Below are positions 1-48,282 of a stretch of DNA of 48,282 nt, piece by piece. The notes under the pieces are model-generated. The model was not told where the DNA came from and searched no databases. It saw only the letters and a program-made list of their open reading frames with translations. The position numbers were made by a program, and so were the translations under genes. The stretch is taken from the IMG/VR virus record IMGVR_UViG_3300042449_001003, positions 1 through 48,282 of that record, one strand, 5' to 3'. Positions within the stretch are counted from its first letter, which is position 1. Every line of letters begins with the position of its first letter. This DNA comes from a virus.

Positions 1-2631
1 GGAGTGGCGAGGAATCGAATTGCCCGACTCTATAATGGCCCAGCCGCGACGACTCTATCGGTTCTTTCGGTTGTTCTGGTTCAGTGGCTGCGGAGTGGCA
101 CATCCCCTGAGTCCGAGCGAGTCAGCTTCGAGTTGAGCACAGACGGGGGCACCACCTACGCCGACATTGCTGGGACGATCACCCGCAGCACGGGCGGCTG
201 GCAGCTTGTCCCATCAGCTTCGTTGACGGGTGACGGTCTTATCCGCGCCCGAGCCTACCCGACAGACTCCCAGAGCGAAGGCATCGTCGAGGACACCGTC
301 GCGTTTGATGTGTCCCCTGAGATCGAAGTGTCGGAAGGAGACACGGTCCTCACCGATGCTGCCAGCACCGTGGCGTTTGACGACCTTCAGCTAGGATCTT
401 CGTCAGACATAACGATCACCGTGACGAACGTCGGGCTGGCTAACCTGACGCTGTCTGGAACTCCGAAAGTTGCGCTCACGACAGGAACTCAGTGGGCAGT
501 CGTTTCACAACCCACCTCCCCGATTGCGAGTGGAGACTCCGCGACCTTCACCCTTCGCTTCACTCCGACATCGACGGGCGCGAAGACGGACACCGTCACG
601 ATTGCCAACGATGACGCCGACGAGAACCCATTCACCTTCGGTCTCAGCGGCACTTGCACGCCCGGACCCGGTTCTGCTGACTCGACATGGCAGCCCGTCG
701 CCAACAACACCGTCCGCACGTCCACTATGGACGCAGGCAGCGAGGTTTGGGTCGGCGGGGCATTCACAACGCTCAACGCCCTCAACCGTCTCCGCTACGC
801 TCGGATCAACAGCACCGGCACCGTTCAAACCCAGACGGGCACCATCACCAACGGAGAGGTGTTCTGCTTCTGCCAGTTGCCTGATGGCAAGGTGCTCGTA
901 GGTGGATCATTCACCAGCGTCAGCGGAGTGGCTCGCAGCCGACTGGCACGGTTCAACGCAGACGGGTCGTTCGACTCCTCTTTCAACGTGTCGGCGAACG
1001 GAGATGTCAGCGCACTCGCCCTTCAAGCAGACGGGTCAATCGTTGTCGGCGGAGCGTTCACCACCCTCGGAGGCTCGGCCCGAGGAGGCATCGGTAAGCT
1101 CACGTCCGCAGGCGTCCTCGACACGGGGTTTACCACCGTCACCGCCAACGCGGTGTACGGCATCGTCACTCAGACAGATGGCAAGCTGCTGGTCTATGGC
1201 ATCACCGCGCTCGGAGGGGGCGTTGCACGCTCCTACATTTACCGGCTGAATGCGAATGGCTCGGGCGACTCGACGTTCAACGCTTCGGCGAATGGGCAGG
1301 TGTACACCGTCACGGTCGATGCTTCGGGCAACATCCTCGCAGGAGGCGTTTACACCAGCATCGGCGGAGCCAGTAAAACCGGACTCAATCGGCTCACCTC
1401 AGTTGGTGTCCACGACAACACGTTCACTGAGCTTCAGGCAGCCGTTCGCTCCGTCCTTCTTCAGTGCGACGGCAAGGTCATCGCGGGCAGTTACACCGCA
1501 GGCTCACTCGCCTCCACGGAGCGTCTCGTCCGGCTCTCGACAGCCGGAGCCAACGACACCACCTTCGTCGCCACGGCCCGCAACGCCGTCTATGGACTGG
1601 CTTTGCAGGAGGACGGAAAGGTCATTGTCACCGGTAACTTCACACTGGCAGGAGGAACGACGAAATATGTCGCACGTCTCATCAATGACTCAGGAGCCGC
1701 CACCTCGGCACTTTCTGTCCTGAGTGAGACTTCAGTTCAATGGTTGCGCGGTGGAACGTCGCCCGAGGCGCAGGTGGTCGTGTTCCACTACAGCCAAGAC
1801 AGTGGAGTGACATGGACGAGCCTCGGACAAGGTGTTCGCATCACTGGAGGCTGGAATCTCACAGGTGTTGAACTTCCGATCTCCGGCACCCTGCGTGCGC
1901 AGGCGTATGTTCCGTGTGGCTACTTCAACGGCAGCACGTCGATTTACGAGGAGCAGGTCGCTTTCTCCAATCTGGATGTCGCTGACTTGGTCATCGAGTA
2001 TCCTGTCGGCACGACAATCAGCGACGGCGGATCAGTCTCCTTCCCCGGAACCTTGCCGGGGCAGACGACGGACCTGATCTTCACCCTGCGCAATACCGGG
2101 AATGCGACTCTGAGCAGTATTGCAGCCACGGTTGCGGGGGACTTCAGCATCACCAGTTCTCCTGCCACGTCCCTGACATCCAACGGCAGCACGACCATGA
2201 CGGTTCGGTTTACACCGACAACCACGGGGGCCAGAGGACCAATCATTCTATCGGTTACGTCTTCACTTCCCGGCACCAAGAACCCCTACACTGTCAGCCT
2301 CAACGGCAGCGGTGTGGCTGTGCCTCTTGCCACAACGGGATCGAACTCGGCTCCTGGGTCTGGTCAGCGCACGCTCAACGGCACGTTCCGAGCCAACCAC
2401 GACACAGCCACGGCCTACTTCCAATACAAACTGGCGTCGTCGAGCACTTGGCTCAGTTCAGCTACCAGCGCGATCTCGGGCTTCACCAACGTCGCCGTCG
2501 CCAAGACGATCACTGGTCTCACGGTGGGTCAGAGTTACCAGTATCGAGCCATCATATACAACGCGGTCAACGCAGGTCAGTCCCCTGCTTCTCCATTCGT
2601 CGGAGCAACCACCACCTTCACCGCGACATGA
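1..2631 (+). CDS. Tail fibre / receptor-binding protein, 5'-truncated
   Basis: Open from the first base with no stop, 876 residues to the stop. The visible start lies in the tail of a delta-60 repeat (compare VARNRIARL with VARSRLARF further on), so the true start is upstream of the window and the GTG at 4 is not it. Visible order: a domain with VQWLRSGTSPE (about nt 55-310), a choice-of-anchor-D domain (320-665), seven delta-60 repeats with the pattern DGKVLVGGSFT (700-1690), a second copy of the first domain (1700-1960), a second anchor-D domain (1975-2320) and a C-terminal fibronectin-III-like region. Seven delta-60 repeats would suit a seven-bladed beta-propeller. Inferred role: distal tail or host-binding protein, from its place in front of virion genes. 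Domain identity is fairly sure, role is inferred. Confidence 0.75.
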   Translation, partial: GVARNRIARLYNGPAATTLSVLSVVLVQWLRSGTSPESERVSFELSTDGGTTYADIAGTITRSTGGWQLVPSASLTGDGLIRARAYPTDSQSEGIVEDTVAFDVSPEIEVSEGDTVLTDAASTVAFDDLQLGSSSDITITVTNVGLANLTLSGTPKVALTTGTQWAVVSQPTSPIASGDSATFTLRFTPTSTGAKTDTVTIANDDADENPFTFGLSGTCTPGPGSADSTWQPVANNTVRTSTMDAGSEVWVGGAFTTLNALNRLRYARINSTGTVQTQTGTITNGEVFCFCQLPDGKVLVGGSFTSVSGVARSRLARFNADGSFDSSFNVSANGDVSALALQADGSIVVGGAFTTLGGSARGGIGKLTSAGVLDTGFTTVTANAVYGIVTQTDGKLLVYGITALGGGVARSYIYRLNANGSGDSTFNASANGQVYTVTVDASGNILAGGVYTSIGGASKTGLNRLTSVGVHDNTFTELQAAVRSVLLQCDGKVIAGSYTAGSLASTERLVRLSTAGANDTTFVATARNAVYGLALQEDGKVIVTGNFTLAGGTTKYVARLINDSGAATSALSVLSETSVQWLRGGTSPEAQVVVFHYSQDSGVTWTSLGQGVRITGGWNLTGVELPISGTLRAQAYVPCGYFNGSTSIYEEQVAFSNLDVADLVIEYPVGTTISDGGSVSFPGTLPGQTTDLIFTLRNTGNATLSSIAATVAGDFSITSSPATSLTSNGSTTMTVRFTPTTTGARGPIILSVTSSLPGTKNPYTVSLNGSGVAVPLATTGSNSAPGSGQRTLNGTFRANHDTATAYFQYKLASSSTWLSSATSAISGFTNVAVAKTITGLTVGQSYQYRAIIYNAVNAGQSPASPFVGATTTFTAT

Positions 2632-2819
2632 CCACCGAGCAGGAGGAACGGCTTCAGGCGATGGAGGGGGAGCTTGGAGACGAGCGCCAGTTCGAGGCTC
2701 TCATGGAGCGAACGACCGAGATCATCGACCAAAGTTTCTCCCTCATCCGCATTATCTCAGGAAACAAAGACGTGTCGGTCCTGCCGGGTAACAACCCCTT
2801 CATCAATTACATGGAATGA
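2628..2819 (+). CDS. Small hypothetical protein, 63 aa
   Basis: The start ATG overlaps the tail-protein stop (ATGA), so translation is probably coupled. A longer open frame runs back inside the tail gene, but this overlap fixes the likely start. The N-terminal part is Glu/Arg-rich and probably helical (EQEERLQAMEGELGDERQF), followed by a more hydrophobic end. No family recognised. The position between a tail protein and other virion genes hints at an assembly or chaperone role, which is only inference. Confidence 0.7.
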   Translation: MTTEQEERLQAMEGELGDERQFEALMERTTEIIDQSFSLIRIISGNKDVSVLPGNNPFINYME

Positions 2820-2998
2820 CTGAAGAAGAGTTCAACGAGTTGACCCCTCAACAGCAGGCGGACACCTTTTTCGCCGAACTGGCGGGGATGTTGCGGGCTG
2901 CGCAGAAGGATATTGTCTTCCGTCCAGACAACGAAGACACCCTCGTCGTTAGCGGCATGACGACCGTTGTCTCAGTGAGAACCGACCTCTACCCATGA
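2816..2998 (+). CDS. Small hypothetical protein, 60 aa
   Basis: Starts in an ATGA overlap with the preceding gene and ends in another overlap with the next, so it belongs to a tightly coupled trio. The first half is acidic and helical (TEEEFNELTPQQQADTFF), the second half is beta-like. No family recognised. Probably a tail or neck accessory gene by position only. Confidence 0.65.
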   Translation: MTEEEFNELTPQQQADTFFAELAGMLRAAQKDIVFRPDNEDTLVVSGMTTVVSVRTDLYP

Positions 2999-3573
2999 CC
3001 TTTTCCCAGTATCAGCAACTCGTAGCGGCTGCCAAAAAGCAGATCGCCGAGAAAGTCGCTGCCATCCAGCCAAGAGGCGGGAACCAAGTCAGCGTCATTG
3101 GAGATGGGATCGCCGTGGAGGTGATCGACCGAGGGGAAGACGAAGAGCCGCCTCCTGAGACGTGGGAATACTACATCTACGGGACGATCAAACTGGTGGG
3201 TGGTGAGACCATCTTAGAGGACCATGAAGCCGCCCGCATCGCCAGACCGAGCGGCTTCATCGCGGCGTCCGGTTTCTTTGAGCAAGAGACAGAAGTCAGT
3301 AATGCCGGAGTTCCCCCGGTTCTCAGAGTCAAAAAAGTGACCTACTATGTCACCACCCTAGAACTTAGGCCACAGGGCTTCGACAACGGCGTTTACCGAG
3401 GTGGACTTAGGCTGACCTGCGAGTTTTTTCAAGTCGGTCAGACGGACGCAGAAGATGTAGTTATCCGCGAGTACACACTGAATGTAGGTCGGAACGGTGA
3501 CTCTGTGACGTTGACACCACCGGAGGAGAACGAGTTCTACCGACTGCGAATCAAGTCCGTCGAAAGGCTTTGA
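2995..3573 (+). CDS. Hypothetical virion-region protein, 192 aa
   Basis: The ATG overlaps the upstream stop by 4 nt. After a helical first 25 residues (SQYQQLVAAAKKQIAEKV) the rest looks beta-rich with several Tyr and charged residues. No signal peptide or membrane segment. No known family recognised. It closes the overlapping trio and is followed by a 36-bp gap before the next virion gene. Tail or connector accessory is the natural guess from position. Confidence 0.65.
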   Translation: MTFSQYQQLVAAAKKQIAEKVAAIQPRGGNQVSVIGDGIAVEVIDRGEDEEPPPETWEYYIYGTIKLVGGETILEDHEAARIARPSGFIAASGFFEQETEVSNAGVPPVLRVKKVTYYVTTLELRPQGFDNGVYRGGLRLTCEFFQVGQTDAEDVVIREYTLNVGRNGDSVTLTPPEENEFYRLRIKSVERL

Positions 3574-3609
3574 CGCGGAGGATGCAGTCAACTAAAATCA
3601 GAGCAAAAT

Positions 3610-4611
3610 ATGGCTTACCCACAAGAACGCAGAACACAGGTTTTTACAGGACCGGGCTTTGACAATCGGCCTTTCCGCAAAGGCAAAATCACGGGGTTCA
3701 GTCAAAAACAGAACTTCGACCCTCGACGCTCGGGGGCTGATGCTGCGGCTTTCGCGGAGGACGAACTCGGAATGAAAGCCGACAGTCAAGGGAACTGGGG
3801 AGCCGTTCGTGACTACGGTCGCGACATGATGCTTGGCTCTCAGCAGCGCAATTCTCTGTCCAGAGGCACTCCCGGAGGCTATGCCTCTGGACTTGGGAAT
3901 CCTCTGAACTCGAACCTGACTCCTCGCGGTTTCGCCGACAGTCTTCAGCAGAGGAATCAAGGGATGTCTCGCGAGCAGCGAATCGCTCAAGCCCAGCAGG
4001 ATGGCACGTTCGGCACCATCCGCGACAAGTTCAACACGGACAACGCCGGAGCCGGACTGTCGATGAATCGGTTTGGGAATATCGGGAAGATGAACCCTCC
4101 TCAGACCACACCATCCGGGATGAAGCTAGACAACACACTCATCGAAAAGCGTGGCTTTGGGAACCCCCCTCCTCAGACAGCTTCTGTAGGCGGTCCACCT
4201 GCAACTCAAACTGCTGCCACCCCCAACACAGGTCTTCAGGACCGAGCCGCAGGTCTCCGTCTCCTCCGTGAAATGAGCCAGACTCCGCTTCAAATAGATA
4301 GGAGCGCAGGCGGCGGCAACGACACCCTCATACAAGGCAAATACGGGTCGGGGTTTTCCTCCACAGCGCCCGCCGGAGTAAAACGCCCCACCGGAATGGA
4401 GGGCGCTATTGGCACTTCGGGAAGTATGAGAGGCACGCGCCCCTTCTCCGAAGTGATGCAAGGGCTCGCCAACAAGCAGGTCCGCGAAGGCGCTTGGAGC
4501 GAAGGCGACCGTCTTCCTGAAGGGATGACCGCAGAGCAAGCCTATAAGACCAACGAAGAAGCCCGTCAGAAAATCCTGTCCCGCCAACGTATCGCTGCTA
4601 AAAACCGCTAA
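3610..4611 (+). CDS. Probable virion-associated low-complexity protein, 333 aa
   Basis: Composition is rich in Gly, Gln, Asn, Pro and Arg with little predicted core (runs such as QQRNQGMSREQRIAQAQQ), as in disordered internal or scaffold-like virion proteins. The start ATG follows a 36-bp gap with no clear Shine-Dalgarno; the stop shares one base with the next start (TAATG). Position between tail and connector-like genes supports a structural or assembly role, but no family is recognised. Confidence 0.6.
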   Translation: MAYPQERRTQVFTGPGFDNRPFRKGKITGFSQKQNFDPRRSGADAAAFAEDELGMKADSQGNWGAVRDYGRDMMLGSQQRNSLSRGTPGGYASGLGNPLNSNLTPRGFADSLQQRNQGMSREQRIAQAQQDGTFGTIRDKFNTDNAGAGLSMNRFGNIGKMNPPQTTPSGMKLDNTLIEKRGFGNPPPQTASVGGPPATQTAATPNTGLQDRAAGLRLLREMSQTPLQIDRSAGGGNDTLIQGKYGSGFSSTAPAGVKRPTGMEGAIGTSGSMRGTRPFSEVMQGLANKQVREGAWSEGDRLPEGMTAEQAYKTNEEARQKILSRQRIAAKNR

Positions 4612-5552
4612 TGGACACCAGATTCACCGTCGCAGACATCCGCTCCGCCCTCTACACCGAGGTCGATGCGACGGATATTAATTCGGCTTTGTTCCTCCCT
4701 GCGCTGAACGAGGTCGTCGAGTTCTTCACCTACAACGGAGCCTGGAAAGGGAACACTCCGAAAGTAACGATTCCTGCCTCAGATGGCTTCTTCACTCTCC
4801 CAAGGTGGTATCAGAGTGTTCTCGTCCTACGCTACCAGAAGGTGCCTCGCCCCATCTTCACCCAGTTCTACCAATTCTCGGAGTCCGGTCCAGGAGAACT
4901 CGTCGATACCGATGCTTTCTACGGCGTTCTGGAAGACATGGGCGATGGCTTTTGCACTCAGTCGGACATCACCACCGCAGGCACACTGCGCGTCACGGTC
5001 GGTGGAGCGGGTGACGCAGCCAAGGTCATCCGTCTGTTCGGAACCGATGCCTCGGGGAACGTGATCTACGACTCGTCTGGGAACCAAGGAATCAACATCA
5101 CGACGGTCAATCCCTCCGCTGACACGACTCAGGTGTTTGCCACGGTGACGGGGATTCAGGCTCCGTCGAACATGACCCTCCCTTGGACGTTGAGCGTGGT
5201 GAACAGCGGGACGCCGACGCAAATCGGCTCCTACTACCCCGGAGAGACTCGCCCGAGCTACAAACGCTACAGTGTGGGGGAGACCGAAGAAGCCATCTAC
5301 ACCATCTGTCGTCGCCGGTTCATCCCTCTCGTCGCTGAAACTGACTGGGTGATCCCAGGCAATCTTCGCGCTCTTCGCTACGGACTCAAAGGCTTGGCCT
5401 TTGAAAAAGCCGGTCAAATCGCAGAGGCAGATTCCTGTTTCACCCGAGCTTTGGGCTTCCTCAATGATGAAGCCAAGGCTTCTCGCGGCGGAGCCCGACC
5501 ACTTCTTAACATCACCACGGAACTGTCCAGAGGAGTTCAAATCGGAGCCTGA
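4611..5552 (+). CDS. Putative neck/connector (tail adaptor) protein, 313 aa
   Basis: The N-terminal helical part (VADIRSALYTEVDATDINSA) is followed by an aromatic-rich stretch (FFTLPRWYQSVL, FTQFYQFSESGPG), a beta-rich middle resembling a small carbohydrate-binding or Ig-like insert (about residues 110-210), then IGSYYPGETRPSYKRYSV and a helical end. This layout reminds me of connector or adaptor proteins in other environmental phages, but I cannot name the family. It sits between two virion genes with a 1-nt overlap upstream and a 1-nt gap downstream. Role inferred, moderate confidence. Confidence 0.5.
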   Translation: MDTRFTVADIRSALYTEVDATDINSALFLPALNEVVEFFTYNGAWKGNTPKVTIPASDGFFTLPRWYQSVLVLRYQKVPRPIFTQFYQFSESGPGELVDTDAFYGVLEDMGDGFCTQSDITTAGTLRVTVGGAGDAAKVIRLFGTDASGNVIYDSSGNQGINITTVNPSADTTQVFATVTGIQAPSNMTLPWTLSVVNSGTPTQIGSYYPGETRPSYKRYSVGETEEAIYTICRRRFIPLVAETDWVIPGNLRALRYGLKGLAFEKAGQIAEADSCFTRALGFLNDEAKASRGGARPLLNITTELSRGVQIGA

Positions 5553-5553
5553 T

Positions 5554-6906
5554 ATGCCACGACCCCAGACACAATCTTTCGAGGAAATGTTCGGCGTCGG
5601 CTCGGTGCCGATTGCGAGCTATTTTGGACTTCCTCAGGGAGCCTCTGCCGACACCCGCTTCTCGCCACAAGCCCGTGGGATGCTCGCACAGGGAGAAGAG
5701 TATGCCCGTGAGCAGGCAGCGATGGAGGCTGAACTCGCTGCGGAGGAACTGCTTGGTGGAGCCGCCGACATGACGGACGAGCAGATTCAACAGCAGTTGC
5801 TTCGGAGTCCGAAGATGTTTGGAACAGAGGCGATCCAGCCCCTCAGTGGCTACATGAAGTTCCGCCAGAGCACGACCCCTCAAACGGATGTAACGCTCGG
5901 TCCTATCCTCCGTGAGAAGATCACCGACCCGTACCACCGTGAGCAGTTCGAGAAGAGGATGCTCGAAGGCGCGTCCGCGAACGACGCCTTCGACGCCTAC
6001 CGCACCGATGAGTACAACATGAAGTTCGAGACGGCGCTCGCCGAGGCTGGCGTCCCAGAGACCGAGTATGCGAAGTTAAAGACACCGTCTGGGAAGTTCA
6101 TTCCCGCTGCCGTTGCCCGCGCCAAACAGGCGGCGGAGATGAAAGCAGAGGAGACCAAACGTGCGCTCACCCGCAGGACTTCTGACGATCCAATCGACCG
6201 CAAAATTGACGCTTACGAGCGAGCGATGGAGCAGCGCGAGAAGATTTTCAAAGCAACTGGACGCGAGGCTGAACTCGCCAAAGATCAGACTTATCTTGGG
6301 TACATGGCTAAGCTCGAAGAGGCGAACAAAGCCAAGTTCGCGATGGTTGATCCGGCTCCGAAGCCGGTCATTGGTCCAGCAACTTCCATTCCTATATCCG
6401 CAGCCGCACCAGCACGTCCAATCTCTCCAGAGCGTGAAAACCTCTTGAAAACGAGAGAAGAGTATAAAAACCGTGGAGGCGAGGAAAAAAGAATCGCTGA
6501 CACCGAATGGACTAATCAGAAGAAAAATTTGTATCAGTCCATCGGCAGGGTTTACGGGGACGAAAATAAAGTCCTCGGGTTAGCCCTCGACATCGCGGAA
6601 GGCGTCACCATACCGCAAGCGTCGAGCACCATACCTCTCGGGGACGCCCCTTCTTCGACGGTCGAAGAAGTCCCACTGGCGCAAATCGTAGCTGACAAGA
6701 TGGGGGTCAAGTTGAGTGACGTAGCTTTTGTGGAGCCTGGAAATGTACGCACTGGTTCGCAGAAAGTGACGTATGCCGAGCTTATTCGAGAATGGGCAAA
6801 AGAGATCAAAGAACGCTACGATGCTTCTCAATCTCAGACTGGACAGCCAGCACCCGCTAGTGGTAAGTTCAGTGTCGGAGCGCCGGTCAAAGTAGGCGGT
6901 CCATAA
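5554..6906 (+). CDS. Putative internal virion protein, coiled-coil, 450 aa
   Basis: The frame is open upstream inside the previous gene, but the ATG one base after the preceding stop (TGATATG) gives a sensible N-terminus (MPRPQTQSFEEMFGVGS). The protein is mainly charged and helical, with long Ala/Glu/Lys stretches typical of coiled coil and a Pro/Ala linker near residues 310-340. No enzyme motif seen. Directly upstream of the giant polyvalent protein, it may form part of the internal core or ejection complex. Function inferred from composition and position. Confidence 0.55.
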   Translation: MPRPQTQSFEEMFGVGSVPIASYFGLPQGASADTRFSPQARGMLAQGEEYAREQAAMEAELAAEELLGGAADMTDEQIQQQLLRSPKMFGTEAIQPLSGYMKFRQSTTPQTDVTLGPILREKITDPYHREQFEKRMLEGASANDAFDAYRTDEYNMKFETALAEAGVPETEYAKLKTPSGKFIPAAVARAKQAAEMKAEETKRALTRRTSDDPIDRKIDAYERAMEQREKIFKATGREAELAKDQTYLGYMAKLEEANKAKFAMVDPAPKPVIGPATSIPISAAAPARPISPERENLLKTREEYKNRGGEEKRIADTEWTNQKKNLYQSIGRVYGDENKVLGLALDIAEGVTIPQASSTIPLGDAPSSTVEEVPLAQIVADKMGVKLSDVAFVEPGNVRTGSQKVTYAELIREWAKEIKERYDASQSQTGQPAPASGKFSVGAPVKVGGP

Positions 6907-6917
6907 CCCGATCTGCT

Positions 6918-9900
6918 ATGCCTTGGGAAATTCCAATCACGATTGAGGACACGACGTATCCAGTTCGCTTCAACACCGAAGCTGAACCCTCTCAGACAGA
7001 CATCGACGAAGCGGTTGCATACATCATGCAGCAGCGTTCGGCTCCTGCTCAGCCAGCCCCCGACCAACCCGGTCGTCTCGGCAGCTTCGCCTCCAGTGTA
7101 GGACGTGGTGCGCTCTCCGTCGTTCCCGGCACCATCGGAGGCGTCGGCTACCTGACAGGCTCGGACACACTCACCGAGGCTGCGGACACCATTGAAGGTG
7201 GTATCAATCGAATGCTGCCGGTTAATCCAGCTTATCAGGAAGACCTGTCGATGAAGATTGGTTCTGCTCTCGGGCAGGCAGGTGGTATGCTGTTCACTGG
7301 CGGAGCGACTGGTGCAGCCGGGAAAGCTCTTGCGCTCTCTCGCGGAATTGAAGCTGCGCAGGCAGCCGCCAAGGGAACCCGACTAGCTCAAAACGTGCTG
7401 ACGGGCACCGGAGTCCTCCAGGGAACGCGGGGAGGGGGCCAAGCCGCCGAGCAATATGGAATGCAGGGCGGCACGGCCTATGCCCGTGCGCTCCTCGGAG
7501 GCGCAATCGAAGGTCTGTCTGAACGTGCTCTGTTTGGCATGGGAACGGAGCTTGCACCTGTGAAGAAGTTTCTCGGTGACGCTGCTGAGAAGGGTGTCGG
7601 CGGGATTGTCAAAGCCGCAGGAACGGAAGCTGGCGAAGAAGCCGCTGCTCAGATTGGCGGGAACGTCGCTACGTCGGTTCTCGCACCTTACGGAGTGAAG
7701 ACTCCGGGAGCTTTTGAAGGTGTTGGCGAAGCTGCGCTCCTCGGAGGTGTGGCAGGTGGAGCCCTCGGCGGAGTGAATGCGCTCATGCAGCCCTCTCCCA
7801 CCATCGAAGGCGAGGCGATGATTCCTGCTGAAGCCCCATCTGCTCCAGTTGCACCTGAACAGCCCGAAACCGACGAACTCGGTGTTGAAGCGTTCCGGCA
7901 AGAGATGGTTGAGATTGCTCAGAACCCCGATCCGATTGAGCCTCTTCAGAATGCGGTCAATAAGACGGCAGAGGCGTCAGTAGCTGCGAGTGCGAACCTG
8001 CTGCCAGCGACAGCGGCAATCATTGCTGCGGGTGGGTTGAAGCCAGCCCCCGTACAAGAAGAAACCCCCGTTGGTGCGCAGGTTGCAGAGCAGCCAGCGT
8101 CGGGGGTGTTGTTGCCGCAGAATACCCGAGAACAAACCATTGCGCAACTAAGACAGCAGATGCGCCAGCGTCTTAGCGCCGAAGAGCGCGCAGCCATGGA
8201 GGAGAAGCTAGCACAGGCGGAGGACGAAGGTGTTCTCGCTGACGTGTTCTCCGAAGAGCGCAAGAAAGCCGCAGCCCGTGAAGATTTCCTCCGTCGTCAG
8301 CAAGACCTCGAAACCGAACGCCAACGTCTCGAAGATGCAGGTATCCTCGGCGACATCTTTGCTGAAGAACGCCAGAGAGCACTAACCCGTGAACAACCCC
8401 AGCCCGAGCCACCCGTCGCCGAGGAAACCGCCCCGCCCGTCGAGCCAATACCAGCAGTCGAAGAGGCTCCTGCGGCTCCAGTCGCAGAAGAAGACAAATC
8501 TGACTTTGCAGAATTGCAAGATTTGATGAGCCGCCGTGGACAGGCACAGAACAAAGTCAAAGGCATCAGTTTCTCCAAAAAAGACGAAGCGCGGTTCCAA
8601 GAACTCGGAGCCAAACTGAGGCGATACCTGATTGAGTCGGTGGACCCCGCCACAGATCCAGTTGTCGGTGAAGACATCAACGACCAACCCATCCGCCAGT
8701 CTGCGCAAGGGACTTTCTACACGGTTGAAAATGGGCGAGTTCGCACCGGACCTGCTTTTAAAGAGGTTCCTGCGGCTTCAATCGCAGAAGAACAATTTCC
8801 GAAAGTCGAAATTGTAGTTGCGCCGGAGGGTGAAGCGGAGGTAAGTTTGGGGATGGAAGAACCCCCTGTTGAAGAGAAACTCATGGATGTCCCGCAGACC
8901 ATGCAGTTCCTCTACGGACTTAACCTGTCGAAGACGGACCGTGAAAAGGCTCAAAAGCTGCTAGAAAAGAATGAGCGCGAAGCCCGTAAAACTGGGAAAA
9001 TCCAAGGTGCTCGGAGTTTCTACGAGTCTGATGTGACTGCCGCTGTCGAGGAAGTCTTAGCTCAAAAACAAGACTCAGCGGAGTTTCGCAAAAGGCTCGC
9101 TGCGGCTAAGGCAAACCGCAAGTTCAGCCAAGAGCTAGACGCTTTGGTGTCGGCTTTAGAAGTGGAGGAAGCCCAACTCCAGTCTATCCAGTCTGAGAGG
9201 GGTATGTTCGGCGTGCAGTGGGCTGAGAGAAACGTGCGGACACGCGCCACCAACCAGAAGAAAAAGATTCGTGATTTGAAGGAGCGCATTGTCAGTCTAG
9301 CGCCTTCAAAAATTGCTTTACAGTCACAAAAAGGGCCAACCCTCCCCATCGCCTCCCTCGTCACCATCCCCGAGGACATGGCCCGAGCCGAGCAGGACAA
9401 GGCTGAGAACAACGAACGCTGGCAGAAGGCGAGCGCCAGTCGCGAGCCCATCAGCGTCCTCGAACGACTGGATGGCACCTTCAGCGTGAGCGACGGGCAC
9501 CACCGTCTCCTCGCTGCACAGGACCGGGGTGAGACGGACATCCCAGTGGTCGTGACCAAGGAGACGAAGCTGGAGCCTTTGAAGAAAAAAGCCCTCCCCC
9601 CAGTCGATCAAACACAGGGGAAGGGTGGCCTTAGCGAGTCGCGAACTCCGGCAGAGGGGTCGATCCCTGCCGTTACTGAGCAGAAGAACACCGCAGAAAC
9701 GGAAAAGTCAAGTGCGGAGGAGCCGCTCTTGGACCAGCTTGGAGATGGATGGCAGATCAACGGCAATACTATATCCAAAAACGGGTTTGGTCACTGGACT
9801 GAAGCGCAGCGTGATGAAGTTCGCGCAGTGTTCAAGAAGGCTGGACTGCTTACAAACACAGCCAACCCGAATGGCTCGGGGAATCGGAAGTCTAGTTTCA

Positions 9901-12900
9901 CGATCATCAGCGATGACGCACGCCGCATCCAAGATGAGATTTTTGCTGCTGAAGTAAAACAACGCGAAGCCAAGAAAGAGCAGGCTAAAAAGGCGGAAGC
10001 TGACAAGCAAGCCGAAGAGCTTAGCCGTGTCGATCCTGCGGCGATGCAGTGGATGACCGATCTTTTCGGTCGTGATGATTTTGCAAATCCTGCCAACAAG
10101 GTTCACCTATCCGATTTTGTGACGGGCAAAACTGCAAAGTTTGGCGGGATGGTAAACCCAAGGTGGGTTGAAGGCGTGCAAGCAGCGGGGGCCACACTGG
10201 AAGGCGGTCGAGTAGATTTTGACGCGCTGAAAAAGAACTTCGCTGCTTCCCAAAAGCAGGCCCCCACCGAACCAACTCCCGAAACAGAAAAGTCAAGCAG
10301 ACAGCGTGACACGTCGAAGCCAGAACAGATGACTCCGGAGGAGTATGTCGAAGCTAAAAAACCTGAGCTTGAAGATGTAGCTGTCCTTGAACGTGAGTTC
10401 AACGACTTACCAAAGGACAGCAATCGCCGACCACGCGCTGAAAGAGCTATCCGTAGCGCACGCGAGGACAACAAAGCCAAGGAGCAACGGTGGGAAGAAG
10501 ACAGAGGGATGTGGGACCGAAAGCACCGACGCTCTATTGGCGACGCTACAGAAGCTCAAAAACCAGTCTCCAAAGCCGCCGTGGACGCATACGGCATCAC
10601 ACTCCCAGAAGGCTACGTCGCCGAGGGCGAGCTTTACGTTTACCGGCCTGAAGGTGGGAAGGTGGAGGAGGCTCCTGCTCCGATGACTCCTGCGTACCTT
10701 GAACAGGTAAAGAAGGCCCAAATGCCCAGTATAGAAGAGGCTGAAACAGGAATCAAAGCACGGTTTGAAGATGCAGCAGGGCGCGCACTTACCGCAGATC
10801 AGATTTTTGGTATCGCCGTGGCTATCACCAAAAAGCTACAGGCGAAAGGCACTCAGGCTAATATCCAAGACATCCTAGACTCGGCGACACCTGCGCAGAT
10901 AAAAGCGGAGGTCAAAGAGTTCGGCTACACCAACACCGTCGTTACCAAGGAGACCAAAGACGCTGCGGCCAAGAACCTCCGCAAGAAGCTTGGAGGCCAG
11001 ACGAACGTGGGCCTTGACCCAAGCATCCTGAAGGATGCCATCGCCATCGGTGCGTTCTATATCGAAGGCGGGGCGCGCAGTTTCGCCGAGTTCTCGGCCA
11101 AGATGATCGAGGACTTCGGAGCCAACGTCCAGAAATACATCCGTCCAGCCTACGAAGCCCTGCGCAAACGCACAGACATCGACACGACGGGGATGAGCCC
11201 TGAAGAGGGTGGCGAACCAACAATACTACCTGAATATGAAAGTCGAAGAAAACAGTTCCAGCGTAATGTCCGAGGACCAGAAAGCCTCGCTGATGTCCCA
11301 GATTACATACAGACTTTCCTTGGTGAAGTCTTCGGCGTCCCTTCCACACGTTCCTCGTTTGCCGGGGCAAAGTTCGACGGACAGACACCGTTCTCTGTGC
11401 AAACTACTGATCGAGCAGAATTTACGGTCAGGCTTGGCTTGACTCCTCAAATACAGAACGCCTTTGAAACGCAGGATCAAGAGGTGTTCGCAGAGTTACT
11501 CCTCGACACGGTGACAGAGGAGATGATTCACTTGGCCGATTTCAACGCACTTAAAGAAGTATGGGTTTCAGAAGGAAAACCCGGAGACTTTAATAACTGG
11601 ATAGCTAGTCGCTCAGCTTCTACACTGACAGAACTTCAACACGCCGGATTTGGTGATCTTGTGCAGTCTGCATGGGCTTTATACGAAGACACTAACCTAG
11701 CCAATCTCTCCCAAAAAGAGATAGCCCTTTTGCTTTCCTCAAATCCTTTCGCGGCACAAGGAGTTGTTTCCGAAGCTGCTCGAATGGCGGTTCAACTGCG
11801 CTTGAATGGCGACATCACCGAAACTGGCTGGATGAAAGTGAAGAAAGTCGTAAATGACTGGCTGGCCGATTTGCTCTCTGGTCTGAAGAAAGCTCTAGCT
11901 CGGTCCCGAGACGGGGGAGCCAAAACTCTTTTCCAAGCCAGAATTGACTCTATTGAGGCGGAGTTTTCTAAGTTTCTAAAAAGCAGTGAACCCGCTCCGA
12001 AATCTGAAGAACCGAAAACCCCCACACCAACAAATGAGCCCGCCGCCAAAACCAGTCTGGAGGATAACGCTGATAAAGTCCTACCCCGCGAGCCAGTACC
12101 AGCAGCCGTACAAGATAAACTTCGTGAGACACCGAGCGAAGCCACAGAACCAGCCGTCGTCCCCATCGCCAACGACCCCGTTGACGCACAGCGCGTAGCC
12201 CTCGGTCTGCCTCCAATCATGCGGCAGACGCAGGAGGCTTACACCTTCCCGCAGATGTGGTCTGACGCTGAGGCAGCTATGGCGGCTAACCCCGAGCGCG
12301 GCAAAGCTCTGGTCACAGAACTCAATGACAAGCCTCGCACCATCAGTGCTCTCGAAGATGCCATCCTGCTGCGTGAGCGCGTGAACCGAGTGAATGCTCT
12401 CGACCTAGCCATGGTCGAGTTCAACAAAGCTCCGAAGGGCAACAACGAGACTCAGCGCAAAGCGATGGACACAGCCATCACATCCCTCACGGAACTGGAT
12501 GAAGCTCTCAATGTGGCTGGCACTGAGCAGGGTCGTTCTCTGAATGCTCGCAAGATGCTGGCTCGACTGGACTACTCCCTGCCGAAGATGCTCACCACCC
12601 TGCGGGCTGCCAATGACGGTAATCTGTCCGAGGCTGACGTGGCAATGGTGACTCGTCTTCAAAAACAACTTGAGGCTGCTCAGAAGAAGATTGTGGAAGC
12701 TGAGTCAGGACAAGCGGCTCGCCTCGCTGAAGCCGAAAAAGTAGCTTTTGAAGCTGGTCGTCAGGAAGTTCTGAAGGACATCCAAGATCGCGCCAAGGTC
12801 GAAGCTGAAAAGATCGCCGAGATGCAGAAGCGTCGTTCGGAGTATCAGGCAGCGAAGAAAGAAGCCGCGACGAAGCCGAACAAATGGGCAGAGATTCGCG

Positions 12901-15842
12901 AAGCTGCCAGAGCCCGAAATGCGGAACTGCGCAGCAATCTCTACAGCGACGTGGTTCTCGTCAAAGCCGCGTCAATGGCGGTCAACGATGTCATCATTGG
13001 GGCCACCTATATCGCTGAAGGCGTCACCAAACTCGCTGACTGGGTCACGTCGATGCGAGGAGAAGGCTATAACCTTCCTGACGAGGAGATGGAGCAACTC
13101 TTCAACGAGTCCAAGGCATTCGATGCTGGGGAAGAGTTGCCCTCTGCCGATACTCCGCTCAAGACGAATAAAGCAAAAGCTCCTGTGATCGAGCGTGTCC
13201 AGTCCATCGCAGCAGATGGTGAAGAACTCGACTCCCGCACGGTTTACAACCTCGTCGTCGAGAAGATGAAGGCTCGGGCTGAGGCCAGTCAGGGAGCCAA
13301 GCTGCCAGAGATGAGCGAAGCGGACCTGACCAGCGTCATCCGCGAAGTCACTGCCGACGTTCAAGCTTACTTCCCAGACATCACCGAGCGTGAAATCCGT
13401 GACCTGTTCTCAGGTTATGGAAAGATCCTGATGCCGTCGCAGGACGAACTGTCCAAGCAGGTTCGGCAACTGAGCGCCCTCGGCAAACTCGCTTCCGCAA
13501 TCGAGGATGCCAAAGCGCAGATTGCTCCCCTGAAGTCCGGCCCACAACGCGACAAAGCCACCCAGGCGATCCGTCTCCAGCAAAAGAAACTTGCCCGAGA
13601 ATTGCGCATGAGTGGTGTGGAGTATGCTGCGGATGAAGGTCAGCTTCGCTCTCCACTCGACGCCATCAAAGCGCGTCTCAACAACCAGATCAACGATCTG
13701 GCCTTGGAGATCAACACGCGGAAGAAAATCCAGCGTCGTCCATCGGTGGACTACGACAAGGAGACTGAGTCTCTCGTTTCTCTCCGCGATGACTTGAAGC
13801 GCATTTCCGATGAAGTGAACGCTCCTGCGGGTCCGACGCTCGAAGAGACGGTCGCCGAGGAGATGAAGAAGCTCGACAAGCGCATCGAGGAACTCCGGGG
13901 ACTCATTTCCGAAGGACAGTTCAAACCAAAAGAGGACAATCTTCTCCACACTGCCGAGCTGGATGCAAAGCGTGAAGTCCGTGACGGACTGAACAAGACT
14001 TTGCAGAAGATGCGCAAAGAGGCTGCGGACAAGTCGCGGACTCAAGAAGACATCGACAAGGAAGCTATCGCCTCCGCACAGGAGTCCATCGCTGAACTGG
14101 AGAAGAAGATCGCAGCCAAGGATGTGTCCCGTCCGCAACGTCGCACTCCAACTGAGACGGCTGAATACCAAGCCCTGACGGCGCGGAAGAAGAGTCTTCA
14201 ACAGATTCTGTCCAAGTTGCGCGAGTCCATCGAAGGCAAACGCGGAATGTCCGACGAGCAGCGTATCAAACTGGCTACCGCAGCTATCGACAAGTCGATG
14301 GCGCGTATCCAGGGGATGCTGACATCTGGCAACTACGAAGTGCCGAAGCGCGTGTCGAAGACTCCCGAGACACCTGAACTGAAGGCGAAGCGTGACGCCC
14401 GTGACGCTCTGCGCAAGCAACTGATCGGACTGCGCAAACTGAAGCGTGACGCCGCCATCGACCCGATTGCGAAGCAGATCGCCACGGACAAGAAGCGCAT
14501 CCAGACACGGATGAAGAAGCTAAAGAAGCGCATGGACGACGGCGACTTCAGCAAGCCCGTCAAAAAGCAGCGTGCGACCGATGACGCACTTCTCAAACTC
14601 CAAGTCGAGGAGGAGAAGCTCAAGGAAGAGTGGGCCAAGATCGTGTTCGAGCGTCAATTGGCTTCGCGTGGTCCGGGGAAGAAGATCCTCGACGCCACGC
14701 AGCAGACTCTGAACACAGCCCGCGCCATCCTTACCAGCGTTGACGTGAGCGCCGTGCTGCGTCAGGGCGGTTTCATTGTGCTCGGCAATCCGCTTCGAGG
14801 ACTCCGCAATCTCGGACCTATGTTCCGTGCTTTCGGCTCCGACGAGTTTGCCAAAGGTGAGAAGTTCCGTCTGCAAAACCGTGAGAACTACAAGAACGGA
14901 CTCTACCAGCAGTCGAAACTGTTCCTCGCGGACACAAGTCAGGTGAACCAGATGAGCAAGCAGGAGGAAGCGTTTATGACCCGCTGGCTAGAAAAGATTC
15001 CCCGTGCTCTCGGTGGGGGGATTCTTCGTGGCTCCCAGCGTTCGTACACGGTGTTCCTGAACAGGCTGCGGGCTGACTCCTTTGATGCGATGGTGGCGAA
15101 CCTGAAGAAGGGTTCTGAACCCACGCCACAAGAGGTCAAAGCCGTTGCTGACTACATCAACATCGCCACAGGTCGCGGAGACCTCGGGAAGTTCAATCAG
15201 GCTGGAACGATGCTGAACACCGTGTTCTTCGCTCCGCGTCTCGTCGCCAGCCGGTTCCAGATACTCGCAGGCTATCCTTACTTCACAGCTTCAGGTCGCA
15301 CGAAAGCTCTCGTCCTGCGTGAGTATGCCAAGTTCCTCACAGGGGCAGCTTTGGTCTATGCTCTGGGAATGCTCGCACAGGATGATGAAGACGAGCCAAT
15401 CGAAACTGACCCTCGCTCCAGTGACTTCGGGAAAATCCGTTTCGGAGACACCCGAGTCGATCCGCTGAGCGGTTTGATTCAAGCCACGGTGCTTCTGTCC
15501 AGGCTCGCAACTGGAGAGAAGAAAACGGCTAACGGCAAGATCGTCGCCATTCGCGGAGCCGAGGTGCCTTACGGTGCCGACAGCTCGTTTGACGTTCTCG
15601 CCAACTTCGGACGCACGAAGCTGAGTCCTATCGTTGGCTCCGCGGTGAACGTGTTGGAGGGCAAGAACGTCGTTGGAGAGCCTACCGATGTCACCGAAGA
15701 ACTGCAACGAATGGTCATCCCCATGTCCTTCACGGAAATGAAGGAGACGTTCGAGGCTCAAGGCGTTCCTGAAGCAACTGCGTTGACGATTCTCCAGTTG
15801 TTCGGTATGGGCGTCCAGACTTACACTCCCGGCAAGAAATGA
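6918..15842 (+). CDS. Giant polyvalent / internal ejection-type virion protein, 2974 aa
   Basis: By far the largest gene. Visible parts in order: a short N-terminal domain (1-40); a Gly/Ala-rich, partly hydrophobic region with repeated GxxGG segments (about 52-300); charged coiled coil (400-520); a ParB-like domain near 807-884 with FSVSDGHHRLLAAQDRGETD; two related helical modules with IGAFYIEGGARSF (about 1350-1410) and IGATYIAEGVTKL (about 2000-2065); a segment with EEMIHLAD near 1534 that could bind metal; four tandem coiled-coil repeats (2300-2590); and a C-terminal domain (2595-2974) with NIATGRGDLGKFNQ and one hydrophobic helix. Polyvalent proteins of phages combine such modules and are thought to enter the host with the DNA. 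Its place among virion genes fits an ejected protein; the exact activities are unknown. Confidence 0.7.
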   Translation: MPWEIPITIEDTTYPVRFNTEAEPSQTDIDEAVAYIMQQRSAPAQPAPDQPGRLGSFASSVGRGALSVVPGTIGGVGYLTGSDTLTEAADTIEGGINRMLPVNPAYQEDLSMKIGSALGQAGGMLFTGGATGAAGKALALSRGIEAAQAAAKGTRLAQNVLTGTGVLQGTRGGGQAAEQYGMQGGTAYARALLGGAIEGLSERALFGMGTELAPVKKFLGDAAEKGVGGIVKAAGTEAGEEAAAQIGGNVATSVLAPYGVKTPGAFEGVGEAALLGGVAGGALGGVNALMQPSPTIEGEAMIPAEAPSAPVAPEQPETDELGVEAFRQEMVEIAQNPDPIEPLQNAVNKTAEASVAASANLLPATAAIIAAGGLKPAPVQEETPVGAQVAEQPASGVLLPQNTREQTIAQLRQQMRQRLSAEERAAMEEKLAQAEDEGVLADVFSEERKKAAAREDFLRRQQDLETERQRLEDAGILGDIFAEERQRALTREQPQPEPPVAEETAPPVEPIPAVEEAPAAPVAEEDKSDFAELQDLMSRRGQAQNKVKGISFSKKDEARFQELGAKLRRYLIESVDPATDPVVGEDINDQPIRQSAQGTFYTVENGRVRTGPAFKEVPAASIAEEQFPKVEIVVAPEGEAEVSLGMEEPPVEEKLMDVPQTMQFLYGLNLSKTDREKAQKLLEKNEREARKTGKIQGARSFYESDVTAAVEEVLAQKQDSAEFRKRLAAAKANRKFSQELDALVSALEVEEAQLQSIQSERGMFGVQWAERNVRTRATNQKKKIRDLKERIVSLAPSKIALQSQKGPTLPIASLVTIPEDMARAEQDKAENNERWQKASASREPISVLERLDGTFSVSDGHHRLLAAQDRGETDIPVVVTKETKLEPLKKKALPPVDQTQGKGGLSESRTPAEGSIPAVTEQKNTAETEKSSAEEPLLDQLGDGWQINGNTISKNGFGHWTEAQRDEVRAVFKKAGLLTNTANPNGSGNRKSSFTIISDDARRIQDEIFAAEVKQREAKKEQAKKAEADKQAEELSRVDPAAMQWMTDLFGRDDFANPANKVHLSDFVTGKTAKFGGMVNPRWVEGVQAAGATLEGGRVDFDALKKNFAASQKQAPTEPTPETEKSSRQRDTSKPEQMTPEEYVEAKKPELEDVAVLEREFNDLPKDSNRRPRAERAIRSAREDNKAKEQRWEEDRGMWDRKHRRSIGDATEAQKPVSKAAVDAYGITLPEGYVAEGELYVYRPEGGKVEEAPAPMTPAYLEQVKKAQMPSIEEAETGIKARFEDAAGRALTADQIFGIAVAITKKLQAKGTQANIQDILDSATPAQIKAEVKEFGYTNTVVTKETKDAAAKNLRKKLGGQTNVGLDPSILKDAIAIGAFYIEGGARSFAEFSAKMIEDFGANVQKYIRPAYEALRKRTDIDTTGMSPEEGGEPTILPEYESRRKQFQRNVRGPESLADVPDYIQTFLGEVFGVPSTRSSFAGAKFDGQTPFSVQTTDRAEFTVRLGLTPQIQNAFETQDQEVFAELLLDTVTEEMIHLADFNALKEVWVSEGKPGDFNNWIASRSASTLTELQHAGFGDLVQSAWALYEDTNLANLSQKEIALLLSSNPFAAQGVVSEAARMAVQLRLNGDITETGWMKVKKVVNDWLADLLSGLKKALARSRDGGAKTLFQARIDSIEAEFSKFLKSSEPAPKSEEPKTPTPTNEPAAKTSLEDNADKVLPREPVPAAVQDKLRETPSEATEPAVVPIANDPVDAQRVALGLPPIMRQTQEAYTFPQMWSDAEAAMAANPERGKALVTELNDKPRTISALEDAILLRERVNRVNALDLAMVEFNKAPKGNNETQRKAMDTAITSLTELDEALNVAGTEQGRSLNARKMLARLDYSLPKMLTTLRAANDGNLSEADVAMVTRLQKQLEAAQKKIVEAESGQAARLAEAEKVAFEAGRQEVLKDIQDRAKVEAEKIAEMQKRRSEYQAAKKEAATKPNKWAEIREAARARNAELRSNLYSDVVLVKAASMAVNDVIIGATYIAEGVTKLADWVTSMRGEGYNLPDEEMEQLFNESKAFDAGEELPSADTPLKTNKAKAPVIERVQSIAADGEELDSRTVYNLVVEKMKARAEASQGAKLPEMSEADLTSVIREVTADVQAYFPDITEREIRDLFSGYGKILMPSQDELSKQVRQLSALGKLASAIEDAKAQIAPLKSGPQRDKATQAIRLQQKKLARELRMSGVEYAADEGQLRSPLDAIKARLNNQINDLALEINTRKKIQRRPSVDYDKETESLVSLRDDLKRISDEVNAPAGPTLEETVAEEMKKLDKRIEELRGLISEGQFKPKEDNLLHTAELDAKREVRDGLNKTLQKMRKEAADKSRTQEDIDKEAIASAQESIAELEKKIAAKDVSRPQRRTPTETAEYQALTARKKSLQQILSKLRESIEGKRGMSDEQRIKLATAAIDKSMARIQGMLTSGNYEVPKRVSKTPETPELKAKRDARDALRKQLIGLRKLKRDAAIDPIAKQIATDKKRIQTRMKKLKKRMDDGDFSKPVKKQRATDDALLKLQVEEEKLKEEWAKIVFERQLASRGPGKKILDATQQTLNTARAILTSVDVSAVLRQGGFIVLGNPLRGLRNLGPMFRAFGSDEFAKGEKFRLQNRENYKNGLYQQSKLFLADTSQVNQMSKQEEAFMTRWLEKIPRALGGGILRGSQRSYTVFLNRLRADSFDAMVANLKKGSEPTPQEVKAVADYINIATGRGDLGKFNQAGTMLNTVFFAPRLVASRFQILAGYPYFTASGRTKALVLREYAKFLTGAALVYALGMLAQDDEDEPIETDPRSSDFGKIRFGDTRVDPLSGLIQATVLLSRLATGEKKTANGKIVAIRGAEVPYGADSSFDVLANFGRTKLSPIVGSAVNVLEGKNVVGEPTDVTEELQRMVIPMSFTEMKETFEAQGVPEATALTILQLFGMGVQTYTPGKK

Positions 15843-16429
15843 GACACCTTCTCGACACTAACCGCCCAGTAGCAGGCATGTGGACCTACACGCAGCCTGA
15901 GACTGGCGTCACGATCAAGGACATCCACTGGGGAGGCTTCATCAAGCGTATCCGGGCTCACAGGCTGGCAAATGACCTCAACCTCCAAGGGGGCTGGGTG
16001 GACGAGCTACAGGACACGCTCTGCCGTGAGAACCCGCACCTGCCATGCGAGGAGATCGGTCATGTGGCTCGCTACTACACGCAGGACGACATCCAGCGGT
16101 TCGTCGCCACGATGCTCGAACTCAATGCCTCGAAGGAACTGGTGAGCGAGGAAGAACAGAAACGCCGGATCGACATCTGCGCTGTCTGCCCCAAGAACAC
16201 TTCCATCGGTGGGTGCAAATTCTGCTCATGGCTGGCAGAGAAGACCACCTCGCTGCTCGCTGGTCGTAAAATTCACCGAGTCTCTGAAGTCCACAAACGG
16301 TCGTGCGCGGCTTGTGGCTGCGACATTACCTCCAAAACTGCCGTGCCAATGACAGTCTTGAAGGCGGTCGATGAGAAGCTCGGAACTACGCCGGACTATG
16401 CTCCGGGGTGCTGGATGCTTATGGAGTAA
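15839..16429 (+). CDS. Cys-rich putative zinc-binding protein, 196 aa
   Basis: Starts in an ATGA overlap with the giant protein gene. The first half contains helical and aromatic segments. The second half has two Cys clusters: CAVCPKNTSIGGCKFC (residues about 117-132) and CAACGCDI (about 154-161), followed by a lone C near the end, which suggests one or two zinc sites. No family recognised. It ends 11 nt inside the 3' end of the convergent minus-strand gene. Being last in the virion operon, it may be a virion or late regulatory protein. Confidence 0.65.
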   Translation: MRHLLDTNRPVAGMWTYTQPETGVTIKDIHWGGFIKRIRAHRLANDLNLQGGWVDELQDTLCRENPHLPCEEIGHVARYYTQDDIQRFVATMLELNASKELVSEEEQKRRIDICAVCPKNTSIGGCKFCSWLAEKTTSLLAGRKIHRVSEVHKRSCAACGCDITSKTAVPMTVLKAVDEKLGTTPDYAPGCWMLME

Positions 16430-16688
16430 TGATCCTGCGGTCCAGTTTCGCGTGAACTTGGTAGCCATCAGCATTGACGACGACTTTGAAGTGCAGTTTC
16501 CCTGGCACGCCGGGAATGTCTTCGAGGCTGTTGAGAGCCGCTTCGATGCCTCGCGCAGTTTTGTACTCGGTGTCCAGCTCGGCCTTCTTTCGTGCCAGCA
16601 GCTTTTGAGCCGGAGTCTTGATCTCGTCGAGGAATGGGTGTGACGCTGCGAGAGCGTGGGAGGAGTTGGTAGTGGTGGTATCAGACAT
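16419..16688 (-). CDS. Hypothetical protein, 89 aa
   Basis: Last gene of the minus-strand surface-chemistry block, with its 3' end overlapping the convergent plus-strand gene by 11 nt. A Ser/Thr-rich start is followed by a helical Lys/Glu stretch (TPAQKLLARKKAELDTEYK) and a beta-like end (GKLHFKVVVNADGY). No family recognised and no strong ribosome site; the upstream gene stops 5 bases before the ATG, so coupling is likely. Confidence 0.55.
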   Translation of the reverse strand: MSDTTTTNSSHALAASHPFLDEIKTPAQKLLARKKAELDTEYKTARGIEAALNSLEDIPGVPGKLHFKVVVNADGYQVHAKLDRRIITP

Positions 16689-16692
16689 GGTG

Positions 16693-17730
16693 TTATTTCG
16701 TTGGGAGTTTCCTGATCCATCCCGCAGCGATGATCTCGTAGCCGAGCGTCGGGAGGATCTTTTTGAGGGTGTCTTTGTCCACTTTGCTCATGTCGGCGAC
16801 CGCTCCGAGACGAGGCTGATCCATCTTGTTGAGAGCTTCGAGGACACGCTGTTCTTTGGTAGATGGAACGAGTTTTGGCAGATCACTGACGCGGTGTACC
16901 GAGACAACGGTTTTGTCTTTTCCGAAACTAGGATCAAGAACCACAACAGCCTTTTCAGTAGTCAATCCCTCAGTTCCAATGACCAGTCGATGTAGTGATC
17001 CGTCCTTACATCCGTGAACAAGCACGGCCTCGTCGGGGATGGCTCCTCCCACGGCTCCACGTTCACCGGCAACTGGTTCGCACAGTATTTCGTCGAACTC
17101 ACCTCGGGTGTAGTTGCACGTTCTCCAGCGGTCGTAGATGAGCGTAGTGGAGTGGACGCCTCGCCGGAACATGTGCCAGCGGAGGTATATGTCCCACGGA
17201 GAATCAGGGTGCGCAGGTTTCGGAAGACTGAGATCATTGAGCAGTGGAAGCAGTTCCCGATCCATGTGCATATCCGGTGGGTAGATTGCCACACCGAGAA
17301 GCATGTTGTCGCCCTCCTTGGGTGTCAGGTTCCCTTCCGCATCGCGCCATGCAGTCGGACGGACGAAGCCGAAATAGGGCTTCTTGGCTTCAGCATAAGC
17401 GTTGCTGAGAAACACGTCCCACCCTTCTTTGACGGGACAGGCATCTGGTTCGAGCCACAGCCACGGCTGATCGTTCCCGATCTCCGCCAGATGGCGGATG
17501 GTCCAGATAAACATGCGATCAGGTCCAACCGGCCAGCCGTTCGCAAACTCGTCTGAGGTGATGGCGACGGTGGCACCGAGCTTGGCGGCTGTCTCTTCAG
17601 CCTCTGTTTGTAGCGAAGGAACGGAGACGATGAGAACCGGAGTCTCAACGACTCCCAGGCGGGTAATCGCCTGAGTCAGGAGATGAAGGTTGGCGGCGTC
17701 AGCGGGTCCGACAGGGATGACGATCAGCAT
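16693..17730 (-). CDS. Glycosyltransferase-like protein, 345 aa
   Basis: The frame is open further upstream, but the ATG one base after the MazG-like stop (TGATATG) starts a typical nucleotide-binding beta strand (MLIVIPVGPADAANLH). The pattern WLWLEPDACPV near residue 90 is the kind of acidic site seen in GT-A glycosyltransferases, followed by a plausible catalytic core to about residue 250. The last 80 residues look like a separate small helical (winged-helix-like) domain. Expected to transfer a sugar from a nucleotide-sugar donor in the cytoplasm; acceptor unknown. It lies with other sugar enzymes and methyltransferases. Family assignment moderate. Confidence 0.6.
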   Translation of the reverse strand: MLIVIPVGPADAANLHLLTQAITRLGVVETPVLIVSVPSLQTEAEETAAKLGATVAITSDEFANGWPVGPDRMFIWTIRHLAEIGNDQPWLWLEPDACPVKEGWDVFLSNAYAEAKKPYFGFVRPTAWRDAEGNLTPKEGDNMLLGVAIYPPDMHMDRELLPLLNDLSLPKPAHPDSPWDIYLRWHMFRRGVHSTTLIYDRWRTCNYTRGEFDEILCEPVAGERGAVGGAIPDEAVLVHGCKDGSLHRLVIGTEGLTTEKAVVVLDPSFGKDKTVVSVHRVSDLPKLVPSTKEQRVLEALNKMDQPRLGAVADMSKVDKDTLKKILPTLGYEIIAAGWIRKLPTK

Positions 17731-17731
17731 A

Positions 17732-18118
17732 TCAGGCGAGTTTCCCTCCGTGCATGTGTGGACGACCCACGTTGTATTCGTGCTTCGCTTTGACGCACTC
17801 ACCGATGCGGATGCCTAGAGCGCGGGCTGTGTCGAAAGCGCGGATGACGATGTCAGCCAGCTCTTCTTCAGAGCAGGTCAGCGGGCGAGTTCCTCCGAGG
17901 AAGGGGACTACCGCATCTTTGTCGCAGGGGTTGTCGAGAGTTCCGCGACGAGCAGCCTCCCACAGTTCGCTCACTTCGCCGTGAAGGTTGGCAGTGTAGC
18001 GTGCGAGACGTTGAACGTCAGTCTCCGTCTTTCCGGCTTCGTGGAAACCTTTGCGGACGGCATTTTGATAGACCTGTTCGGACAGGAGGTCGAGTTGATC
18101 GTAGTCGATGGAAGGCAT
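17732..18118 (-). CDS. MazG-like nucleotide pyrophosphohydrolase, 128 aa
   Basis: Helical protein with the MazG signature: HGEVSELWEA and EEELADIVIRAFDTA give the paired acidic residues that bind magnesium in the all-alpha NTP pyrophosphohydrolase fold, and the end ECVKAKHEYN..RP..HGGK is typical of phage and bacterial MazG-like proteins. Such enzymes hydrolyse nucleoside triphosphates to monophosphates; phage versions may adjust nucleotide or alarmone pools. The start codon lies 8 nt after a probable -10 box within an operator-like palindrome, with no Shine-Dalgarno, so the mRNA may be leaderless. It heads a short unit with the downstream glycosyltransferase. Confidence 0.8.
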   Translation of the reverse strand: MPSIDYDQLDLLSEQVYQNAVRKGFHEAGKTETDVQRLARYTANLHGEVSELWEAARRGTLDNPCDKDAVVPFLGGTRPLTCSEEELADIVIRAFDTARALGIRIGECVKAKHEYNVGRPHMHGGKLA

Positions 18119-18126
18119 GGGCTTTC

Positions 18127-18154
18127 AATTTATCGAAATTGCCCCACTTGTCAA
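18127..18154 (-). promoter_or_regulatory. Promoter with embedded operator ahead of the MazG-like gene
   Basis: On the minus strand TTGACA (18154-18149) and TAAATT (18132-18127) are 16 bp apart. The palindrome-like TTTCGATAAATTGAAA (18138-18123) overlaps the -10 box. The ATG begins 8 nt after the -10 box. The -35 box overlaps the stop of the upstream glycosyltransferase gene. Best -35 match in the family of sites. Confidence 0.6.
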
Positions 18155-19179
18155 CCGGCCTTTTGTTTCGCGATCTTGAATCGTATCAGGTGGTGATCCT
18201 CGGCAGCGAAGAAGTCAGGCAGGCGGGCGCATTGGAACTCATAGACCATTTGCCGAGCCTGCTCCCGAGAGACGCCGTCACGGCGGGCTATGGTCAAAGC
18301 GAGTCCATTGAAGGCGTTGCTCGGCTTCTCGCCGGGGTATTGCCAGCGACCCGGAGGCACTCTGGAGATGTCCATCTCTCGGAAGGTTGGCTCTGAAGAG
18401 GGGATGGTGACGGCTGGACGGAGGCCGATGGCTGGGAGATGAACGTCTCCCTTGGCGACGTGCTGGACTTCAGGAAGGCCAGGAGCCTGGGGGAAGATGC
18501 AGTCTGGGAAGACGAGGCTTGTCTCTTGGATTCGTGGGTGTTTGAGTCCCTCAGCGATGGCTCCTGCGCTGCTCTGGTTTCCGATGAATAGTTCCGAGCC
18601 TGCGATCAGCTCGGCGACTTGGAGCATGTTCTCTGTTGGTTGGAAATCAACATAGCCGTAGTTCCCGCAGAACTCTCTCCATTCGTATTCCAGACCAATG
18701 AATAGCAGGTGGTGCTTGTAGTGATCGACGACCTTGTACCAAGGGAAGGTCGAGTTCCTGTATCGCCCTGTCCGGTTGATCACCACTCTGCCTTTCGATA
18801 CAGGCGATGGCTTTGCCTTCAGCCAAGCTGTCGATCCGTCAATACGTAAAGCAGTCTGCTTCACTATGCAGTAGTGGTTCAGGTGTGCCTGCATCAACGT
18901 CTCTCCGGGGGTGTAGTGCCGCAAGCTGCGGAAGTCTTCGCTCCGCCAGTCAACGGTGGTGCTTGGGTCGATCAGCCGAAACTCGGAGATATAGCTCTGA
19001 GAATCGACGAGCGGCTTTAGGAGGTCGAACATTCTCTGAGCCTGTTCTGGCGTCTTCGCTTTGGTTGTCGTCGAGGGACGGAGACCTAGCGAGTGCGGTC
19101 CGTTGGGGAGGTGCTTGAGGATGTTCAGGAGAAAAACGCAATCGCCAATATCTCCGGTGGTGGAGCAGAATAGACTCAT
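18151..19179 (-). CDS. Glycosyltransferase family 9-like (heptosyltransferase-like), 342 aa
   Basis: The ATG at 19179, two bases after the radical SAM stop, starts MSLFCSTTGDIGDCVFLLN. GDIGD followed by a hydrophobic helix matches the N-terminal donor loop of ADP-heptose-type GT9 enzymes, and ELIAGSELFIGNQSSAGAIA matches their C-terminal donor-binding segment. GT9 enzymes transfer heptose or related sugars to lipopolysaccharide cores. Here the substrate is unknown, and the cluster could decorate host surface glycan or virion proteins. About 340 residues is the usual length. The longer upstream reading frame overlaps the radical SAM gene and is unlikely. Confidence 0.7.
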   Translation of the reverse strand: MSLFCSTTGDIGDCVFLLNILKHLPNGPHSLGLRPSTTTKAKTPEQAQRMFDLLKPLVDSQSYISEFRLIDPSTTVDWRSEDFRSLRHYTPGETLMQAHLNHYCIVKQTALRIDGSTAWLKAKPSPVSKGRVVINRTGRYRNSTFPWYKVVDHYKHHLLFIGLEYEWREFCGNYGYVDFQPTENMLQVAELIAGSELFIGNQSSAGAIAEGLKHPRIQETSLVFPDCIFPQAPGLPEVQHVAKGDVHLPAIGLRPAVTIPSSEPTFREMDISRVPPGRWQYPGEKPSNAFNGLALTIARRDGVSREQARQMVYEFQCARLPDFFAAEDHHLIRFKIAKQKAG

Positions 19180-19181
19180 GG

Positions 19182-20360
19182 CTACACAAAGTTGACGTGG
19201 TCGATGTTTCCTTCTGGAAGCGGAGTCTCGGCTCCGTTCACTATGGCATTGATCAGGTCCACTTGATCGGCGAACACACAACCAGGACAGATGTTGTCGG
19301 GCATCTGATACTTCTCAGGATGCTGCATGAGGTCCCCCACCTTGTCTCCTGTGCAGATGCGCCACTCAGAATTGAACTTGTGACCTGCTGTTCGATTGAG
19401 CACCACGCTGTCGCAGGCATAGACCCATCCGTCTGCATTCAAGCATGGACGTGTCAGCACCTTGAAGCACTTCTTCGGCTGGCGCGGTGGTTTGTTCTGT
19501 GAGAAGACGACCTGCGGGTCAATCCGATCAGCCATTCCTTGCAGGAGAGCGTGGCGCTGCGGGATGCGCTCAGGCTGCAAGCAGTTGGTGAGTAGTCGAA
19601 CGTAGCGAGGTCGGTGCTTCTCGACGTACTCTTTGATCCTTGACTCTATCCAAGGGAGACGCTCTTCAGCATCGACGAACCGACCTCCTGGAGTCTTCAC
19701 GTCCTCGGGAGTGCTAACCCAGCCGTGTTTGTGAGTGGGTTCCTCGTAGCTGTCCGACATGATCCAGGAGAAACCAAGAGCGGTCTTGGTCGGGTCAAAG
19801 TCAGGCACATAGACTTCCTGCTCTTTGTGGTTGTGATCCAGCCCCGCCATGGAGATGCGGCACCACGTCAGCTTGTCGAGGTTCTCAGGTTTCAGGTTCT
19901 TCCAAGAGAAACGAACGGTGGCTACTGACCCATCTTCACGCACGATCTTTGGGTAGCCTATCAAAGGCATCCCGTTCGTGATCATCGCCACCTCCAGACC
20001 AAAATGGTCGTGTGCCAGTTCGATCAGGTCATTGATGCCTTTGCCTGTCTCCTTGCATCGGTAGATGAGTGGGTTTCCACCCCCCGAGAACGTGACAGAC
20101 TTCAGTCCAAGGGGCACAAGCTGACCGAGGAACTCTTCGATCTGGGAGAACCGCAGCACGTCACCCACACGCTCGCCAACTGAGCAGAAGGAGCACTTGG
20201 CATTGCAGACATCGGTCGGGGCCACCCAGCAGGAGATGGGCATCCCTTTACCGTCACGGAGGGCTTGCATCGCTTCCTGATGGTGGAATAGCTTGGCTCC
20301 GGTCGAGGTGAAGGACGTGTCGAGTTCTGGCTTTTCAGCGATGGAGGAAGGTAGTCTCAT
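19182..20360 (-). CDS. Radical SAM protein with C-terminal Cys cluster, 392 aa
   Basis: The motif CNAKCSFC (residues about 52-59, CX3CX2C) binds the radical SAM 4Fe-4S cluster, and VTFSGGGNPL fits the GGE-like SAM-binding strand. The C-terminal part holds further cysteines (CFKVLTRPC, CDS, ICTGD, ICPGC) arranged like a SPASM-type auxiliary cluster region. Radical SAM enzymes of this build modify peptides, proteins or sugars by hydrogen abstraction. It overlaps the upstream methyltransferase by 4 nt and is followed 2 nt later by the GT9-like gene, so it works inside the surface-chemistry operon. Substrate unknown. Confidence 0.8.
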   Translation of the reverse strand: MRLPSSIAEKPELDTSFTSTGAKLFHHQEAMQALRDGKGMPISCWVAPTDVCNAKCSFCSVGERVGDVLRFSQIEEFLGQLVPLGLKSVTFSGGGNPLIYRCKETGKGINDLIELAHDHFGLEVAMITNGMPLIGYPKIVREDGSVATVRFSWKNLKPENLDKLTWCRISMAGLDHNHKEQEVYVPDFDPTKTALGFSWIMSDSYEEPTHKHGWVSTPEDVKTPGGRFVDAEERLPWIESRIKEYVEKHRPRYVRLLTNCLQPERIPQRHALLQGMADRIDPQVVFSQNKPPRQPKKCFKVLTRPCLNADGWVYACDSVVLNRTAGHKFNSEWRICTGDKVGDLMQHPEKYQMPDNICPGCVFADQVDLINAIVNGAETPLPEGNIDHVNFV

Positions 20361-20965
20361 AGCGGTTTAGTAGCAGACATTACCAATGAGAAAAGAGGAC
20401 GGTTCAAGTTCTGACGGATGACACCTTCCACTTCATTCAGGACTGGTGATTCTGGGAGAGTGCGCTTCACGTTCTCGTCCTTGAACCCAGCGCGTATCAG
20501 GTAGGCCCACAGTGAGTCCTCCGTCAAAATGCCGAAATGCTCGTTGAACCAGAGCGCACAGGTAAAGAAGTTCGGATCTGGATGTTCTGGAGACATCGGC
20601 TCTCCAAACAGCTCGACGCAGTTCTCTTTGGTGTCCTGATGATACACTTTTCGGAAATAACTGGCGTCGGGGACACTCACCACTAATACCCCTCCGGGAC
20701 GCAGAACACGAAGGCACTCCTTCATAATTGTCACGGCGTCTTGGCAGTGGAAATGCTCGAAGAAGTGACTCGCGAGGATACCCGCGAAGGTGTTGTCGTT
20801 GAAAGGGAGTCGTCCTTTTGAAACGTCGTGGTTCACATAGTTTCCTTCCGCATCAAGATTGGTCCTCTCAGGAGTCCCCGGCTTCAGAAACGAGTGAAGG
20901 TTGTCAAGATTGAGGAAAGGCTTTTGGAGACGAGGGTACCCGCAGCCAAGATTGAGTATCTTCAT
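20357..20965 (-). CDS. Class I SAM-dependent methyltransferase, 202 aa
   Basis: Motif I appears as ILNLGCGYP at the very N-terminus. A later strand pair with FAGILASHFFEHF and LRVLRPGGVLVVSVPDA matches the methyltransferase-11 pattern (post-motif acidic/aromatic segment, then RPGG). It probably methylates a small molecule or sugar. Start and stop both overlap neighbours by 4 nt, so it is translationally coupled in the operon. Fold confident, substrate unknown. Confidence 0.8.
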   Translation of the reverse strand: MKILNLGCGYPRLQKPFLNLDNLHSFLKPGTPERTNLDAEGNYVNHDVSKGRLPFNDNTFAGILASHFFEHFHCQDAVTIMKECLRVLRPGGVLVVSVPDASYFRKVYHQDTKENCVELFGEPMSPEHPDPNFFTCALWFNEHFGILTEDSLWAYLIRAGFKDENVKRTLPESPVLNEVEGVIRQNLNRPLFSLVMSATKPL

Positions 20966-21693
20966 AGCGGCATGTCGTGTTGAGTTTGGTCGTAGAGCGA
21001 GCCGTAGTGCAATCCAGTCGCCTTCTCCGCTTCCTCGAAGTGAGCCCGTTGCTCTTCGAGACTGAGAGGACGAAGATCGACGCCAGGGTTCGGCAGAGGA
21101 AGCTCTTGGGAGAATGTGATCAGACGACGAGGCTGACGCTTCAGGAAGATGGTCAGACCATTGTCTGAGTGGATGTCCACCACGTCCCAGCCTTTCTTCT
21201 CGTACTTCTTTCGGTTCTCTTCCACGAAGAGGCGAGGCCCGACACAGTTCTCGGTGTCGTCGAGAGCGATGAGGTAAGCTCCCCGTTCGACAGCCATGTT
21301 GAACTCAAGATCGACCGTTTTATAGTCGTGCCATGAATCTAGGTAGGCACTAGTAACTACCTCAGGCCACACTACTTCATTGGACTTACCGTCAAGGAGA
21401 GTCACCCACTCACGAACCCCAAGAGTAGTCAGGTTCTCTTCCGCGTGCTGTTTTGGCGTCTTTCCATTCAAAATGTGAGCGTGTTCCGTGAGACTCCATG
21501 AATCTATCCCATAGACCCGACCAAGGTTGTTTTCCTGCATAGCTTTCGCTGCCCAAGCTGTGCTCAGGCCTCGATAAACTCCGCACTCAACATGAGACGT
21601 GGACTTCAAAGAGCGCAGAAGTGCATGAAGGATGCGGGGATGGTTATAATTCCATGTCGCGAAAACGCGATCTACTTCGGTGTAAAAGCTCAT
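20962..21693 (-). CDS. Methyltransferase of the TylF/CmcI-like (type 24) kind, 243 aa
   Basis: Contains HVECGVYRGLSTAWAA (SAM-binding motif I in the ExGxYxG style), GRVYGIDSWSL (motif II Asp) and a later DLEFNMAVERGAYLIALDDT strand, as in the family of sugar or macrolide O-methyltransferases and related proteins. About 50 extra residues at the C-terminus have no recognised role. The start overlaps the homing endonuclease stop and the stop overlaps the next methyltransferase. Likely a sugar O-methyltransferase in the glycan pathway; substrate inferred. Confidence 0.65.
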   Translation of the reverse strand: MSFYTEVDRVFATWNYNHPRILHALLRSLKSTSHVECGVYRGLSTAWAAKAMQENNLGRVYGIDSWSLTEHAHILNGKTPKQHAEENLTTLGVREWVTLLDGKSNEVVWPEVVTSAYLDSWHDYKTVDLEFNMAVERGAYLIALDDTENCVGPRLFVEENRKKYEKKGWDVVDIHSDNGLTIFLKRQPRRLITFSQELPLPNPGVDLRPLSLEEQRAHFEEAEKATGLHYGSLYDQTQHDMPL

Positions 21694-22484
21694 ATTCTTT
21701 GGGCGCGTTTTTGAAGGGGTTTTAAAAACACTTCTTCTAAGGTTTTGTATTTTTTCATCCGTGCTCTAACACTAGCGGCAGTTAGTCCGTAACGTTCGGC
21801 CATTTCGGACAGGCAGCAAGTATGACCTCGGAAAGTCACCAATATGTTCACGGATCTATTCCTAGCCTCCTCTTTAGCTGTTGCCCAACGCACATTTCCC
21901 GGTTCATAGTTCTTCTCATTGTCGATTCGATCAATCGCTGCCTTGTCAGAAGGGCGTCTTCCTACATGAGCTAAAAAGGCTTCAAATTTTGTGCCTCCCC
22001 CGCGCCATTCTTCAGCTACCTGAATACCTTTACCCCCGTAGTATTGGTAGTTTGAGGCTTTTGGGTTATGACACCTGTTAATCATAGCCATAAGGGTTCG
22101 GTACTCTACGGTGGGACCACGTACCGTTTCCCCGTGCGTCGGTTCTTTCCACACTACACAGTCCAAGCAAGACTTTACTGTCTTCAGATTGCCTGCCGAA
22201 ATTTGTCTGAAATTACCACACTCGCACTTACCTAGCCAGACTCCTCCTTTTTTCGGATGCATGAAAAGAAGGTTTTCAATTTTCAGCTTCCCATGAATCT
22301 CTCCGGTATGATCTTTAAAACGATGAGATTTTCCTTTTCCTTTGATCCATCCGTGTTTCGATGGAATAGCGTACAAAGCGTCTTGCATGGTGATAACATG
22401 TTGGATGTTAAGCGGAGGTGACTCAGTAGCATGAGTCACCTCCGCGCTATTACATAACATGAGTGCCAAGCGAATCAAGATCAT
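21690..22484 (-). CDS. Homing-type endonuclease (EDxHD/HNH-like), up to 264 aa
   Basis: The core matches a widespread free-standing phage endonuclease pattern: YRTLMAMINRCHNPKASNY, YYGGKGIQVAEEW, AAIDRIDNEKNYEPGNVRW, ATAKEEARN. Upstream of it CECGNF...KSCLDCV looks like a zinc ribbon, and the C-terminal part carries a helix-turn-helix (LSEMAERYGLTAASVRARM). Such enzymes cut DNA lacking the gene and spread it. It sits inside an otherwise metabolic operon, as expected for an insertion. The ATG at 22484 overlaps the upstream stop; an alternative start is the ATG at 22388, which would leave a 14-bp hairpin in the leader. Start uncertain, family fairly sure. Confidence 0.7.
   Translation of the reverse strand: MILIRLALMLCNSAEVTHATESPPLNIQHVITMQDALYAIPSKHGWIKGKGKSHRFKDHTGEIHGKLKIENLLFMHPKKGGVWLGKCECGNFRQISAGNLKTVKSCLDCVVWKEPTHGETVRGPTVEYRTLMAMINRCHNPKASNYQYYGGKGIQVAEEWRGGGTKFEAFLAHVGRRPSDKAAIDRIDNEKNYEPGNVRWATAKEEARNRSVNILVTFRGHTCCLSEMAERYGLTAASVRARMKKYKTLEEVFLKPLQKRAQRI
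22412..22445 (-). promoter_or_regulatory. 14-bp perfect inverted repeat at the endonuclease 5' end
   Basis: GCGGAGGTGACTCA (22412-22425) pairs perfectly with TGAGTCACCTCCGC (22432-22445) around a 6-nt loop. Both arms on the minus-strand RNA involve GGAGGTGA or its complement, which is a perfect Shine-Dalgarno core. It could be a translation-control hairpin or a terminator-like structure inherited with the mobile gene. No U-run follows it in the minus direction, which disfavours a plain intrinsic terminator. Confidence 0.6.
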
Positions 22485-23257
22485 TTTGGTTCATTAAATC
22501 CTGTCTTACTCCACATATTCTCGGTGCCAGCTTTGTCCAGACGTTCATAGGTTTGGATCGCTAGTTTCCGGCCTTCTGGGTCGGCTTTTTTCGCCCAGAA
22601 ATGGTGGTGGTCGATGAAGGGTCCGCCGTGCTCGTCTCCGGTTCCCCAGCTTGGTTCAGCCCAAGTTCTCGAATCGAGGATCTTTTCGTGCATCTTGACC
22701 GTAGGATCATAGAAGATGAATGGGATGTTTCGGACGAGCCTCAACTGCCAGTCCGTGATCAGGTGCCAGTTCTGGCAAGGTTTCGTGAAGTCGCCTGGAG
22801 CGCCGAACCAGTGGCGGCGGGACAGACGATAGGCGTTCTTGGAGCCTGACTGCCGCAGCGCGTCTTTGAGCATCGTTCCTTGCGGGTGCGATGGGTTCAA
22901 CATCTCGACCTTGAGATCAGGATTCTTCACCTGCGGGTAGCCTTCTGTGCCGTGACAGCGGACAAGCGGAGGATTCTCAGCAAAGCGTTCATCCGCGTCG
23001 AGGATGAGCACCCACTCGGCGTTGGACTCGCGGATACATCTGGAGCGAACCACGCCGTATCCCGAGTCGATCTTGGTGTGGACGAGCCGCACCCCGGCTT
23101 TCTCAACGAGTGCGATGGACTCGTCATCTGGCGGGGCGTCGGACGGTGGGGAGGAGACCATCACCACGTCGTCGAAGAACCCTGAAGTCGCCATTTCAAG
23201 GAAGCCGGGAAGGGCGAAAGGTTCCCTGAAAAAGTTACAGGCTAGACCTAAACTCAT
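22481..23257 (-). CDS. Glycosyltransferase family 2-like protein, 258 aa
   Basis: Starts with a GT-A-like fold (FREPFALPGFLEMATSGFFDDVVMV), reaches RSRCIRESNAEWVLILDADERF at about residues 72-93, where DADE is the classic DXD-like metal site, and ends with HHFWAKKADPEGRK. Expected to transfer a sugar from a nucleotide sugar. Overlaps the methyltransferase upstream and the endonuclease downstream by 4 nt each, so before the endonuclease arrived the next gene was probably the type-24 methyltransferase. Donor and acceptor unknown. Confidence 0.75.
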   Translation of the reverse strand: MSLGLACNFFREPFALPGFLEMATSGFFDDVVMVSSPPSDAPPDDESIALVEKAGVRLVHTKIDSGYGVVRSRCIRESNAEWVLILDADERFAENPPLVRCHGTEGYPQVKNPDLKVEMLNPSHPQGTMLKDALRQSGSKNAYRLSRRHWFGAPGDFTKPCQNWHLITDWQLRLVRNIPFIFYDPTVKMHEKILDSRTWAEPSWGTGDEHGGPFIDHHHFWAKKADPEGRKLAIQTYERLDKAGTENMWSKTGFNEPK

Positions 23258-23895
23258 ACATGCACCCTCCGCACCGTGAGGAACCCATAGCTCTTCGGAT
23301 ACTTGAAACAGTTCGGCTTGACGACAGGAGCCTCGTAGCCGCCGCTGACGACGAAATTCTTATCGAACCGTTGAAGGAACTCGATCCAGTCCGGCAGCGT
23401 CCAGCGGATGACATGGGTGGAGTCCTGCTCATCGACCGGACAGTTGTAGGTGCCTCCGCGAGTGACTGCCAAGGGAACGATGATGTAGAGCTGCTTGCGG
23501 CAGGATCGTAGCAGCGAAGCCACGATGTCGGTCAGCGTGTCCACTTCGATGTGCTCGAACACATCTTTGGCAATGATGTGGTCCCAAGCCATCGGTGAGG
23601 TGTTCAAGGTGTTGCTGACGAAACTCTTCACGCCTTCATCGCAGTTGGCGATAGCCCACTCAGATAGGTCGTAGCCGTGTGCCTGGATTCCTTGCATACG
23701 CAGGGCTTTCACGGTGTAGCCGCGAGCACATCCGAAGTCCAAAACGACATCGTCGCTGCGGATGCCTAGCATCCACTTCAACTGGAGCGCCATCGGCAGC
23801 GTCTTGTCGGGCAGCCAGTGGTAGTTTTCGTAGTTAGACAGGCCGAACTTGGGTCCGTTCAGATAGTAGTCTTCAGAGTAGGGGTGGTTGGGCAT
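23254..23895 (-). CDS. Class I SAM-dependent methyltransferase, 213 aa
   Basis: Motif I VVLDFGCARGYTVKALRMQG with the motif II acid in AHGYDLSEWAI, and MAWDHIIAKDVFEHI as the post-motif strand, typical of small-molecule or sugar methyltransferases. First gene of the leftward surface-chemistry operon. The ATG is 9 nt downstream of a probable -10 box and has no Shine-Dalgarno. The stop overlaps the glycosyltransferase start by 4 nt. Enzyme class sure, substrate unknown. Confidence 0.8.
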   Translation of the reverse strand: MPNHPYSEDYYLNGPKFGLSNYENYHWLPDKTLPMALQLKWMLGIRSDDVVLDFGCARGYTVKALRMQGIQAHGYDLSEWAIANCDEGVKSFVSNTLNTSPMAWDHIIAKDVFEHIEVDTLTDIVASLLRSCRKQLYIIVPLAVTRGGTYNCPVDEQDSTHVIRWTLPDWIEFLQRFDKNFVVSGGYEAPVVKPNCFKYPKSYGFLTVRRVHV

Positions 23896-23904
23896 GTGTT
23901 TTTC

Positions 23905-23933
23905 AGGTTATCGAATCTTTTCTACTACGTCAA
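23905..23933 (-). promoter_or_regulatory. Promoter with embedded operator for the surface-chemistry operon
   Basis: On the minus strand TTGACG (23933-23928) and TAACCT (23910-23905) are 17 bp apart. The operator-like ATTCGATAACCTGAAA (23916-23901) overlaps the -10 box, with one outer base off the TTTC-N8-GAAA form. The start codon follows 9 nt after the -10 box. It lies in the 40-bp gap after the large terminase gene. Confidence 0.5.
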
Positions 23934-23935
23934 CT

Positions 23936-25849
23936 CTATTCTCCCCAAGCTGCCTCTTTTCCGTTTCCAGCCCATCCAGCGTCGGCGAGCAGGCCGTCTC
24001 GGAACGTGGGTTTGGGTGGTGGGGGTGGCTCCCACCAAGGGCGTTGCGGACCAACGGGTTTCACCTGTTGCGCGGCTCGGGCTGCGGCGACGAACCGATG
24101 ACGGCGACGGCAAATCTCGATCAGTCCTACCCAGGAGTCGGCACGGTCGGGACTGTGACCGCTGGTGCGTTTCTTCATGTCCTCCTTGGGCTCGACGCAG
24201 ACCTTGCTGCCTCGCTCCGTGTAGGTGCGTTCGCACATCTCGACCATGGTGGCTGCGTCCAAGCCTCGGATTTGCCCACTCGCGACGAACTCCTTGCCGA
24301 CATACCACAACTCGGAGACTCGGTTCGTGAATCGGTCCTTGCCTTTCCGTTTGTCTGTGGCACTCACAATCATGTCACTGGCGGCTCCTGAGAAGGACAC
24401 CAACTGGAACCCATGGCCCATCTTCATCGCCATGATGGTCGAGAACGGATCACCACCACCTGTGGCATCGACACCTCGGTCGGGCACCGCGACGTTGCGT
24501 TTCTCACACTCGGCGATGAACAGTTCCGCTAGTTGCTCGTTTCGGTCCTTGGTCTTGTGCCGAGCGTCCACCTGTTTCATCAGGTCGAGGGTGTCGGTCT
24601 TGAAAAGGATCTGGCGGTTTGCTCCATTGATCTGTGCGATTCCGAACAACCCGAAACTGGCGGCTGCCGCGTCCCCACCTTTGGAGAATGACGGATCAAG
24701 GAACGCGACGGGCGTTGGGCGAACGAGCCACTGGTTGACTCCTTGAGCGCAGAGGTTCTTGGTCAGTTCCGGCTCGGAATAGATGGTATCCGTTGCTCCT
24801 GTCGGACAGGGGAAGCTCTTCACCATTCGGTAGTAGCCTGGGGACTTGGGTCCGAAGCGGGCTTTGATCTCATCGAGACCTTCCTGAGTCAGCAGCCCAG
24901 GGTAAACTGTTCTGCCCGCTCGGACGTTCGGCGACAACTCCCCATCGAAACGGATGCAGAAGCCGTTGACTTTGGTCCGCCACTCGAAGGTGTTCTCGTC
25001 CACACTGTTCCATCCCTCCTCCGGCTCGCAGAAAAGTCCCATCGGGTCGAACGGAGAGCTGAAGTTGCCAGATGCCAGCATCTTGAAGCCATCATTCGCC
25101 ATCAAGTTCGAGGTGGCGTCGTAGAGGTTGTGGGTGAGCAGGGGAAGCTCGTCTGCCAGCAGCAGGAGGTTCTTGGCTTTGAAACCGATCAGGCTGCTGA
25201 CATCGTCGTTTCCTTTCCCGCCCGCCACCAGCGCGATGCCGACGAGGTCGTTGGCTTTCCCTTCGGGCGTGAGTCCTGTGATCTTCCCTGCGGAGGACAC
25301 CAGCTTCCCCGGCATCGACGGCGGCAGCTTCAAGTAGGTGTAGAGCGAGCCAAAGTAGCGAGTCGCTTCGTTCCACATTCTCTCCACTTCCCCCCAGACT
25401 CGGTTTCGAGAGTCTTTCAGGGAGGTGGAGGTGATCAATACCTTCGTGTTCTCTGGGAAGATCAGAAACATGCAGACGGCATACATCGACAGGAATGCCG
25501 ATTTACCTGAGCTTGCATGACCGGAGATCGCCATCAGCTTCTCGTTCCTGACGTTCCGAAGAATCGTCTCTGAGTAAGGATTCCAATGCCACTTGAAGGG
25601 CCAATCGTTCCTCCCGAGGACATGGTTCACGAAGAGTTTGAAGTGCTCCTCCCACGGAAGTATCTCGTTTCCTAGCAGGGTTGAGACCGTTTCGTAGTTC
25701 CGCAGGATCTCCCGCTCGATCAAAACGTCCGGCATTTGCACGATGACTTTCCCTGTTCGGGAATCGCACAGAGGCATGAACTTCACCCCATACTTCAGCC
25801 GTTTGGCGGCTTCAGGTATGGTCGGACGTTTTGGAAGAGGCTTGGTCAT
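23936..25849 (-). CDS. terL: Terminase large subunit, 637 aa
   Basis: ATPase domain with Walker A GHASSGKS at residues 110-117, a preceding adenine-binding region, and Walker B LLLLADELPLL. The C-terminal RNase H-like nuclease begins with VAFLDPSFSKGGD and continues with DATGGGDPF, giving the acidic metal-binding residues. This motor packages DNA into the prohead with the small subunit. About 640 residues is in the normal range. It overlaps the upstream DUF6378-like gene by 4 nt. The matching small subunit candidate is not adjacent but at 47667-48176. Confidence 0.9.
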   Translation of the reverse strand: MTKPLPKRPTIPEAAKRLKYGVKFMPLCDSRTGKVIVQMPDVLIEREILRNYETVSTLLGNEILPWEEHFKLFVNHVLGRNDWPFKWHWNPYSETILRNVRNEKLMAISGHASSGKSAFLSMYAVCMFLIFPENTKVLITSTSLKDSRNRVWGEVERMWNEATRYFGSLYTYLKLPPSMPGKLVSSAGKITGLTPEGKANDLVGIALVAGGKGNDDVSSLIGFKAKNLLLLADELPLLTHNLYDATSNLMANDGFKMLASGNFSSPFDPMGLFCEPEEGWNSVDENTFEWRTKVNGFCIRFDGELSPNVRAGRTVYPGLLTQEGLDEIKARFGPKSPGYYRMVKSFPCPTGATDTIYSEPELTKNLCAQGVNQWLVRPTPVAFLDPSFSKGGDAAAASFGLFGIAQINGANRQILFKTDTLDLMKQVDARHKTKDRNEQLAELFIAECEKRNVAVPDRGVDATGGGDPFSTIMAMKMGHGFQLVSFSGAASDMIVSATDKRKGKDRFTNRVSELWYVGKEFVASGQIRGLDAATMVEMCERTYTERGSKVCVEPKEDMKKRTSGHSPDRADSWVGLIEICRRRHRFVAAARAAQQVKPVGPQRPWWEPPPPPKPTFRDGLLADAGWAGNGKEAAWGE

Positions 25850-26343
25850 TCAAGTTCTGATCCTAACGCAGCGTAGCCGATGGTGTCGATCCAGTTGTCG
25901 CGTTTTTTGCTCGTCACGCTCCTCGACATTTTCAGGAGGATCATCATGGAGGCGACATCCTTGGGCGTGATCTCGACGCCTTTGTAGGCACTCCACAACT
26001 GCGCAATGCGGGTGAAACTGGCTTTGGCCTCGCCATAGTCCGCAGCGCGGTCTTTGTGGATCAGGTCACGGGCTTCTTCGAGGATGTCGGGTTGGGGTGG
26101 AGCGGGCGGGAGTTCAACCTTCACAGGGATAGCATAGTAAGCATTCGTGACTGGTATAGCTGATGAGGCTTCGTTGTCCCACCCTTTAGTGGATGACCAG
26201 AAACGTGATCCCTCTGGCAGCTTCTGCCACATGTGTGGGCCTTTATACAGTCGGTATCCGGTAGGTGGAGCCGGGCTTTGCACGTTTTCGGGAGTCACGT
26301 TGTCCCGCTGAAAGCGAGAGGTGTCATAGGTCTCTTCGGGCAT
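25846..26343 (-). CDS. DUF6378-like phage protein, 165 aa
   Basis: The C-terminal half (from about residue 85) reads ILEEARDLIHKDRAADYGEA, FTRIAQLWSAYKGVEI, DVASMMILLKMSR and DNWIDTIGYAAL, which is the pattern I associate with the DUF6378 domain common in phages. The N-terminal half is Pro-rich with aromatic residues and no recognised fold. Overlaps the terminase start by 4 nt and follows the HNH gene by 5 nt. Function unknown. Confidence 0.65.
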   Translation of the reverse strand: MPEETYDTSRFQRDNVTPENVQSPAPPTGYRLYKGPHMWQKLPEGSRFWSSTKGWDNEASSAIPVTNAYYAIPVKVELPPAPPQPDILEEARDLIHKDRAADYGEAKASFTRIAQLWSAYKGVEITPKDVASMMILLKMSRSVTSKKRDNWIDTIGYAALGSELE

Positions 26344-26348
26344 GATAG

Positions 26349-26639
26349 TTAAAATGGTTCGTTGTCTTCTTGTTCCTGCTGACGTTTCAGGTCAGCAACA
26401 GTTTTCTTTTTGTGGCATCTGTGGCGGCAGAGCAACTGGAGGTTTCCCTCCTTATGCTGGCGTCGATAAAAACTGACTCGCTGGCTGGTGTCCATAGCTC
26501 GGTGGTGGGCTGGTCCTTGGGGGATGATGCAGTCGAAGTCGAGGTCTCTGTCTGTTCCACACTCAAAGCAGGCTCCGCCGAGCTTGAACATCAGTTCAAA
26601 CCTAGCGCGTCTAGCCCACTCTTTCTGACGCTTAGCCAT
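26349..26639 (-). CDS. HNH endonuclease, 96 aa
   Basis: Start chosen at the ATG at 26639, which overlaps the upstream stop; the open frame extends further but over the previous gene. Pattern: CFECG, then LDFDCIIPQGPAHH (HNH-type first His region), then EGNLQLLCRHRCHKKKT (Asn and the second Cys/His cluster). Small HNH nucleases next to the terminase are widespread and in some phages are needed for packaging. Its position two genes from terL fits that role. Confidence 0.7.
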   Translation of the reverse strand: MAKRQKEWARRARFELMFKLGGACFECGTDRDLDFDCIIPQGPAHHRAMDTSQRVSFYRRQHKEGNLQLLCRHRCHKKKTVADLKRQQEQEDNEPF

Positions 26640-26919
26640 TGTGGTAGCGTGCGAGAGCTTGGACTCGGTGCTTTTTGGCGCAGACAGAGCACATGGCTTT
26701 GCCGGGACGAGCCTTGGACTCGGCACATTGAGTGCATAGTCCCGATGCTCGGAGGGACTTGTAGCGTGCTGTCTGGTAAGCCTTTATGTCGCGGACCTTA
26801 TACTCGACTTTGTAAGGGCCGCGAGGCTTGCCAAGGCTTGCCTTGATGGCTGACACCTTTTTGTGCGGAGACAGCGACTCGTCTTCGATGATTTCTCGGA
26901 TTCGTTTCAGATAGTTCAT
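26632..26919 (-). CDS. Small zinc-binding protein, 95 aa
   Basis: A helical basic N-terminus is followed by SLRASGLCTQCAESKARPGKAMCSVC, giving two CxxC pairs 17 residues apart, a plausible zinc ribbon. Such short proteins in phages often bind DNA. The ATG lies after the helicase stop, and the GAGGAGG inside the helicase's last codons serves as a possible ribosome site about 14 nt upstream. Overlaps the HNH gene by 8 nt. Confidence 0.6.
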   Translation of the reverse strand: MNYLKRIREIIEDESLSPHKKVSAIKASLGKPRGPYKVEYKVRDIKAYQTARYKSLRASGLCTQCAESKARPGKAMCSVCAKKHRVQALARYHNG

Positions 26920-26922
26920 GGT

Positions 26923-28356
26923 TTAGCAAAAGTCCTCCTCATGTTTGATGGTTAGTTTCTTCCTTGGCACCGCGCCTTCGCGGTAAGATTCTAGTAACTG
27001 GAGCGCAGTTAAAAGTCGGTCTTCTGTGACCTTTTTCTCCTCGATCACCGTTGCTACTGCGTAGTCCACTGTATCCGGGATCATCAGTCGATAGACCGTC
27101 ACTACGCTTCCTTGTCCTCGCCGGTCGAGACGAGCAATCATCTGCTCGTAGTCCTCTCGGCTGTAGGTCAGTGTAAGCCAGACAAGTGTGTTTCCCCCGT
27201 GCTGGAGATTGAGCCCGTGACCAACGCTCTTCGGATGGGCGACCAAGATGGGGATCTTCTTGTTGTTCCAATCCTCTAAAAGCTGTTTCTGAGAGGTTTG
27301 ATTCTTGGCATCCGCAAAGAATCGGGCCTTGGGAAAGTATTTTCGTAGCCTCTCCTGTTCGTGCCTGAAGGCGCACGCTACCAGCACCGGCCCCTCCGTC
27401 TGCTTGATGATCTTCTCCAGTGCTTTGATCTTCAGATCATGGATGTCGTGCCACTTGCTGTCGGCGTCATAGATGCTCCCCGACGTGAACTGGAGCAGCT
27501 TGGCGACCAGTGCCGCAGCATTTGGAGCCGTGATCTCCGCTGACTTCAACTGGAGCACCAGTTCCTTCTCGAACTCCTTGTAGTCGTGGACGAGGTTCTT
27601 GGGCAGATGCACTTCCACGTCCTCAACCACTGTCTCCGGCAGGTTGAGCCAGTCTTTCGAGCGGAGCGTGAGGGTGATGTCGGCTAGCCGGTTCTCGATG
27701 GCTTCACCGGAGCCTGGAAGTTCTTTCCACTTGTAGCCCCCATACCCAGACTGCTTGAAGTAGGTCTGTTTGAAGTGCTCGAACGCACGACCAAGCCTCT
27801 TCCCGTTATCAACGAAACGTGCTTGGGCGAAGAGATCAAGAAGCGAGTTCGGAGCGGGGGTGCCAGTGAGCGCCCATATACGTTTGTGGATTTCATGCGT
27901 AACTTCACGGCGGTATAAATTGGCTCTCTTGGAGGTGGGGTTTTTGAGCTTGGTGGATTCATCCACTATCGTCAGGTCAAATGGGAGTCCTAGCCCCATG
28001 CTCCGCCGAGTCTTTACCAACTCGACGAGCTTGGGGATGGACTCGTAGTTGCAAACGTAGATGTGAGCTTTGCCTTGCAGGAACGCACGCTTGCCCGCAG
28101 GAGAGCGTAGGTTTGCCACCTTCATCCACTTAAAGTCGTCCCACCTCTCCACCTCCAGAGGCCAAGTCAGGTTTGCCACACGCATTGGAGCGAGGACGAG
28201 AGCGCCGATGGTCTGTTTCCGTTGGAACAGGGTGTTCAGCGCCGACAACGTAGCTGCGGTCTTCCCGATGCCGACGCCGACGAAGCCAAGAGCGTGCGGG
28301 TGGTCGAGGAGATGCTGTGTCAGCAGGTCTTGGGGTTCTGAAGAAGGGAACTTCAT
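26923..28356 (-). CDS. SNF2/SF2-type DNA helicase-translocase, 477 aa
   Basis: Walker A FVGVGIGKTAATL (about residues 25-37), Walker B TIVDESTKLKN (about 129-139), motif III SALTGTPAPN-like (WALTGTPAPNS), and in the second RecA domain LVWLTLTYSREDYEQMIARLDRRGQ matching motif VI of SNF2 proteins. Such phage helicases occur in replication/recombination modules with VRR-NUC, PolA and VapE-like genes. The start overlaps the stop of a 55-aa gene. It ends with EEDFC, a tail shared by other proteins here. Confidence 0.85.
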   Translation of the reverse strand: MKFPSSEPQDLLTQHLLDHPHALGFVGVGIGKTAATLSALNTLFQRKQTIGALVLAPMRVANLTWPLEVERWDDFKWMKVANLRSPAGKRAFLQGKAHIYVCNYESIPKLVELVKTRRSMGLGLPFDLTIVDESTKLKNPTSKRANLYRREVTHEIHKRIWALTGTPAPNSLLDLFAQARFVDNGKRLGRAFEHFKQTYFKQSGYGGYKWKELPGSGEAIENRLADITLTLRSKDWLNLPETVVEDVEVHLPKNLVHDYKEFEKELVLQLKSAEITAPNAAALVAKLLQFTSGSIYDADSKWHDIHDLKIKALEKIIKQTEGPVLVACAFRHEQERLRKYFPKARFFADAKNQTSQKQLLEDWNNKKIPILVAHPKSVGHGLNLQHGGNTLVWLTLTYSREDYEQMIARLDRRGQGSVVTVYRLMIPDTVDYAVATVIEEKKVTEDRLLTALQLLESYREGAVPRKKLTIKHEEDFC

Positions 28357-28520
28357 TGCTTTAAGCTGTATTCGTAACGGTGCGCCAGAACACGCCAGTC
28401 GATTAAAAGGTCAAAACATCCGGGTACTTTGTGGATAAAGTCTGAACCAAATCCCCAACTGTCAACGTTGGTTATAAACTCGTCTCGTAGAAGCTGTTTG
28501 TGTATTTTTTCCAGAAGCAT
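28353..28520 (-). CDS. Small hypothetical protein, 55 aa
   Basis: Reading on the minus strand from ATG 28520 gives a 55-residue protein, MLLEKIHKQLLRDEFI..., with several aromatic residues and ending in EYSLKQ. The start comes 1 nt after the VRR-NUC stop, downstream of the GAGAATTTTGCTAAC element, and its TGA overlaps the helicase ATG (ATGA). This fit to both neighbours supports a real gene. No family recognised. Confidence 0.6.
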   Translation of the reverse strand: MLLEKIHKQLLRDEFITNVDSWGFGSDFIHKVPGCFDLLIDWRVLAHRYEYSLKQ

Positions 28521-28521
28521 G

Positions 28522-28836
28522 TTAGCAAAATTCTCGATCCGTTTTCAATAGTTTTCGAATGAACTCGCAGCCGTCCTCGACGTTGTCGCACCAAGTAGCT
28601 AGGCAGTTCTGTTTCGTGAGTTTGATGATCTCCCCCATCTGGAGCGGTGTGGGTTTCTTGCCCGCAGCCTTCACTTCGAGGAACCCAATCACCCCTTGCG
28701 GAGTGATGATCATCCGATCAGGGACGGCGCGGCGTGCGGGACTAACAAATTTAAGGTATAGACAGCCGTGCTTCTTGGCGAACTCACCGATTTTCTTCTC
28801 GATGTCTTTTTCGAGTTGGGGGCCGACGGGTTTCAC
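28522..28836 (-). CDS. VRR-NUC domain nuclease, 104 aa
   Basis: Pattern GCLYLKFVSPARRAVPDRMI, then VIGFLEVKAAGKKPTPLQ gives the PD-(D/E)XK acids (D of VPDR and E-V-K) of the VRR-NUC family of Holliday-junction or flap-type nucleases. I prefer the GTG at 28836, which overlaps the exonuclease stop (GTGA); an upstream ATG at 28890 would add 18 residues inside the previous gene. Usual length about 100 residues. It ends in DREFC. Partner genes are the exonuclease and the SNF2-like helicase. Confidence 0.8.
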   Translation of the reverse strand: MKPVGPQLEKDIEKKIGEFAKKHGCLYLKFVSPARRAVPDRMIITPQGVIGFLEVKAAGKKPTPLQMGEIIKLTKQNCLATWCDNVEDGCEFIRKLLKTDREFC

Positions 28837-29453
28837 AGAATCAGTTCTCTTTGAAGTTGGTCCATCTCTGCCTGTTTCTCCGCCTTGCACAGCTCCTGAA
28901 ACGCCGGGAGCAGGATCAGGTGGTTCACCTGCGAAATGGCGTCGTCGAGAGCGTTGTGGTGCGTGCCCACACGAGCAGGCATCTTGATGTGGGGGTACAT
29001 CGCTTTAAGGGTGCGGTAGCAGCGGTCGTTCCAGAATTTCCAAGGTGCCTCCAAGCCGAGCAGGTCGTAGGCTGCTTTCAGGAGCACGTTGTCGAAGTTG
29101 GCACCGTTTCCCCAGAGTTCTAGGTCTGGATTTGCTGCGTAGCCTGTCGGTGTGAATGGAGCTTCACACCACACTGAAAAAGCTTCCAAGACGTAACTCA
29201 AAAAAGAAGACTCTTTCTGAAACTCCTCTCTTGCTGCGCCCGACTGCTTCATCCACCACTTGACGGTGTCCACGTCGATGAGCATCCCCGCATCGACGCA
29301 GCTTTGCATGTCGATCCTCATGTAGAATGGCTCGCCGTACGGTCCGTTCTCGTCGAACTTAGTGGTTCCGATGGAGGTGATGATGGAGCCTGGGCGGGTG
29401 CCCATCGTTTCGAGGTCAACGCAGACCCTCGTAGGTTTGATTTTTGGGTTCAT
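28833..29453 (-). CDS. DnaQ-like 3'-5' exonuclease, 206 aa
   Basis: VCVDLETMGT (Exo I acids D and E), SIITSIGTTKF, VDTVKWWMKQSG, an ELWGNGANFDNVLL segment (Exo II) and THHNALDDAISQ (Exo III, H and D) make a DEDDh exonuclease like those in phage replication modules, related to exonuclease VIII or RNase T. It degrades 3' ends, probably in recombination or proofreading. It starts 10 nt after a probable -10 box, with no Shine-Dalgarno, so it heads a leftward unit to at least 26349. Confidence 0.85.
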   Translation of the reverse strand: MNPKIKPTRVCVDLETMGTRPGSIITSIGTTKFDENGPYGEPFYMRIDMQSCVDAGMLIDVDTVKWWMKQSGAAREEFQKESSFLSYVLEAFSVWCEAPFTPTGYAANPDLELWGNGANFDNVLLKAAYDLLGLEAPWKFWNDRCYRTLKAMYPHIKMPARVGTHHNALDDAISQVNHLILLPAFQELCKAEKQAEMDQLQRELIL

Positions 29454-29463
29454 AGAGGTAGTA

Positions 29464-29492
29464 AACTTATTTCAGTTTGTCGAAATTGTCGA
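29464..29492 (-). promoter_or_regulatory. Promoter with embedded operator before the exonuclease gene
   Basis: On the minus strand TCGACA (29492-29487) and TAAGTT (29469-29464) are 17 bp apart, with TTTCGACAAACTGAAA (29485-29470) filling the spacer. The -10 box is followed by TACTACC, like the TACTACG at 38897-38891. The ATG starts 10 nt after the -10 box. The -35 box is weak. Confidence 0.5.
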
Positions 29493-29493
29493 A

Positions 29494-31653
29494 TTATTTC
29501 TGATAAAATTCAACCTCCCCGCCTTCAGCGGCGAGGGGCATACCTTCGGCCCATGAGGGGAGCTTGGTGAGGCACTCGACGAAGTGGTCGGCTGACTGTC
29601 CTGCGAGGGGATCGTACTCGGAGAGGGCTTCGTCGTGGATGAGGGCGACGATCTTGTAGCCTGCGCGGGAGGCGTTGATGGCACCGTGGGCCATGAAGTC
29701 TGCCGCAATCGCTTGCGTACTGTTTTCCACCAGCGATCCGCCATATGTGGCTACTCGTCCCCAAACTGCCTTCATCGGTATCTGGCCAAAAAAGGTGATC
29801 GCTTCCGACATTCTAGCTTTGGGATGCTTCTGTTTGACCTTGGCTACTTGATCAGGCGTCGGGTTGAATAGTTTCTTCTGCTCGTAACTTATGACCTTGC
29901 GAATCTGGATTGGTTTTCCTTCTTCGTCAGTTCCGTTCACCAACTCGACCTTCTCCTCTTTCCACACAAGCTGGGGAGTAAGCTGAGGTTGTGGGTAAGC
30001 GAGCTTCCTGCCGCTGGGGAGACGCATGAACAAGTAGTCCATGCCTGCGGTCTTGGTCCTGAAGAAACCGCAGTTCACACCGAACGGGTAAACCTTTCCT
30101 GGGTTTCTGATGGCGTTCTTGGCAGCGTCCTCAGTCGTTCGCCAGTGAACGACGACTGCTGGGTTGGCTTCCCTCCATTGACTGATGATGTCCGGGAGTT
30201 CTTCTTTGGTGAGTCCGTTCTTCAGTGCTCCCATGCGTTCGAGAGCACCGACTCCGCCCCCGAAACCACACGCAAGCTCGGCCTGTTTACCTTTTTGGCG
30301 TAGAGGATGCTTCTCTCCGCGAGCTTCATACGACTCAAACTCCGAGAAAGGAACCTTGAACATCATGGACGCCGACGCCTCGTAAATCTTGCCGTGCGTT
30401 TTGAACACGTCGAGCCTCCACTTCTCCTGCGCTTGCCATGCGATGATGCGCGCTTCGATGGCCGCGTAATCGGCATCTAGCATCGGTCCCTTGTCTTGGA
30501 TGAAATGCCTGATGCACGACGAAACAACTTCAAGAGGTGGTCCATACACAAGATTGAGCCAGTCACGGTTGCATCCTGCAATGATGTCGTCGTAGGCTTT
30601 ACCTGTCAGTTTCTTGAGATACTCAGCAGGGCGTTTGAAGTTTTGAGGTTGGACAAGTGATGCACTCCATCGCCCCGTGCCTGCGCCATGGTACACCAGT
30701 GTCCCCCGGACACGGTTGTCTTGTGGACCTGCACAGCCGAGCATTGCCGGGATCTTCTTGAGTGAAGCGTAACTCACCCTCTTCTTCAATGTCAGAGCAC
30801 GGCCAAGAGGTGTCGAGTCATCGAACTCCTCGTCCTCGAAAATCTCCTCCAGTGTGTCAGCACGAAGGTTGTCATGTTTGAAACCGTTCTTCTGTAGCCA
30901 TTCGACCACGCGATCACGTTGAGTGTGCTCGAAGCCGGTGAGTTTCCTGAACTCTTCAGCGAGAGCCTCCGTCTCCTCGTTCACCAGTTTCTCCGCCTTG
31001 CGGAGCGCGTCGAGGTTCACGGGGAAGCCACGGCAGTTGATGTCAATGTCTAAGAGAAACGTCTGGAGTGGGAATCCGGTAAGCTCGAAGTCTTTCAACG
31101 TCCTGTGAATTTCTTGTTCGACCTTAACATCGGTTAAACAATAGTCCGTGAAGTCCTTGAAAGCCTCCGGCTCGTCAGTCGGTTCGATGAACTCGCCTTT
31201 CCGTTTGCCGACAGTCTGCGGGACGGAGAACTTGCGAATCAGACCTTTGCCTTTGCTGTCCTTCAGGTTCTTCAGGTTCAACGTCTCCGCCAGCTTCTCC
31301 AGGCTCGCAGGCAGGGCGGCACGTCTGCCCATAGCTGCGGTGCAACGCCATTGGTGATGAGCGGGCGGAGCGAAGCCCGTCGTCTTCTCCATGAGGGCGT
31401 CGAGGCAGGCTATCTCGAATTGCGCGTTGTGGGCATAAACGATGGAGTCGGGGTGGGATAGCTTGGCGAGCAGGTGCTCTGAGTCTTGGTAGCCTTCCTC
31501 ACATCCAGGCACCCACAGTTCAGGATCACGCTCCCCCTCCGCAATCGCGATGCACAGAATTTCTGTGCTAGGGTCTCTCGCGTATCGGTGCGCGCCGACC
31601 TTCTTCAAGTCAGCGCGGGACCGAGTCTCGATGTCAACATGATAGGTGGGCAT
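29494..31653 (-). CDS. polA: DNA polymerase, family A, 719 aa
   Basis: Starts with a DEDD exonuclease segment YHVDIETRSRADL (residues 4-16) and YAHNAQFEIACLDAL. The polymerase domain has motif A LDADYAAIEARIIAW at about 391-405, the O-helix-like region with RQKGKQAELACGFGGGVGAL, and motif C ALIHDEALSEYD at about 670. This is a typical phage replicative PolI-like enzyme with proofreading. The leader (31654-31832) is long and structured, and GGGAGGA lies 19 nt before the ATG, unusually far for a ribosome site. Confidence 0.9.
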   Translation of the reverse strand: MPTYHVDIETRSRADLKKVGAHRYARDPSTEILCIAIAEGERDPELWVPGCEEGYQDSEHLLAKLSHPDSIVYAHNAQFEIACLDALMEKTTGFAPPAHHQWRCTAAMGRRAALPASLEKLAETLNLKNLKDSKGKGLIRKFSVPQTVGKRKGEFIEPTDEPEAFKDFTDYCLTDVKVEQEIHRTLKDFELTGFPLQTFLLDIDINCRGFPVNLDALRKAEKLVNEETEALAEEFRKLTGFEHTQRDRVVEWLQKNGFKHDNLRADTLEEIFEDEEFDDSTPLGRALTLKKRVSYASLKKIPAMLGCAGPQDNRVRGTLVYHGAGTGRWSASLVQPQNFKRPAEYLKKLTGKAYDDIIAGCNRDWLNLVYGPPLEVVSSCIRHFIQDKGPMLDADYAAIEARIIAWQAQEKWRLDVFKTHGKIYEASASMMFKVPFSEFESYEARGEKHPLRQKGKQAELACGFGGGVGALERMGALKNGLTKEELPDIISQWREANPAVVVHWRTTEDAAKNAIRNPGKVYPFGVNCGFFRTKTAGMDYLFMRLPSGRKLAYPQPQLTPQLVWKEEKVELVNGTDEEGKPIQIRKVISYEQKKLFNPTPDQVAKVKQKHPKARMSEAITFFGQIPMKAVWGRVATYGGSLVENSTQAIAADFMAHGAINASRAGYKIVALIHDEALSEYDPLAGQSADHFVECLTKLPSWAEGMPLAAEGGEVEFYQK

Positions 31654-31832
31654 GATCTCAAAACAAAAGAAGTCCTCCCGTCCGCCGCTCCTTTCGGTTT
31701 ACAAGCCGATTTAGATCGCTGACGCGGTGTTGAGCCGTTGAAGGCTACGGGAGGAAATTGGATGGGCAGTTGTCTCCGAAACAACGTCTCAGGCTAACGC
31801 CTGTGTTTTGCACTAAACTATACCCAAAGGTT
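31654..31832 (-). promoter_or_regulatory. Structured leader RNA of the DNA polymerase gene
   Basis: Non-coding 179 bp between the ssDNA-binding gene and the polymerase. On the minus-strand RNA I see in order: hairpin CAGGC-GTTA-GCCTG (31803-31790), hairpin GTTGT-N7-ACAAC (31785-31769), then a 9-bp long-range stem TCCTCCCGT (31755-31747) with ACGGGAGGA (31681-31673). That stem encloses the hairpins AGCC-N6-GGCT (31746-31733) and TCGG-N8-CCGA (31709-31694). The closing stem sequesters GGGAGGA, the only Shine-Dalgarno-like sequence before the ATG. A TATAGT at 31822-31817 could be a -10 box, with a poor -35. Confidence 0.5.
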
Positions 31833-32411
31833 TTACGCTGCGTCTTCGGAGTCATCCGACTCGTCGGAGAACACGTCCTCTGCGCGGACACGGCTTCCGC
31901 CGCCACTGAGAGGCTCGCCATCTTTGAGGAACTGAATAGCCTCGAAGCCTGCGAACAGGCCGCGACCGCCGTTCTCGGTGCCGTAGAAGCGAACGACTAC
32001 TTTGCAGAAGGAACCAGAGTAAGGCTTGTTATCTTCAGCCGCCAGAGGCGTGCGACCGTCCACATCGACGATGACTGGGCGGTTCTTGTTGCTGGCAGAG
32101 ACGACCTTCATGCCTTTGTAGGCGTCCTTGATCTCGTCGTCCTTGTCCGTGTGGGTGTTGCCGTCCGACACGCAGAAGCGTTTCGGGTCTTTCCAGACAA
32201 GCGGGTGCTTCTTCCACTTGTCGAGGGAGACGTGCTTCACGGCAGCGTCGATTGACTTCATCGCTGCTTTGCCGTCAGCCGTGCTAGGGTCGATGATGCA
32301 GGTGACTTTGAACTTGGGGTTTCCCTGGTTGAGTTGTCCCTCAAAAGGTTTGAAGCAGTGGAGGTAATCGACGCGACATTTGATGATCGCTGTTGCTGGG
32401 TCTAGTGGCAT
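31833..32411 (-). CDS. DUF2815-like ssDNA-binding protein, 192 aa
   Basis: Start set at ATG 32411 (MPLDPATAIIKCRVDYLHCF), since the longer frame runs into the promoter and the neighbouring gene. The order of beta strands (FKVTCIIDPST, NRPVIVDVDGRTPL, GSFCKVVVRFYGTENGGRG) and an acidic end (EDVFSDESDDSEDAA) fit the DUF2815 family of OB-fold ssDNA-binding proteins found next to phage PolA and DUF2800 genes. It would coat single-stranded DNA and recruit partners through its acidic tail. Leader about 50-60 nt from a strong promoter. Confidence 0.75.
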   Translation of the reverse strand: MPLDPATAIIKCRVDYLHCFKPFEGQLNQGNPKFKVTCIIDPSTADGKAAMKSIDAAVKHVSLDKWKKHPLVWKDPKRFCVSDGNTHTDKDDEIKDAYKGMKVVSASNKNRPVIVDVDGRTPLAAEDNKPYSGSFCKVVVRFYGTENGGRGLFAGFEAIQFLKDGEPLSGGGSRVRAEDVFSDESDDSEDAA

Positions 32412-32471
32412 GGTAGTAGTGTAGTTTGAACTGAGTGTATAAGAGGCGAGTTGTTTCGCTTTAACGGAGTA

Positions 32472-32500
32472 ACTATATTTCGAGATACTGAAACTGTCAA
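32472..32500 (-). promoter_or_regulatory. Promoter with embedded operator for the ssDNA-binding gene
   Basis: On the minus strand TTGACA (32500-32495) and TATAGT (32477-32472) are exactly 17 bp apart. TTTCAGTATCTCGAAA (32493-32478) occupies the spacer, in the inverted orientation compared with most sites. The -10 box is followed by TACTCCG. Best overall promoter of the set; the leader is about 55 nt, so this mRNA is not leaderless. Confidence 0.65.
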
Positions 32501-32508
32501 GGGGTGAT

Positions 32509-33243
32509 TTAACAAAAATCGTCGTTCGGGTAAGCGGCTGAAATTCTGGACTGAGCGATCTTGAAGTACTTTTCGTCCTGCTCAATGCCGATGAATTTAC
32601 GTCCCAAGTTACCGCAGGCGACTCCTGTCGTGCCGCTGCCCATCGTGTTGTCGAGGACCAGTTCGCCTTCGTTGGTGTAGGTCTTGATGAGATACTCCAT
32701 CAGGGCGACGGGCTTCTGAGTGGGGTGGACTTTATCTTTCGATGAAGACCCCTGAAAATTCAAAACTGTTGTCGGGTATCGGAAACCGGAGTTATCATTT
32801 CCCTCTCTTTTGTCCGCCCCAAAATTGGCGCTTTTATTTTTACCACATTTGTCCTTATAAGGTTCACCCAGCTTCATCTGAGGTAGATAAAGCGGGGTTG
32901 TCTGACAGAAGACAAGTACGTCCTCTTTATCGCGCAAGGGGGCTTTTTTAGCGTTTAAATGCCCAGTACCTCGTTCCTTCTGCCAAACCCAGTCGTATTT
33001 GAATTCCTTCAAATTGCTGCACACAAGCACGCTTGTAAATGGTTGGGCAGCCGTCAGCACGATAGCTGCTGAAGGTTTGCACACTCTCCGATAAGCGGCC
33101 CACAAAGTCGGCAGGTCAATCACACTGTCCCATTTATTCTGTGTCGTCCCGTACGGCAAATCACACATGACCATGTCCACGCTGCCATCCGGTATGCGCT
33201 CCATTGCAGACAGGCACTCTTCGTTCCAAAGGGTGTAGTTCAT
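32509..33243 (-). CDS. DNA N6/N4 methyltransferase, 244 aa
   Basis: Catalytic motif IV appears as CDLPYGTTQNKWD (DLPY in place of DPPY, near residues 28-40), and the SAM-binding motif I as DNTMGSGTTGVACG near 200-213, followed by FIGIEQDEKYF. This order is that of beta-class amino-methyltransferases. It may protect phage DNA from host restriction. The ATG (33243) shares a base with the upstream TGA (TGATG) within the GGAGGACTTTTGC element. Ends in NDDFC. Confidence 0.85.
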   Translation of the reverse strand: MNYTLWNEECLSAMERIPDGSVDMVMCDLPYGTTQNKWDSVIDLPTLWAAYRRVCKPSAAIVLTAAQPFTSVLVCSNLKEFKYDWVWQKERGTGHLNAKKAPLRDKEDVLVFCQTTPLYLPQMKLGEPYKDKCGKNKSANFGADKREGNDNSGFRYPTTVLNFQGSSSKDKVHPTQKPVALMEYLIKTYTNEGELVLDNTMGSGTTGVACGNLGRKFIGIEQDEKYFKIAQSRISAAYPNDDFC

Positions 33244-34448
33244 CAGCAAAAGTCCTCCGCTCCAGTCTCATCAGAAAACACGTTCGCCAGATTCTCCGAG
33301 CCATAGACAGGTCGTGGATCGTCAACTGAAACGAGCGTCGGCCCCCCTTCAGGCTTGACGATGAGTTTCTGGATGACGCTCCACTCGTCTTTCTCGAAGT
33401 CGATTTCAAACTCAGCCGCCTGTGCTGGTGTGATGATGTCTTCTTTCACACACTCCTCGCGCTTCAGCTTCTCCAACAGCTTCTCCTTGGCGAGGTCTGG
33501 GTTGCCCCACTTGCGGTGTCCGCCTTTTCCTTTCACCAGCTTCAAGCCAGGAAGCGGTTTGCCGCTGAGTGCCATTGCCAGACCATACTTCTCGATGGAG
33601 CCGAGCCACTTCTTGATGTCGTCCACTTTGAGGATGAGCTTGGAGAGCACGTCGTCGGAGACACTGTCAGCTTTCGGCAGCTTCGGTACTTCTCCTGATG
33701 TGATCGTCTCAAGCGGCGTATCGTCGAGCAACCACTTCGTCCGGGCCTCGCAGAAGCTCTCACAAGGACAGAACTGGCACGTCTTGGTGCCGGGACGGAA
33801 CTCCAAGGTGAGTGCTTTGGCCTGGATGTCCTCCGCAGGTCCGAGCACGCGGTCGTCCGTAAACTGAACGAGTTCCTTGTAGTCGAGGGCCCAGGTTGAC
33901 TGCTTGTCTCCCTGACGCACTCTCGGCTGGTAAATGTGCATGTGGACGGTCTGAGTCTTGAGCTTGAGTTGCTCGATCATCGACCGTGCGTAGATCGCCA
34001 TCTGGAGATTCTCGAACGCGGAGACGGCGACTCCCTGACCGTACTTGTAGTCGGCGATATGGACGCCGTCGTCAGCAACACAGCAGAAGTCAACGTAGCC
34101 GTTGCGGGCAAGCATGTAGAAGAGGTTGACCTTCAGTTCGCTCCACCACCTGTGGCCCATCCCTGTGCGTTTCAGGTGCTCCGTCTGTCCGGGAGCTTTC
34201 TTATCGAGGCAGAAGGCGACGAACGCGGAGGCGTGCGTCTTCATCTCCGGCGTAGCCTTGGGGTTGATGGCAGTCCGCTTGAACATCGCCTCGACGACAC
34301 CGTGAGCTACAGTCCCTTCGACCGAGAACTCCGTGTCTTGTGGCGGGATGCGCGAGGCGTTCTGGACGACGTAGTGGGGTTGGGCCGTGCATTCGGTCCA
34401 CGTCGCTGCGGCGGATGCGTTGAGATTGAGTTTGAGGTATCGGCTCAT
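33243..34448 (-). CDS. DUF2800-like RecB/Cas4-type nuclease, 401 aa
   Basis: WTECTAQPHYV near the start, EGTVAHGVVEAMF (His of the nuclease core), NGYVDFCCVADDGVHIADYKYGQG (D and DYKYG as the PD-(D/E)XK core) and CQFCPCESFCEAR, a four-Cys group as in Cas4/AddB-like iron-sulfur nucleases. DUF2800 proteins neighbour DUF2815 and PolA in phage modules. Probably a 5' or end-processing exonuclease in recombination. Ends in GAEDFC. Confidence 0.75.
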   Translation of the reverse strand: MSRYLKLNLNASAAATWTECTAQPHYVVQNASRIPPQDTEFSVEGTVAHGVVEAMFKRTAINPKATPEMKTHASAFVAFCLDKKAPGQTEHLKRTGMGHRWWSELKVNLFYMLARNGYVDFCCVADDGVHIADYKYGQGVAVSAFENLQMAIYARSMIEQLKLKTQTVHMHIYQPRVRQGDKQSTWALDYKELVQFTDDRVLGPAEDIQAKALTLEFRPGTKTCQFCPCESFCEARTKWLLDDTPLETITSGEVPKLPKADSVSDDVLSKLILKVDDIKKWLGSIEKYGLAMALSGKPLPGLKLVKGKGGHRKWGNPDLAKEKLLEKLKREECVKEDIITPAQAAEFEIDFEKDEWSVIQKLIVKPEGGPTLVSVDDPRPVYGSENLANVFSDETGAEDFC

Positions 34449-34591
34449 TTCCAGAGGAGTGCGTTGTGGAGGTTTTTGAGGATTTGCATTTCTGTCATGT
34501 GGTCATTCACCCAAGCATAACGGAATAAGGCTATGGTGATGTAGCTTGTCAGCGCCAGCGCAGCTAGTTGTAGGTAGTCGATTGTCTTCAT
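34445..34591 (-). CDS. Small membrane protein, 48 aa
   Basis: Minus-strand frame from ATG 34591: MKTIDYLQLAALALTSYITI then a hydrophobic continuation ALFRYAWV, so one transmembrane helix near residues 5-28, followed by an amphipathic end (MTEMQILKNLHNALLWK). Its TGA overlaps the nuclease start (ATGA). The ATG follows a terminator-like hairpin by 18 nt. No family recognised; inner-membrane location inferred. Confidence 0.55.
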   Translation of the reverse strand: MKTIDYLQLAALALTSYITIALFRYAWVNDHMTEMQILKNLHNALLWK

Positions 34592-34608
34592 AGGCTTGTA
34601 CTACCAAA

Positions 34609-34634
34609 GGGCGCGGCTCCGAAGAACCGCGCCC
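34609..34634 (-). terminator. Strong GC hairpin with UUCG loop
   Basis: On the minus strand GGGCGCGGTTC pairs with GAGCCGCGCCC (11 pairs, one G-U) around a TTCG tetraloop closed by C-G, an exceptionally stable loop. It lies 15 nt past the stop of the 234-aa gene. Only TTT follows, so it is either a partial intrinsic terminator or an RNA-stabilising hairpin. Confidence 0.6.
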
Positions 34635-34649
34635 GATTGCGGCGGGGGT

Positions 34650-35354
34650 TTAGGCTGCGTCCTTCTCCTCTTCGTTGGCGGCGAGGAACTCGCGGATCTT
34701 GGCCTCCATCTGGCGGAGCATGGCTGGGTCGGACATCTCACGGGTCATCTTGGAGAAGCCGAGAGTGCCGTCGCGGAACTCGACGAGCTTCTTGGTGTAT
34801 GGTGTGTCCTTGAGGGGCTTCATCAGCTCGACCAGTTCAGGTCCGGTCAGATAAGGCTCCTCGTCGGCTGGTGTAGTCTCAGCTTCAACGACCTTGGGCG
34901 CTTCAGGGTCCGCAGCTTTTGCCTTGGGTCCGCGCTTCTTGGGCTCGGGCTTGTCTTCAGACGGAGCTTCAGCGCCGGTTCCGACCGATTCAGTGCAGGT
35001 GGGATAGACGGCGCCTTTGGCGGCAGTGTTGCGGTCGATGGCGTCAATCAGAGGTTTGATGAGGATTTCGTAGATGTCTTTGAGCAGGGTGTTCATTGTC
35101 GTAGCGGTGTTTGGTTTTGTGTTTTGGGTTTCTGTCGCCGGTTGTGCGGCTACTGGAAAATGTGTGGTATAAATAGGTGCAAAACGATTGAGTTGGTAGG
35201 CTTCGACGAAGGCGTGATAAAACTCTCCCTCTCGCTCGGCAGCTACGTTTTCAAGCAGGATCACGCTCTTCATGTCTTGCTCGTCGCTGCTGTTCCATTT
35301 TGCTTGGGACAGGCACTTGCGGTAAAATTCAATGGTGAAGTCGGCGGGGCTCAT
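34650..35354 (-). CDS. Hypothetical protein with disordered linker, 234 aa
   Basis: The start ATG at 35354 overlaps the previous stop (ATATGA). N-terminal helical part (MSPADFTIEFYRKCLSQAKW), then a Thr/Asn/Pro linker, a helical segment (MNTLLKDIYEILIKPLIDAI), a long charged Pro/Ala/Lys linker (about 125-165) and a C-terminal helical region (MREMSDPAMLRQMEAKIREF-like). It may be a fusion of two ancestral genes, or two genes if the Met at about residue 87 is used. Function unknown; placed in the replication operon. Confidence 0.55.
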   Translation of the reverse strand: MSPADFTIEFYRKCLSQAKWNSSDEQDMKSVILLENVAAEREGEFYHAFVEAYQLNRFAPIYTTHFPVAAQPATETQNTKPNTATTMNTLLKDIYEILIKPLIDAIDRNTAAKGAVYPTCTESVGTGAEAPSEDKPEPKKRGPKAKAADPEAPKVVEAETTPADEEPYLTGPELVELMKPLKDTPYTKKLVEFRDGTLGFSKMTREMSDPAMLRQMEAKIREFLAANEEEKDAA

Positions 35355-35599
35355 ATACAAAAATCGTCTGGGATAGGTTTGCAAAATAATGAAAACTCAA
35401 CTCCTACTGTCTCTTCAACCGACGTAAAGTCTCGCCACTTTGGATCGTTTTCGGTAGGCCACTTTATTACCCAAGTGCCTGGGTTTATGCACCACTTCCA
35501 GCCTTTGATCGGCACTTCGCCGTAGCTGAGTTCAACTAACTCAAAGCCTGTTGGTGTCGGGGGTATTGATCGTCCGAGATTGAAGTCGGTGGGGCTCAT
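35351..35599 (-). CDS. Hypothetical protein, 82 aa
   Basis: Starts MSPTDFNLGRS, echoing the MSPADF start of the downstream gene, with near-identical first 18 bases. The middle is Trp-rich (WKWCINPGTWVIKW). It ends IPDDFCI, the common tail plus one residue. Both ends overlap neighbours by 4 nt. No family recognised. Confidence 0.6.
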   Translation of the reverse strand: MSPTDFNLGRSIPPTPTGFELVELSYGEVPIKGWKWCINPGTWVIKWPTENDPKWRDFTSVEETVGVEFSLFCKPIPDDFCI

Positions 35600-35811
35600 T
35601 GGTTCTCCTCTTTGAACTTCTGTAAGGCTTCGATAAGTTTTGTCTCAAAACTCATCTTTGGATCGGTTAAATCGCAGCAGGATTTGATGATGTCCGCGAT
35701 AATCTCTTCTTCCGTAAGTTGATCGTGTGCGTCAGTGAGCACCTGATAAAGTGTTACTGGTGTAGTTATCTCAACTGGAACATGCTTACTGTGTTTATTT
35801 TTTGTTCTCAT
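35596..35811 (-). CDS. Small paralogous protein A, 71 aa
   Basis: The ATG at 35811 is preferred over an in-frame TTG at 35820. It comes 2 nt after the primase-helicase stop. The run VPVEITTPVTLYQVL...IEALQKFKEENQ is clearly related to LPIEITHEVTLPQVL...LAAIQKFKADNE of the 61-aa gene at 39207-39392, so the two are paralogues. Mostly helical, acidic. Function unknown. Confidence 0.6.
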   Translation of the reverse strand: MRTKNKHSKHVPVEITTPVTLYQVLTDAHDQLTEEEIIADIIKSCCDLTDPKMSFETKLIEALQKFKEENQ

Positions 35812-35813
35812 AT

Positions 35814-38438
35814 TTAGCAAAATTCCTCCTCGTTATTTGTTTCTTTCCCTTCCGCCCGGTCGCGAGCAATCTGGAATACTTCTGCGGGCATCTTTCCATC
35901 GAACTTGCCCTGCTTGATCCAAAGGTAGCCCCTCATGCTGTCTATCATCGGCCTTCCTGGAACTCGTAAATAGTGCTCTTCACGGAGCAGCTTGCCGATG
36001 CGCTGGGGGCTCTCCTTCAACCCTTCCATCGTGAGTGCCCCCATCAAGGACGGCTCCCAGACCATGTCTTCGGAGAGCAGCGGTGACTCGGAGTCGCGGA
36101 GCGTGCGGCGGATGGCTGAAGTGACCTCGTCCGCCGAGTCCTCAATCATCTCTTCGAGGTACTTGGTCTTGGGGGCGCGTCCGTTGGGGTTGAAGCCTGG
36201 ACTGATCGTCCAAGTCTCGAAAAAACTGCGAAGCCCGCCAGCGAGGTTGTCCAGCATCCCAAACAACCTGTCGAAATATCCCGGCCCCAAGGCTGCCACC
36301 TGCTCCTCAGTCTGGAGCTTGGACTTGATGACGAAGTACCTTCTGCTGCCTGCCATCACCGCCAGAGCGTCGTGGTGATTGGTGAACATGATGTAGTTGG
36401 TGATGTTCTTGTGCTTTCTGGTGTCCGCGTGCTTCTTGTTCACCGAGACAAAGTCGTCTGTGACCAGCTCTTTGAGCTTGTTCATTATGTCGTGCCTGTT
36501 GTGCCCGGCGACACGCACTTCCCCAATGACGATGAGTTGCGCTCCAACTGCCCACTCGTTCCAGTTGCCGCGAATGGCTTCGTTGTTCACATACATCACG
36601 TTCTCTTCTCCGAGGATCTTCCCCAGCAGGATCGCCCACAATGTCTTGCCGATGCCTTCCCCACCCTGCATCAGAGGAGCCCATCGGCACTTTTTCCCAG
36701 GGTTCTGAACGTGGAAAGCGATGTAGTCCAAGATCACCCGCTGGTACTCGGTCTCGGCAATCAGATTGCGAAGATGCTCTTGGAGGATGTTGCCTGCCTG
36801 CTCGGCATCCGCAGGTTTGGCTTTGGGGTAGCAGGCGCGATAGGTGTTCACCAACTTGAGTCCATTCTCGTCTTCGCTGTAAATCTCTTTTGGGGAGGTG
36901 GGGTCATAGGTCGTGTCATCGACGACCGGGCATTCGATCTTGTTGAGTAGGTACTGGTTGGGGAGAATCGGAGGGACGTAGAGCGCGGTGTCGGTGGCAT
37001 CTTTGCCTTGGGCTTCTATCTGCTCAGGCGGAGTGAGCAGGAACCGGGAATACTCAGCGTTGAAGGCTTCCTTGGAGCGCCACTGGTGGGTGGATGGACG
37101 GAAAAACTTCTCGTAGCAGGCGACATAGAACCACCCTTTCGTCCAAGCTGGGTCTTTTTTGACAGCTTCTTCCGGCGTCTTAGACTTGAGTTGTGCCTTG
37201 CGGAGCTTGTCGAGATCCTTCTTCAGATCGCCGAGGCGACCCTTCTCCCCGAGCTTGGTGAGTGCCCGCAGGATGGAGTTGAGCAGGGTTCCTTCTTCAA
37301 CGTGTGTCAGGATGGGCAACTGTGCGATTCTCTCCAGAGCGATGTGGGTCATCTCATGGAGTGTTTTCGCCTCGTCGTTGATCCAGTCATTGACGACTTT
37401 GAAACAGTCCTCTTTGACCTTCCCCACGTTCCATCCTGCGTCGGCGGCTCGTTTGATGAGCGTTCTGATTGTCACCGGCACTCTGCCGCGTGGCGTGGTG
37501 TAAACAGCGTCCCACTTGGCACGGGTGCCGTCTGGACCGGGGTAGGTGTCTCCTCCTGACGACCACTTGTCGAAGAGGTTGAAGGCTTCCTCTTCCTGCT
37601 CGGTATCTGAGTATTGGTGACGGAGTGCGCAGCAGACTTCAAACCACTCTTGGTAGCCGCAGTTGGGCGACAATGTTTCGAGCGCAGCGGCGATGTCCTT
37701 GAACTCCACTCCCATCAGTGGAGCGCGGAGATATTCGAGACCATCGTCCTCTGCGTAGCTGCGTTTCGCCTTCTCGGGGTTGATGCTGGTGTCTTTGACA
37801 TCTGACAAGGTGAAGGCGTCTCCTTTGAGGAACGACACCACCATGGGATGCTCGCTGTCGGGGTCTTGGTCTGCGAACAGACTCGGACAGATCATCGGCT
37901 GGTTTGGAGTCAGCGACTCTTTCGTGATGTTCCCCAGCCCGATCCTCTCGGCGATGGTCTTCACCGCTGCTGGGTAGGCTTCCAACGTGATGTTGTCCGC
38001 GTCCACCACGATACGCATCCGTGGTTTTTCTGGCGTCGAGCTGGCAGTTGTGTAAGCTGCGAAGTTGAAGGGGCGAAGAGCCTTCAGCAGGATGTCCGGG
38101 TTCTCGATGTAGGGGGCGGCTGGTGAGCGACCATCCTTCTCTGTGTCCAAGTCCAGGAAGAGCAGATTGCAGCAGTTCGTCTTCTCGGCAAACTTGCGCT
38201 CGCGAGAGGTCTCCTCTTCATCGAAGACGCAGGCGACGAGATAGGTCGTGTCCTTGGCGTTGAGTCGCTCGGTCCTCCCCTCCGAGGTGTCGGAGGGAAT
38301 GGCTGCGTATTCCTTGCGTGTGAGACGTAGCGGGACTGCCGCGTCGAGATGCTTTTTGACAAGCTCGCCGAACGACCTAGCTGCGGACGCTCTCACACGG
38401 TTGGATTTTACTGATCCACCGTAAAAGTATTTAGCCAT
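35814..38438 (-). CDS. Primase-helicase (PrimPol-PriCT-SF3/VapE-like), 874 aa
   Basis: N-terminal PrimPol-like domain with NLLFLDLDTEKDG (catalytic acids) and TTASSTPEKPRMRIVVD (residues about 90-160); a PriCT-2-like segment around residues 250-330 (CGYQEWFEVCCALRHQYS, AVYTTPRGRVPVTIRTLIKR); then a DUF5906/VapE-type helicase with Walker A MQGGEGIGKTLWA at about 588-600, Walker B-like LIVIGEV and sensor NYIMFTNHHDAL. It would synthesise primers and unwind DNA at the phage origin. Starts 6 nt after the repressor gene. Ends in NEEEFC. Confidence 0.85.
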   Translation of the reverse strand: MAKYFYGGSVKSNRVRASAARSFGELVKKHLDAAVPLRLTRKEYAAIPSDTSEGRTERLNAKDTTYLVACVFDEEETSRERKFAEKTNCCNLLFLDLDTEKDGRSPAAPYIENPDILLKALRPFNFAAYTTASSTPEKPRMRIVVDADNITLEAYPAAVKTIAERIGLGNITKESLTPNQPMICPSLFADQDPDSEHPMVVSFLKGDAFTLSDVKDTSINPEKAKRSYAEDDGLEYLRAPLMGVEFKDIAAALETLSPNCGYQEWFEVCCALRHQYSDTEQEEEAFNLFDKWSSGGDTYPGPDGTRAKWDAVYTTPRGRVPVTIRTLIKRAADAGWNVGKVKEDCFKVVNDWINDEAKTLHEMTHIALERIAQLPILTHVEEGTLLNSILRALTKLGEKGRLGDLKKDLDKLRKAQLKSKTPEEAVKKDPAWTKGWFYVACYEKFFRPSTHQWRSKEAFNAEYSRFLLTPPEQIEAQGKDATDTALYVPPILPNQYLLNKIECPVVDDTTYDPTSPKEIYSEDENGLKLVNTYRACYPKAKPADAEQAGNILQEHLRNLIAETEYQRVILDYIAFHVQNPGKKCRWAPLMQGGEGIGKTLWAILLGKILGEENVMYVNNEAIRGNWNEWAVGAQLIVIGEVRVAGHNRHDIMNKLKELVTDDFVSVNKKHADTRKHKNITNYIMFTNHHDALAVMAGSRRYFVIKSKLQTEEQVAALGPGYFDRLFGMLDNLAGGLRSFFETWTISPGFNPNGRAPKTKYLEEMIEDSADEVTSAIRRTLRDSESPLLSEDMVWEPSLMGALTMEGLKESPQRIGKLLREEHYLRVPGRPMIDSMRGYLWIKQGKFDGKMPAEVFQIARDRAEGKETNNEEEFC

Positions 38439-38444
38439 GAGGGA

Positions 38445-38666
38445 TTATGCTCCCGTGAGTGTCTTGAGTGACACCTCCAAAGCTCGGGAGAGCTTCATCA
38501 GTGTGGAAGTGTTTGGCTGGCGGATGTTGTTTTCTACATCCGAAATGGTCCCGACAGCTACCCCTGACCTGTTCTTGAGTTGGGTCAGAGTGAGCTTGCG
38601 CCATTTACGGACTTCTCGCAATCGAGTTCCAATGGGCGTGTCGAGATCAAAGGTGGGCTTAGACAT
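38445..38666 (-). CDS. XRE-family (Cro/CI-type) repressor, 73 aa
   Basis: Single helix-turn-helix domain: GTRLREVRKWRKLTLTQLKNRSGVAVGTISDVENNIRQPNTSTLMKLSRALEV matches the HTH_3 layout, with recognition helix VGTISDVENN. No dimerisation domain beyond it. Its start codon is 6 nt after a probable -10 box that lies within an operator-like TTTCGGTAAATCGAAC, so it is probably autoregulated and its mRNA leaderless, as with lambda cI from PRM. Likely controls the other TTTC-N8-GAAA sites. Confidence 0.8.
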   Translation of the reverse strand: MSKPTFDLDTPIGTRLREVRKWRKLTLTQLKNRSGVAVGTISDVENNIRQPNTSTLMKLSRALEVSLKTLTGA

Positions 38667-38668
38667 AG

Positions 38669-38700
38669 GTTCGATTTACCGAAACCCAGAACGGGGTGAA
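38669..38700 (-). promoter_or_regulatory. Autoregulatory promoter/operator of the XRE gene
   Basis: On the minus strand TTTCGGTAAATCGAAC (38684-38669), the most symmetric copy (TTCG-N6-CGAA), overlaps the -10-like TAAATC (38678-38673). A weak -35 TTCACC (38700-38695) is 16 bp away. The ATG is 6 nt after the -10 box. Confidence 0.5.
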
Positions 38701-38702
38701 GG

Positions 38703-38888
38703 TCAAGGCAATTCTGTCTTGTCCAGAAACTCTTCAATTTCTTCCGCAATCAAGACAGGCTCGGCCCCGTCCGAGATACGGGTGAGGAGGGCGCGGGCTT
38801 CGTTGAGTTGGAGTTCGAGGGTGCGGGCGAAGTCGATCCATGGTTTACCAAGCTCTTTTGCGTGTTTGTCAGTTCGTGGGGTATCCAT
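38703..38888 (-). CDS. Small phage protein of the DTPxTD type, 61 aa
   Basis: Begins MDTPRTDKHAKELGKPWIDF then a helix (ARTLELQLNEARALLTRI). The start resembles the N-terminus of the gene at 39389-39838 (MSDTPETDAF...PWWVFAGRLERERDEAR), so the two share a short conserved module seen in many environmental phages. The start is 9 nt after the probable -10 box, with no Shine-Dalgarno. Function unknown. Confidence 0.65.
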   Translation of the reverse strand: MDTPRTDKHAKELGKPWIDFARTLELQLNEARALLTRISDGAEPVLIAEEIEEFLDKTELP

Positions 38889-38897
38889 AACGTAGTA

Positions 38898-38926
38898 ACT
38901 CTCTTTCAGTTTGTCGAAATGTTCAA
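38898..38926 (-). promoter_or_regulatory. Promoter with embedded operator before the DTPxTD gene
   Basis: On the minus strand TTGAAC (38926-38921), 17-bp spacer, GAGAGT (38903-38898, poor -10). The operator TTTCGACAAACTGAAA (38919-38904) is identical to the copy at 29470-29485. TACTACG follows the -10 box. The ATG is 9 nt after it. Confidence 0.45.
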
Positions 38927-39210
38927 GCGAAATCTTCTTTTACTGCTGCGGGTATTTTGGCGATCAGGATCGTCTTCCATCCGCCGTGCTGGCCGAGGGA
39001 CACGCGGTCGATGAGGGCGACGTTCAGGCCGTTGGCTGTGCATTCCTGGATGTGCTTGTTCACATTCTCCAGAGGGATCTTTTTCCACTCCAACGCGCTC
39101 TTGTAAGCGGTGTAGCCTTCTGCTTCAGGGAACAGCCAGACATCGCAGTCCGGGGCGGCTCGCCGCATGTCGGCGACTTTGTTTTTGAGGAATAGGTCGA
39201 GGTGGTTCAT
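38923..39210 (-). CDS. Hypothetical protein, 95 aa
   Basis: A helical start (MNHLDLFLKNKVADMRR) then strands with DCDVWLFPEAEG and a helix VNKHIQECTANGLNVALIDR. It looks like a small alpha/beta fold, perhaps a nuclease-like or regulatory domain, but no catalytic motif is convincing. Starts in an ATGA overlap with the paralogue at 39207. Ends KEDFA, a variant of the common tail. Confidence 0.55.
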   Translation of the reverse strand: MNHLDLFLKNKVADMRRAAPDCDVWLFPEAEGYTAYKSALEWKKIPLENVNKHIQECTANGLNVALIDRVSLGQHGGWKTILIAKIPAAVKEDFA

Positions 39211-39392
39211 TCGTTGTCGGCTTTGAATTTTTGAATCGCAGCTAGGAGTTGATCTTCAAATCGGGTGTCAGTCTGTTCGGAGATGAACCCGATTATTTCA
39301 TCTACAACATCCTTGGTCGTCCACTGTTCGCGGGACGCTTTCAAGACTTGTGGCAGCGTGACTTCGTGAGTGATTTCGATGGGTAGGCTCAT
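39207..39392 (-). CDS. Small paralogous protein B, 61 aa
   Basis: The ATG at 39392 overlaps the upstream stop (ATGA); a longer frame exists inside the upstream gene. MSLPIEITHEVTLPQVLKA...LLAAIQKFKADNE is related to the 71-aa protein at 35596-35811. Short, acidic and helical; function unknown. Overlaps the next gene by 4 nt. Confidence 0.6.
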   Translation of the reverse strand: MSLPIEITHEVTLPQVLKASREQWTTKDVVDEIIGFISEQTDTRFEDQLLAAIQKFKADNE

Positions 39393-39838
39393 TTCAGGAA
39401 GGGCTGGAGTTTGGCGAGTGCAGCAGCGAGAGCGCGCCCCTGCGGAGGATTTGGACAGCAGCAAGGATTTCCACTTGTCGCAGTTTCATCGCCGAGTGGT
39501 ATGTGAATCAGGTCAATAGCTTCATGTGCCTCCTTGATCACGTCGCGCATCTTTTCATTCTCCGCCCGCAGGCCAGCTTCAACGGCTTCCATTCCGACGA
39601 GTTTATAAGCGAGGGTAGCCCGATCTTTGATTAGCCTCTCAATGCGCTGTGCTCTGTCACCAAGGTCTGGTCGCTGGATAAGCGCGGACTTGATTGCTAC
39701 TTGATTGTCGTGGTTGGATTTCCAGTGAGCCGCTTCGGCTCTGGCCTCGTCTCGCTCGCGTTCGAGGCGACCAGCAAACACCCACCATGGCTCTCCGACA
39801 GTTCGTTTGAAGGCGTCAGTTTCTGGCGTGTCGCTCAT
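39389..39838 (-). CDS. DTPxTD-type protein with coiled coil, 149 aa
   Basis: N-terminal MSDTPETDAF module as in the 61-aa gene, then a long helical Arg/Glu/Ala-rich coiled coil (GRLERERDEARAEAAHWK...LRAENEKMRDVIKEAHEAID) and a Pro/Cys-containing end (GNPCCCPNPP). A GGGAGGAAACGAAATG ribosome site precedes the start, inside the end of the upstream gene, with which it overlaps by 4 nt. Function unknown. Confidence 0.6.
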   Translation of the reverse strand: MSDTPETDAFKRTVGEPWWVFAGRLERERDEARAEAAHWKSNHDNQVAIKSALIQRPDLGDRAQRIERLIKDRATLAYKLVGMEAVEAGLRAENEKMRDVIKEAHEAIDLIHIPLGDETATSGNPCCCPNPPQGRALAAALAKLQPFLK

Positions 39839-40110
39839 TTCGTTTCCTCCCAGAGTTTGAGGATTTGTCGGAGTGTCTCTTGTGCGATTTTTGAATCTTG
39901 GTCGTAGGCTTTAAGCGCATCCTCCGAGCACTCAACATTTACCTCCATTGACATTGCTTCGATGTGTTCCACAGCCACCAAAAGCATCTTCGCCATCGTC
40001 GGGCTGATGTTGCGGGCGCGGGCGATGAAGAGGGCGTAACTGTGAGGCGTGATCGTCTCACTCAGTTTGATGAACTCGCGGAGTTCGGTTTTTAGTTGGT
40101 CGATGTTCAT
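39835..40110 (-). CDS. Hypothetical protein, 91 aa
   Basis: All-helical, charged protein (NIDQLKTELREFIKLSETI, ARNISPTMAKMLLVAVEHIEAM). No family recognised. Start and stop overlap neighbours by 4 nt. Belongs to the small-gene string behind the XRE repressor. Confidence 0.6.
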   Translation of the reverse strand: MNIDQLKTELREFIKLSETITPHSYALFIARARNISPTMAKMLLVAVEHIEAMSMEVNVECSEDALKAYDQDSKIAQETLRQILKLWEETK

Positions 40111-40574
40111 CGTGCGTCCTCCTTGGTGGCAGGTTCGATGGTAGCTTCCTCGAAATCTTTTACACGCGGATTAGCAACGTCAAACCACCGGCATACAACA
40201 TCGCCGTTAAGACGAAATGCTGCGACAGTCATCACCGGCCCGCCAGACTTGAGCCGGACCACGTCACCGACTTTGGGAGTCCATGAGTCACCATTCCAAA
40301 CGGATTCAAGTTCCGCCTGAAACTTGGCGTGGGCCTCGAAGGTGTCCGACTCGGCAGTCTGGCTGTCATGGCTGGCGGCAGGGGTCGGCAGGCGTTCGAG
40401 AAGCTCGCGGGCTAGAGCGAGGCGGGCTGGGGACTCTTCGGGCCATGTTTTGGGGAAGCCAGTCGGAGTCATTATTATTGACCTGCCAATATCGGCAAAA
40501 TATGATTTCTGCGTAGTTTCACAAGCCGCGTCAATGGCGGCTTGGATTTGTTCGTCGGTGTAGTTGTGTTTCAT
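40107..40574 (-). CDS. Protein with a YodC/DUF2158-like C-terminus, 155 aa
   Basis: The C-terminal third, PKVGDVVRLKSGGPVMTVAAF...VCRWFD, matches the YodC (DUF2158) beta-barrel pattern (GDVVxLKSGGPxMTV, CxWF). The first two thirds are helical, with TDEQIQAAIDAACETTQKSY. The function of the family is unknown. Upstream GAGGACTTCGCTTAACC lies about 20 nt from the ATG. Confidence 0.7.
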   Translation of the reverse strand: MKHNYTDEQIQAAIDAACETTQKSYFADIGRSIIMTPTGFPKTWPEESPARLALARELLERLPTPAASHDSQTAESDTFEAHAKFQAELESVWNGDSWTPKVGDVVRLKSGGPVMTVAAFRLNGDVVCRWFDVANPRVKDFEEATIEPATKEDAR

Positions 40575-40581
40575 AATTTGG

Positions 40582-40869
40582 TTAAGCGAAGTCCTCTGAC
40601 TTCATTTTGGCTCGGTAAATTTGTGCGATGTAGGCCGATGTGCATCCAACTCGACGTGCATTCTCGGCGTAGCTGAGGCTCCAGTCGATTTTGGACAGGT
40701 CATGCCGTCCAGGGCGACCTGAGCCGGGGCTGCGCGGCCCTTTCGGCTTGCCTTTGTTGCGTCGGAAGTGATGGACGTTGGCAAGTGTCGTGCCTGCGAG
40801 CTTGGCAATCTCGGCGGCGGTGAGCTTGCGCCACTGTGTATCAGTGATGGCGTGGAGGGGGGAGGTCAT
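40582..40869 (-). CDS. DNA-binding helix-turn-helix protein, 95 aa
   Basis: Two HTH-like segments, KLTAAEIAKLAGTTLANVHHF and YAENARRVGCTSAYIAQIY, joined by a basic linker with SPGSGRPGRHDL, an AT-hook-like run. Probably a transcription regulator or a small nucleoid-type protein. Ends SEDFA. Its start overlaps the upstream Cys-rich gene stop by 4 nt. Confidence 0.6.
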   Translation of the reverse strand: MTSPLHAITDTQWRKLTAAEIAKLAGTTLANVHHFRRNKGKPKGPRSPGSGRPGRHDLSKIDWSLSYAENARRVGCTSAYIAQIYRAKMKSEDFA

Positions 40870-41093
40870 TTGTCTGGTGTTTTGGGTTCAAACCAACGCC
40901 CTTCCGCTCCACATAGCTTGTGCATACGGGAACCAAGCCAGCCTGTGAGTATTCCCGTTCTGTGTGATGAGCACATTTGAAATAGGAAGTTTTGGGTTTC
41001 AGACCCATCTACCGGGCTGAGTATCTTTTTCCCGTTGTTGGGGCTTTGGCAGCGCCATTCGTCGAAGTGTTTACAGTTGATGCAGAGTTTCAT
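40866..41093 (-). CDS. Small Cys-rich protein, 75 aa
   Basis: MKLCINCKHFDEWRCQSP at the start (CxxC plus a third Cys) and further single cysteines (QMCSSH, KLCGAEGRWFEP) suggest a zinc site. Such small proteins are common in phage early regions. The leader 41094-41173 holds one of the 66-nt repeats. No Shine-Dalgarno; the leader shows AGAAACGAAAAC before the ATG. Confidence 0.55.
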   Translation of the reverse strand: MKLCINCKHFDEWRCQSPNNGKKILSPVDGSETQNFLFQMCSSHRTGILTGWLGSRMHKLCGAEGRWFEPKTPDK

Positions 41094-41114
41094 AGTTTTC
41101 GTTTCTGGAGTCGT

Positions 41115-41180
41115 TCACCGCTTCGTGTCGGCGGCGGGGTTTGGTGGAGTGCTGGTCGAGGGTGGGGTTTGGGTTACAGA
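41115..41180 (-). repeat. 66-nt cassette-end repeat, copy 1
   Basis: Starts TCTGTAACC and ends GCCGACACGAAGCGGTGA, open in one frame (S-V-T...A-D-T-K-R-stop). It follows the 55-aa gene, whose own stop lies within it in a different frame, and precedes the Cys-rich gene. Confidence 0.7.
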
Positions 41181-41341
41181 ATCAGTCTTTGAGCCACCAA
41201 AAAGGGTCGGCGTTGTTTCTGAATCTTGGCGTCCTCCAGCTTCTGCCGGAGTTCACGTTTCTGAGCGAGTCTGGCATTGACCGTGGCGAGGTAGCGGGCG
41301 AGCGCGGCCTCGGGGGAGTCGGAAGGTGGGGAAGGTGTCAT
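41174..41341 (-). CDS. Small helical protein, 55 aa
   Basis: A Pro/Ser-rich start (MTPSPPSDSPEAALARYLAT) followed by a basic helix (ARLAQKRELRQKLEDAKIQK). Start chosen at 41341, only 6 nt after a good -10 box, which predicts a leaderless mRNA. No family recognised. The stop lies inside the conserved 66-nt repeat. Confidence 0.55.
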   Translation of the reverse strand: MTPSPPSDSPEAALARYLATVNARLAQKRELRQKLEDAKIQKQRRPFLVAQRLIL

Positions 41342-41347
41342 AGAGGG

Positions 41348-41376
41348 AATATACTCTTTCGATAAACTGAAATCAA
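41348..41376 (-). promoter_or_regulatory. Promoter with embedded operator, 55-aa gene
   Basis: On the minus strand TTGATT (41376-41371), 17-bp spacer, TATATT (41353-41348). The operator TTTCAGTTTATCGAAA (41372-41357) fills the spacer in inverted orientation. The ATG starts 6 nt after the -10 box, which predicts a leaderless transcript. Confidence 0.6.
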
Positions 41377-41400
41377 GCTGGGAGGGTGTTTTATTTTTGT

Positions 41401-41466
41401 TCACCGCTTCGTGTCGGCGTTTCGGAGTGATCCAGAGCTGGGTGACACGGCTGCGCCAGTCACAGA
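41401..41466 (-). repeat. 66-nt cassette-end repeat, copy 2
   Basis: TCTGTGACT at the left end, GCCGACACGAAGCGGTGA at the right end. This copy is translated in frame as the C-terminus of the 70-aa HTH-like protein. Confidence 0.7.
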
Positions 41467-41613
41467 CTGCCAGTTCTCGCCCGTGGCGATGCGGTGGATC
41501 TGAGCGAGGCTGAGGAGCGGGTAGGAGGCTCGCACCTCCCGTAGTTTCAGGTGTTGCTGGTTTATGAGGCGGCGAATGTGAACAGCTTGGGCGGGCGTGA
41601 TTTTGCGGTTCAT
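41401..41613 (-). CDS. Small HTH-like protein, 70 aa
   Basis: MNRKITPAQAVHIRRLINQQ then REVRASYPLLSLAQIHRIATGENWQSV looks like the HTH used in resolvase or NUMOD-type DNA-binding modules (I-xx-IATGxxW). The ATG overlaps the upstream stop (ATGA). Its last 21 codons are one copy of the 66-nt repeat, used in frame (SVTG...NADTKR). Confidence 0.55.
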   Translation of the reverse strand: MNRKITPAQAVHIRRLINQQHLKLREVRASYPLLSLAQIHRIATGENWQSVTGAAVSPSSGSLRNADTKR

Positions 41614-41906
41614 GGGAAGGTGTAACCAGCCTCGATGAGAGCTGCTCGGGCTTGGAGGCATTCAGGGGCCGATTGCGAGTCGTGATTTTCGAGACGCAGC
41701 AAGCACTCTTCCAGTGCTGCCATGAGTGCTGGAAGCGCGGCGATGGCGCGGGAATTTGCTTGTTGCGCCCGAAAATGGCTCTCTTGTCGTTTACCATTGC
41801 ACAGCGCGACGTGGTGGTATTTCTCTCCACCGACTATCTCAAGAGATGCGGTCTTATTCGAGCTTTTGATTCTCCAGGCTCCAGGCGTGATGTTCGGGCG
41901 TTTCAT
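41610..41906 (-). CDS. Phage protein of the TPGxWR/NAxxIAALP type, 98 aa
   Basis: MKRPNITPGAWRIKSSN at the start and QQANSRAIAALPALMAALEECLLRL near the end match a small phage family that usually reads TPGPWR...NAxLIAAAPDLLAALE. Function unknown. It follows an operator-promoter by about 97 nt and overlaps the HTH-like gene. The leader lacks a Shine-Dalgarno (GATTAGAACCAAT before the ATG). Confidence 0.65.
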   Translation of the reverse strand: MKRPNITPGAWRIKSSNKTASLEIVGGEKYHHVALCNGKRQESHFRAQQANSRAIAALPALMAALEECLLRLENHDSQSAPECLQARAALIEAGYTFP

Positions 41907-41944
41907 ATTGGTTCTAATCGGGTTTTTATGGGGTTAAAAGTCGC

Positions 41945-42010
41945 TCACCGCTTTGTGTCGGCGAGCGTGGGTGGAAGTGAGGTGGGTGAAGATGTGGGGC
42001 GGGTTACAGA
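41945..42010 (-). repeat. 66-nt cassette-end repeat, copy 3
   Basis: TCTGTAACCCGCCCC at the left end and GCCGACACAAAGCGGTGA at the right end. In frame with, but after the TGA of, the 107-aa gene at 42035-42358; the sequence between is open. Confidence 0.7.
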
Positions 42011-42038
42011 ATGTAGCGTTTCGGGAAGTCGAAATCAA
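42010..42038 (-). promoter_or_regulatory. Promoter with embedded operator, 98-aa gene
   Basis: On the minus strand TTGATT (42038-42033), 17-bp spacer, TACATT (42015-42010). TTTCGACTTCCCGAAA (42034-42019) fills the spacer, starting 3 bp from the -10 box as in the copy at 41348-41376. The leader would be about 97 nt and would include repeat copy 3. Confidence 0.5.
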
Positions 42039-42358
42039 GGGTTAAGCTTGCGAGTCTCCGTGCATTTCACAAATTTACCTCTACCCCAAGCATTGCGCGC
42101 AGCTTCAACCAGTTCTGCTACCGCTTGTTTTTGTATCTTGAAGGCCCGACTAAAAGGCAAGCCGTGGCAGTCATTTTTTCCGTCCCACGTCATCTCGCAG
42201 GCATAGCACTCCATTTGTTCAAACTCGAAAGTTTGCATTCTGAGGTATAGGCTTTCCTCTCCATCTCTGGATGAACAGGAAAACATGATGTCACAATCGT
42301 CGATTCCTGGTACTTCGATTTTGTCGGCGACTTGTTCGAGGGTAAGTTTCTTTTTCAT
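42035..42358 (-). CDS. Hypothetical acidic protein, 107 aa
   Basis: MKKKLTLEQVADKIEVPGID then a beta-like part with paired Cys (CYACEMTWDGKNDCHGLP) and a helical end (QKQAVAELVEAARNAWG). A small metal-binding protein is possible. The leader has CTAGAAAACCAAT and no Shine-Dalgarno. Ends at TGA directly before the operator at 42019-42034. Confidence 0.6.
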   Translation of the reverse strand: MKKKLTLEQVADKIEVPGIDDCDIMFSCSSRDGEESLYLRMQTFEFEQMECYACEMTWDGKNDCHGLPFSRAFKIQKQAVAELVEAARNAWGRGKFVKCTETRKLNP

Positions 42359-42398
42359 ATTGGTTTTCTAGTTTTTATTTCTGTGCGTGTTTATCCGT

Positions 42399-42464
42399 TC
42401 ACCGCTTCGTGTCGGCGTGGGGGATTTGTTCTTGGGTGTTGGAAGTGGGCGGGTGAGTTACAGA
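42399..42464 (-). repeat. 66-nt cassette-end repeat, copy 4
   Basis: TCTGTAACTCACCC at the left end, CACGCCGACACGAAGCGGTGA at the right end less its first bases; exactly 66 nt like the others. It lies after the 65-aa gene in a different frame from that gene. Confidence 0.7.
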
Positions 42465-42474
42465 CTGTAGCAAT

Positions 42475-42672
42475 TTATGGAAGTTTTCCTTTTGGGCCGT
42501 GAAATGCGCCAATTCTGTCAAGACGGGCGATAAAAGCCATTTGCGCGGAGCACTCGGCAAAATCCGGGTGTCTCCAGCCTTCGCGTAATAGCTTGCGCGC
42601 AAAAGCTCCGGCTTCGCAGTTGTTGCGCATCGCAGCGCGGTGTAGTGTTGTGACGTTGGCTCGATTTTTCAT
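42475..42672 (-). CDS. Small hypothetical protein, 65 aa
   Basis: MKNRANVTTLHRAAMRNNCE then KLLREGWRHPDFAECSAQMAF. Arg/Ala-rich and helical. Chosen over the overlapping frame 42399-42602 because its start follows the previous gene naturally and it stops just before the repeat. No family recognised. Confidence 0.5.
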   Translation of the reverse strand: MKNRANVTTLHRAAMRNNCEAGAFARKLLREGWRHPDFAECSAQMAFIARLDRIGAFHGPKGKLP

Positions 42673-42709
42673 AAAGGCTATGAGTGGAAGACGGGATGGG
42701 GTTATAAGA

Positions 42710-43027
42710 TTAGAAGAAAAGGTACCAGACCATCCAGGCGACCGCGCCCCAGATCAGGAGGTTTTGAATGACTAGCGAAAGGCGTTCGTGGTGGCGTGAA
42801 AGGAGGTTGTGCGCTTCGCGTGTTGGCGTTCGTGCTGAGTCGTGGTCCATGCGGCGGAGGTGCCAGGATGCGCGATTGTCAGTGACTCGCACGGGATGGC
42901 GACCGGCCGGTTCCTTCGCCTCATGGAAAAAGGGCGTGCCAGTCTCGCGAGGGGAGGGGTAGCCCTTGCCAGCGAGGTGCAAGCGGAGTCGGAAACGAGC
43001 GGAGAGTTCTTCAGGGGTGGATTTCAT
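42710..43027 (-). CDS. Hypothetical protein with C-terminal membrane helix, 105 aa
   Basis: A charged Arg/His-rich body (about 1-80), then a C-terminal hydrophobic segment LVIQNLLIWGAVAWMVWYLF, which is one transmembrane helix. C-tail-anchored topology suggests an inner-membrane protein; a holin-like or lysis role is possible but not shown. Starts 6 nt after the previous gene. Confidence 0.5.
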   Translation of the reverse strand: MKSTPEELSARFRLRLHLAGKGYPSPRETGTPFFHEAKEPAGRHPVRVTDNRASWHLRRMDHDSARTPTREAHNLLSRHHERLSLVIQNLLIWGAVAWMVWYLFF

Positions 43028-43033
43028 GGCGTG

Positions 43034-43279
43034 TTATTTCTTTGGGTGTTTATATCTGATAATCCCCAGCGGAGAAACGGTGTAGTTTATCCTGCGGGAT
43101 GGCGTGATGATTTTCACGTTTACGGGTATGCCTTTTGCCGTGTAGCACGCTGCGATGTGAGAGCGTGCAAGGTTCACCGCTTCGGCTAGGGTAGGAGCAC
43201 GGGCGGCGGGGTGACCCGCGATAAATGCCACATACCGGGAGGGGGAGGGACGGTGTTTGACGGTGACAAGGATGTCCAT
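43034..43279 (-). CDS. Hypothetical protein, 81 aa
   Basis: Start ATG 43279 is one base after the upstream stop (TGATATG). MDILVTVKHRPSPSRYVAFI, then TLAEAVNLARSHIAACYTA and a beta-like basic end. Looks like a small alpha/beta protein. No family recognised. Confidence 0.55.
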   Translation of the reverse strand: MDILVTVKHRPSPSRYVAFIAGHPAARAPTLAEAVNLARSHIAACYTAKGIPVNVKIITPSRRINYTVSPLGIIRYKHPKK

Positions 43280-43280
43280 A

Positions 43281-43715
43281 TCAGGAAAAAATGTCTGTAG
43301 TGATTTCCCAGACCTGCGTGTACGTTTGTTCATTCACGACTCCGAAATGGCTGTGGCTGTTTGTGAGTTTGAGCCAGAAATGATTTCCCGTCTTCCTGTC
43401 CTCTCCCGTGGTGCAATACGAGCGTCTGGTGTCTTCGTCTAATTGATTCCATACTCTGGGTTTCCCATCAGGACACATAAAAGCCCATAAAACAAAATGC
43501 CGCTGGATCTCATGCAGTTTCGACATGGAGTAATCACTCAGACTGGAGTGGACCCAAGATGGGCACTTTTTCAATGCCTCGTCTTCCCATACCTCTTTTG
43601 TCAACCTGGCGAGGATGTCAGAGTGCGGCGAGCGGTAGGAGCATGAAGCCGAATAGACGCTTTCGATTCGGGATTTTAGGCGAGTAAGATGATTATAGGC
43701 GGTACTGTGTTTCAT
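43281..43715 (-). CDS. Hypothetical protein, 144 aa
   Basis: The ATG at 43715 (MKHSTAYNHLTRLKSRIE) follows an A-rich run in the leader, which is preferred to an upstream GTG in the repeat. The middle is helical (MSKLHEIQRHFVLWAFM). The end carries aromatic residues (NHFWLKLTNSHSHFG). No family recognised. Confidence 0.55.
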   Translation of the reverse strand: MKHSTAYNHLTRLKSRIESVYSASCSYRSPHSDILARLTKEVWEDEALKKCPSWVHSSLSDYSMSKLHEIQRHFVLWAFMCPDGKPRVWNQLDEDTRRSYCTTGEDRKTGNHFWLKLTNSHSHFGVVNEQTYTQVWEITTDIFS

Positions 43716-43738
43716 TTTTTTTGTGCGTGTTGGTTCGT

Positions 43739-43804
43739 TCACCGCTTGCAGGCGGAGAGTGTGACTTGATTGTTAGTGAAGAGGGGCGCGGGGCGGGTTA
43801 TAGA
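43739..43804 (-). repeat. 66-nt cassette-end repeat, copy 5 (diverged)
   Basis: TCTATAACCCGCCCC at the left end, GCCTGCAAGCGGTGA at the right end; same length and frame as the other four, but it ends S-A-C-K-R-stop. It lies behind the 112-aa gene. Confidence 0.65.
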
Positions 43805-43814
43805 ATGTCGGGTT

Positions 43815-44153
43815 TCAACGGTAGAATTTAGCCGGGGAAACTGACGCCATTTTAAGGCGTTCTTGGATCTCTGCTTTCGCTGCTTCGCGGGTGTTTCGGC
43901 GTACATAGATTTCCATCTGCTCTGTCTCTGTCTCGCCATAGGCGCAGTAAAGCGGAGTCCCACTTCCCCAGTACGCCCCGCCGGGATCATAGCACACTCC
44001 ATCATTGAGAGAAACGCGGCGGAGGTGCAAGCGCTCGCCTGCGTAGTCTCGGGGGATGATGTCGCGCCTGCCCATCATCGCGCCCGTGCAGATTTTCTGC
44101 CCGTAACTATCAATGAAGTATTTCAAGCCGTTCTGAGTGTAGGGAGGTTTCAT
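43815..44153 (-). CDS. Phage protein of the GAxMGRRD...GGAYWG type, 112 aa
   Basis: Start ATG 44153 (MKPPYTQNGLKYFIDSYGQ); GAMMGRRDIIPRDYAGE, LHLRRVSLNDGVCYDPGGAYWG and GTPLYCAYGETETEQMEIYV match a small phage protein type that I have seen in many environmental phages. Function unknown. The leader has CTAGAAAAACAGAACCC and no Shine-Dalgarno. Confidence 0.65.
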   Translation of the reverse strand: MKPPYTQNGLKYFIDSYGQKICTGAMMGRRDIIPRDYAGERLHLRRVSLNDGVCYDPGGAYWGSGTPLYCAYGETETEQMEIYVRRNTREAAKAEIQERLKMASVSPAKFYR

Positions 44154-44185
44154 GGGTTCTGTTTTTCTAGGGTTAAAATGGGGTT

Positions 44186-44737
44186 TTATTCGGCGCTGCA
44201 AAGTGCGGCGGTGAGGGTTTCGGCTTCCTCCGCCAGTCTTTCCGCTTCCTCCTTCTCCTGATACTCGCGTTCTTCTTGTGCTGCTTTCTCGGCCAGAGAA
44301 TCAGCCGCGTACGCTGCCCCGCGTTCGGTCTCGTAAATGTCACACTCCACCGTGCTTGCCATCCCTTCGCCCATTGTCCACCCGGCCAGGAAGCCGCGAG
44401 ACTTGGGAAGACGGAAAACCAGCCCCCTGATTTTTTGGTCCTGATATTCATCGCAGAACCATCCTGTATGAGTGACACGCACGGTAGGCACCTCATCACA
44501 ATACTGCCAGCGGAGGCGGAAAGGCGAGCATGAGCTTTCATGGTAGAAACCCGTTCCCTTGCCTGCGTCTTCCGGCTTGGGGGCGTGATAGTAAGGCCCG
44601 CAGATTGGTTTCTTGTATCGCTCCAACCGTTTAGCCATCCCGCCGCGTGGCAGCGTGGCAATGTATCGCGGCCATGCGAAGCTGGCGAAGTGGAAAGTCG
44701 GGAAAGGCAGGGGGAAGTGGCTTGTCTGGGTTTTCAT
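44186..44737 (-). CDS. Phage protein of the RGxxFRLPxxRGFLAGWxMGE type, 183 aa
   Basis: The conserved part is GFYHESSCSPFRLRWQYCDE, HTGWFCDEYQDQKIRGLVF and RLPKSRGFLAGWTMGEGM, a small-phage-protein pattern, followed by a coiled-coil Glu/Ala-rich end. The leader CCTAGAAAAACAAACATC before the ATG is nearly the same as that of the preceding unit. Function unknown. Confidence 0.65.
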   Translation of the reverse strand: MKTQTSHFPLPFPTFHFASFAWPRYIATLPRGGMAKRLERYKKPICGPYYHAPKPEDAGKGTGFYHESSCSPFRLRWQYCDEVPTVRVTHTGWFCDEYQDQKIRGLVFRLPKSRGFLAGWTMGEGMASTVECDIYETERGAAYAADSLAEKAAQEEREYQEKEEAERLAEEAETLTAALCSAE

Positions 44738-44773
44738 GATGTTTGTTTTTCTAGGGTGGGTTTCATTGCTGTC

Positions 44774-44989
44774 TTACCATTTCATGCTTTCCGCGATAGC
44801 GGCACAGCGCTTGCACGATTTATTTTCGGGGTTGTGACGGTGTTCCGCGTCAATGCGTACACGCGGGTTTTTCACTCCGCAGAGCGCCTTGCCCGTGCGC
44901 AACCAGTCCGCGCCTTCAATGTGGGCGGGAAGGTTGCGCGTACGCCACTGTCTGCGGATTGCTTGTGTCTGGTGCCAGGAGAGTTCCAT
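44774..44989 (-). CDS. Small hypothetical Cys-containing protein, 71 aa
   Basis: MELSWHQTQAIRRQWRTRNL, then ADWLRTGKALCGVKNPRVRI and HNPENKSCKRCAAIAESM; CKRC with an earlier Cys may bind zinc. The leader 44990-45100 carries a large hairpin. No family recognised. Confidence 0.55.
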   Translation of the reverse strand: MELSWHQTQAIRRQWRTRNLPAHIEGADWLRTGKALCGVKNPRVRIDAEHRHNPENKSCKRCAAIAESMKW

Positions 44990-45041
44990 AATATTTATCT
45001 TTCTGAGTGTTTCGTTTCTTGGTGGCTTTACAGCCTCCCCA

Positions 45042-45081
45042 CTACCCTCTCCCGCTTTTGTGGTGGCGCGGGAGAGGGTAG
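45042..45081. repeat. 14-bp perfect hairpin, REP-like copy 1
   Basis: CTACCCTCTCCCGC (45042-45055) and GCGGGAGAGGGTAG (45068-45081) with a 12-nt loop. It sits between two minus-strand genes, with the flanking CCTCCCCA to the left and GACGGGAA to the right shared with 45953-45977. No clear U-run; possibly RNA-stabilising or a terminator. Confidence 0.65.
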
Positions 45082-45100
45082 GACGGGAAGCGGCATGGGG

Positions 45101-45373
45101 TTAGTGCTGGCCTTCTCTCCATGGGTGGCAATACTCGGCGGGGATGTTCAGCCCGTAGTACTTCAAATCATGCGCCAGAATGGAGTCAGGCAGTCCGGTT
45201 GTCTGAGTCGCCAGTTCTTTCGTCTTCATCGCGAAGCGGCAGGAGTCGTCCGGGCCACAGGCGGTATTGTTGGAGATAGGCCATCCTTCAGGGACCGTGA
45301 CGGCGTAGCCTTTGTACTGTGCCACGTACTCTTTCGATGTAGTGGTGAATTTGAGAGGGTGTTTATGTTTCAT
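45101..45373 (-). CDS. Hypothetical protein, 90 aa
   Basis: MKHKHPLKFTTTSKEYVAQYKG, then GWPISNNTACGPDDSCRFAM and a helical region AHDLKYYGLNIPAEYCHPW. Cys-containing, small. Starts 26 nt after the previous gene, through CCCGACAACCCCGAACACCCC and no Shine-Dalgarno. No family recognised. Confidence 0.55.
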   Translation of the reverse strand: MKHKHPLKFTTTSKEYVAQYKGYAVTVPEGWPISNNTACGPDDSCRFAMKTKELATQTTGLPDSILAHDLKYYGLNIPAEYCHPWREGQH

Positions 45374-45399
45374 GGGGTGTTCGGGGTTGTCGGGTTTGG

Positions 45400-45894
45400 T
45401 TACAGCATCTCAGCGAGTGCTCCGAAGCGCCGAATCTGCGCAGAGGTCAAACCAAGGGCGCGCAGTTTAGTACCGATGGCTTGGCAGTCTTCGTAAATGC
45501 GGTGATCTTTGCGGCTGTCCTCGTCATAACCGAAGTTTGCTGCCCAGCTTGGGAAGCTCTCAGACTCGGCGGAGAGGTAGTCAGCACAAACGCGGCCCAA
45601 CACTTCGGCGGGGTTTGGCTTTTTCGGCTTGCCTGCAAAGGGATGGCGAAGCTGCGTCTTCGGATTCTTGTACTCGGGGTAAACGTGCCCCGTGCCGTTC
45701 TTCCAATCGAAAAAGACCGGGGTCTTTGACGGCGGCTGGAATGCGACTTGGAAAGCATAGTGCTTCCAGCCGGAATCATCCGTGGCAAGGTGTCCGCCGT
45801 GGATCTGCGTACCGTGCCAGTTGAGGGCTGCGTACTCAGCGTCAAGAATGAACGCGGCTTCTTTGTAGTCTGTGATTTCTTCGAGGGTTTTCAT
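45400..45894 (-). CDS. Hypothetical phage protein, 164 aa
   Basis: MKTLEEITDYKEAAFILDAE, a middle with FQVAFQPPSKTPVFFDWKNG and GHVYPEYKNPKTQLRHPF, then VLGRVCADYLSAESESFPSW and YEDCQAIGTKLRALGLTSAQ. The C-terminal part resembles a small domain common in phage proteins of unknown function. The leader has CCTAGAAACCCGACAAC before the ATG. Confidence 0.6.
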   Translation of the reverse strand: MKTLEEITDYKEAAFILDAEYAALNWHGTQIHGGHLATDDSGWKHYAFQVAFQPPSKTPVFFDWKNGTGHVYPEYKNPKTQLRHPFAGKPKKPNPAEVLGRVCADYLSAESESFPSWAANFGYDEDSRKDHRIYEDCQAIGTKLRALGLTSAQIRRFGALAEML

Positions 45895-45952
45895 GTTGTC
45901 GGGTTTCTAGGTGTTTTGGTTTTCTGGCGGGCCGTGTTTCGGCTCCCCACTA

Positions 45953-45977
45953 CCTCTCCGGCTTGATGCTGGAGAGG
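45953..45977. repeat. Hairpin, REP-like copy 2
   Basis: CCTCTCCGGC (45953-45962) pairs with GCTGGAGAGG (45968-45977) with one G-U pair and a 5-nt loop. Flanks CTCCCCACTA and AGGGCGGGAA resemble those of 45042-45081. Lies between the 164-aa and 78-aa genes. Confidence 0.6.
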
Positions 45978-45992
45978 CAGGGCGGGAACGGA

Positions 45993-46229
45993 TCAGTTGC
46001 GACGGGTGGCGACACTGCGAACAGCCGTCGCCAGGGAGGCAAGCGATCCTTCTAAGGCGTTCCGGTGGAACCGGCGGACGTAGCGAGGTTGCAGTGGATC
46101 AGTCGCCATAATGGCGAGCTGGCCGAAACTGTGTGGCTGGGCCAAGTGGCTGTAGTGTCCGCGTGGCGCTGGGGGCGCGTTGCGGGGGTTCAGGTGACTG
46201 CGGGTGAGGGTGGGCGTGGGCGTGTTCAT
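45993..46229 (-). CDS. Small hypothetical protein, 78 aa
   Basis: A Thr/Pro/Arg-rich start (MNTPTPTLTRSHLNPRNAPP) and a helical end (LEGSLASLATAVRSVATRRN). Its ATG follows an ACAAAACAAACGAA leader, like neighbouring units. Low complexity makes it a weaker call. Confidence 0.4.
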   Translation of the reverse strand: MNTPTPTLTRSHLNPRNAPPAPRGHYSHLAQPHSFGQLAIMATDPLQPRYVRRFHRNALEGSLASLATAVRSVATRRN

Positions 46230-46256
46230 TTCGTTTGTTTTGTGGGGTTGTGGGAT

Positions 46257-46382
46257 TTAGCGGGAGGCGGAGAGAGCGCAGAGTACGTACACTGCGAACC
46301 ATACAGGAGCGGAGGCAACGACGAACGCCAGAGCGAGGCCGGAGTATTCAAGGAGCAGGGAGAGGTAGGAATCAGTTTTCAT
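46257..46382 (-). CDS. Small membrane protein, 41 aa
   Basis: Minus-strand frame from ATG 46382: MKTDSYLSLLLEYSGLALAF then VVASAPVWFAVYVLCALSA, one or two hydrophobic helices covering most of the protein. First gene of the accessory block behind a consensus-like promoter at 46419-46447. No family recognised. Confidence 0.5.
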   Translation of the reverse strand: MKTDSYLSLLLEYSGLALAFVVASAPVWFAVYVLCALSASR

Positions 46383-46418
46383 GAGGTTTGAGGAGTTGGC
46401 TCGTTTGGAGCGTGGTAA

Positions 46419-46447
46419 CTAATACGAGCGGCACGGACCCCTTTCAA
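46419..46447 (-). promoter_or_regulatory. Leftward promoter of the accessory block
   Basis: On the minus strand TTGAAA (46447-46442), 17-bp spacer, TATTAG (46424-46419), followed by TTACCACG, similar to the TACTACG after the other -10 boxes. No operator-like palindrome in the spacer. Transcription would enter the small-gene string from 46382 downwards. Confidence 0.55.
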
Positions 46448-46525
46448 CCATTATTTTCTTTTTGTTTTGTTTTTCTTTTGGGCGGGTTCTCATAAATGCG
46501 AATTAAAAACCAATCACTACCAATT

Positions 46526-46740
46526 GACTGCCAAATCTTCGGAAATGGGGTGCCAGGAAGGTGCCAGAACATGATTTTCTGGCAGTCCGCAGGATTTCAG
46601 GGGGTAAAATTCCCGTCTGCGTGGATGCCTATACACAAAGTAATAACCAATCGCTTTCTGTTCTTTGATGATCCTTGAGCTTGCCGACTGCCAGAAACGG
46701 ATTCTGGCAGCGATTATGGCAGCGAAAAAGAAAGATTTGG
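46526..46740. repeat. TGCCAGAA repeat/palindrome cluster
   Basis: Copies or near copies of TGCCAGAA at 46529, 46551 and 46562, its complement at 46577-46584, then CTGCCAGAA-N5-TTCTGGCAG at 46688-46710 (perfect 9-bp arms), with TGGCAG-like pieces at 46716 and 46736. Two of the copies form palindromes with 7- and 5-nt spacers. Direct plus inverted copies in an AT-rich gap suggest an origin or operator array. Confidence 0.55.
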
Positions 46741-46747
46741 CAACGAC

Positions 46748-46777
46748 TTGACGGTGAATAGTTGGTTAATCTAAAGT
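46748..46777 (+). promoter_or_regulatory. Candidate rightward promoter
   Basis: TTGACG (46748-46753), 18-bp spacer, TAAAGT (46772-46777). Would read towards the regulator at 47039 with a leader of about 255 nt. Downstream -10-like sequences also exist (GATATG, TATATT), so the exact start is open. Confidence 0.35.
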
Positions 46778-47038
46778 TACTCAACTCCTTATAAATCAAG
46801 GACTTGTGAGAGAGAGGCTCTTAAAAATAGAGTGAAATAAGAGTTACTTTGTTACAATGTCATAATTAGAATGAGTTAATGGGTGTGCAGGAGAATGTTT
46901 TTCGTGTGTATTTGTTGGGTTAGATATGTGTCTCGCATTTTTTACGCATCCCGTATATTAAAGGTGGCTAGAATTATGACATCGTGGCAGAGGACTATTT
47001 TACGACCTCTTTTTAGTTATGATTGACTGAGAGATACA

Positions 47039-47665
47039 ATGTGGGATTCTGACATTGTTATGGAACGAAAACTCCGAAAATATATGGAAAAGAGAATGCT
47101 GCCGACTTTGAAAGTCGATGCGGCTTCCCACGCGGCTCTCATGTTCATTATGGACAAGACAGGCGATTCTCTCGCTAACCTGATCAACCAGTTGCTGATT
47201 TTAGGGCTGGAAGAATACGGTTATTCACCTCGCGCATTCAAAAGAGATCCACGAACACCGACGGATGTGGAAAAGAAGGTGAGCATGAGAAACTTGTTAC
47301 TGAGGCCAGGAAAGGCCCTTGTAAAAGGTTTTCGGGTGCCTTCCGCTCTGTTGGAGGATGTGAGGATGGAGCAAGGCAAGCGGCCCCTTGCAGAAGTGAT
47401 GGAAGAAGCGATGAAGAAATGGCTGGAAAGCAGCCTGAAAACCTCGCGGCCTACGCCTAAAACTCCAGAGCAGTCCTTTGCGCACGAACGCCGGGTGAAG
47501 CAATACGAGCAGGAGCCGCGAGAATCAGGGAAGCTGGAGCTAACCCGCAGAGAGCCGTGGAAGCCTGATTTCCCGCTCGAAAAGGAGTGGATAGCTGTTG
47601 AGTCGATCACGATGGGGTGGCGCGCAGAATCGCAGGAGAACGTGAACGAGGGGGATTTTTGCTGA
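47039..47665 (+). CDS. Putative DNA-binding protein with two ribbon-helix-helix-like units, 208 aa
   Basis: The first unit, PTLKVDAASHAALMFIMDK..GDSLANLINQLLILGLEEYG, has the strand-helix-helix spacing of RHH repressors. The second, KGFRVPSALLEDVRMEQGKRPLAEVMEEAMKKWL, repeats that pattern. The rest is charged and probably disordered. The ATG is preceded by GACTGAGAGATACA. Probably a transcription regulator of the right side or a partner of the next gene. Ends EGDFC; the GAGGGGG of its last codons is the ribosome site for the following gene. Confidence 0.5.
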   Translation: MWDSDIVMERKLRKYMEKRMLPTLKVDAASHAALMFIMDKTGDSLANLINQLLILGLEEYGYSPRAFKRDPRTPTDVEKKVSMRNLLLRPGKALVKGFRVPSALLEDVRMEQGKRPLAEVMEEAMKKWLESSLKTSRPTPKTPEQSFAHERRVKQYEQEPRESGKLELTRREPWKPDFPLEKEWIAVESITMGWRAESQENVNEGDFC

Positions 47666-47666
47666 T

Positions 47667-48176
47667 ATGGCTAAAGCAATGGTAAGCCCGGAAACGTGGC
47701 AAGCGATCAAACTAGCATCTATTCGCGGAGTGCCAGACGCTACTTTGGCGGAGCACTTCGGCGTCACTTGTAACGCTATCACAAGCCGGAGATTCGATGA
47801 TGCGGAATGGAAAGCGGCAAAGCCTAAATTGACAGCGCTACCGCCAAAGCAAGCTACAAGCAATACAGAGGCTATTGAAGCGGTCACAAATGCCTCTTTA
47901 GCAGAGATTGGCGAACAGAATTCGCTGTTGCTTGCTCGCTATATCTCCCAGAAAATAAAAACCAGTGCCGAGAATGACCTCCTGCCAGAGCCGAGTAACT
48001 GGGCAGAACTAAAAACCGCCAGTGAGATCCTGCGGAAAGCGACTGGGCAGGACCGCGACCAAGCTGCGGTCAGCGTCAATCTATTCGGCGGTAGCGCCGG
48101 TTTTGAGTCTTCCGCGCCCACTTTTGAAGCCTCGCTTGTTGAGAATCAAGACGCTGGAAGTGCTGATTTCTGTTAA
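47667..48176 (+). CDS. Putative terminase small subunit / HTH protein, 169 aa
   Basis: N-terminal HTH-like region ETWQAIKLASIRGVPDATLAEHFGVTCNAI, then RRFDDAEWK, a helical middle (ASLAEIGEQNSLLLARYISQ) and WAELKTASEILRKATGQDRD, a layout like phage small terminase subunits, with VSVNLFGG near the end. If right, it sits 22 kb from terL and faces the missing capsid genes to the right. An ordinary HTH regulator is the alternative. Ends SADFC. Confidence 0.5.
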   Translation: MAKAMVSPETWQAIKLASIRGVPDATLAEHFGVTCNAITSRRFDDAEWKAAKPKLTALPPKQATSNTEAIEAVTNASLAEIGEQNSLLLARYISQKIKTSAENDLLPEPSNWAELKTASEILRKATGQDRDQAAVSVNLFGGSAGFESSAPTFEASLVENQDAGSADFC

Positions 48177-48177
48177 C

Positions 48178-48194
48178 TCGTTGAGTATCAACGA
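48178..48194 (+). terminator. Small hairpin after the right-end gene
   Basis: TCGTTGA-GTA-TCAACGA, 7-bp perfect stem with a 3-nt loop, 2 nt after the stop. No T-run follows, so it may protect the mRNA end rather than terminate. Confidence 0.4.
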
Positions 48195-48232
48195 ACTAGC
48201 GTTTACCATTACAGTGATTGTTTGTAGTTAAA

Positions 48233-48264
48233 GCTTTTTGCTGTTCGGTTGAGTAGCAAAAAGC
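48233..48264. repeat. 10-bp inverted repeat at the right edge
   Basis: GCTTTTTGCT (48233-48242) pairs with AGCAAAAAGC (48255-48264), 12-nt loop. The A/T core of the arms would be a weak bidirectional terminator or a protein site. The window ends 18 bases later, and I see no gene in 48177-48282. Confidence 0.45.
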
Positions 48265-48282
48265 GGGGCAGGCACTAGCCAC

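Follow-up and report, generated by a model that had tools for sequence, protein, structure and literature searches.

A 16 bp palindrome, TTTCGAYAAACTGAAA, is the common element upstream of six genes in the 48,282 nt window (the whole stretch of viral DNA analysed), and is present at all six starts as well as at two further promoters, those of SSB and of the gene starting at 41906. The original prediction, which proposed leaderless mRNAs for these six genes, named no shared operator, and the palindrome is the main feature of their upstream regions. The arrangement is best explained as an operator regulon, and it is likely that an XRE repressor (38445–38666 being its most likely gene) acts on sigma-70-type promoters, most of whose first genes are leaderless or near-leaderless. 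The relevant features are listed in Table 1.

Table 1. Operators, promoters and genes in the window (distances to ATG are from the −10 box).
Feature	Position	Strand	Details
Operator-free promoter	3570–3609	+	TTGACG-17-TAAAAT; 11 nt before ATG 3610, near-leaderless
MazG-like pyrophosphatase, first gene	17732–18118	−	128 aa; PHROG 3301, E 2e-20
Operator TTTCGATAAATTGAAA	18123–18138	−	Overlaps −10 of MazG-like gene; same position in relatives
MazG-like promoter	−35 18154–18149; −10 18132–18127	−	TTGACA, 16-nt spacer, TAAATT; 8 nt to ATG
Class I methyltransferase, first gene	23254–23895	−	213 aa; PF13489, E 2e-8
Operator ATTCGATAACCTGAAA	23901–23916	−	Overlaps −10 of methyltransferase promoter
Methyltransferase promoter	−35 23933–23928; −10 23910–23905	−	TTGACG, 17-nt spacer, TAACCT; 9 nt to ATG
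Rv2179c-like 3′-5′ exonuclease, first gene	28833–29453	−	PF16473, E 9e-49
Operator TTTCGACAAACTGAAA	29470–29485	−	Spacer of exonuclease promoter; same layout in G004, G005, G007
Exonuclease promoter, moderate	−35 29492–29487; −10 29469–29464	−	TCGACA, 17-nt spacer, TAAGTT; 10 nt to ATG
Enc34-type ssDNA-binding protein (SSB) gene, leadered	31833–32411	−	PF10991, E 6e-33
Operator (TTTCAGTATCTCGAAA on − strand)	32478–32493		Spacer of SSB promoter
SSB promoter	−35 32500–32495; −10 32477–32472	−	TTGACA, TATAGT; leader ~54 nt
XRE/Cro-type HTH regulator	38445–38666	−	73 aa; PF01381, E 5e-14
Operator TTTCGGTAAATCGAAC	38669–38684	−	2 nt upstream of regulator ATG
61-aa protein, first gene	38703–38888	−	No match in PHROG and Pfam searches; family not recognised
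Operator TTTCGACAAACTGAAA	38904–38919	−	Between TTGAAC and GAGAGT
38888 promoter	−35 38926–38921; −10 38903–38898	−	TTGAAC, 17-nt spacer, weak GAGAGT; 9 nt to ATG
55-aa ORF, first gene	41174–41341	−	No homologue found in relatives
Operator	41357–41372		Between TTGATT and TATATT
41341 promoter	−35 41376–41371; −10 41353–41348	−	TTGATT, 17-nt spacer, TATATT; 6 nt to ATG
Operator-like TTTCGACTTCCCGAAA	42019–42034		TTGATT-17-TACATT promoter; ~97-nt leader before ATG 41906

Three exact copies of TTTCGAYAAACTGAAA occur in the window. Searching with TTTCGATAAACTGAAA gave four sites at ≤1 mismatch and six at ≤2, compared with 0/30 windows randomised by a first-order Markov model, and the palindrome was found again in 12 of 15 related records. 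It lies over the −10 box at 18118 and 23895, and fills the −35/−10 spacer at 29453, 38888, 41341 and SSB. All sites with up to two mismatches are at promoters; elsewhere in the window no operator site rose above background, and with three mismatches the sites at 13408 and 31198 are close to chance expectation. An XRE/Cro-type repressor regulon is expected to have a palindromic operator placed over promoter elements in several operons, and a gene for an XRE HTH regulator with its own operator; both are present here. Collection scans for the promoter patterns returned mainly the same relatives, and the matches in L079, L086 and L090 appear accidental or unrelated.

The 73-aa regulator matches the DNA-binding domains of SinR, P22 C2 and DdrO, and its helix GTISDVE is identical in four phages in which the operator is also conserved. 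Because its own start adjoins the operator in all four phages carrying the gene (the window, G004, G005 and G007; 2–4 nt before the ATG), the palindrome is probably the operator of this protein, which makes it the candidate repressor. No convincing −10 box was found at a legal spacing from the TTGACC at 38706–38701; GTAAAT, probably the box meant in the original prediction, is ~21 nt away, leaving the regulator promoter without a legal −10. The size of the protein is that of Cro, and the operator may instead be bound by some other protein of the phage or its host.

The six ORFs and their ATGs were found on the minus strand as predicted. The proposed spacing of 6–10 nt between −10 box and ATG is good at 18118, 23895 and 41341, and at 29453 with a moderate promoter, while the box at 38888 is weak and 38666 does not conform. 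The second base of the −10 box lies at −13 (18118), −14 (23895) and −11 (41341) from the ATG, within the 8–14 nt range of TA-led leaderless genes; 29453, at −15, is just outside, 38888 is at −14 with its weak box, and 38666 does not fit. Predicted leaders are 0–2 nt for the MazG-like gene, ~2–3 nt for the methyltransferase and 0–6 nt overall, most being 2–4 nt rather than exactly 0. The A of the ATG is the sole purine at the expected +1 in the 18118 relatives (TATACT GAAAACCT ATG) and at 41341 (TATATT CCCTCT ATG), where the bases between −10 and ATG are all pyrimidines. The start codon at operator-promoter sites is always ATG, and the MazG-like protein is conserved from residue 1 among relatives (70–74% identity).

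Generic sigma-70 and terminator scans gave results at shuffle level, so consensus matches alone prove nothing; they were set aside as evidence and a comparison with internal ATGs was used instead. Across four related phages, a strong −35/−10 pair (score 8 or more on the E. coli sigma-70 matrix, which may not be that of the host) was found 4–12 nt upstream of 22/241 called gene starts (9.1%) versus 0.1% of 985 internal ATGs, a ~90-fold excess. By distance, 24 strong pairs fall at 5–14 nt, and the other 5-nt bins hold 0–3, except for 6 at 65–69 nt. The ATG-adjacent promoters are real.

The promoter at 23916 is shared with G003, G004, G005, G007 and G008, after which other genes follow: across the six phages five unrelated first genes are seen, each starting 4–8 nt past the operator. 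Between pairs with different genes, identity is 68–92% upstream and ~30–40% just past the operator. In G004 the MazG-like gene is lost and the ATG of the next gene stands at exactly the same distance from the promoter, while G005 and G007 keep the MazG-like gene with a −10 of TATACT and a 17-nt spacer, again 8 nt from the ATG. The 41341 layout recurs in G004, G005, G007 and L091; counting the window, the genes behind it come from four unrelated families, and in G004 the 38888 promoter precedes an unrelated 80-aa gene. Promoter-to-ATG spacing thus survives gene replacement. A further, tentative reading, which we regard as possible but doubtful, is that the operator-promoter/AUG junction serves as a plug-in slot, with first genes swapped repeatedly at nearly the same nucleotide boundary; any ORF landing there would be expressed and repressed correctly at once, since its mRNA would need no leader or ribosome-binding site.

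Near-leaderless mRNAs are well supported by this spacing and its persistence through gene swaps, but not at 38666, which has no convincing −10, and some leaders are long. SSB has the strongest operator promoter of the window (32500–32472; 11/12 matches) and a leader, without SD and unstructured, that is conserved in G001, G004, G005, G006 and G007. At the exonuclease promoter the −10-to-ATG distance is 9 nt in G004 and 23 nt in G007, and in G005 the leading ORF is one of 75 aa, 13 nt from the −10. Near-leaderless starts without an operator, as at 3610, are also found in G005 (L067, 17630) and G007 (L068, 3681). The long leaders of SSB, 41906 and the G007 exonuclease, together with the operator-free starts, contradict the proposal that leaderless initiation is the rule for regulated first genes.

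The lack of Shine-Dalgarno (SD) sequences at the six starts was correctly noted, but is not diagnostic of leaderless initiation because SD sequences are rare throughout this phage group, and it was dropped as evidence. In a set of 212 genes from four related phages, pairing with the anti-SD is no stronger at starts than at internal ATGs (one-sided p = 0.9997), and strong pairing (≤ −8 kcal/mol) occurs in a minority, 12% of starts versus 3.5% of internal ATGs. Four-nt ATGA overlaps are frequent within gene runs, as had been predicted. The description of the six genes as operon-leading was half right: most closely follow same-strand genes, so that read-through into them is possible.

The operator and its positions, the spacing of the promoters and the persistence of that spacing through gene swaps, and the SD-poor genome were observed directly; for the repressor, the transcription start points and the route of the ribosome we infer the following model. 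A small XRE repressor would bind TTTCGAYAAACTGAAA over the −10 or in the −35/−10 spacer of host sigma-70-type promoters, keeping RNA polymerase off genes for early functions and nucleotide metabolism, its own gene among them. On derepression, polymerase would start ~6–8 nt past the −10, at the AUG or 0–6 nt before it, so that most first genes would be carried on leaderless or near-leaderless mRNA. These would be translated without SD assistance by ribosomes of a host tolerating such starts, and later genes of the operons would be read via stop/start overlaps. SSB and a repeated small-gene leader would share the operator and have a genuine SD-less leader.

The regulon could be real and the true leaders short (~4–10 nt), with transcription starting 4–5 nt past the −10 and SD-less 30S initiation in place of 70S leaderless initiation. 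Where the operator fills the spacer, a conserved TTACT follows the −10; this and spacings of 9–12 nt permit starts that leave 3–7 nt, and the genome is SD-poor even at the leadered SSB; this is nevertheless unlikely, as the 18118 relatives and 41341 offer no other purine at the expected +1, and the 5–8 nt spacing at several sites leaves only 0–2 nt. Less probable still is that the boxes are mostly operators and translation occurs by reinitiation on long read-through mRNAs, making leaders irrelevant. Most flagged genes do lie within ~30–45 nt of an upstream same-strand stop codon, and a terminator scan of the window saw no enrichment, but complete −35/−10 pairs at legal spacing are conserved along with the operator, and ATG-to-promoter distances are unchanged through gene swaps. 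That ATG proximity is an artefact of taking whichever ATG comes first after a motif is highly improbable: from a random position on the same strand the chance that the first ATG lies within 20 nt and opens at least 50 codons is 13%, yet this was seen at 6/8 operators (binomial p ~1e-4), and the excess of strong promoters was measured at independently called starts.

Known phage records match the window only distantly, and the window gave no hits in Rfam and tRNA scans. Host scans of bacterial genomes (DNA polymerase; alignment of a terminase-like protein) returned only a 30% fragment, from one Bacillota MAG. The favoured operator regulon suggests a host with ribosomes able to work without SD pairing. 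It would describe an uncultivated phage clade in which near-leaderless promoters drive several operons under repressor control, along with some that are not, and keep their spacing while genes are exchanged, and would be a natural, testable case of phage gene acquisition and regulation without a ribosome-binding site. Leaderless phage mRNAs are usually cited gene by gene (lambda cI, PY54 cI and cro). Such messages are already known; here, the same promoter slot carries different genes across relatives.

In the telomere phage PY54, cI and cro are leaderless, with RACE placing the mRNA start at the AUG, and lambda cI from PRM is likewise leaderless (PMC4488713). These are phage genes under HTH-repressor operators, as proposed here, but they are repressor genes of one immunity region, whereas the present sites serve several dispersed metabolism and replication operons, and the start of the regulator itself is the most doubtful of them. 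Leaderless mRNAs are also cited in Thermus phage phiYS40, where the IF2/IF3 levels of the host shift in their favour; the passage on it (PMC3594737) describes no shared operator, unlike the present phages, and gives no sign that its host or phage is related to those here. The Cluster K mycobacteriophage SAS are short repeats 3–7 bp before the ATGs of non-structural genes (PMC3203893), non-palindromic and thought to be translational; the motif here is palindromic and lies in promoters, and the 16 bp palindrome is unrelated to the SAS 13-mer GGGATAGGAGCCC placed 3–7 bp before ATGs. Cluster A stoperators resemble the present system in having one repressor and many dispersed sites, and are described as asymmetric and spread genome-wide (PMC9283540). 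A stoperator system would have many asymmetric copies, all in one orientation, within transcribed regions away from promoters; the sites here are palindromic, with no supported copies away from promoters, and that reading was rejected. The TA-like leaderless class of Zheng et al. has its −10 at about −12 (range −14 to −8; PMC3160421), matching the −11 to −14 at the good sites here, but is a bacterial, genome-wide class, whereas here the layout coincides with a phage operator. Leaderless starts are common in the Deinococcus phylum (PMC12340547), and its RDR regulon is governed by the XRE-family repressor DdrO through a palindrome, RDRM, near or over start sites, the regulator gene having its own site (PMC8072749). 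The present system shares a candidate XRE repressor, the common palindrome at starts and the self-site, and its regulator shows weak sequence similarity to the DNA-binding domain of DdrO; the RDR system is a chromosomal stress regulon with a different palindrome, induced by the IrrE protease, whereas this one belongs to a phage.

All six minus-strand ATGs were found where the original prediction placed them, and the claimed spacing of 6–10 nt from a -10 box held for every gene except the XRE regulator (38666), which has no acceptable box. Taking +1 at 6–8 nt past the -10 box, predicted leaders at these genes are 0–4 nt, and for most they are probably 1–4 nt, not zero. The promoters had been noted, but a 16 bp palindrome (TTTCGAYAAACTGAAA) common to all six upstream regions was overlooked. 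Four copies occur in the window at ≤1 mismatch and six at ≤2; 30 randomised windows gave no such site. This putative operator lies over the -10 box at 18138 and 23916, fills the 17 nt spacer at 29485, 38919 and 32493, and roughly does so at 41372; these are placements by which a repressor would block polymerase. It is present in 12 of 15 related records, although 3-mismatch matches among these are partly chance.

Operator promoters and FC-tail genes of the window
Feature	Position	Strand	-35/-10	-10 to ATG	Promoter
MazG-like gene	18118	-	TTGACA-16-TAAATT	8 nt	good
Methyltransferase	23895	-	TTGACG-17-TAACCT	9 nt	good
Flagged gene	41341	-	TTGATT-17-TATATT	6 nt	good
Exonuclease	29453	-	TCGACA-17-TAAGTT	10 nt	moderate
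Flagged gene	38888	-	TTGAAC-17-GAGAGT	9 nt	weak
XRE regulator	38666	-	TTGACC, apparent GTAAAT ~21 nt away		none acceptable
Seventh operator promoter (SSB)	32478-32493
Eighth operator promoter	42019-42034
FC-tail genes	26923, 28522, 32509, 33243, 35814	-
FC-tail gene	47665	+
Tail variants ending FA	38923, 40582

Coding scores were used to call genes in the window and in three related phages (G004, G005 and G007), and -35/-10 pairs were scored with the -10 end 4–12 nt upstream of the start. Strong pairs (score ≥8) precede 22 of the 241 starts (9.1%). For internal in-frame ATGs (985 scored) the share is 0.1%, a large contrast even though homologous sites across the four phages are not independent and the counts overstate separate cases. 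By distance, 24 strong pairs fall at 5–14 nt and 0–3 in each other 5 nt bin, except for six at 65–69 nt; some of the pairs in the 60–69 nt bins come from the conserved SSB promoter.

Shine-Dalgarno (SD) sequences are indeed absent at the six starts, but this discriminates poorly, being a nearly genome-wide trait: SD pairing is almost absent across the window and relatives, and anti-SD pairing of 212 starts is no better than that of internal ATGs, with a strong-SD minority. This suggests a host using SD-independent initiation. Nor do regulated first genes follow a leaderless rule. No promoter in the window is better than that of SSB, whose leader of ~54 nt is conserved, unstructured, A/C-rich and without SD; the 41906 leader is ~97 nt, and the G007 exonuclease gene starts 23 nt past its -10 box. 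Conversely, near-leaderless layouts without an operator occur at 3610, at its counterparts and at further genes in the sequences L066, L067 (from G005) and L071. Operator control can be separated from leaderlessness.

Five unrelated first genes (213, 516, 58, 190 and 78 aa), between which BLAST found no similarity, follow the 23916 promoter in six phages. DNA identity is 68–92% across the 300 bp up to and including the operator and drops to ~30–40% just past it, save in the sole same-gene pair, while the first gene starts 4–8 nt from the operator in every case. G004 has no MazG-like gene; there, the window's second gene (MLIVIPVG...) starts exactly 4 nt past the operator, where the MazG-like gene starts in other phages. 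Relatives also have different genes at the 38888 and 41341 promoters, starting 5–11 nt past the -10 box. That distance is kept while genes change argues that promoter-AUG distance is itself selected, or marks the exchange boundary.

The 73 aa XRE protein (38445-38666) is the obvious candidate repressor. It matches PF01381, its nearest solved relatives being SinR, the ICEBs1 regulator, P22 C2 and DdrO; its helix GTISDVE is invariant, and its own operator lies 2–4 nt upstream of its ATG in all four phages having the gene. Building on the observed operator, promoter geometry and conservation, we propose that this protein would repress the operator promoters, transcription would initiate at or beside the AUG, first genes would be translated by leaderless or SD-independent initiation, and downstream genes would be coupled via ATGA overlaps.

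An acidic C-terminal tail ending in FC (HEEDFC, NDDFC, AEDFC, EEEFC, DREFC, EGDFC) is common to the helicase, DNA methyltransferase, exonuclease, primase and two other proteins, and is also found on several more proteins of G004, G005 and G007. FC precedes 8 of 2812 stop triplets (any frame), six being these genes. The tail looks like a docking element common to replication proteins, similar to the acidic tails of SSB and T7 gp4. A minus-strand small-gene array (41109-43763) has a repeated intergenic leader (copies at 43747, 42407, 41953, 41409 and 41123; more in L065 of G005 and L070 of G007), comprising TCTGTAACYC, ~60 variable nt and CACCGACCCAAAGCGGTGAACG, a short hairpin (CACCG-8 nt-CGGTG) ~10–50 nt upstream of the next ATG. 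The SSB/DNA polymerase gap (31654-31832) is wider than others in this gene-dense stretch, with GGAGGACTTCTTTTG directly upstream of the polymerase ATG. Radical SAM, methyltransferase and glycosyltransferase-type genes in series with 4 nt overlaps (19182-23257, minus strand) are possibly a modification cluster.

In open-licence full texts, we did not find described the combination of a dispersed phage operator regulon, near-leaderless promoters and exchangeable first genes. PY54 cI and cro mRNAs start at the AUG under HTH-repressor control (PMC4488713), and phiYS40 is cited as a phage whose mRNAs are leaderless, along with IF2/IF3 changes (PMC3594737). In Deinococcus, the DdrO/RDRM system has an XRE-repressor palindrome at start sites, in a genome rich in leaderless genes (PMC8072749, PMC12340547), and the -10 spacing of the phage promoters here fits the TA-led class (PMC3160421).

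What the first reader, a model, noticed from the sequence alone, without database searches (positions are those of the whole stretch)
31654..31832. Multi-hairpin leader RNA that hides the polymerase ribosome site
Four local hairpins and a 9-bp long-range stem (TCCTCCCGT with ACGGGAGGA) make up most of the 179-nt gap. The 3' arm holds the only GGGAGGA before the DNA polymerase ATG, and it lies an unusual 19 nt away. T4 and RB69 DNA polymerases repress their own translation by binding a leader hairpin (known). A similar feedback or a ligand- or protein-controlled switch here is inference.
Basis: partly seen in the sequence, partly recalled or inferred. Interest (0 to 1): 0.66.

Follow-up and report, generated by a model that had tools for sequence, protein, structure and literature searches.

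The report
Two folded RNAs before phage polymerase
The stretch before this uncultivated phage's DNA polymerase gene holds a tRNA-shaped RNA with a shrunken anticodon loop and a new conserved folded RNA; it is not a simple device that hides the polymerase's ribosome site.

Summary
On the minus strand, between an Enc34-type ssDNA-binding protein gene and a family-A DNA polymerase, the 179-nt gap holds two adjacent RNA modules.

Module A (31759-31826) is a complete cloverleaf ending in CCA, with a 4-nt anticodon loop. It is invisible to ARAGORN and Rfam, but is the only such object in 16 phage records and absent from 2.9 Mb of simulated sequence. A near relative holds an ARAGORN tRNA (8-nt anticodon loop) at exactly that position.

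A covariance model finds it in 9 phage records (6 distinct sequences); 12 of 26 pairs show double compensating changes, including 5 of the 9 stem pairs. No Rfam family matches.

Ribosome-site hiding is not supported. GGGAGGA occurs in 3 of 6 distinct copies, B abuts the polymerase in 2 of 6, and gene starts in this phage show little or no Shine-Dalgarno enrichment. The polymerase is family A, unlike T4/RB69.

Closest known kind: the tRNA-like small stable RNAs of phage T4 (species 1 and 2), here inside a replication operon. The function of both modules is inferred, not shown.

The parts
31759..31826 (-). Module A: tRNA-like cloverleaf ending in CCA (acceptor TGGGTA/TGCCCA, then T, then CCA)
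   Evidence: 72-nt fold gives the cloverleaf as minimum free energy, -21.2 kcal/mol, z -2.48; only descriptor hit in 16 records, 0 in 2.9 Mb simulated; coordinates. ARAGORN and Rfam tRNA do not see it; in a 198-nt fold the acceptor and D arm do not form.
31805..31818 (-). D-like arm GTTT-AGTGCA-AAAC (loop one G short of the usual GG, by recall)
31790..31803 (-). anticodon-position arm CAGGC-GTTA-GCCTG: 5 bp stem, loop of only 4 nt
   Evidence: a tRNA has 7 nt here (recalled)
31769..31785 (-). T-like arm GTTGT-TTCGGAG-ACAAC: 5 bp, 7-nt loop beginning TTC
31673..31755 (-). Module B: three-way-junction RNA closed by the reported 9-bp stem
   Evidence: covariance model R1: 111.5 bits here, 8 credible matches at E <= 1.4e-5; covariation
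31747..31755 (-). 5' arm of the closing stem P1 (TCCTCCCGT)
31673..31681 (-). 3' arm of P1 (ACGGGAGGA), holding the GGGAGGA
   Evidence: GGGAGGA kept in 3 of 6 distinct copies
31733..31746 (-). hairpin P2 AGCC-TTCAAC-GGCT (AGTCC-GCAA-GGACT in L048)
   Evidence: 2 of 5 pairs with double changes; P2 is missing in L009
31678..31727 (-). arm P3 (CCGC/GCGG; CTGT/ACAG in L048) with inner helices CGATCT/GGAGCG and CGG/CCG
   Evidence: P3: 2 of 4 pairs double-changed and 100% of cells paired
31654..31672 (-). 19-nt T-rich spacer between module B and the polymerase ATG
   Evidence: no terminator-like site on this strand
32472..32500 (-). sigma-70-like promoter (TTGACA-17-TATAGT) upstream of the ssDNA-binding protein gene; possible start of the transcript that carries modules A and B
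   Evidence: 11 of 12 consensus positions; 1 found, 0.6 expected at the weaker 9-of-12 threshold; consensus match only

Best explanation
The gap is a pair of noncoding RNA modules embedded in the phage's replication operon (ssDNA-binding protein - A - B - polymerase), not a polymerase-specific ribosome-site switch. Module A is a tRNA-like RNA: a cloverleaf with CCA whose anticodon loop has shrunk to 4 nt, so it cannot decode normally. Module B is a separate three-way-junction RNA that recurs in related phages, usually next to a tRNA or tRNA-like element and only sometimes next to the polymerase. Proposed working, inferred: the operon transcript is cut by the host's tRNA-processing enzymes (RNase P at the 5' end of A; 3' trimming in the AU-rich CCA|ATTT junction). 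This frees a small stable tRNA-like RNA, separates the ssDNA-binding-protein and polymerase messages (tRNA punctuation), and leaves B either as a second stable RNA or as a protective 5' cap of the polymerase message. Shown: anatomy, homology, covariation, position. Not shown: transcription, processing, function.
For: Module B: 27 pairs in 5 close sequences, 5 pairs with double changes, slid controls at most 1; RNAalifold finds the same fold; with the distant L009 copy, 12 of 26 pairs double-changed, slid controls at most 3 (alignment fitted to the model). Model R1 finds it in window, G018, G002, G017, G019, L006, L013 and G007; G001 is identical to the window. Module A: unique descriptor hit in 16 records, none in 2,896,920 simulated bases; the cloverleaf is the minimum-energy fold of its own 72 nt. 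L006 has an ARAGORN tRNA with an 8-nt loop ('tttt') between the same flanks, AAAACCTTTG before and CCA(A)TTTCCTCCCGTAGCCT after. Clade pattern: tRNA-model hits gather in this interval, 11 of 17 hits in 42 records by my placing (with contig ranges), and several depart from canonical tRNAs in the anticodon region: an 8-nt loop in L006, no anticodon arm in L034 (48.4 bits), extra inserts in L005 and L014. T4 rnaC, annotated as a small stable RNA, likewise has a canonical T arm plus a large insert.
Against: ARAGORN finds no tRNA in the window, no Rfam family reaches threshold, and RF00005 gives no match in G000 even at E <= 10, so module A rests on fold, CCA, uniqueness and position. My descriptor was written after seeing the cloverleaf, and it misses the relatives' elements. 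In the 198-nt fold the acceptor and D arm of A are lost because TGGGTAT pairs with ATGCCCA at the polymerase start. Bulk folding of the leader is not exceptional. L008's tRNA-Leu has a normal 7-nt loop, so not every relative is aberrant. L048 (G018) has B but no tRNA-model hit in its gap. No transcript data exist. The two polymerase-adjacent copies (window, L048) do both keep GGGAGGA.
Confidence: 0.6

Rival explanations
1. Translational switch of the polymerase: the 9-bp stem of module B sequesters GGGAGGA and a protein or ligand opens or locks it.
For: In both polymerase-adjacent distinct copies (window, L048) the 3' arm is (A/G)CGGGAGGA, 17-19 nt before the ATG. The stem covaries. Unpaired stretches such as CTTRTAAA and CAACAC are conserved among the 5 close copies, as in ligand- or protein-binding RNAs.
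Against: GGGAGGA in 3 of 6 distinct copies; B abuts the polymerase in 2 of 6; L006 keeps GGGAGGA although the polymerase is about 1.1 kb away. Little or no Shine-Dalgarno enrichment at starts. The 17-19-nt spacing is long. Family A polymerase, not the T4/RB69 kind.
Confidence: 0.17
2. Mutually exclusive pairing: the 5' acceptor strand of module A (TGGGTAT) pairs either with TGCCCA in the cloverleaf or with ATGCCCA at the polymerase start, so folding or processing of the tRNA-like element frees the start codon.
For: The minimum-energy fold of the 198-nt leader uses the second pairing; the fold of the 72-nt piece uses the first.
Against: Seen in one sequence only. By reading, L006, L003, L005 and L048 do not keep the complementarity. 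A 7-bp match in 200 nt is easily chance.
Confidence: 0.07
3. Decayed tRNA gene: module A is a remnant of a tRNA once carried by the phage lineage, now without function, while module B alone is functional.
For: A lacks the 7-nt anticodon loop and one D-loop G; a related phage has a better tRNA at the same place; Rfam no longer recognises it.
Against: All four arms are still fully paired and CCA is intact; other phages keep paired acceptors, T arms and CCA-like ends while the anticodon region changes, which is not what neutral decay gives.
Confidence: 0.13
4. Transcription attenuator: B plus its T-rich tail terminates or pauses transcription before the polymerase.
For: GC-rich closing stem followed by CTTCTTTTGTTTTG in the window and CTTTTTTGTTTTG in L048.
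Against: The consensus scan finds no terminator-like site on this strand; the stem encloses about 65 nt, unlike an intrinsic terminator; L003 and L035 copies have no T run.
Confidence: 0.03

Closest known systems
Phage T4 small stable RNAs rnaC and rnaD (species 1 and 2 RNA)
   Same: Phage-encoded, larger than or different from tRNA; rnaC has a canonical T arm (CCGGG-TTCGAAT-CCCGG) and a large non-tRNA insert, z -4.57; the rnaD sequence runs into CACCA. Function unknown as far as I know (recalled).
   Different: T4's lie in a tRNA gene cluster, 119-139 nt; here one short 68-nt cloverleaf lies between the ssDNA-binding protein and polymerase genes, next to an unrelated RNA (module B). No sequence relation was tested beyond model R1, which finds nothing credible in L131.
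Translational operator of T4/RB69 DNA polymerase gene 43
   Same: RNA hairpin upstream of a phage DNA polymerase gene.
   Different: That operator is a 16-18-nt hairpin with a -UAAC- loop about 40 bases upstream, together with sequence that overlaps the ribosome site (PMC3014915, passages read). Here the polymerase is family A, no hairpin has a UAAC loop, and the RNA recurs away from the polymerase.
Phage tRNAs with altered anticodon loops proposed to resist host anticodon nucleases (PMC10264068; abstract and outline seen)
   Same: Phage tRNA(-like) genes whose anticodon region departs from the host form.
   Different: Those are tRNAs with mutated anticodon loops; here the loop is 4 nt, or the arm is missing or replaced in relatives, so decoding is unlikely.
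tmRNA and mascRNA-like tRNA mimics
   Same: Acceptor and T-arm mimicry without a normal anticodon (recalled); the armless L034 element scores 24.1 bits with the mascRNA model, below its cut-off.
   Different: The window element has D and anticodon-position stems and no Rfam match.

Membership tests
T4/RB69 polymerase autogenous operator | controls a T4-type (family B) polymerase | tested here: not met
   Pfam DNA_pol_A (34.2 bits, cut-off 34.3) and PHROG 17 DNA polymerase, E 3e-103; that T4/RB69 polymerases are family B is recalled
T4/RB69 polymerase autogenous operator | short hairpin with UAAC-type loop about 40 nt upstream, with sequence overlapping the ribosome site | tested here: not met
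   loops here are GUUA, UUCGGAG, UUCAAC, CUUGUAAA
T4/RB69 polymerase autogenous operator | polymerase binds the RNA | not testable with these tools
   needs binding assay
Shine-Dalgarno-sequestering leader | sequestered SD conserved in the stem across relatives | tested here: not met
   GGGAGGA in 3 of 6 distinct copies
Shine-Dalgarno-sequestering leader | the organism's genes start with SD sequences | tested here: not met
   8 of 27 starts against 29% of 409 internal ATGs at 4 nt or longer; 4 of 27 against 7.6% at 5 nt or longer
tRNA | recognised by ARAGORN or Rfam RF00005 | tested here: not met
   0 genes; no gathering match; no match at E <= 10
tRNA | 7-nt anticodon loop | tested here: not met
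   4-nt loop
tRNA | cloverleaf with 5-bp T arm, 7-nt T loop, and CCA end | tested here: met
   acceptor is 6 bp
Phage tRNA-like small stable RNA (T4 species 1/2 kind) | tRNA-like acceptor/T-arm half with non-tRNA anticodon domain | tested here: met
   T4 rnaC compared
Phage tRNA-like small stable RNA (T4 species 1/2 kind) | accumulates as a discrete processed RNA | not testable with these tools
   needs RNA-seq or northern blot
Any curated Rfam family (module B) | match at or near a family's gathering score | tested here: not met
   none at gathering for the window; none at E <= 1 overlapping module B in 19 gap loci; a single 14.9-bit THF-II match at E 3.7 on the other strand

The most novel reading that the evidence does not exclude
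An uncultivated phage clade carries, between its ssDNA-binding-protein and polymerase genes, a fast-evolving island of RNA genes: tRNA-shaped RNAs whose decoding arm is shrunk, deleted or replaced, together with several undescribed conserved RNA families (module B here; a 17-bp-stem family in five relatives). They act as non-decoding RNAs, for example decoys for host tRNA-targeting defences or for tRNA-binding proteins, or as replication factors.
Probability: 0.3. Interest if true: 0.82.

Novelty: new variant of a known kind. Interest (0 to 1): 0.6.

Why it matters
Small stable tRNA-like RNAs of T4 have, as far as I know, no assigned function after decades. A clade in which such RNAs sit in a fixed place, change their anticodon domain from phage to phage and travel with a conserved partner RNA gives a comparative handle on what they do. 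Module B is a covariation-supported RNA with no Rfam match, so it is a candidate new RNA family. For annotators it shows that a polymerase leader that looks like a translational switch can be a pair of RNA genes.

Tried and rejected
Bulk folding energy as evidence: rejected, since 81 of 404 tiles fold as well or better. Reading the leader on the plus strand: rejected, both flanking genes are on minus. Element B in bacterial genomes: one pattern scan gave one match in an Amycolatopsis contig that I rejected on reading, because nothing around the pattern matches the element. Of 9 pattern stretches in viral contigs, L053, L055, L056 and L058 were rejected the same way. A 72-nt tmRNA-model hit in G002 was rejected on reading. 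A weak B-like match in L008 (12.9 bits) was left out of the counts. Distant DNA search in isolate phages and plasmids for B: only short matches at E about 10. A DUF2815-based scan found no further close relatives. Literature: searches showed nothing describing tRNA-like elements between these two genes; that is a statement about those searches in that library only. P2 is absent from the L009 copy, so P2 is not universal.

Full report
WHERE IT LIES. The window is an uncultivated virus record of 48,282 bases. The polymerase (29494-31653, minus) matches Pfam DNA_pol_A at 34.2 bits against a cut-off of 34.3 and PHROG 17 'DNA polymerase' at E 3e-103; the gene before it matches Enc34_ssDNA-bd (DUF2815) at 115.8 bits. 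Neighbours are a DNA methylase, a DUF2800/PD-(D/E)XK protein, a primase-type protein and an SNF2-type helicase, so this is the replication block. Named isolates with the same type of polymerase reach about 37% identity at best in the rows listed. In the three isolates I opened (phiCDKH02, Pd_22F, Emery) the preceding gene abuts or overlaps the polymerase, with no gap.

THE OBSERVATION. On the minus strand the 9-bp stem, the local hairpins, the single GGGAGGA and the 19-nt spacing are as described. Folding energy of the leader is ordinary (z -1.16; 81 of 404 tiles at or below), and 17 of 400 simulated leaders contain a 9-bp inverted repeat. Sequence alone would therefore not carry the claim; relatives do.

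MODULE B. The region 31673-31755 recurs. Pattern, BLAST and covariance-model searches give it in the window, G001 (identical), G002/L003, G004/L006, G017/L035, G018/L048, G019/L059, and more distantly G007/L009 and G010/L013: 9 records, 6 distinct sequences. On the five close sequences, 27 named pairs are 91% paired, 5 pairs carry double changes (9 cells; 0 of 500 shuffles reach that number of cells), and sliding the partner by 1-3 columns leaves at most 1 such pair. RNAalifold on the same alignment returns the same structure but for one pair. Adding L009 (29.9 bits, E 1.4e-5 over 866,772 bases) gives 12 of 26 pairs with double changes (18 cells), slid controls at most 3; that alignment was fitted to the model and leans towards it. 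In L009 the closing stem is largely rewritten (TTCCATGT/ACATGGGAA) yet still pairs. P2 is absent there. No Rfam family overlaps B at E <= 1.

WHY NOT SIMPLY A HIDDEN RIBOSOME SITE. GGGAGGA is present in the window, L006 and L048, absent in L003, L035 and L009. B is 17-19 nt before the polymerase in the window and L048 only; in L003, L006, L035 and L009 it is about 0.5 to 1.2 kb upstream with other elements or genes between. Among 27 gene starts of the window, 8 have a Shine-Dalgarno match of 4 nt or more at spacing 4-12, against 29.1% of 409 internal ATGs; for 5 nt or more it is 4 of 27 (15%) against 7.6%. That small excess could be real, but it shows that most genes of this phage do not rely on such a site. 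A role in the two polymerase-adjacent copies remains possible.

MODULE A. The first two hairpins belong to a cloverleaf: acceptor TGGGTA/TGCCCA, D-like arm, 5-bp arm with a 4-nt loop at the anticodon position, 4-nt variable region, 5-bp T-like arm with a 7-nt loop beginning TTC, then T and CCA. It is the minimum-energy fold of its 72 nt (z -2.48, 4 of 200 shuffles as good). A descriptor with tRNA-like lengths and a CCA end hits once in both strands of 16 records and never in 2,896,920 simulated bases; the descriptor was written after the fact. ARAGORN, Rfam gathering and RF00005 at E <= 10 do not report it. In the longer 198-nt fold the acceptor strand pairs instead with the polymerase start. 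The strongest support is positional: L006 has, between the same flanking strings, an ARAGORN tRNA with an 8-nt anticodon loop.

THE CLADE. RF00005 gave 17 hits in 14 of 42 records; by my placing 11 of the 17 lie between the ssDNA-binding-protein and polymerase genes (placing from contig ranges). Several are odd at the anticodon: an 8-nt loop in L006; no anticodon arm in L034 (48.4 bits); a long insertion after the anticodon arm in L014 (49.4 bits); a 146-nt element in L005 (31.8 bits); L016 folds as a five-arm structure with a CCA end. L008's tRNA-Leu (54.0 bits) is ordinary. Other folded modules fill the same interval: one with a 17-bp stem pairs 17 of 17 in each of five relatives, with changes on both sides at 6 positions. 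In the window itself I found only A and B.

CLOSEST KNOWN. T4 rnaC and rnaD are annotated as small stable RNAs, species 1 and 2. rnaC contains a canonical T arm and folds strongly (z -4.57; rnaD z -0.83). I take A, and the relatives' larger elements, as the same kind of object, without claiming homology. The T4/RB69 polymerase operator (PMC3014915, passages read) differs in polymerase family, hairpin form and position. PMC10264068 (abstract and outline) argues that phage tRNAs change anticodon loops to resist host nucleases; a non-decoding tRNA-like RNA could be a further step, which is inference.

HOW IT MOST LIKELY WORKS. Shown: two adjacent modules, B conserved by covariation, A a CCA-ended cloverleaf at the place of a tRNA. 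Inferred: transcription from the promoter-like site at 32500-32472 through the ssDNA-binding-protein gene, A, B and the polymerase; cleavage by tRNA-processing enzymes at A; persistence of A as a stable non-decoding RNA; B as a second RNA or as a structured 5' end of the polymerase message. I put about 0.6 on this two-RNA-gene view over a polymerase-specific switch.

Noticed in passing
window 26923-28356, 28522-28890, 32509-33249, 33243-34448, 35814-38438 (minus), 47039-47665, 47667-48176 (plus): Seven ORFs, five of them in the replication block (helicase, methylase, nuclease and primase types among them), end in an acidic residue plus FC (such as EEDFC, DDFC, AEDFC); every FC-ending ORF of 80 aa or more in the window does so. 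G002, G017 and G018 show 4, 8 and 9; G003, G011 and G014 show none. Possibly a shared C-terminal interaction or degradation tag.
   Followed up: partly
L003 3552-3682, L006 401-577, L019 3736-3913, L035 2904-3042, L010 3530-3628: A second RNA family in the same interval of relatives: a 17-bp closing stem, fully paired in 5 of 5 with changes on both sides at 6 positions, around interiors of very different length; the L006 copy holds a canonical T arm.
   Followed up: partly
L034 3928-3984 (G033:40287-40343): A tRNA-model hit of 48.4 bits that lacks the whole anticodon arm, directly before the polymerase.
   Followed up: no
L006 232-306: ARAGORN tRNA with an 8-nt anticodon loop (tttt) directly after the ssDNA-binding protein gene.
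   Followed up: partly
L132 (G027:40233-40532, minus): A tmRNA-model match of 96.2 bits over its full length in a phage record with a related polymerase; ARAGORN does not call it.
   Followed up: no
L003, L007, L016, L035 gaps: Short recurring hairpin strings, such as TGAGCAACCTGCTGACAATGTGGTNGCTC, and CAGCCTCGGCTCCGTCACTGTAACGACGGGCA in L005 and L007, shared between phages with otherwise different gap sequences.
   Followed up: no
window 22328-22506 and 16242-16420, minus: The two most unusually stable tiles of the window (z about -5 with 12 shuffles each), both overlapping predicted genes.
   Followed up: no
L006 and L035, before the polymerase: Free-standing ORFs that look like HNH/AP2-type homing endonucleases (by eye) sit between the RNA modules and the polymerase.
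   Followed up: no
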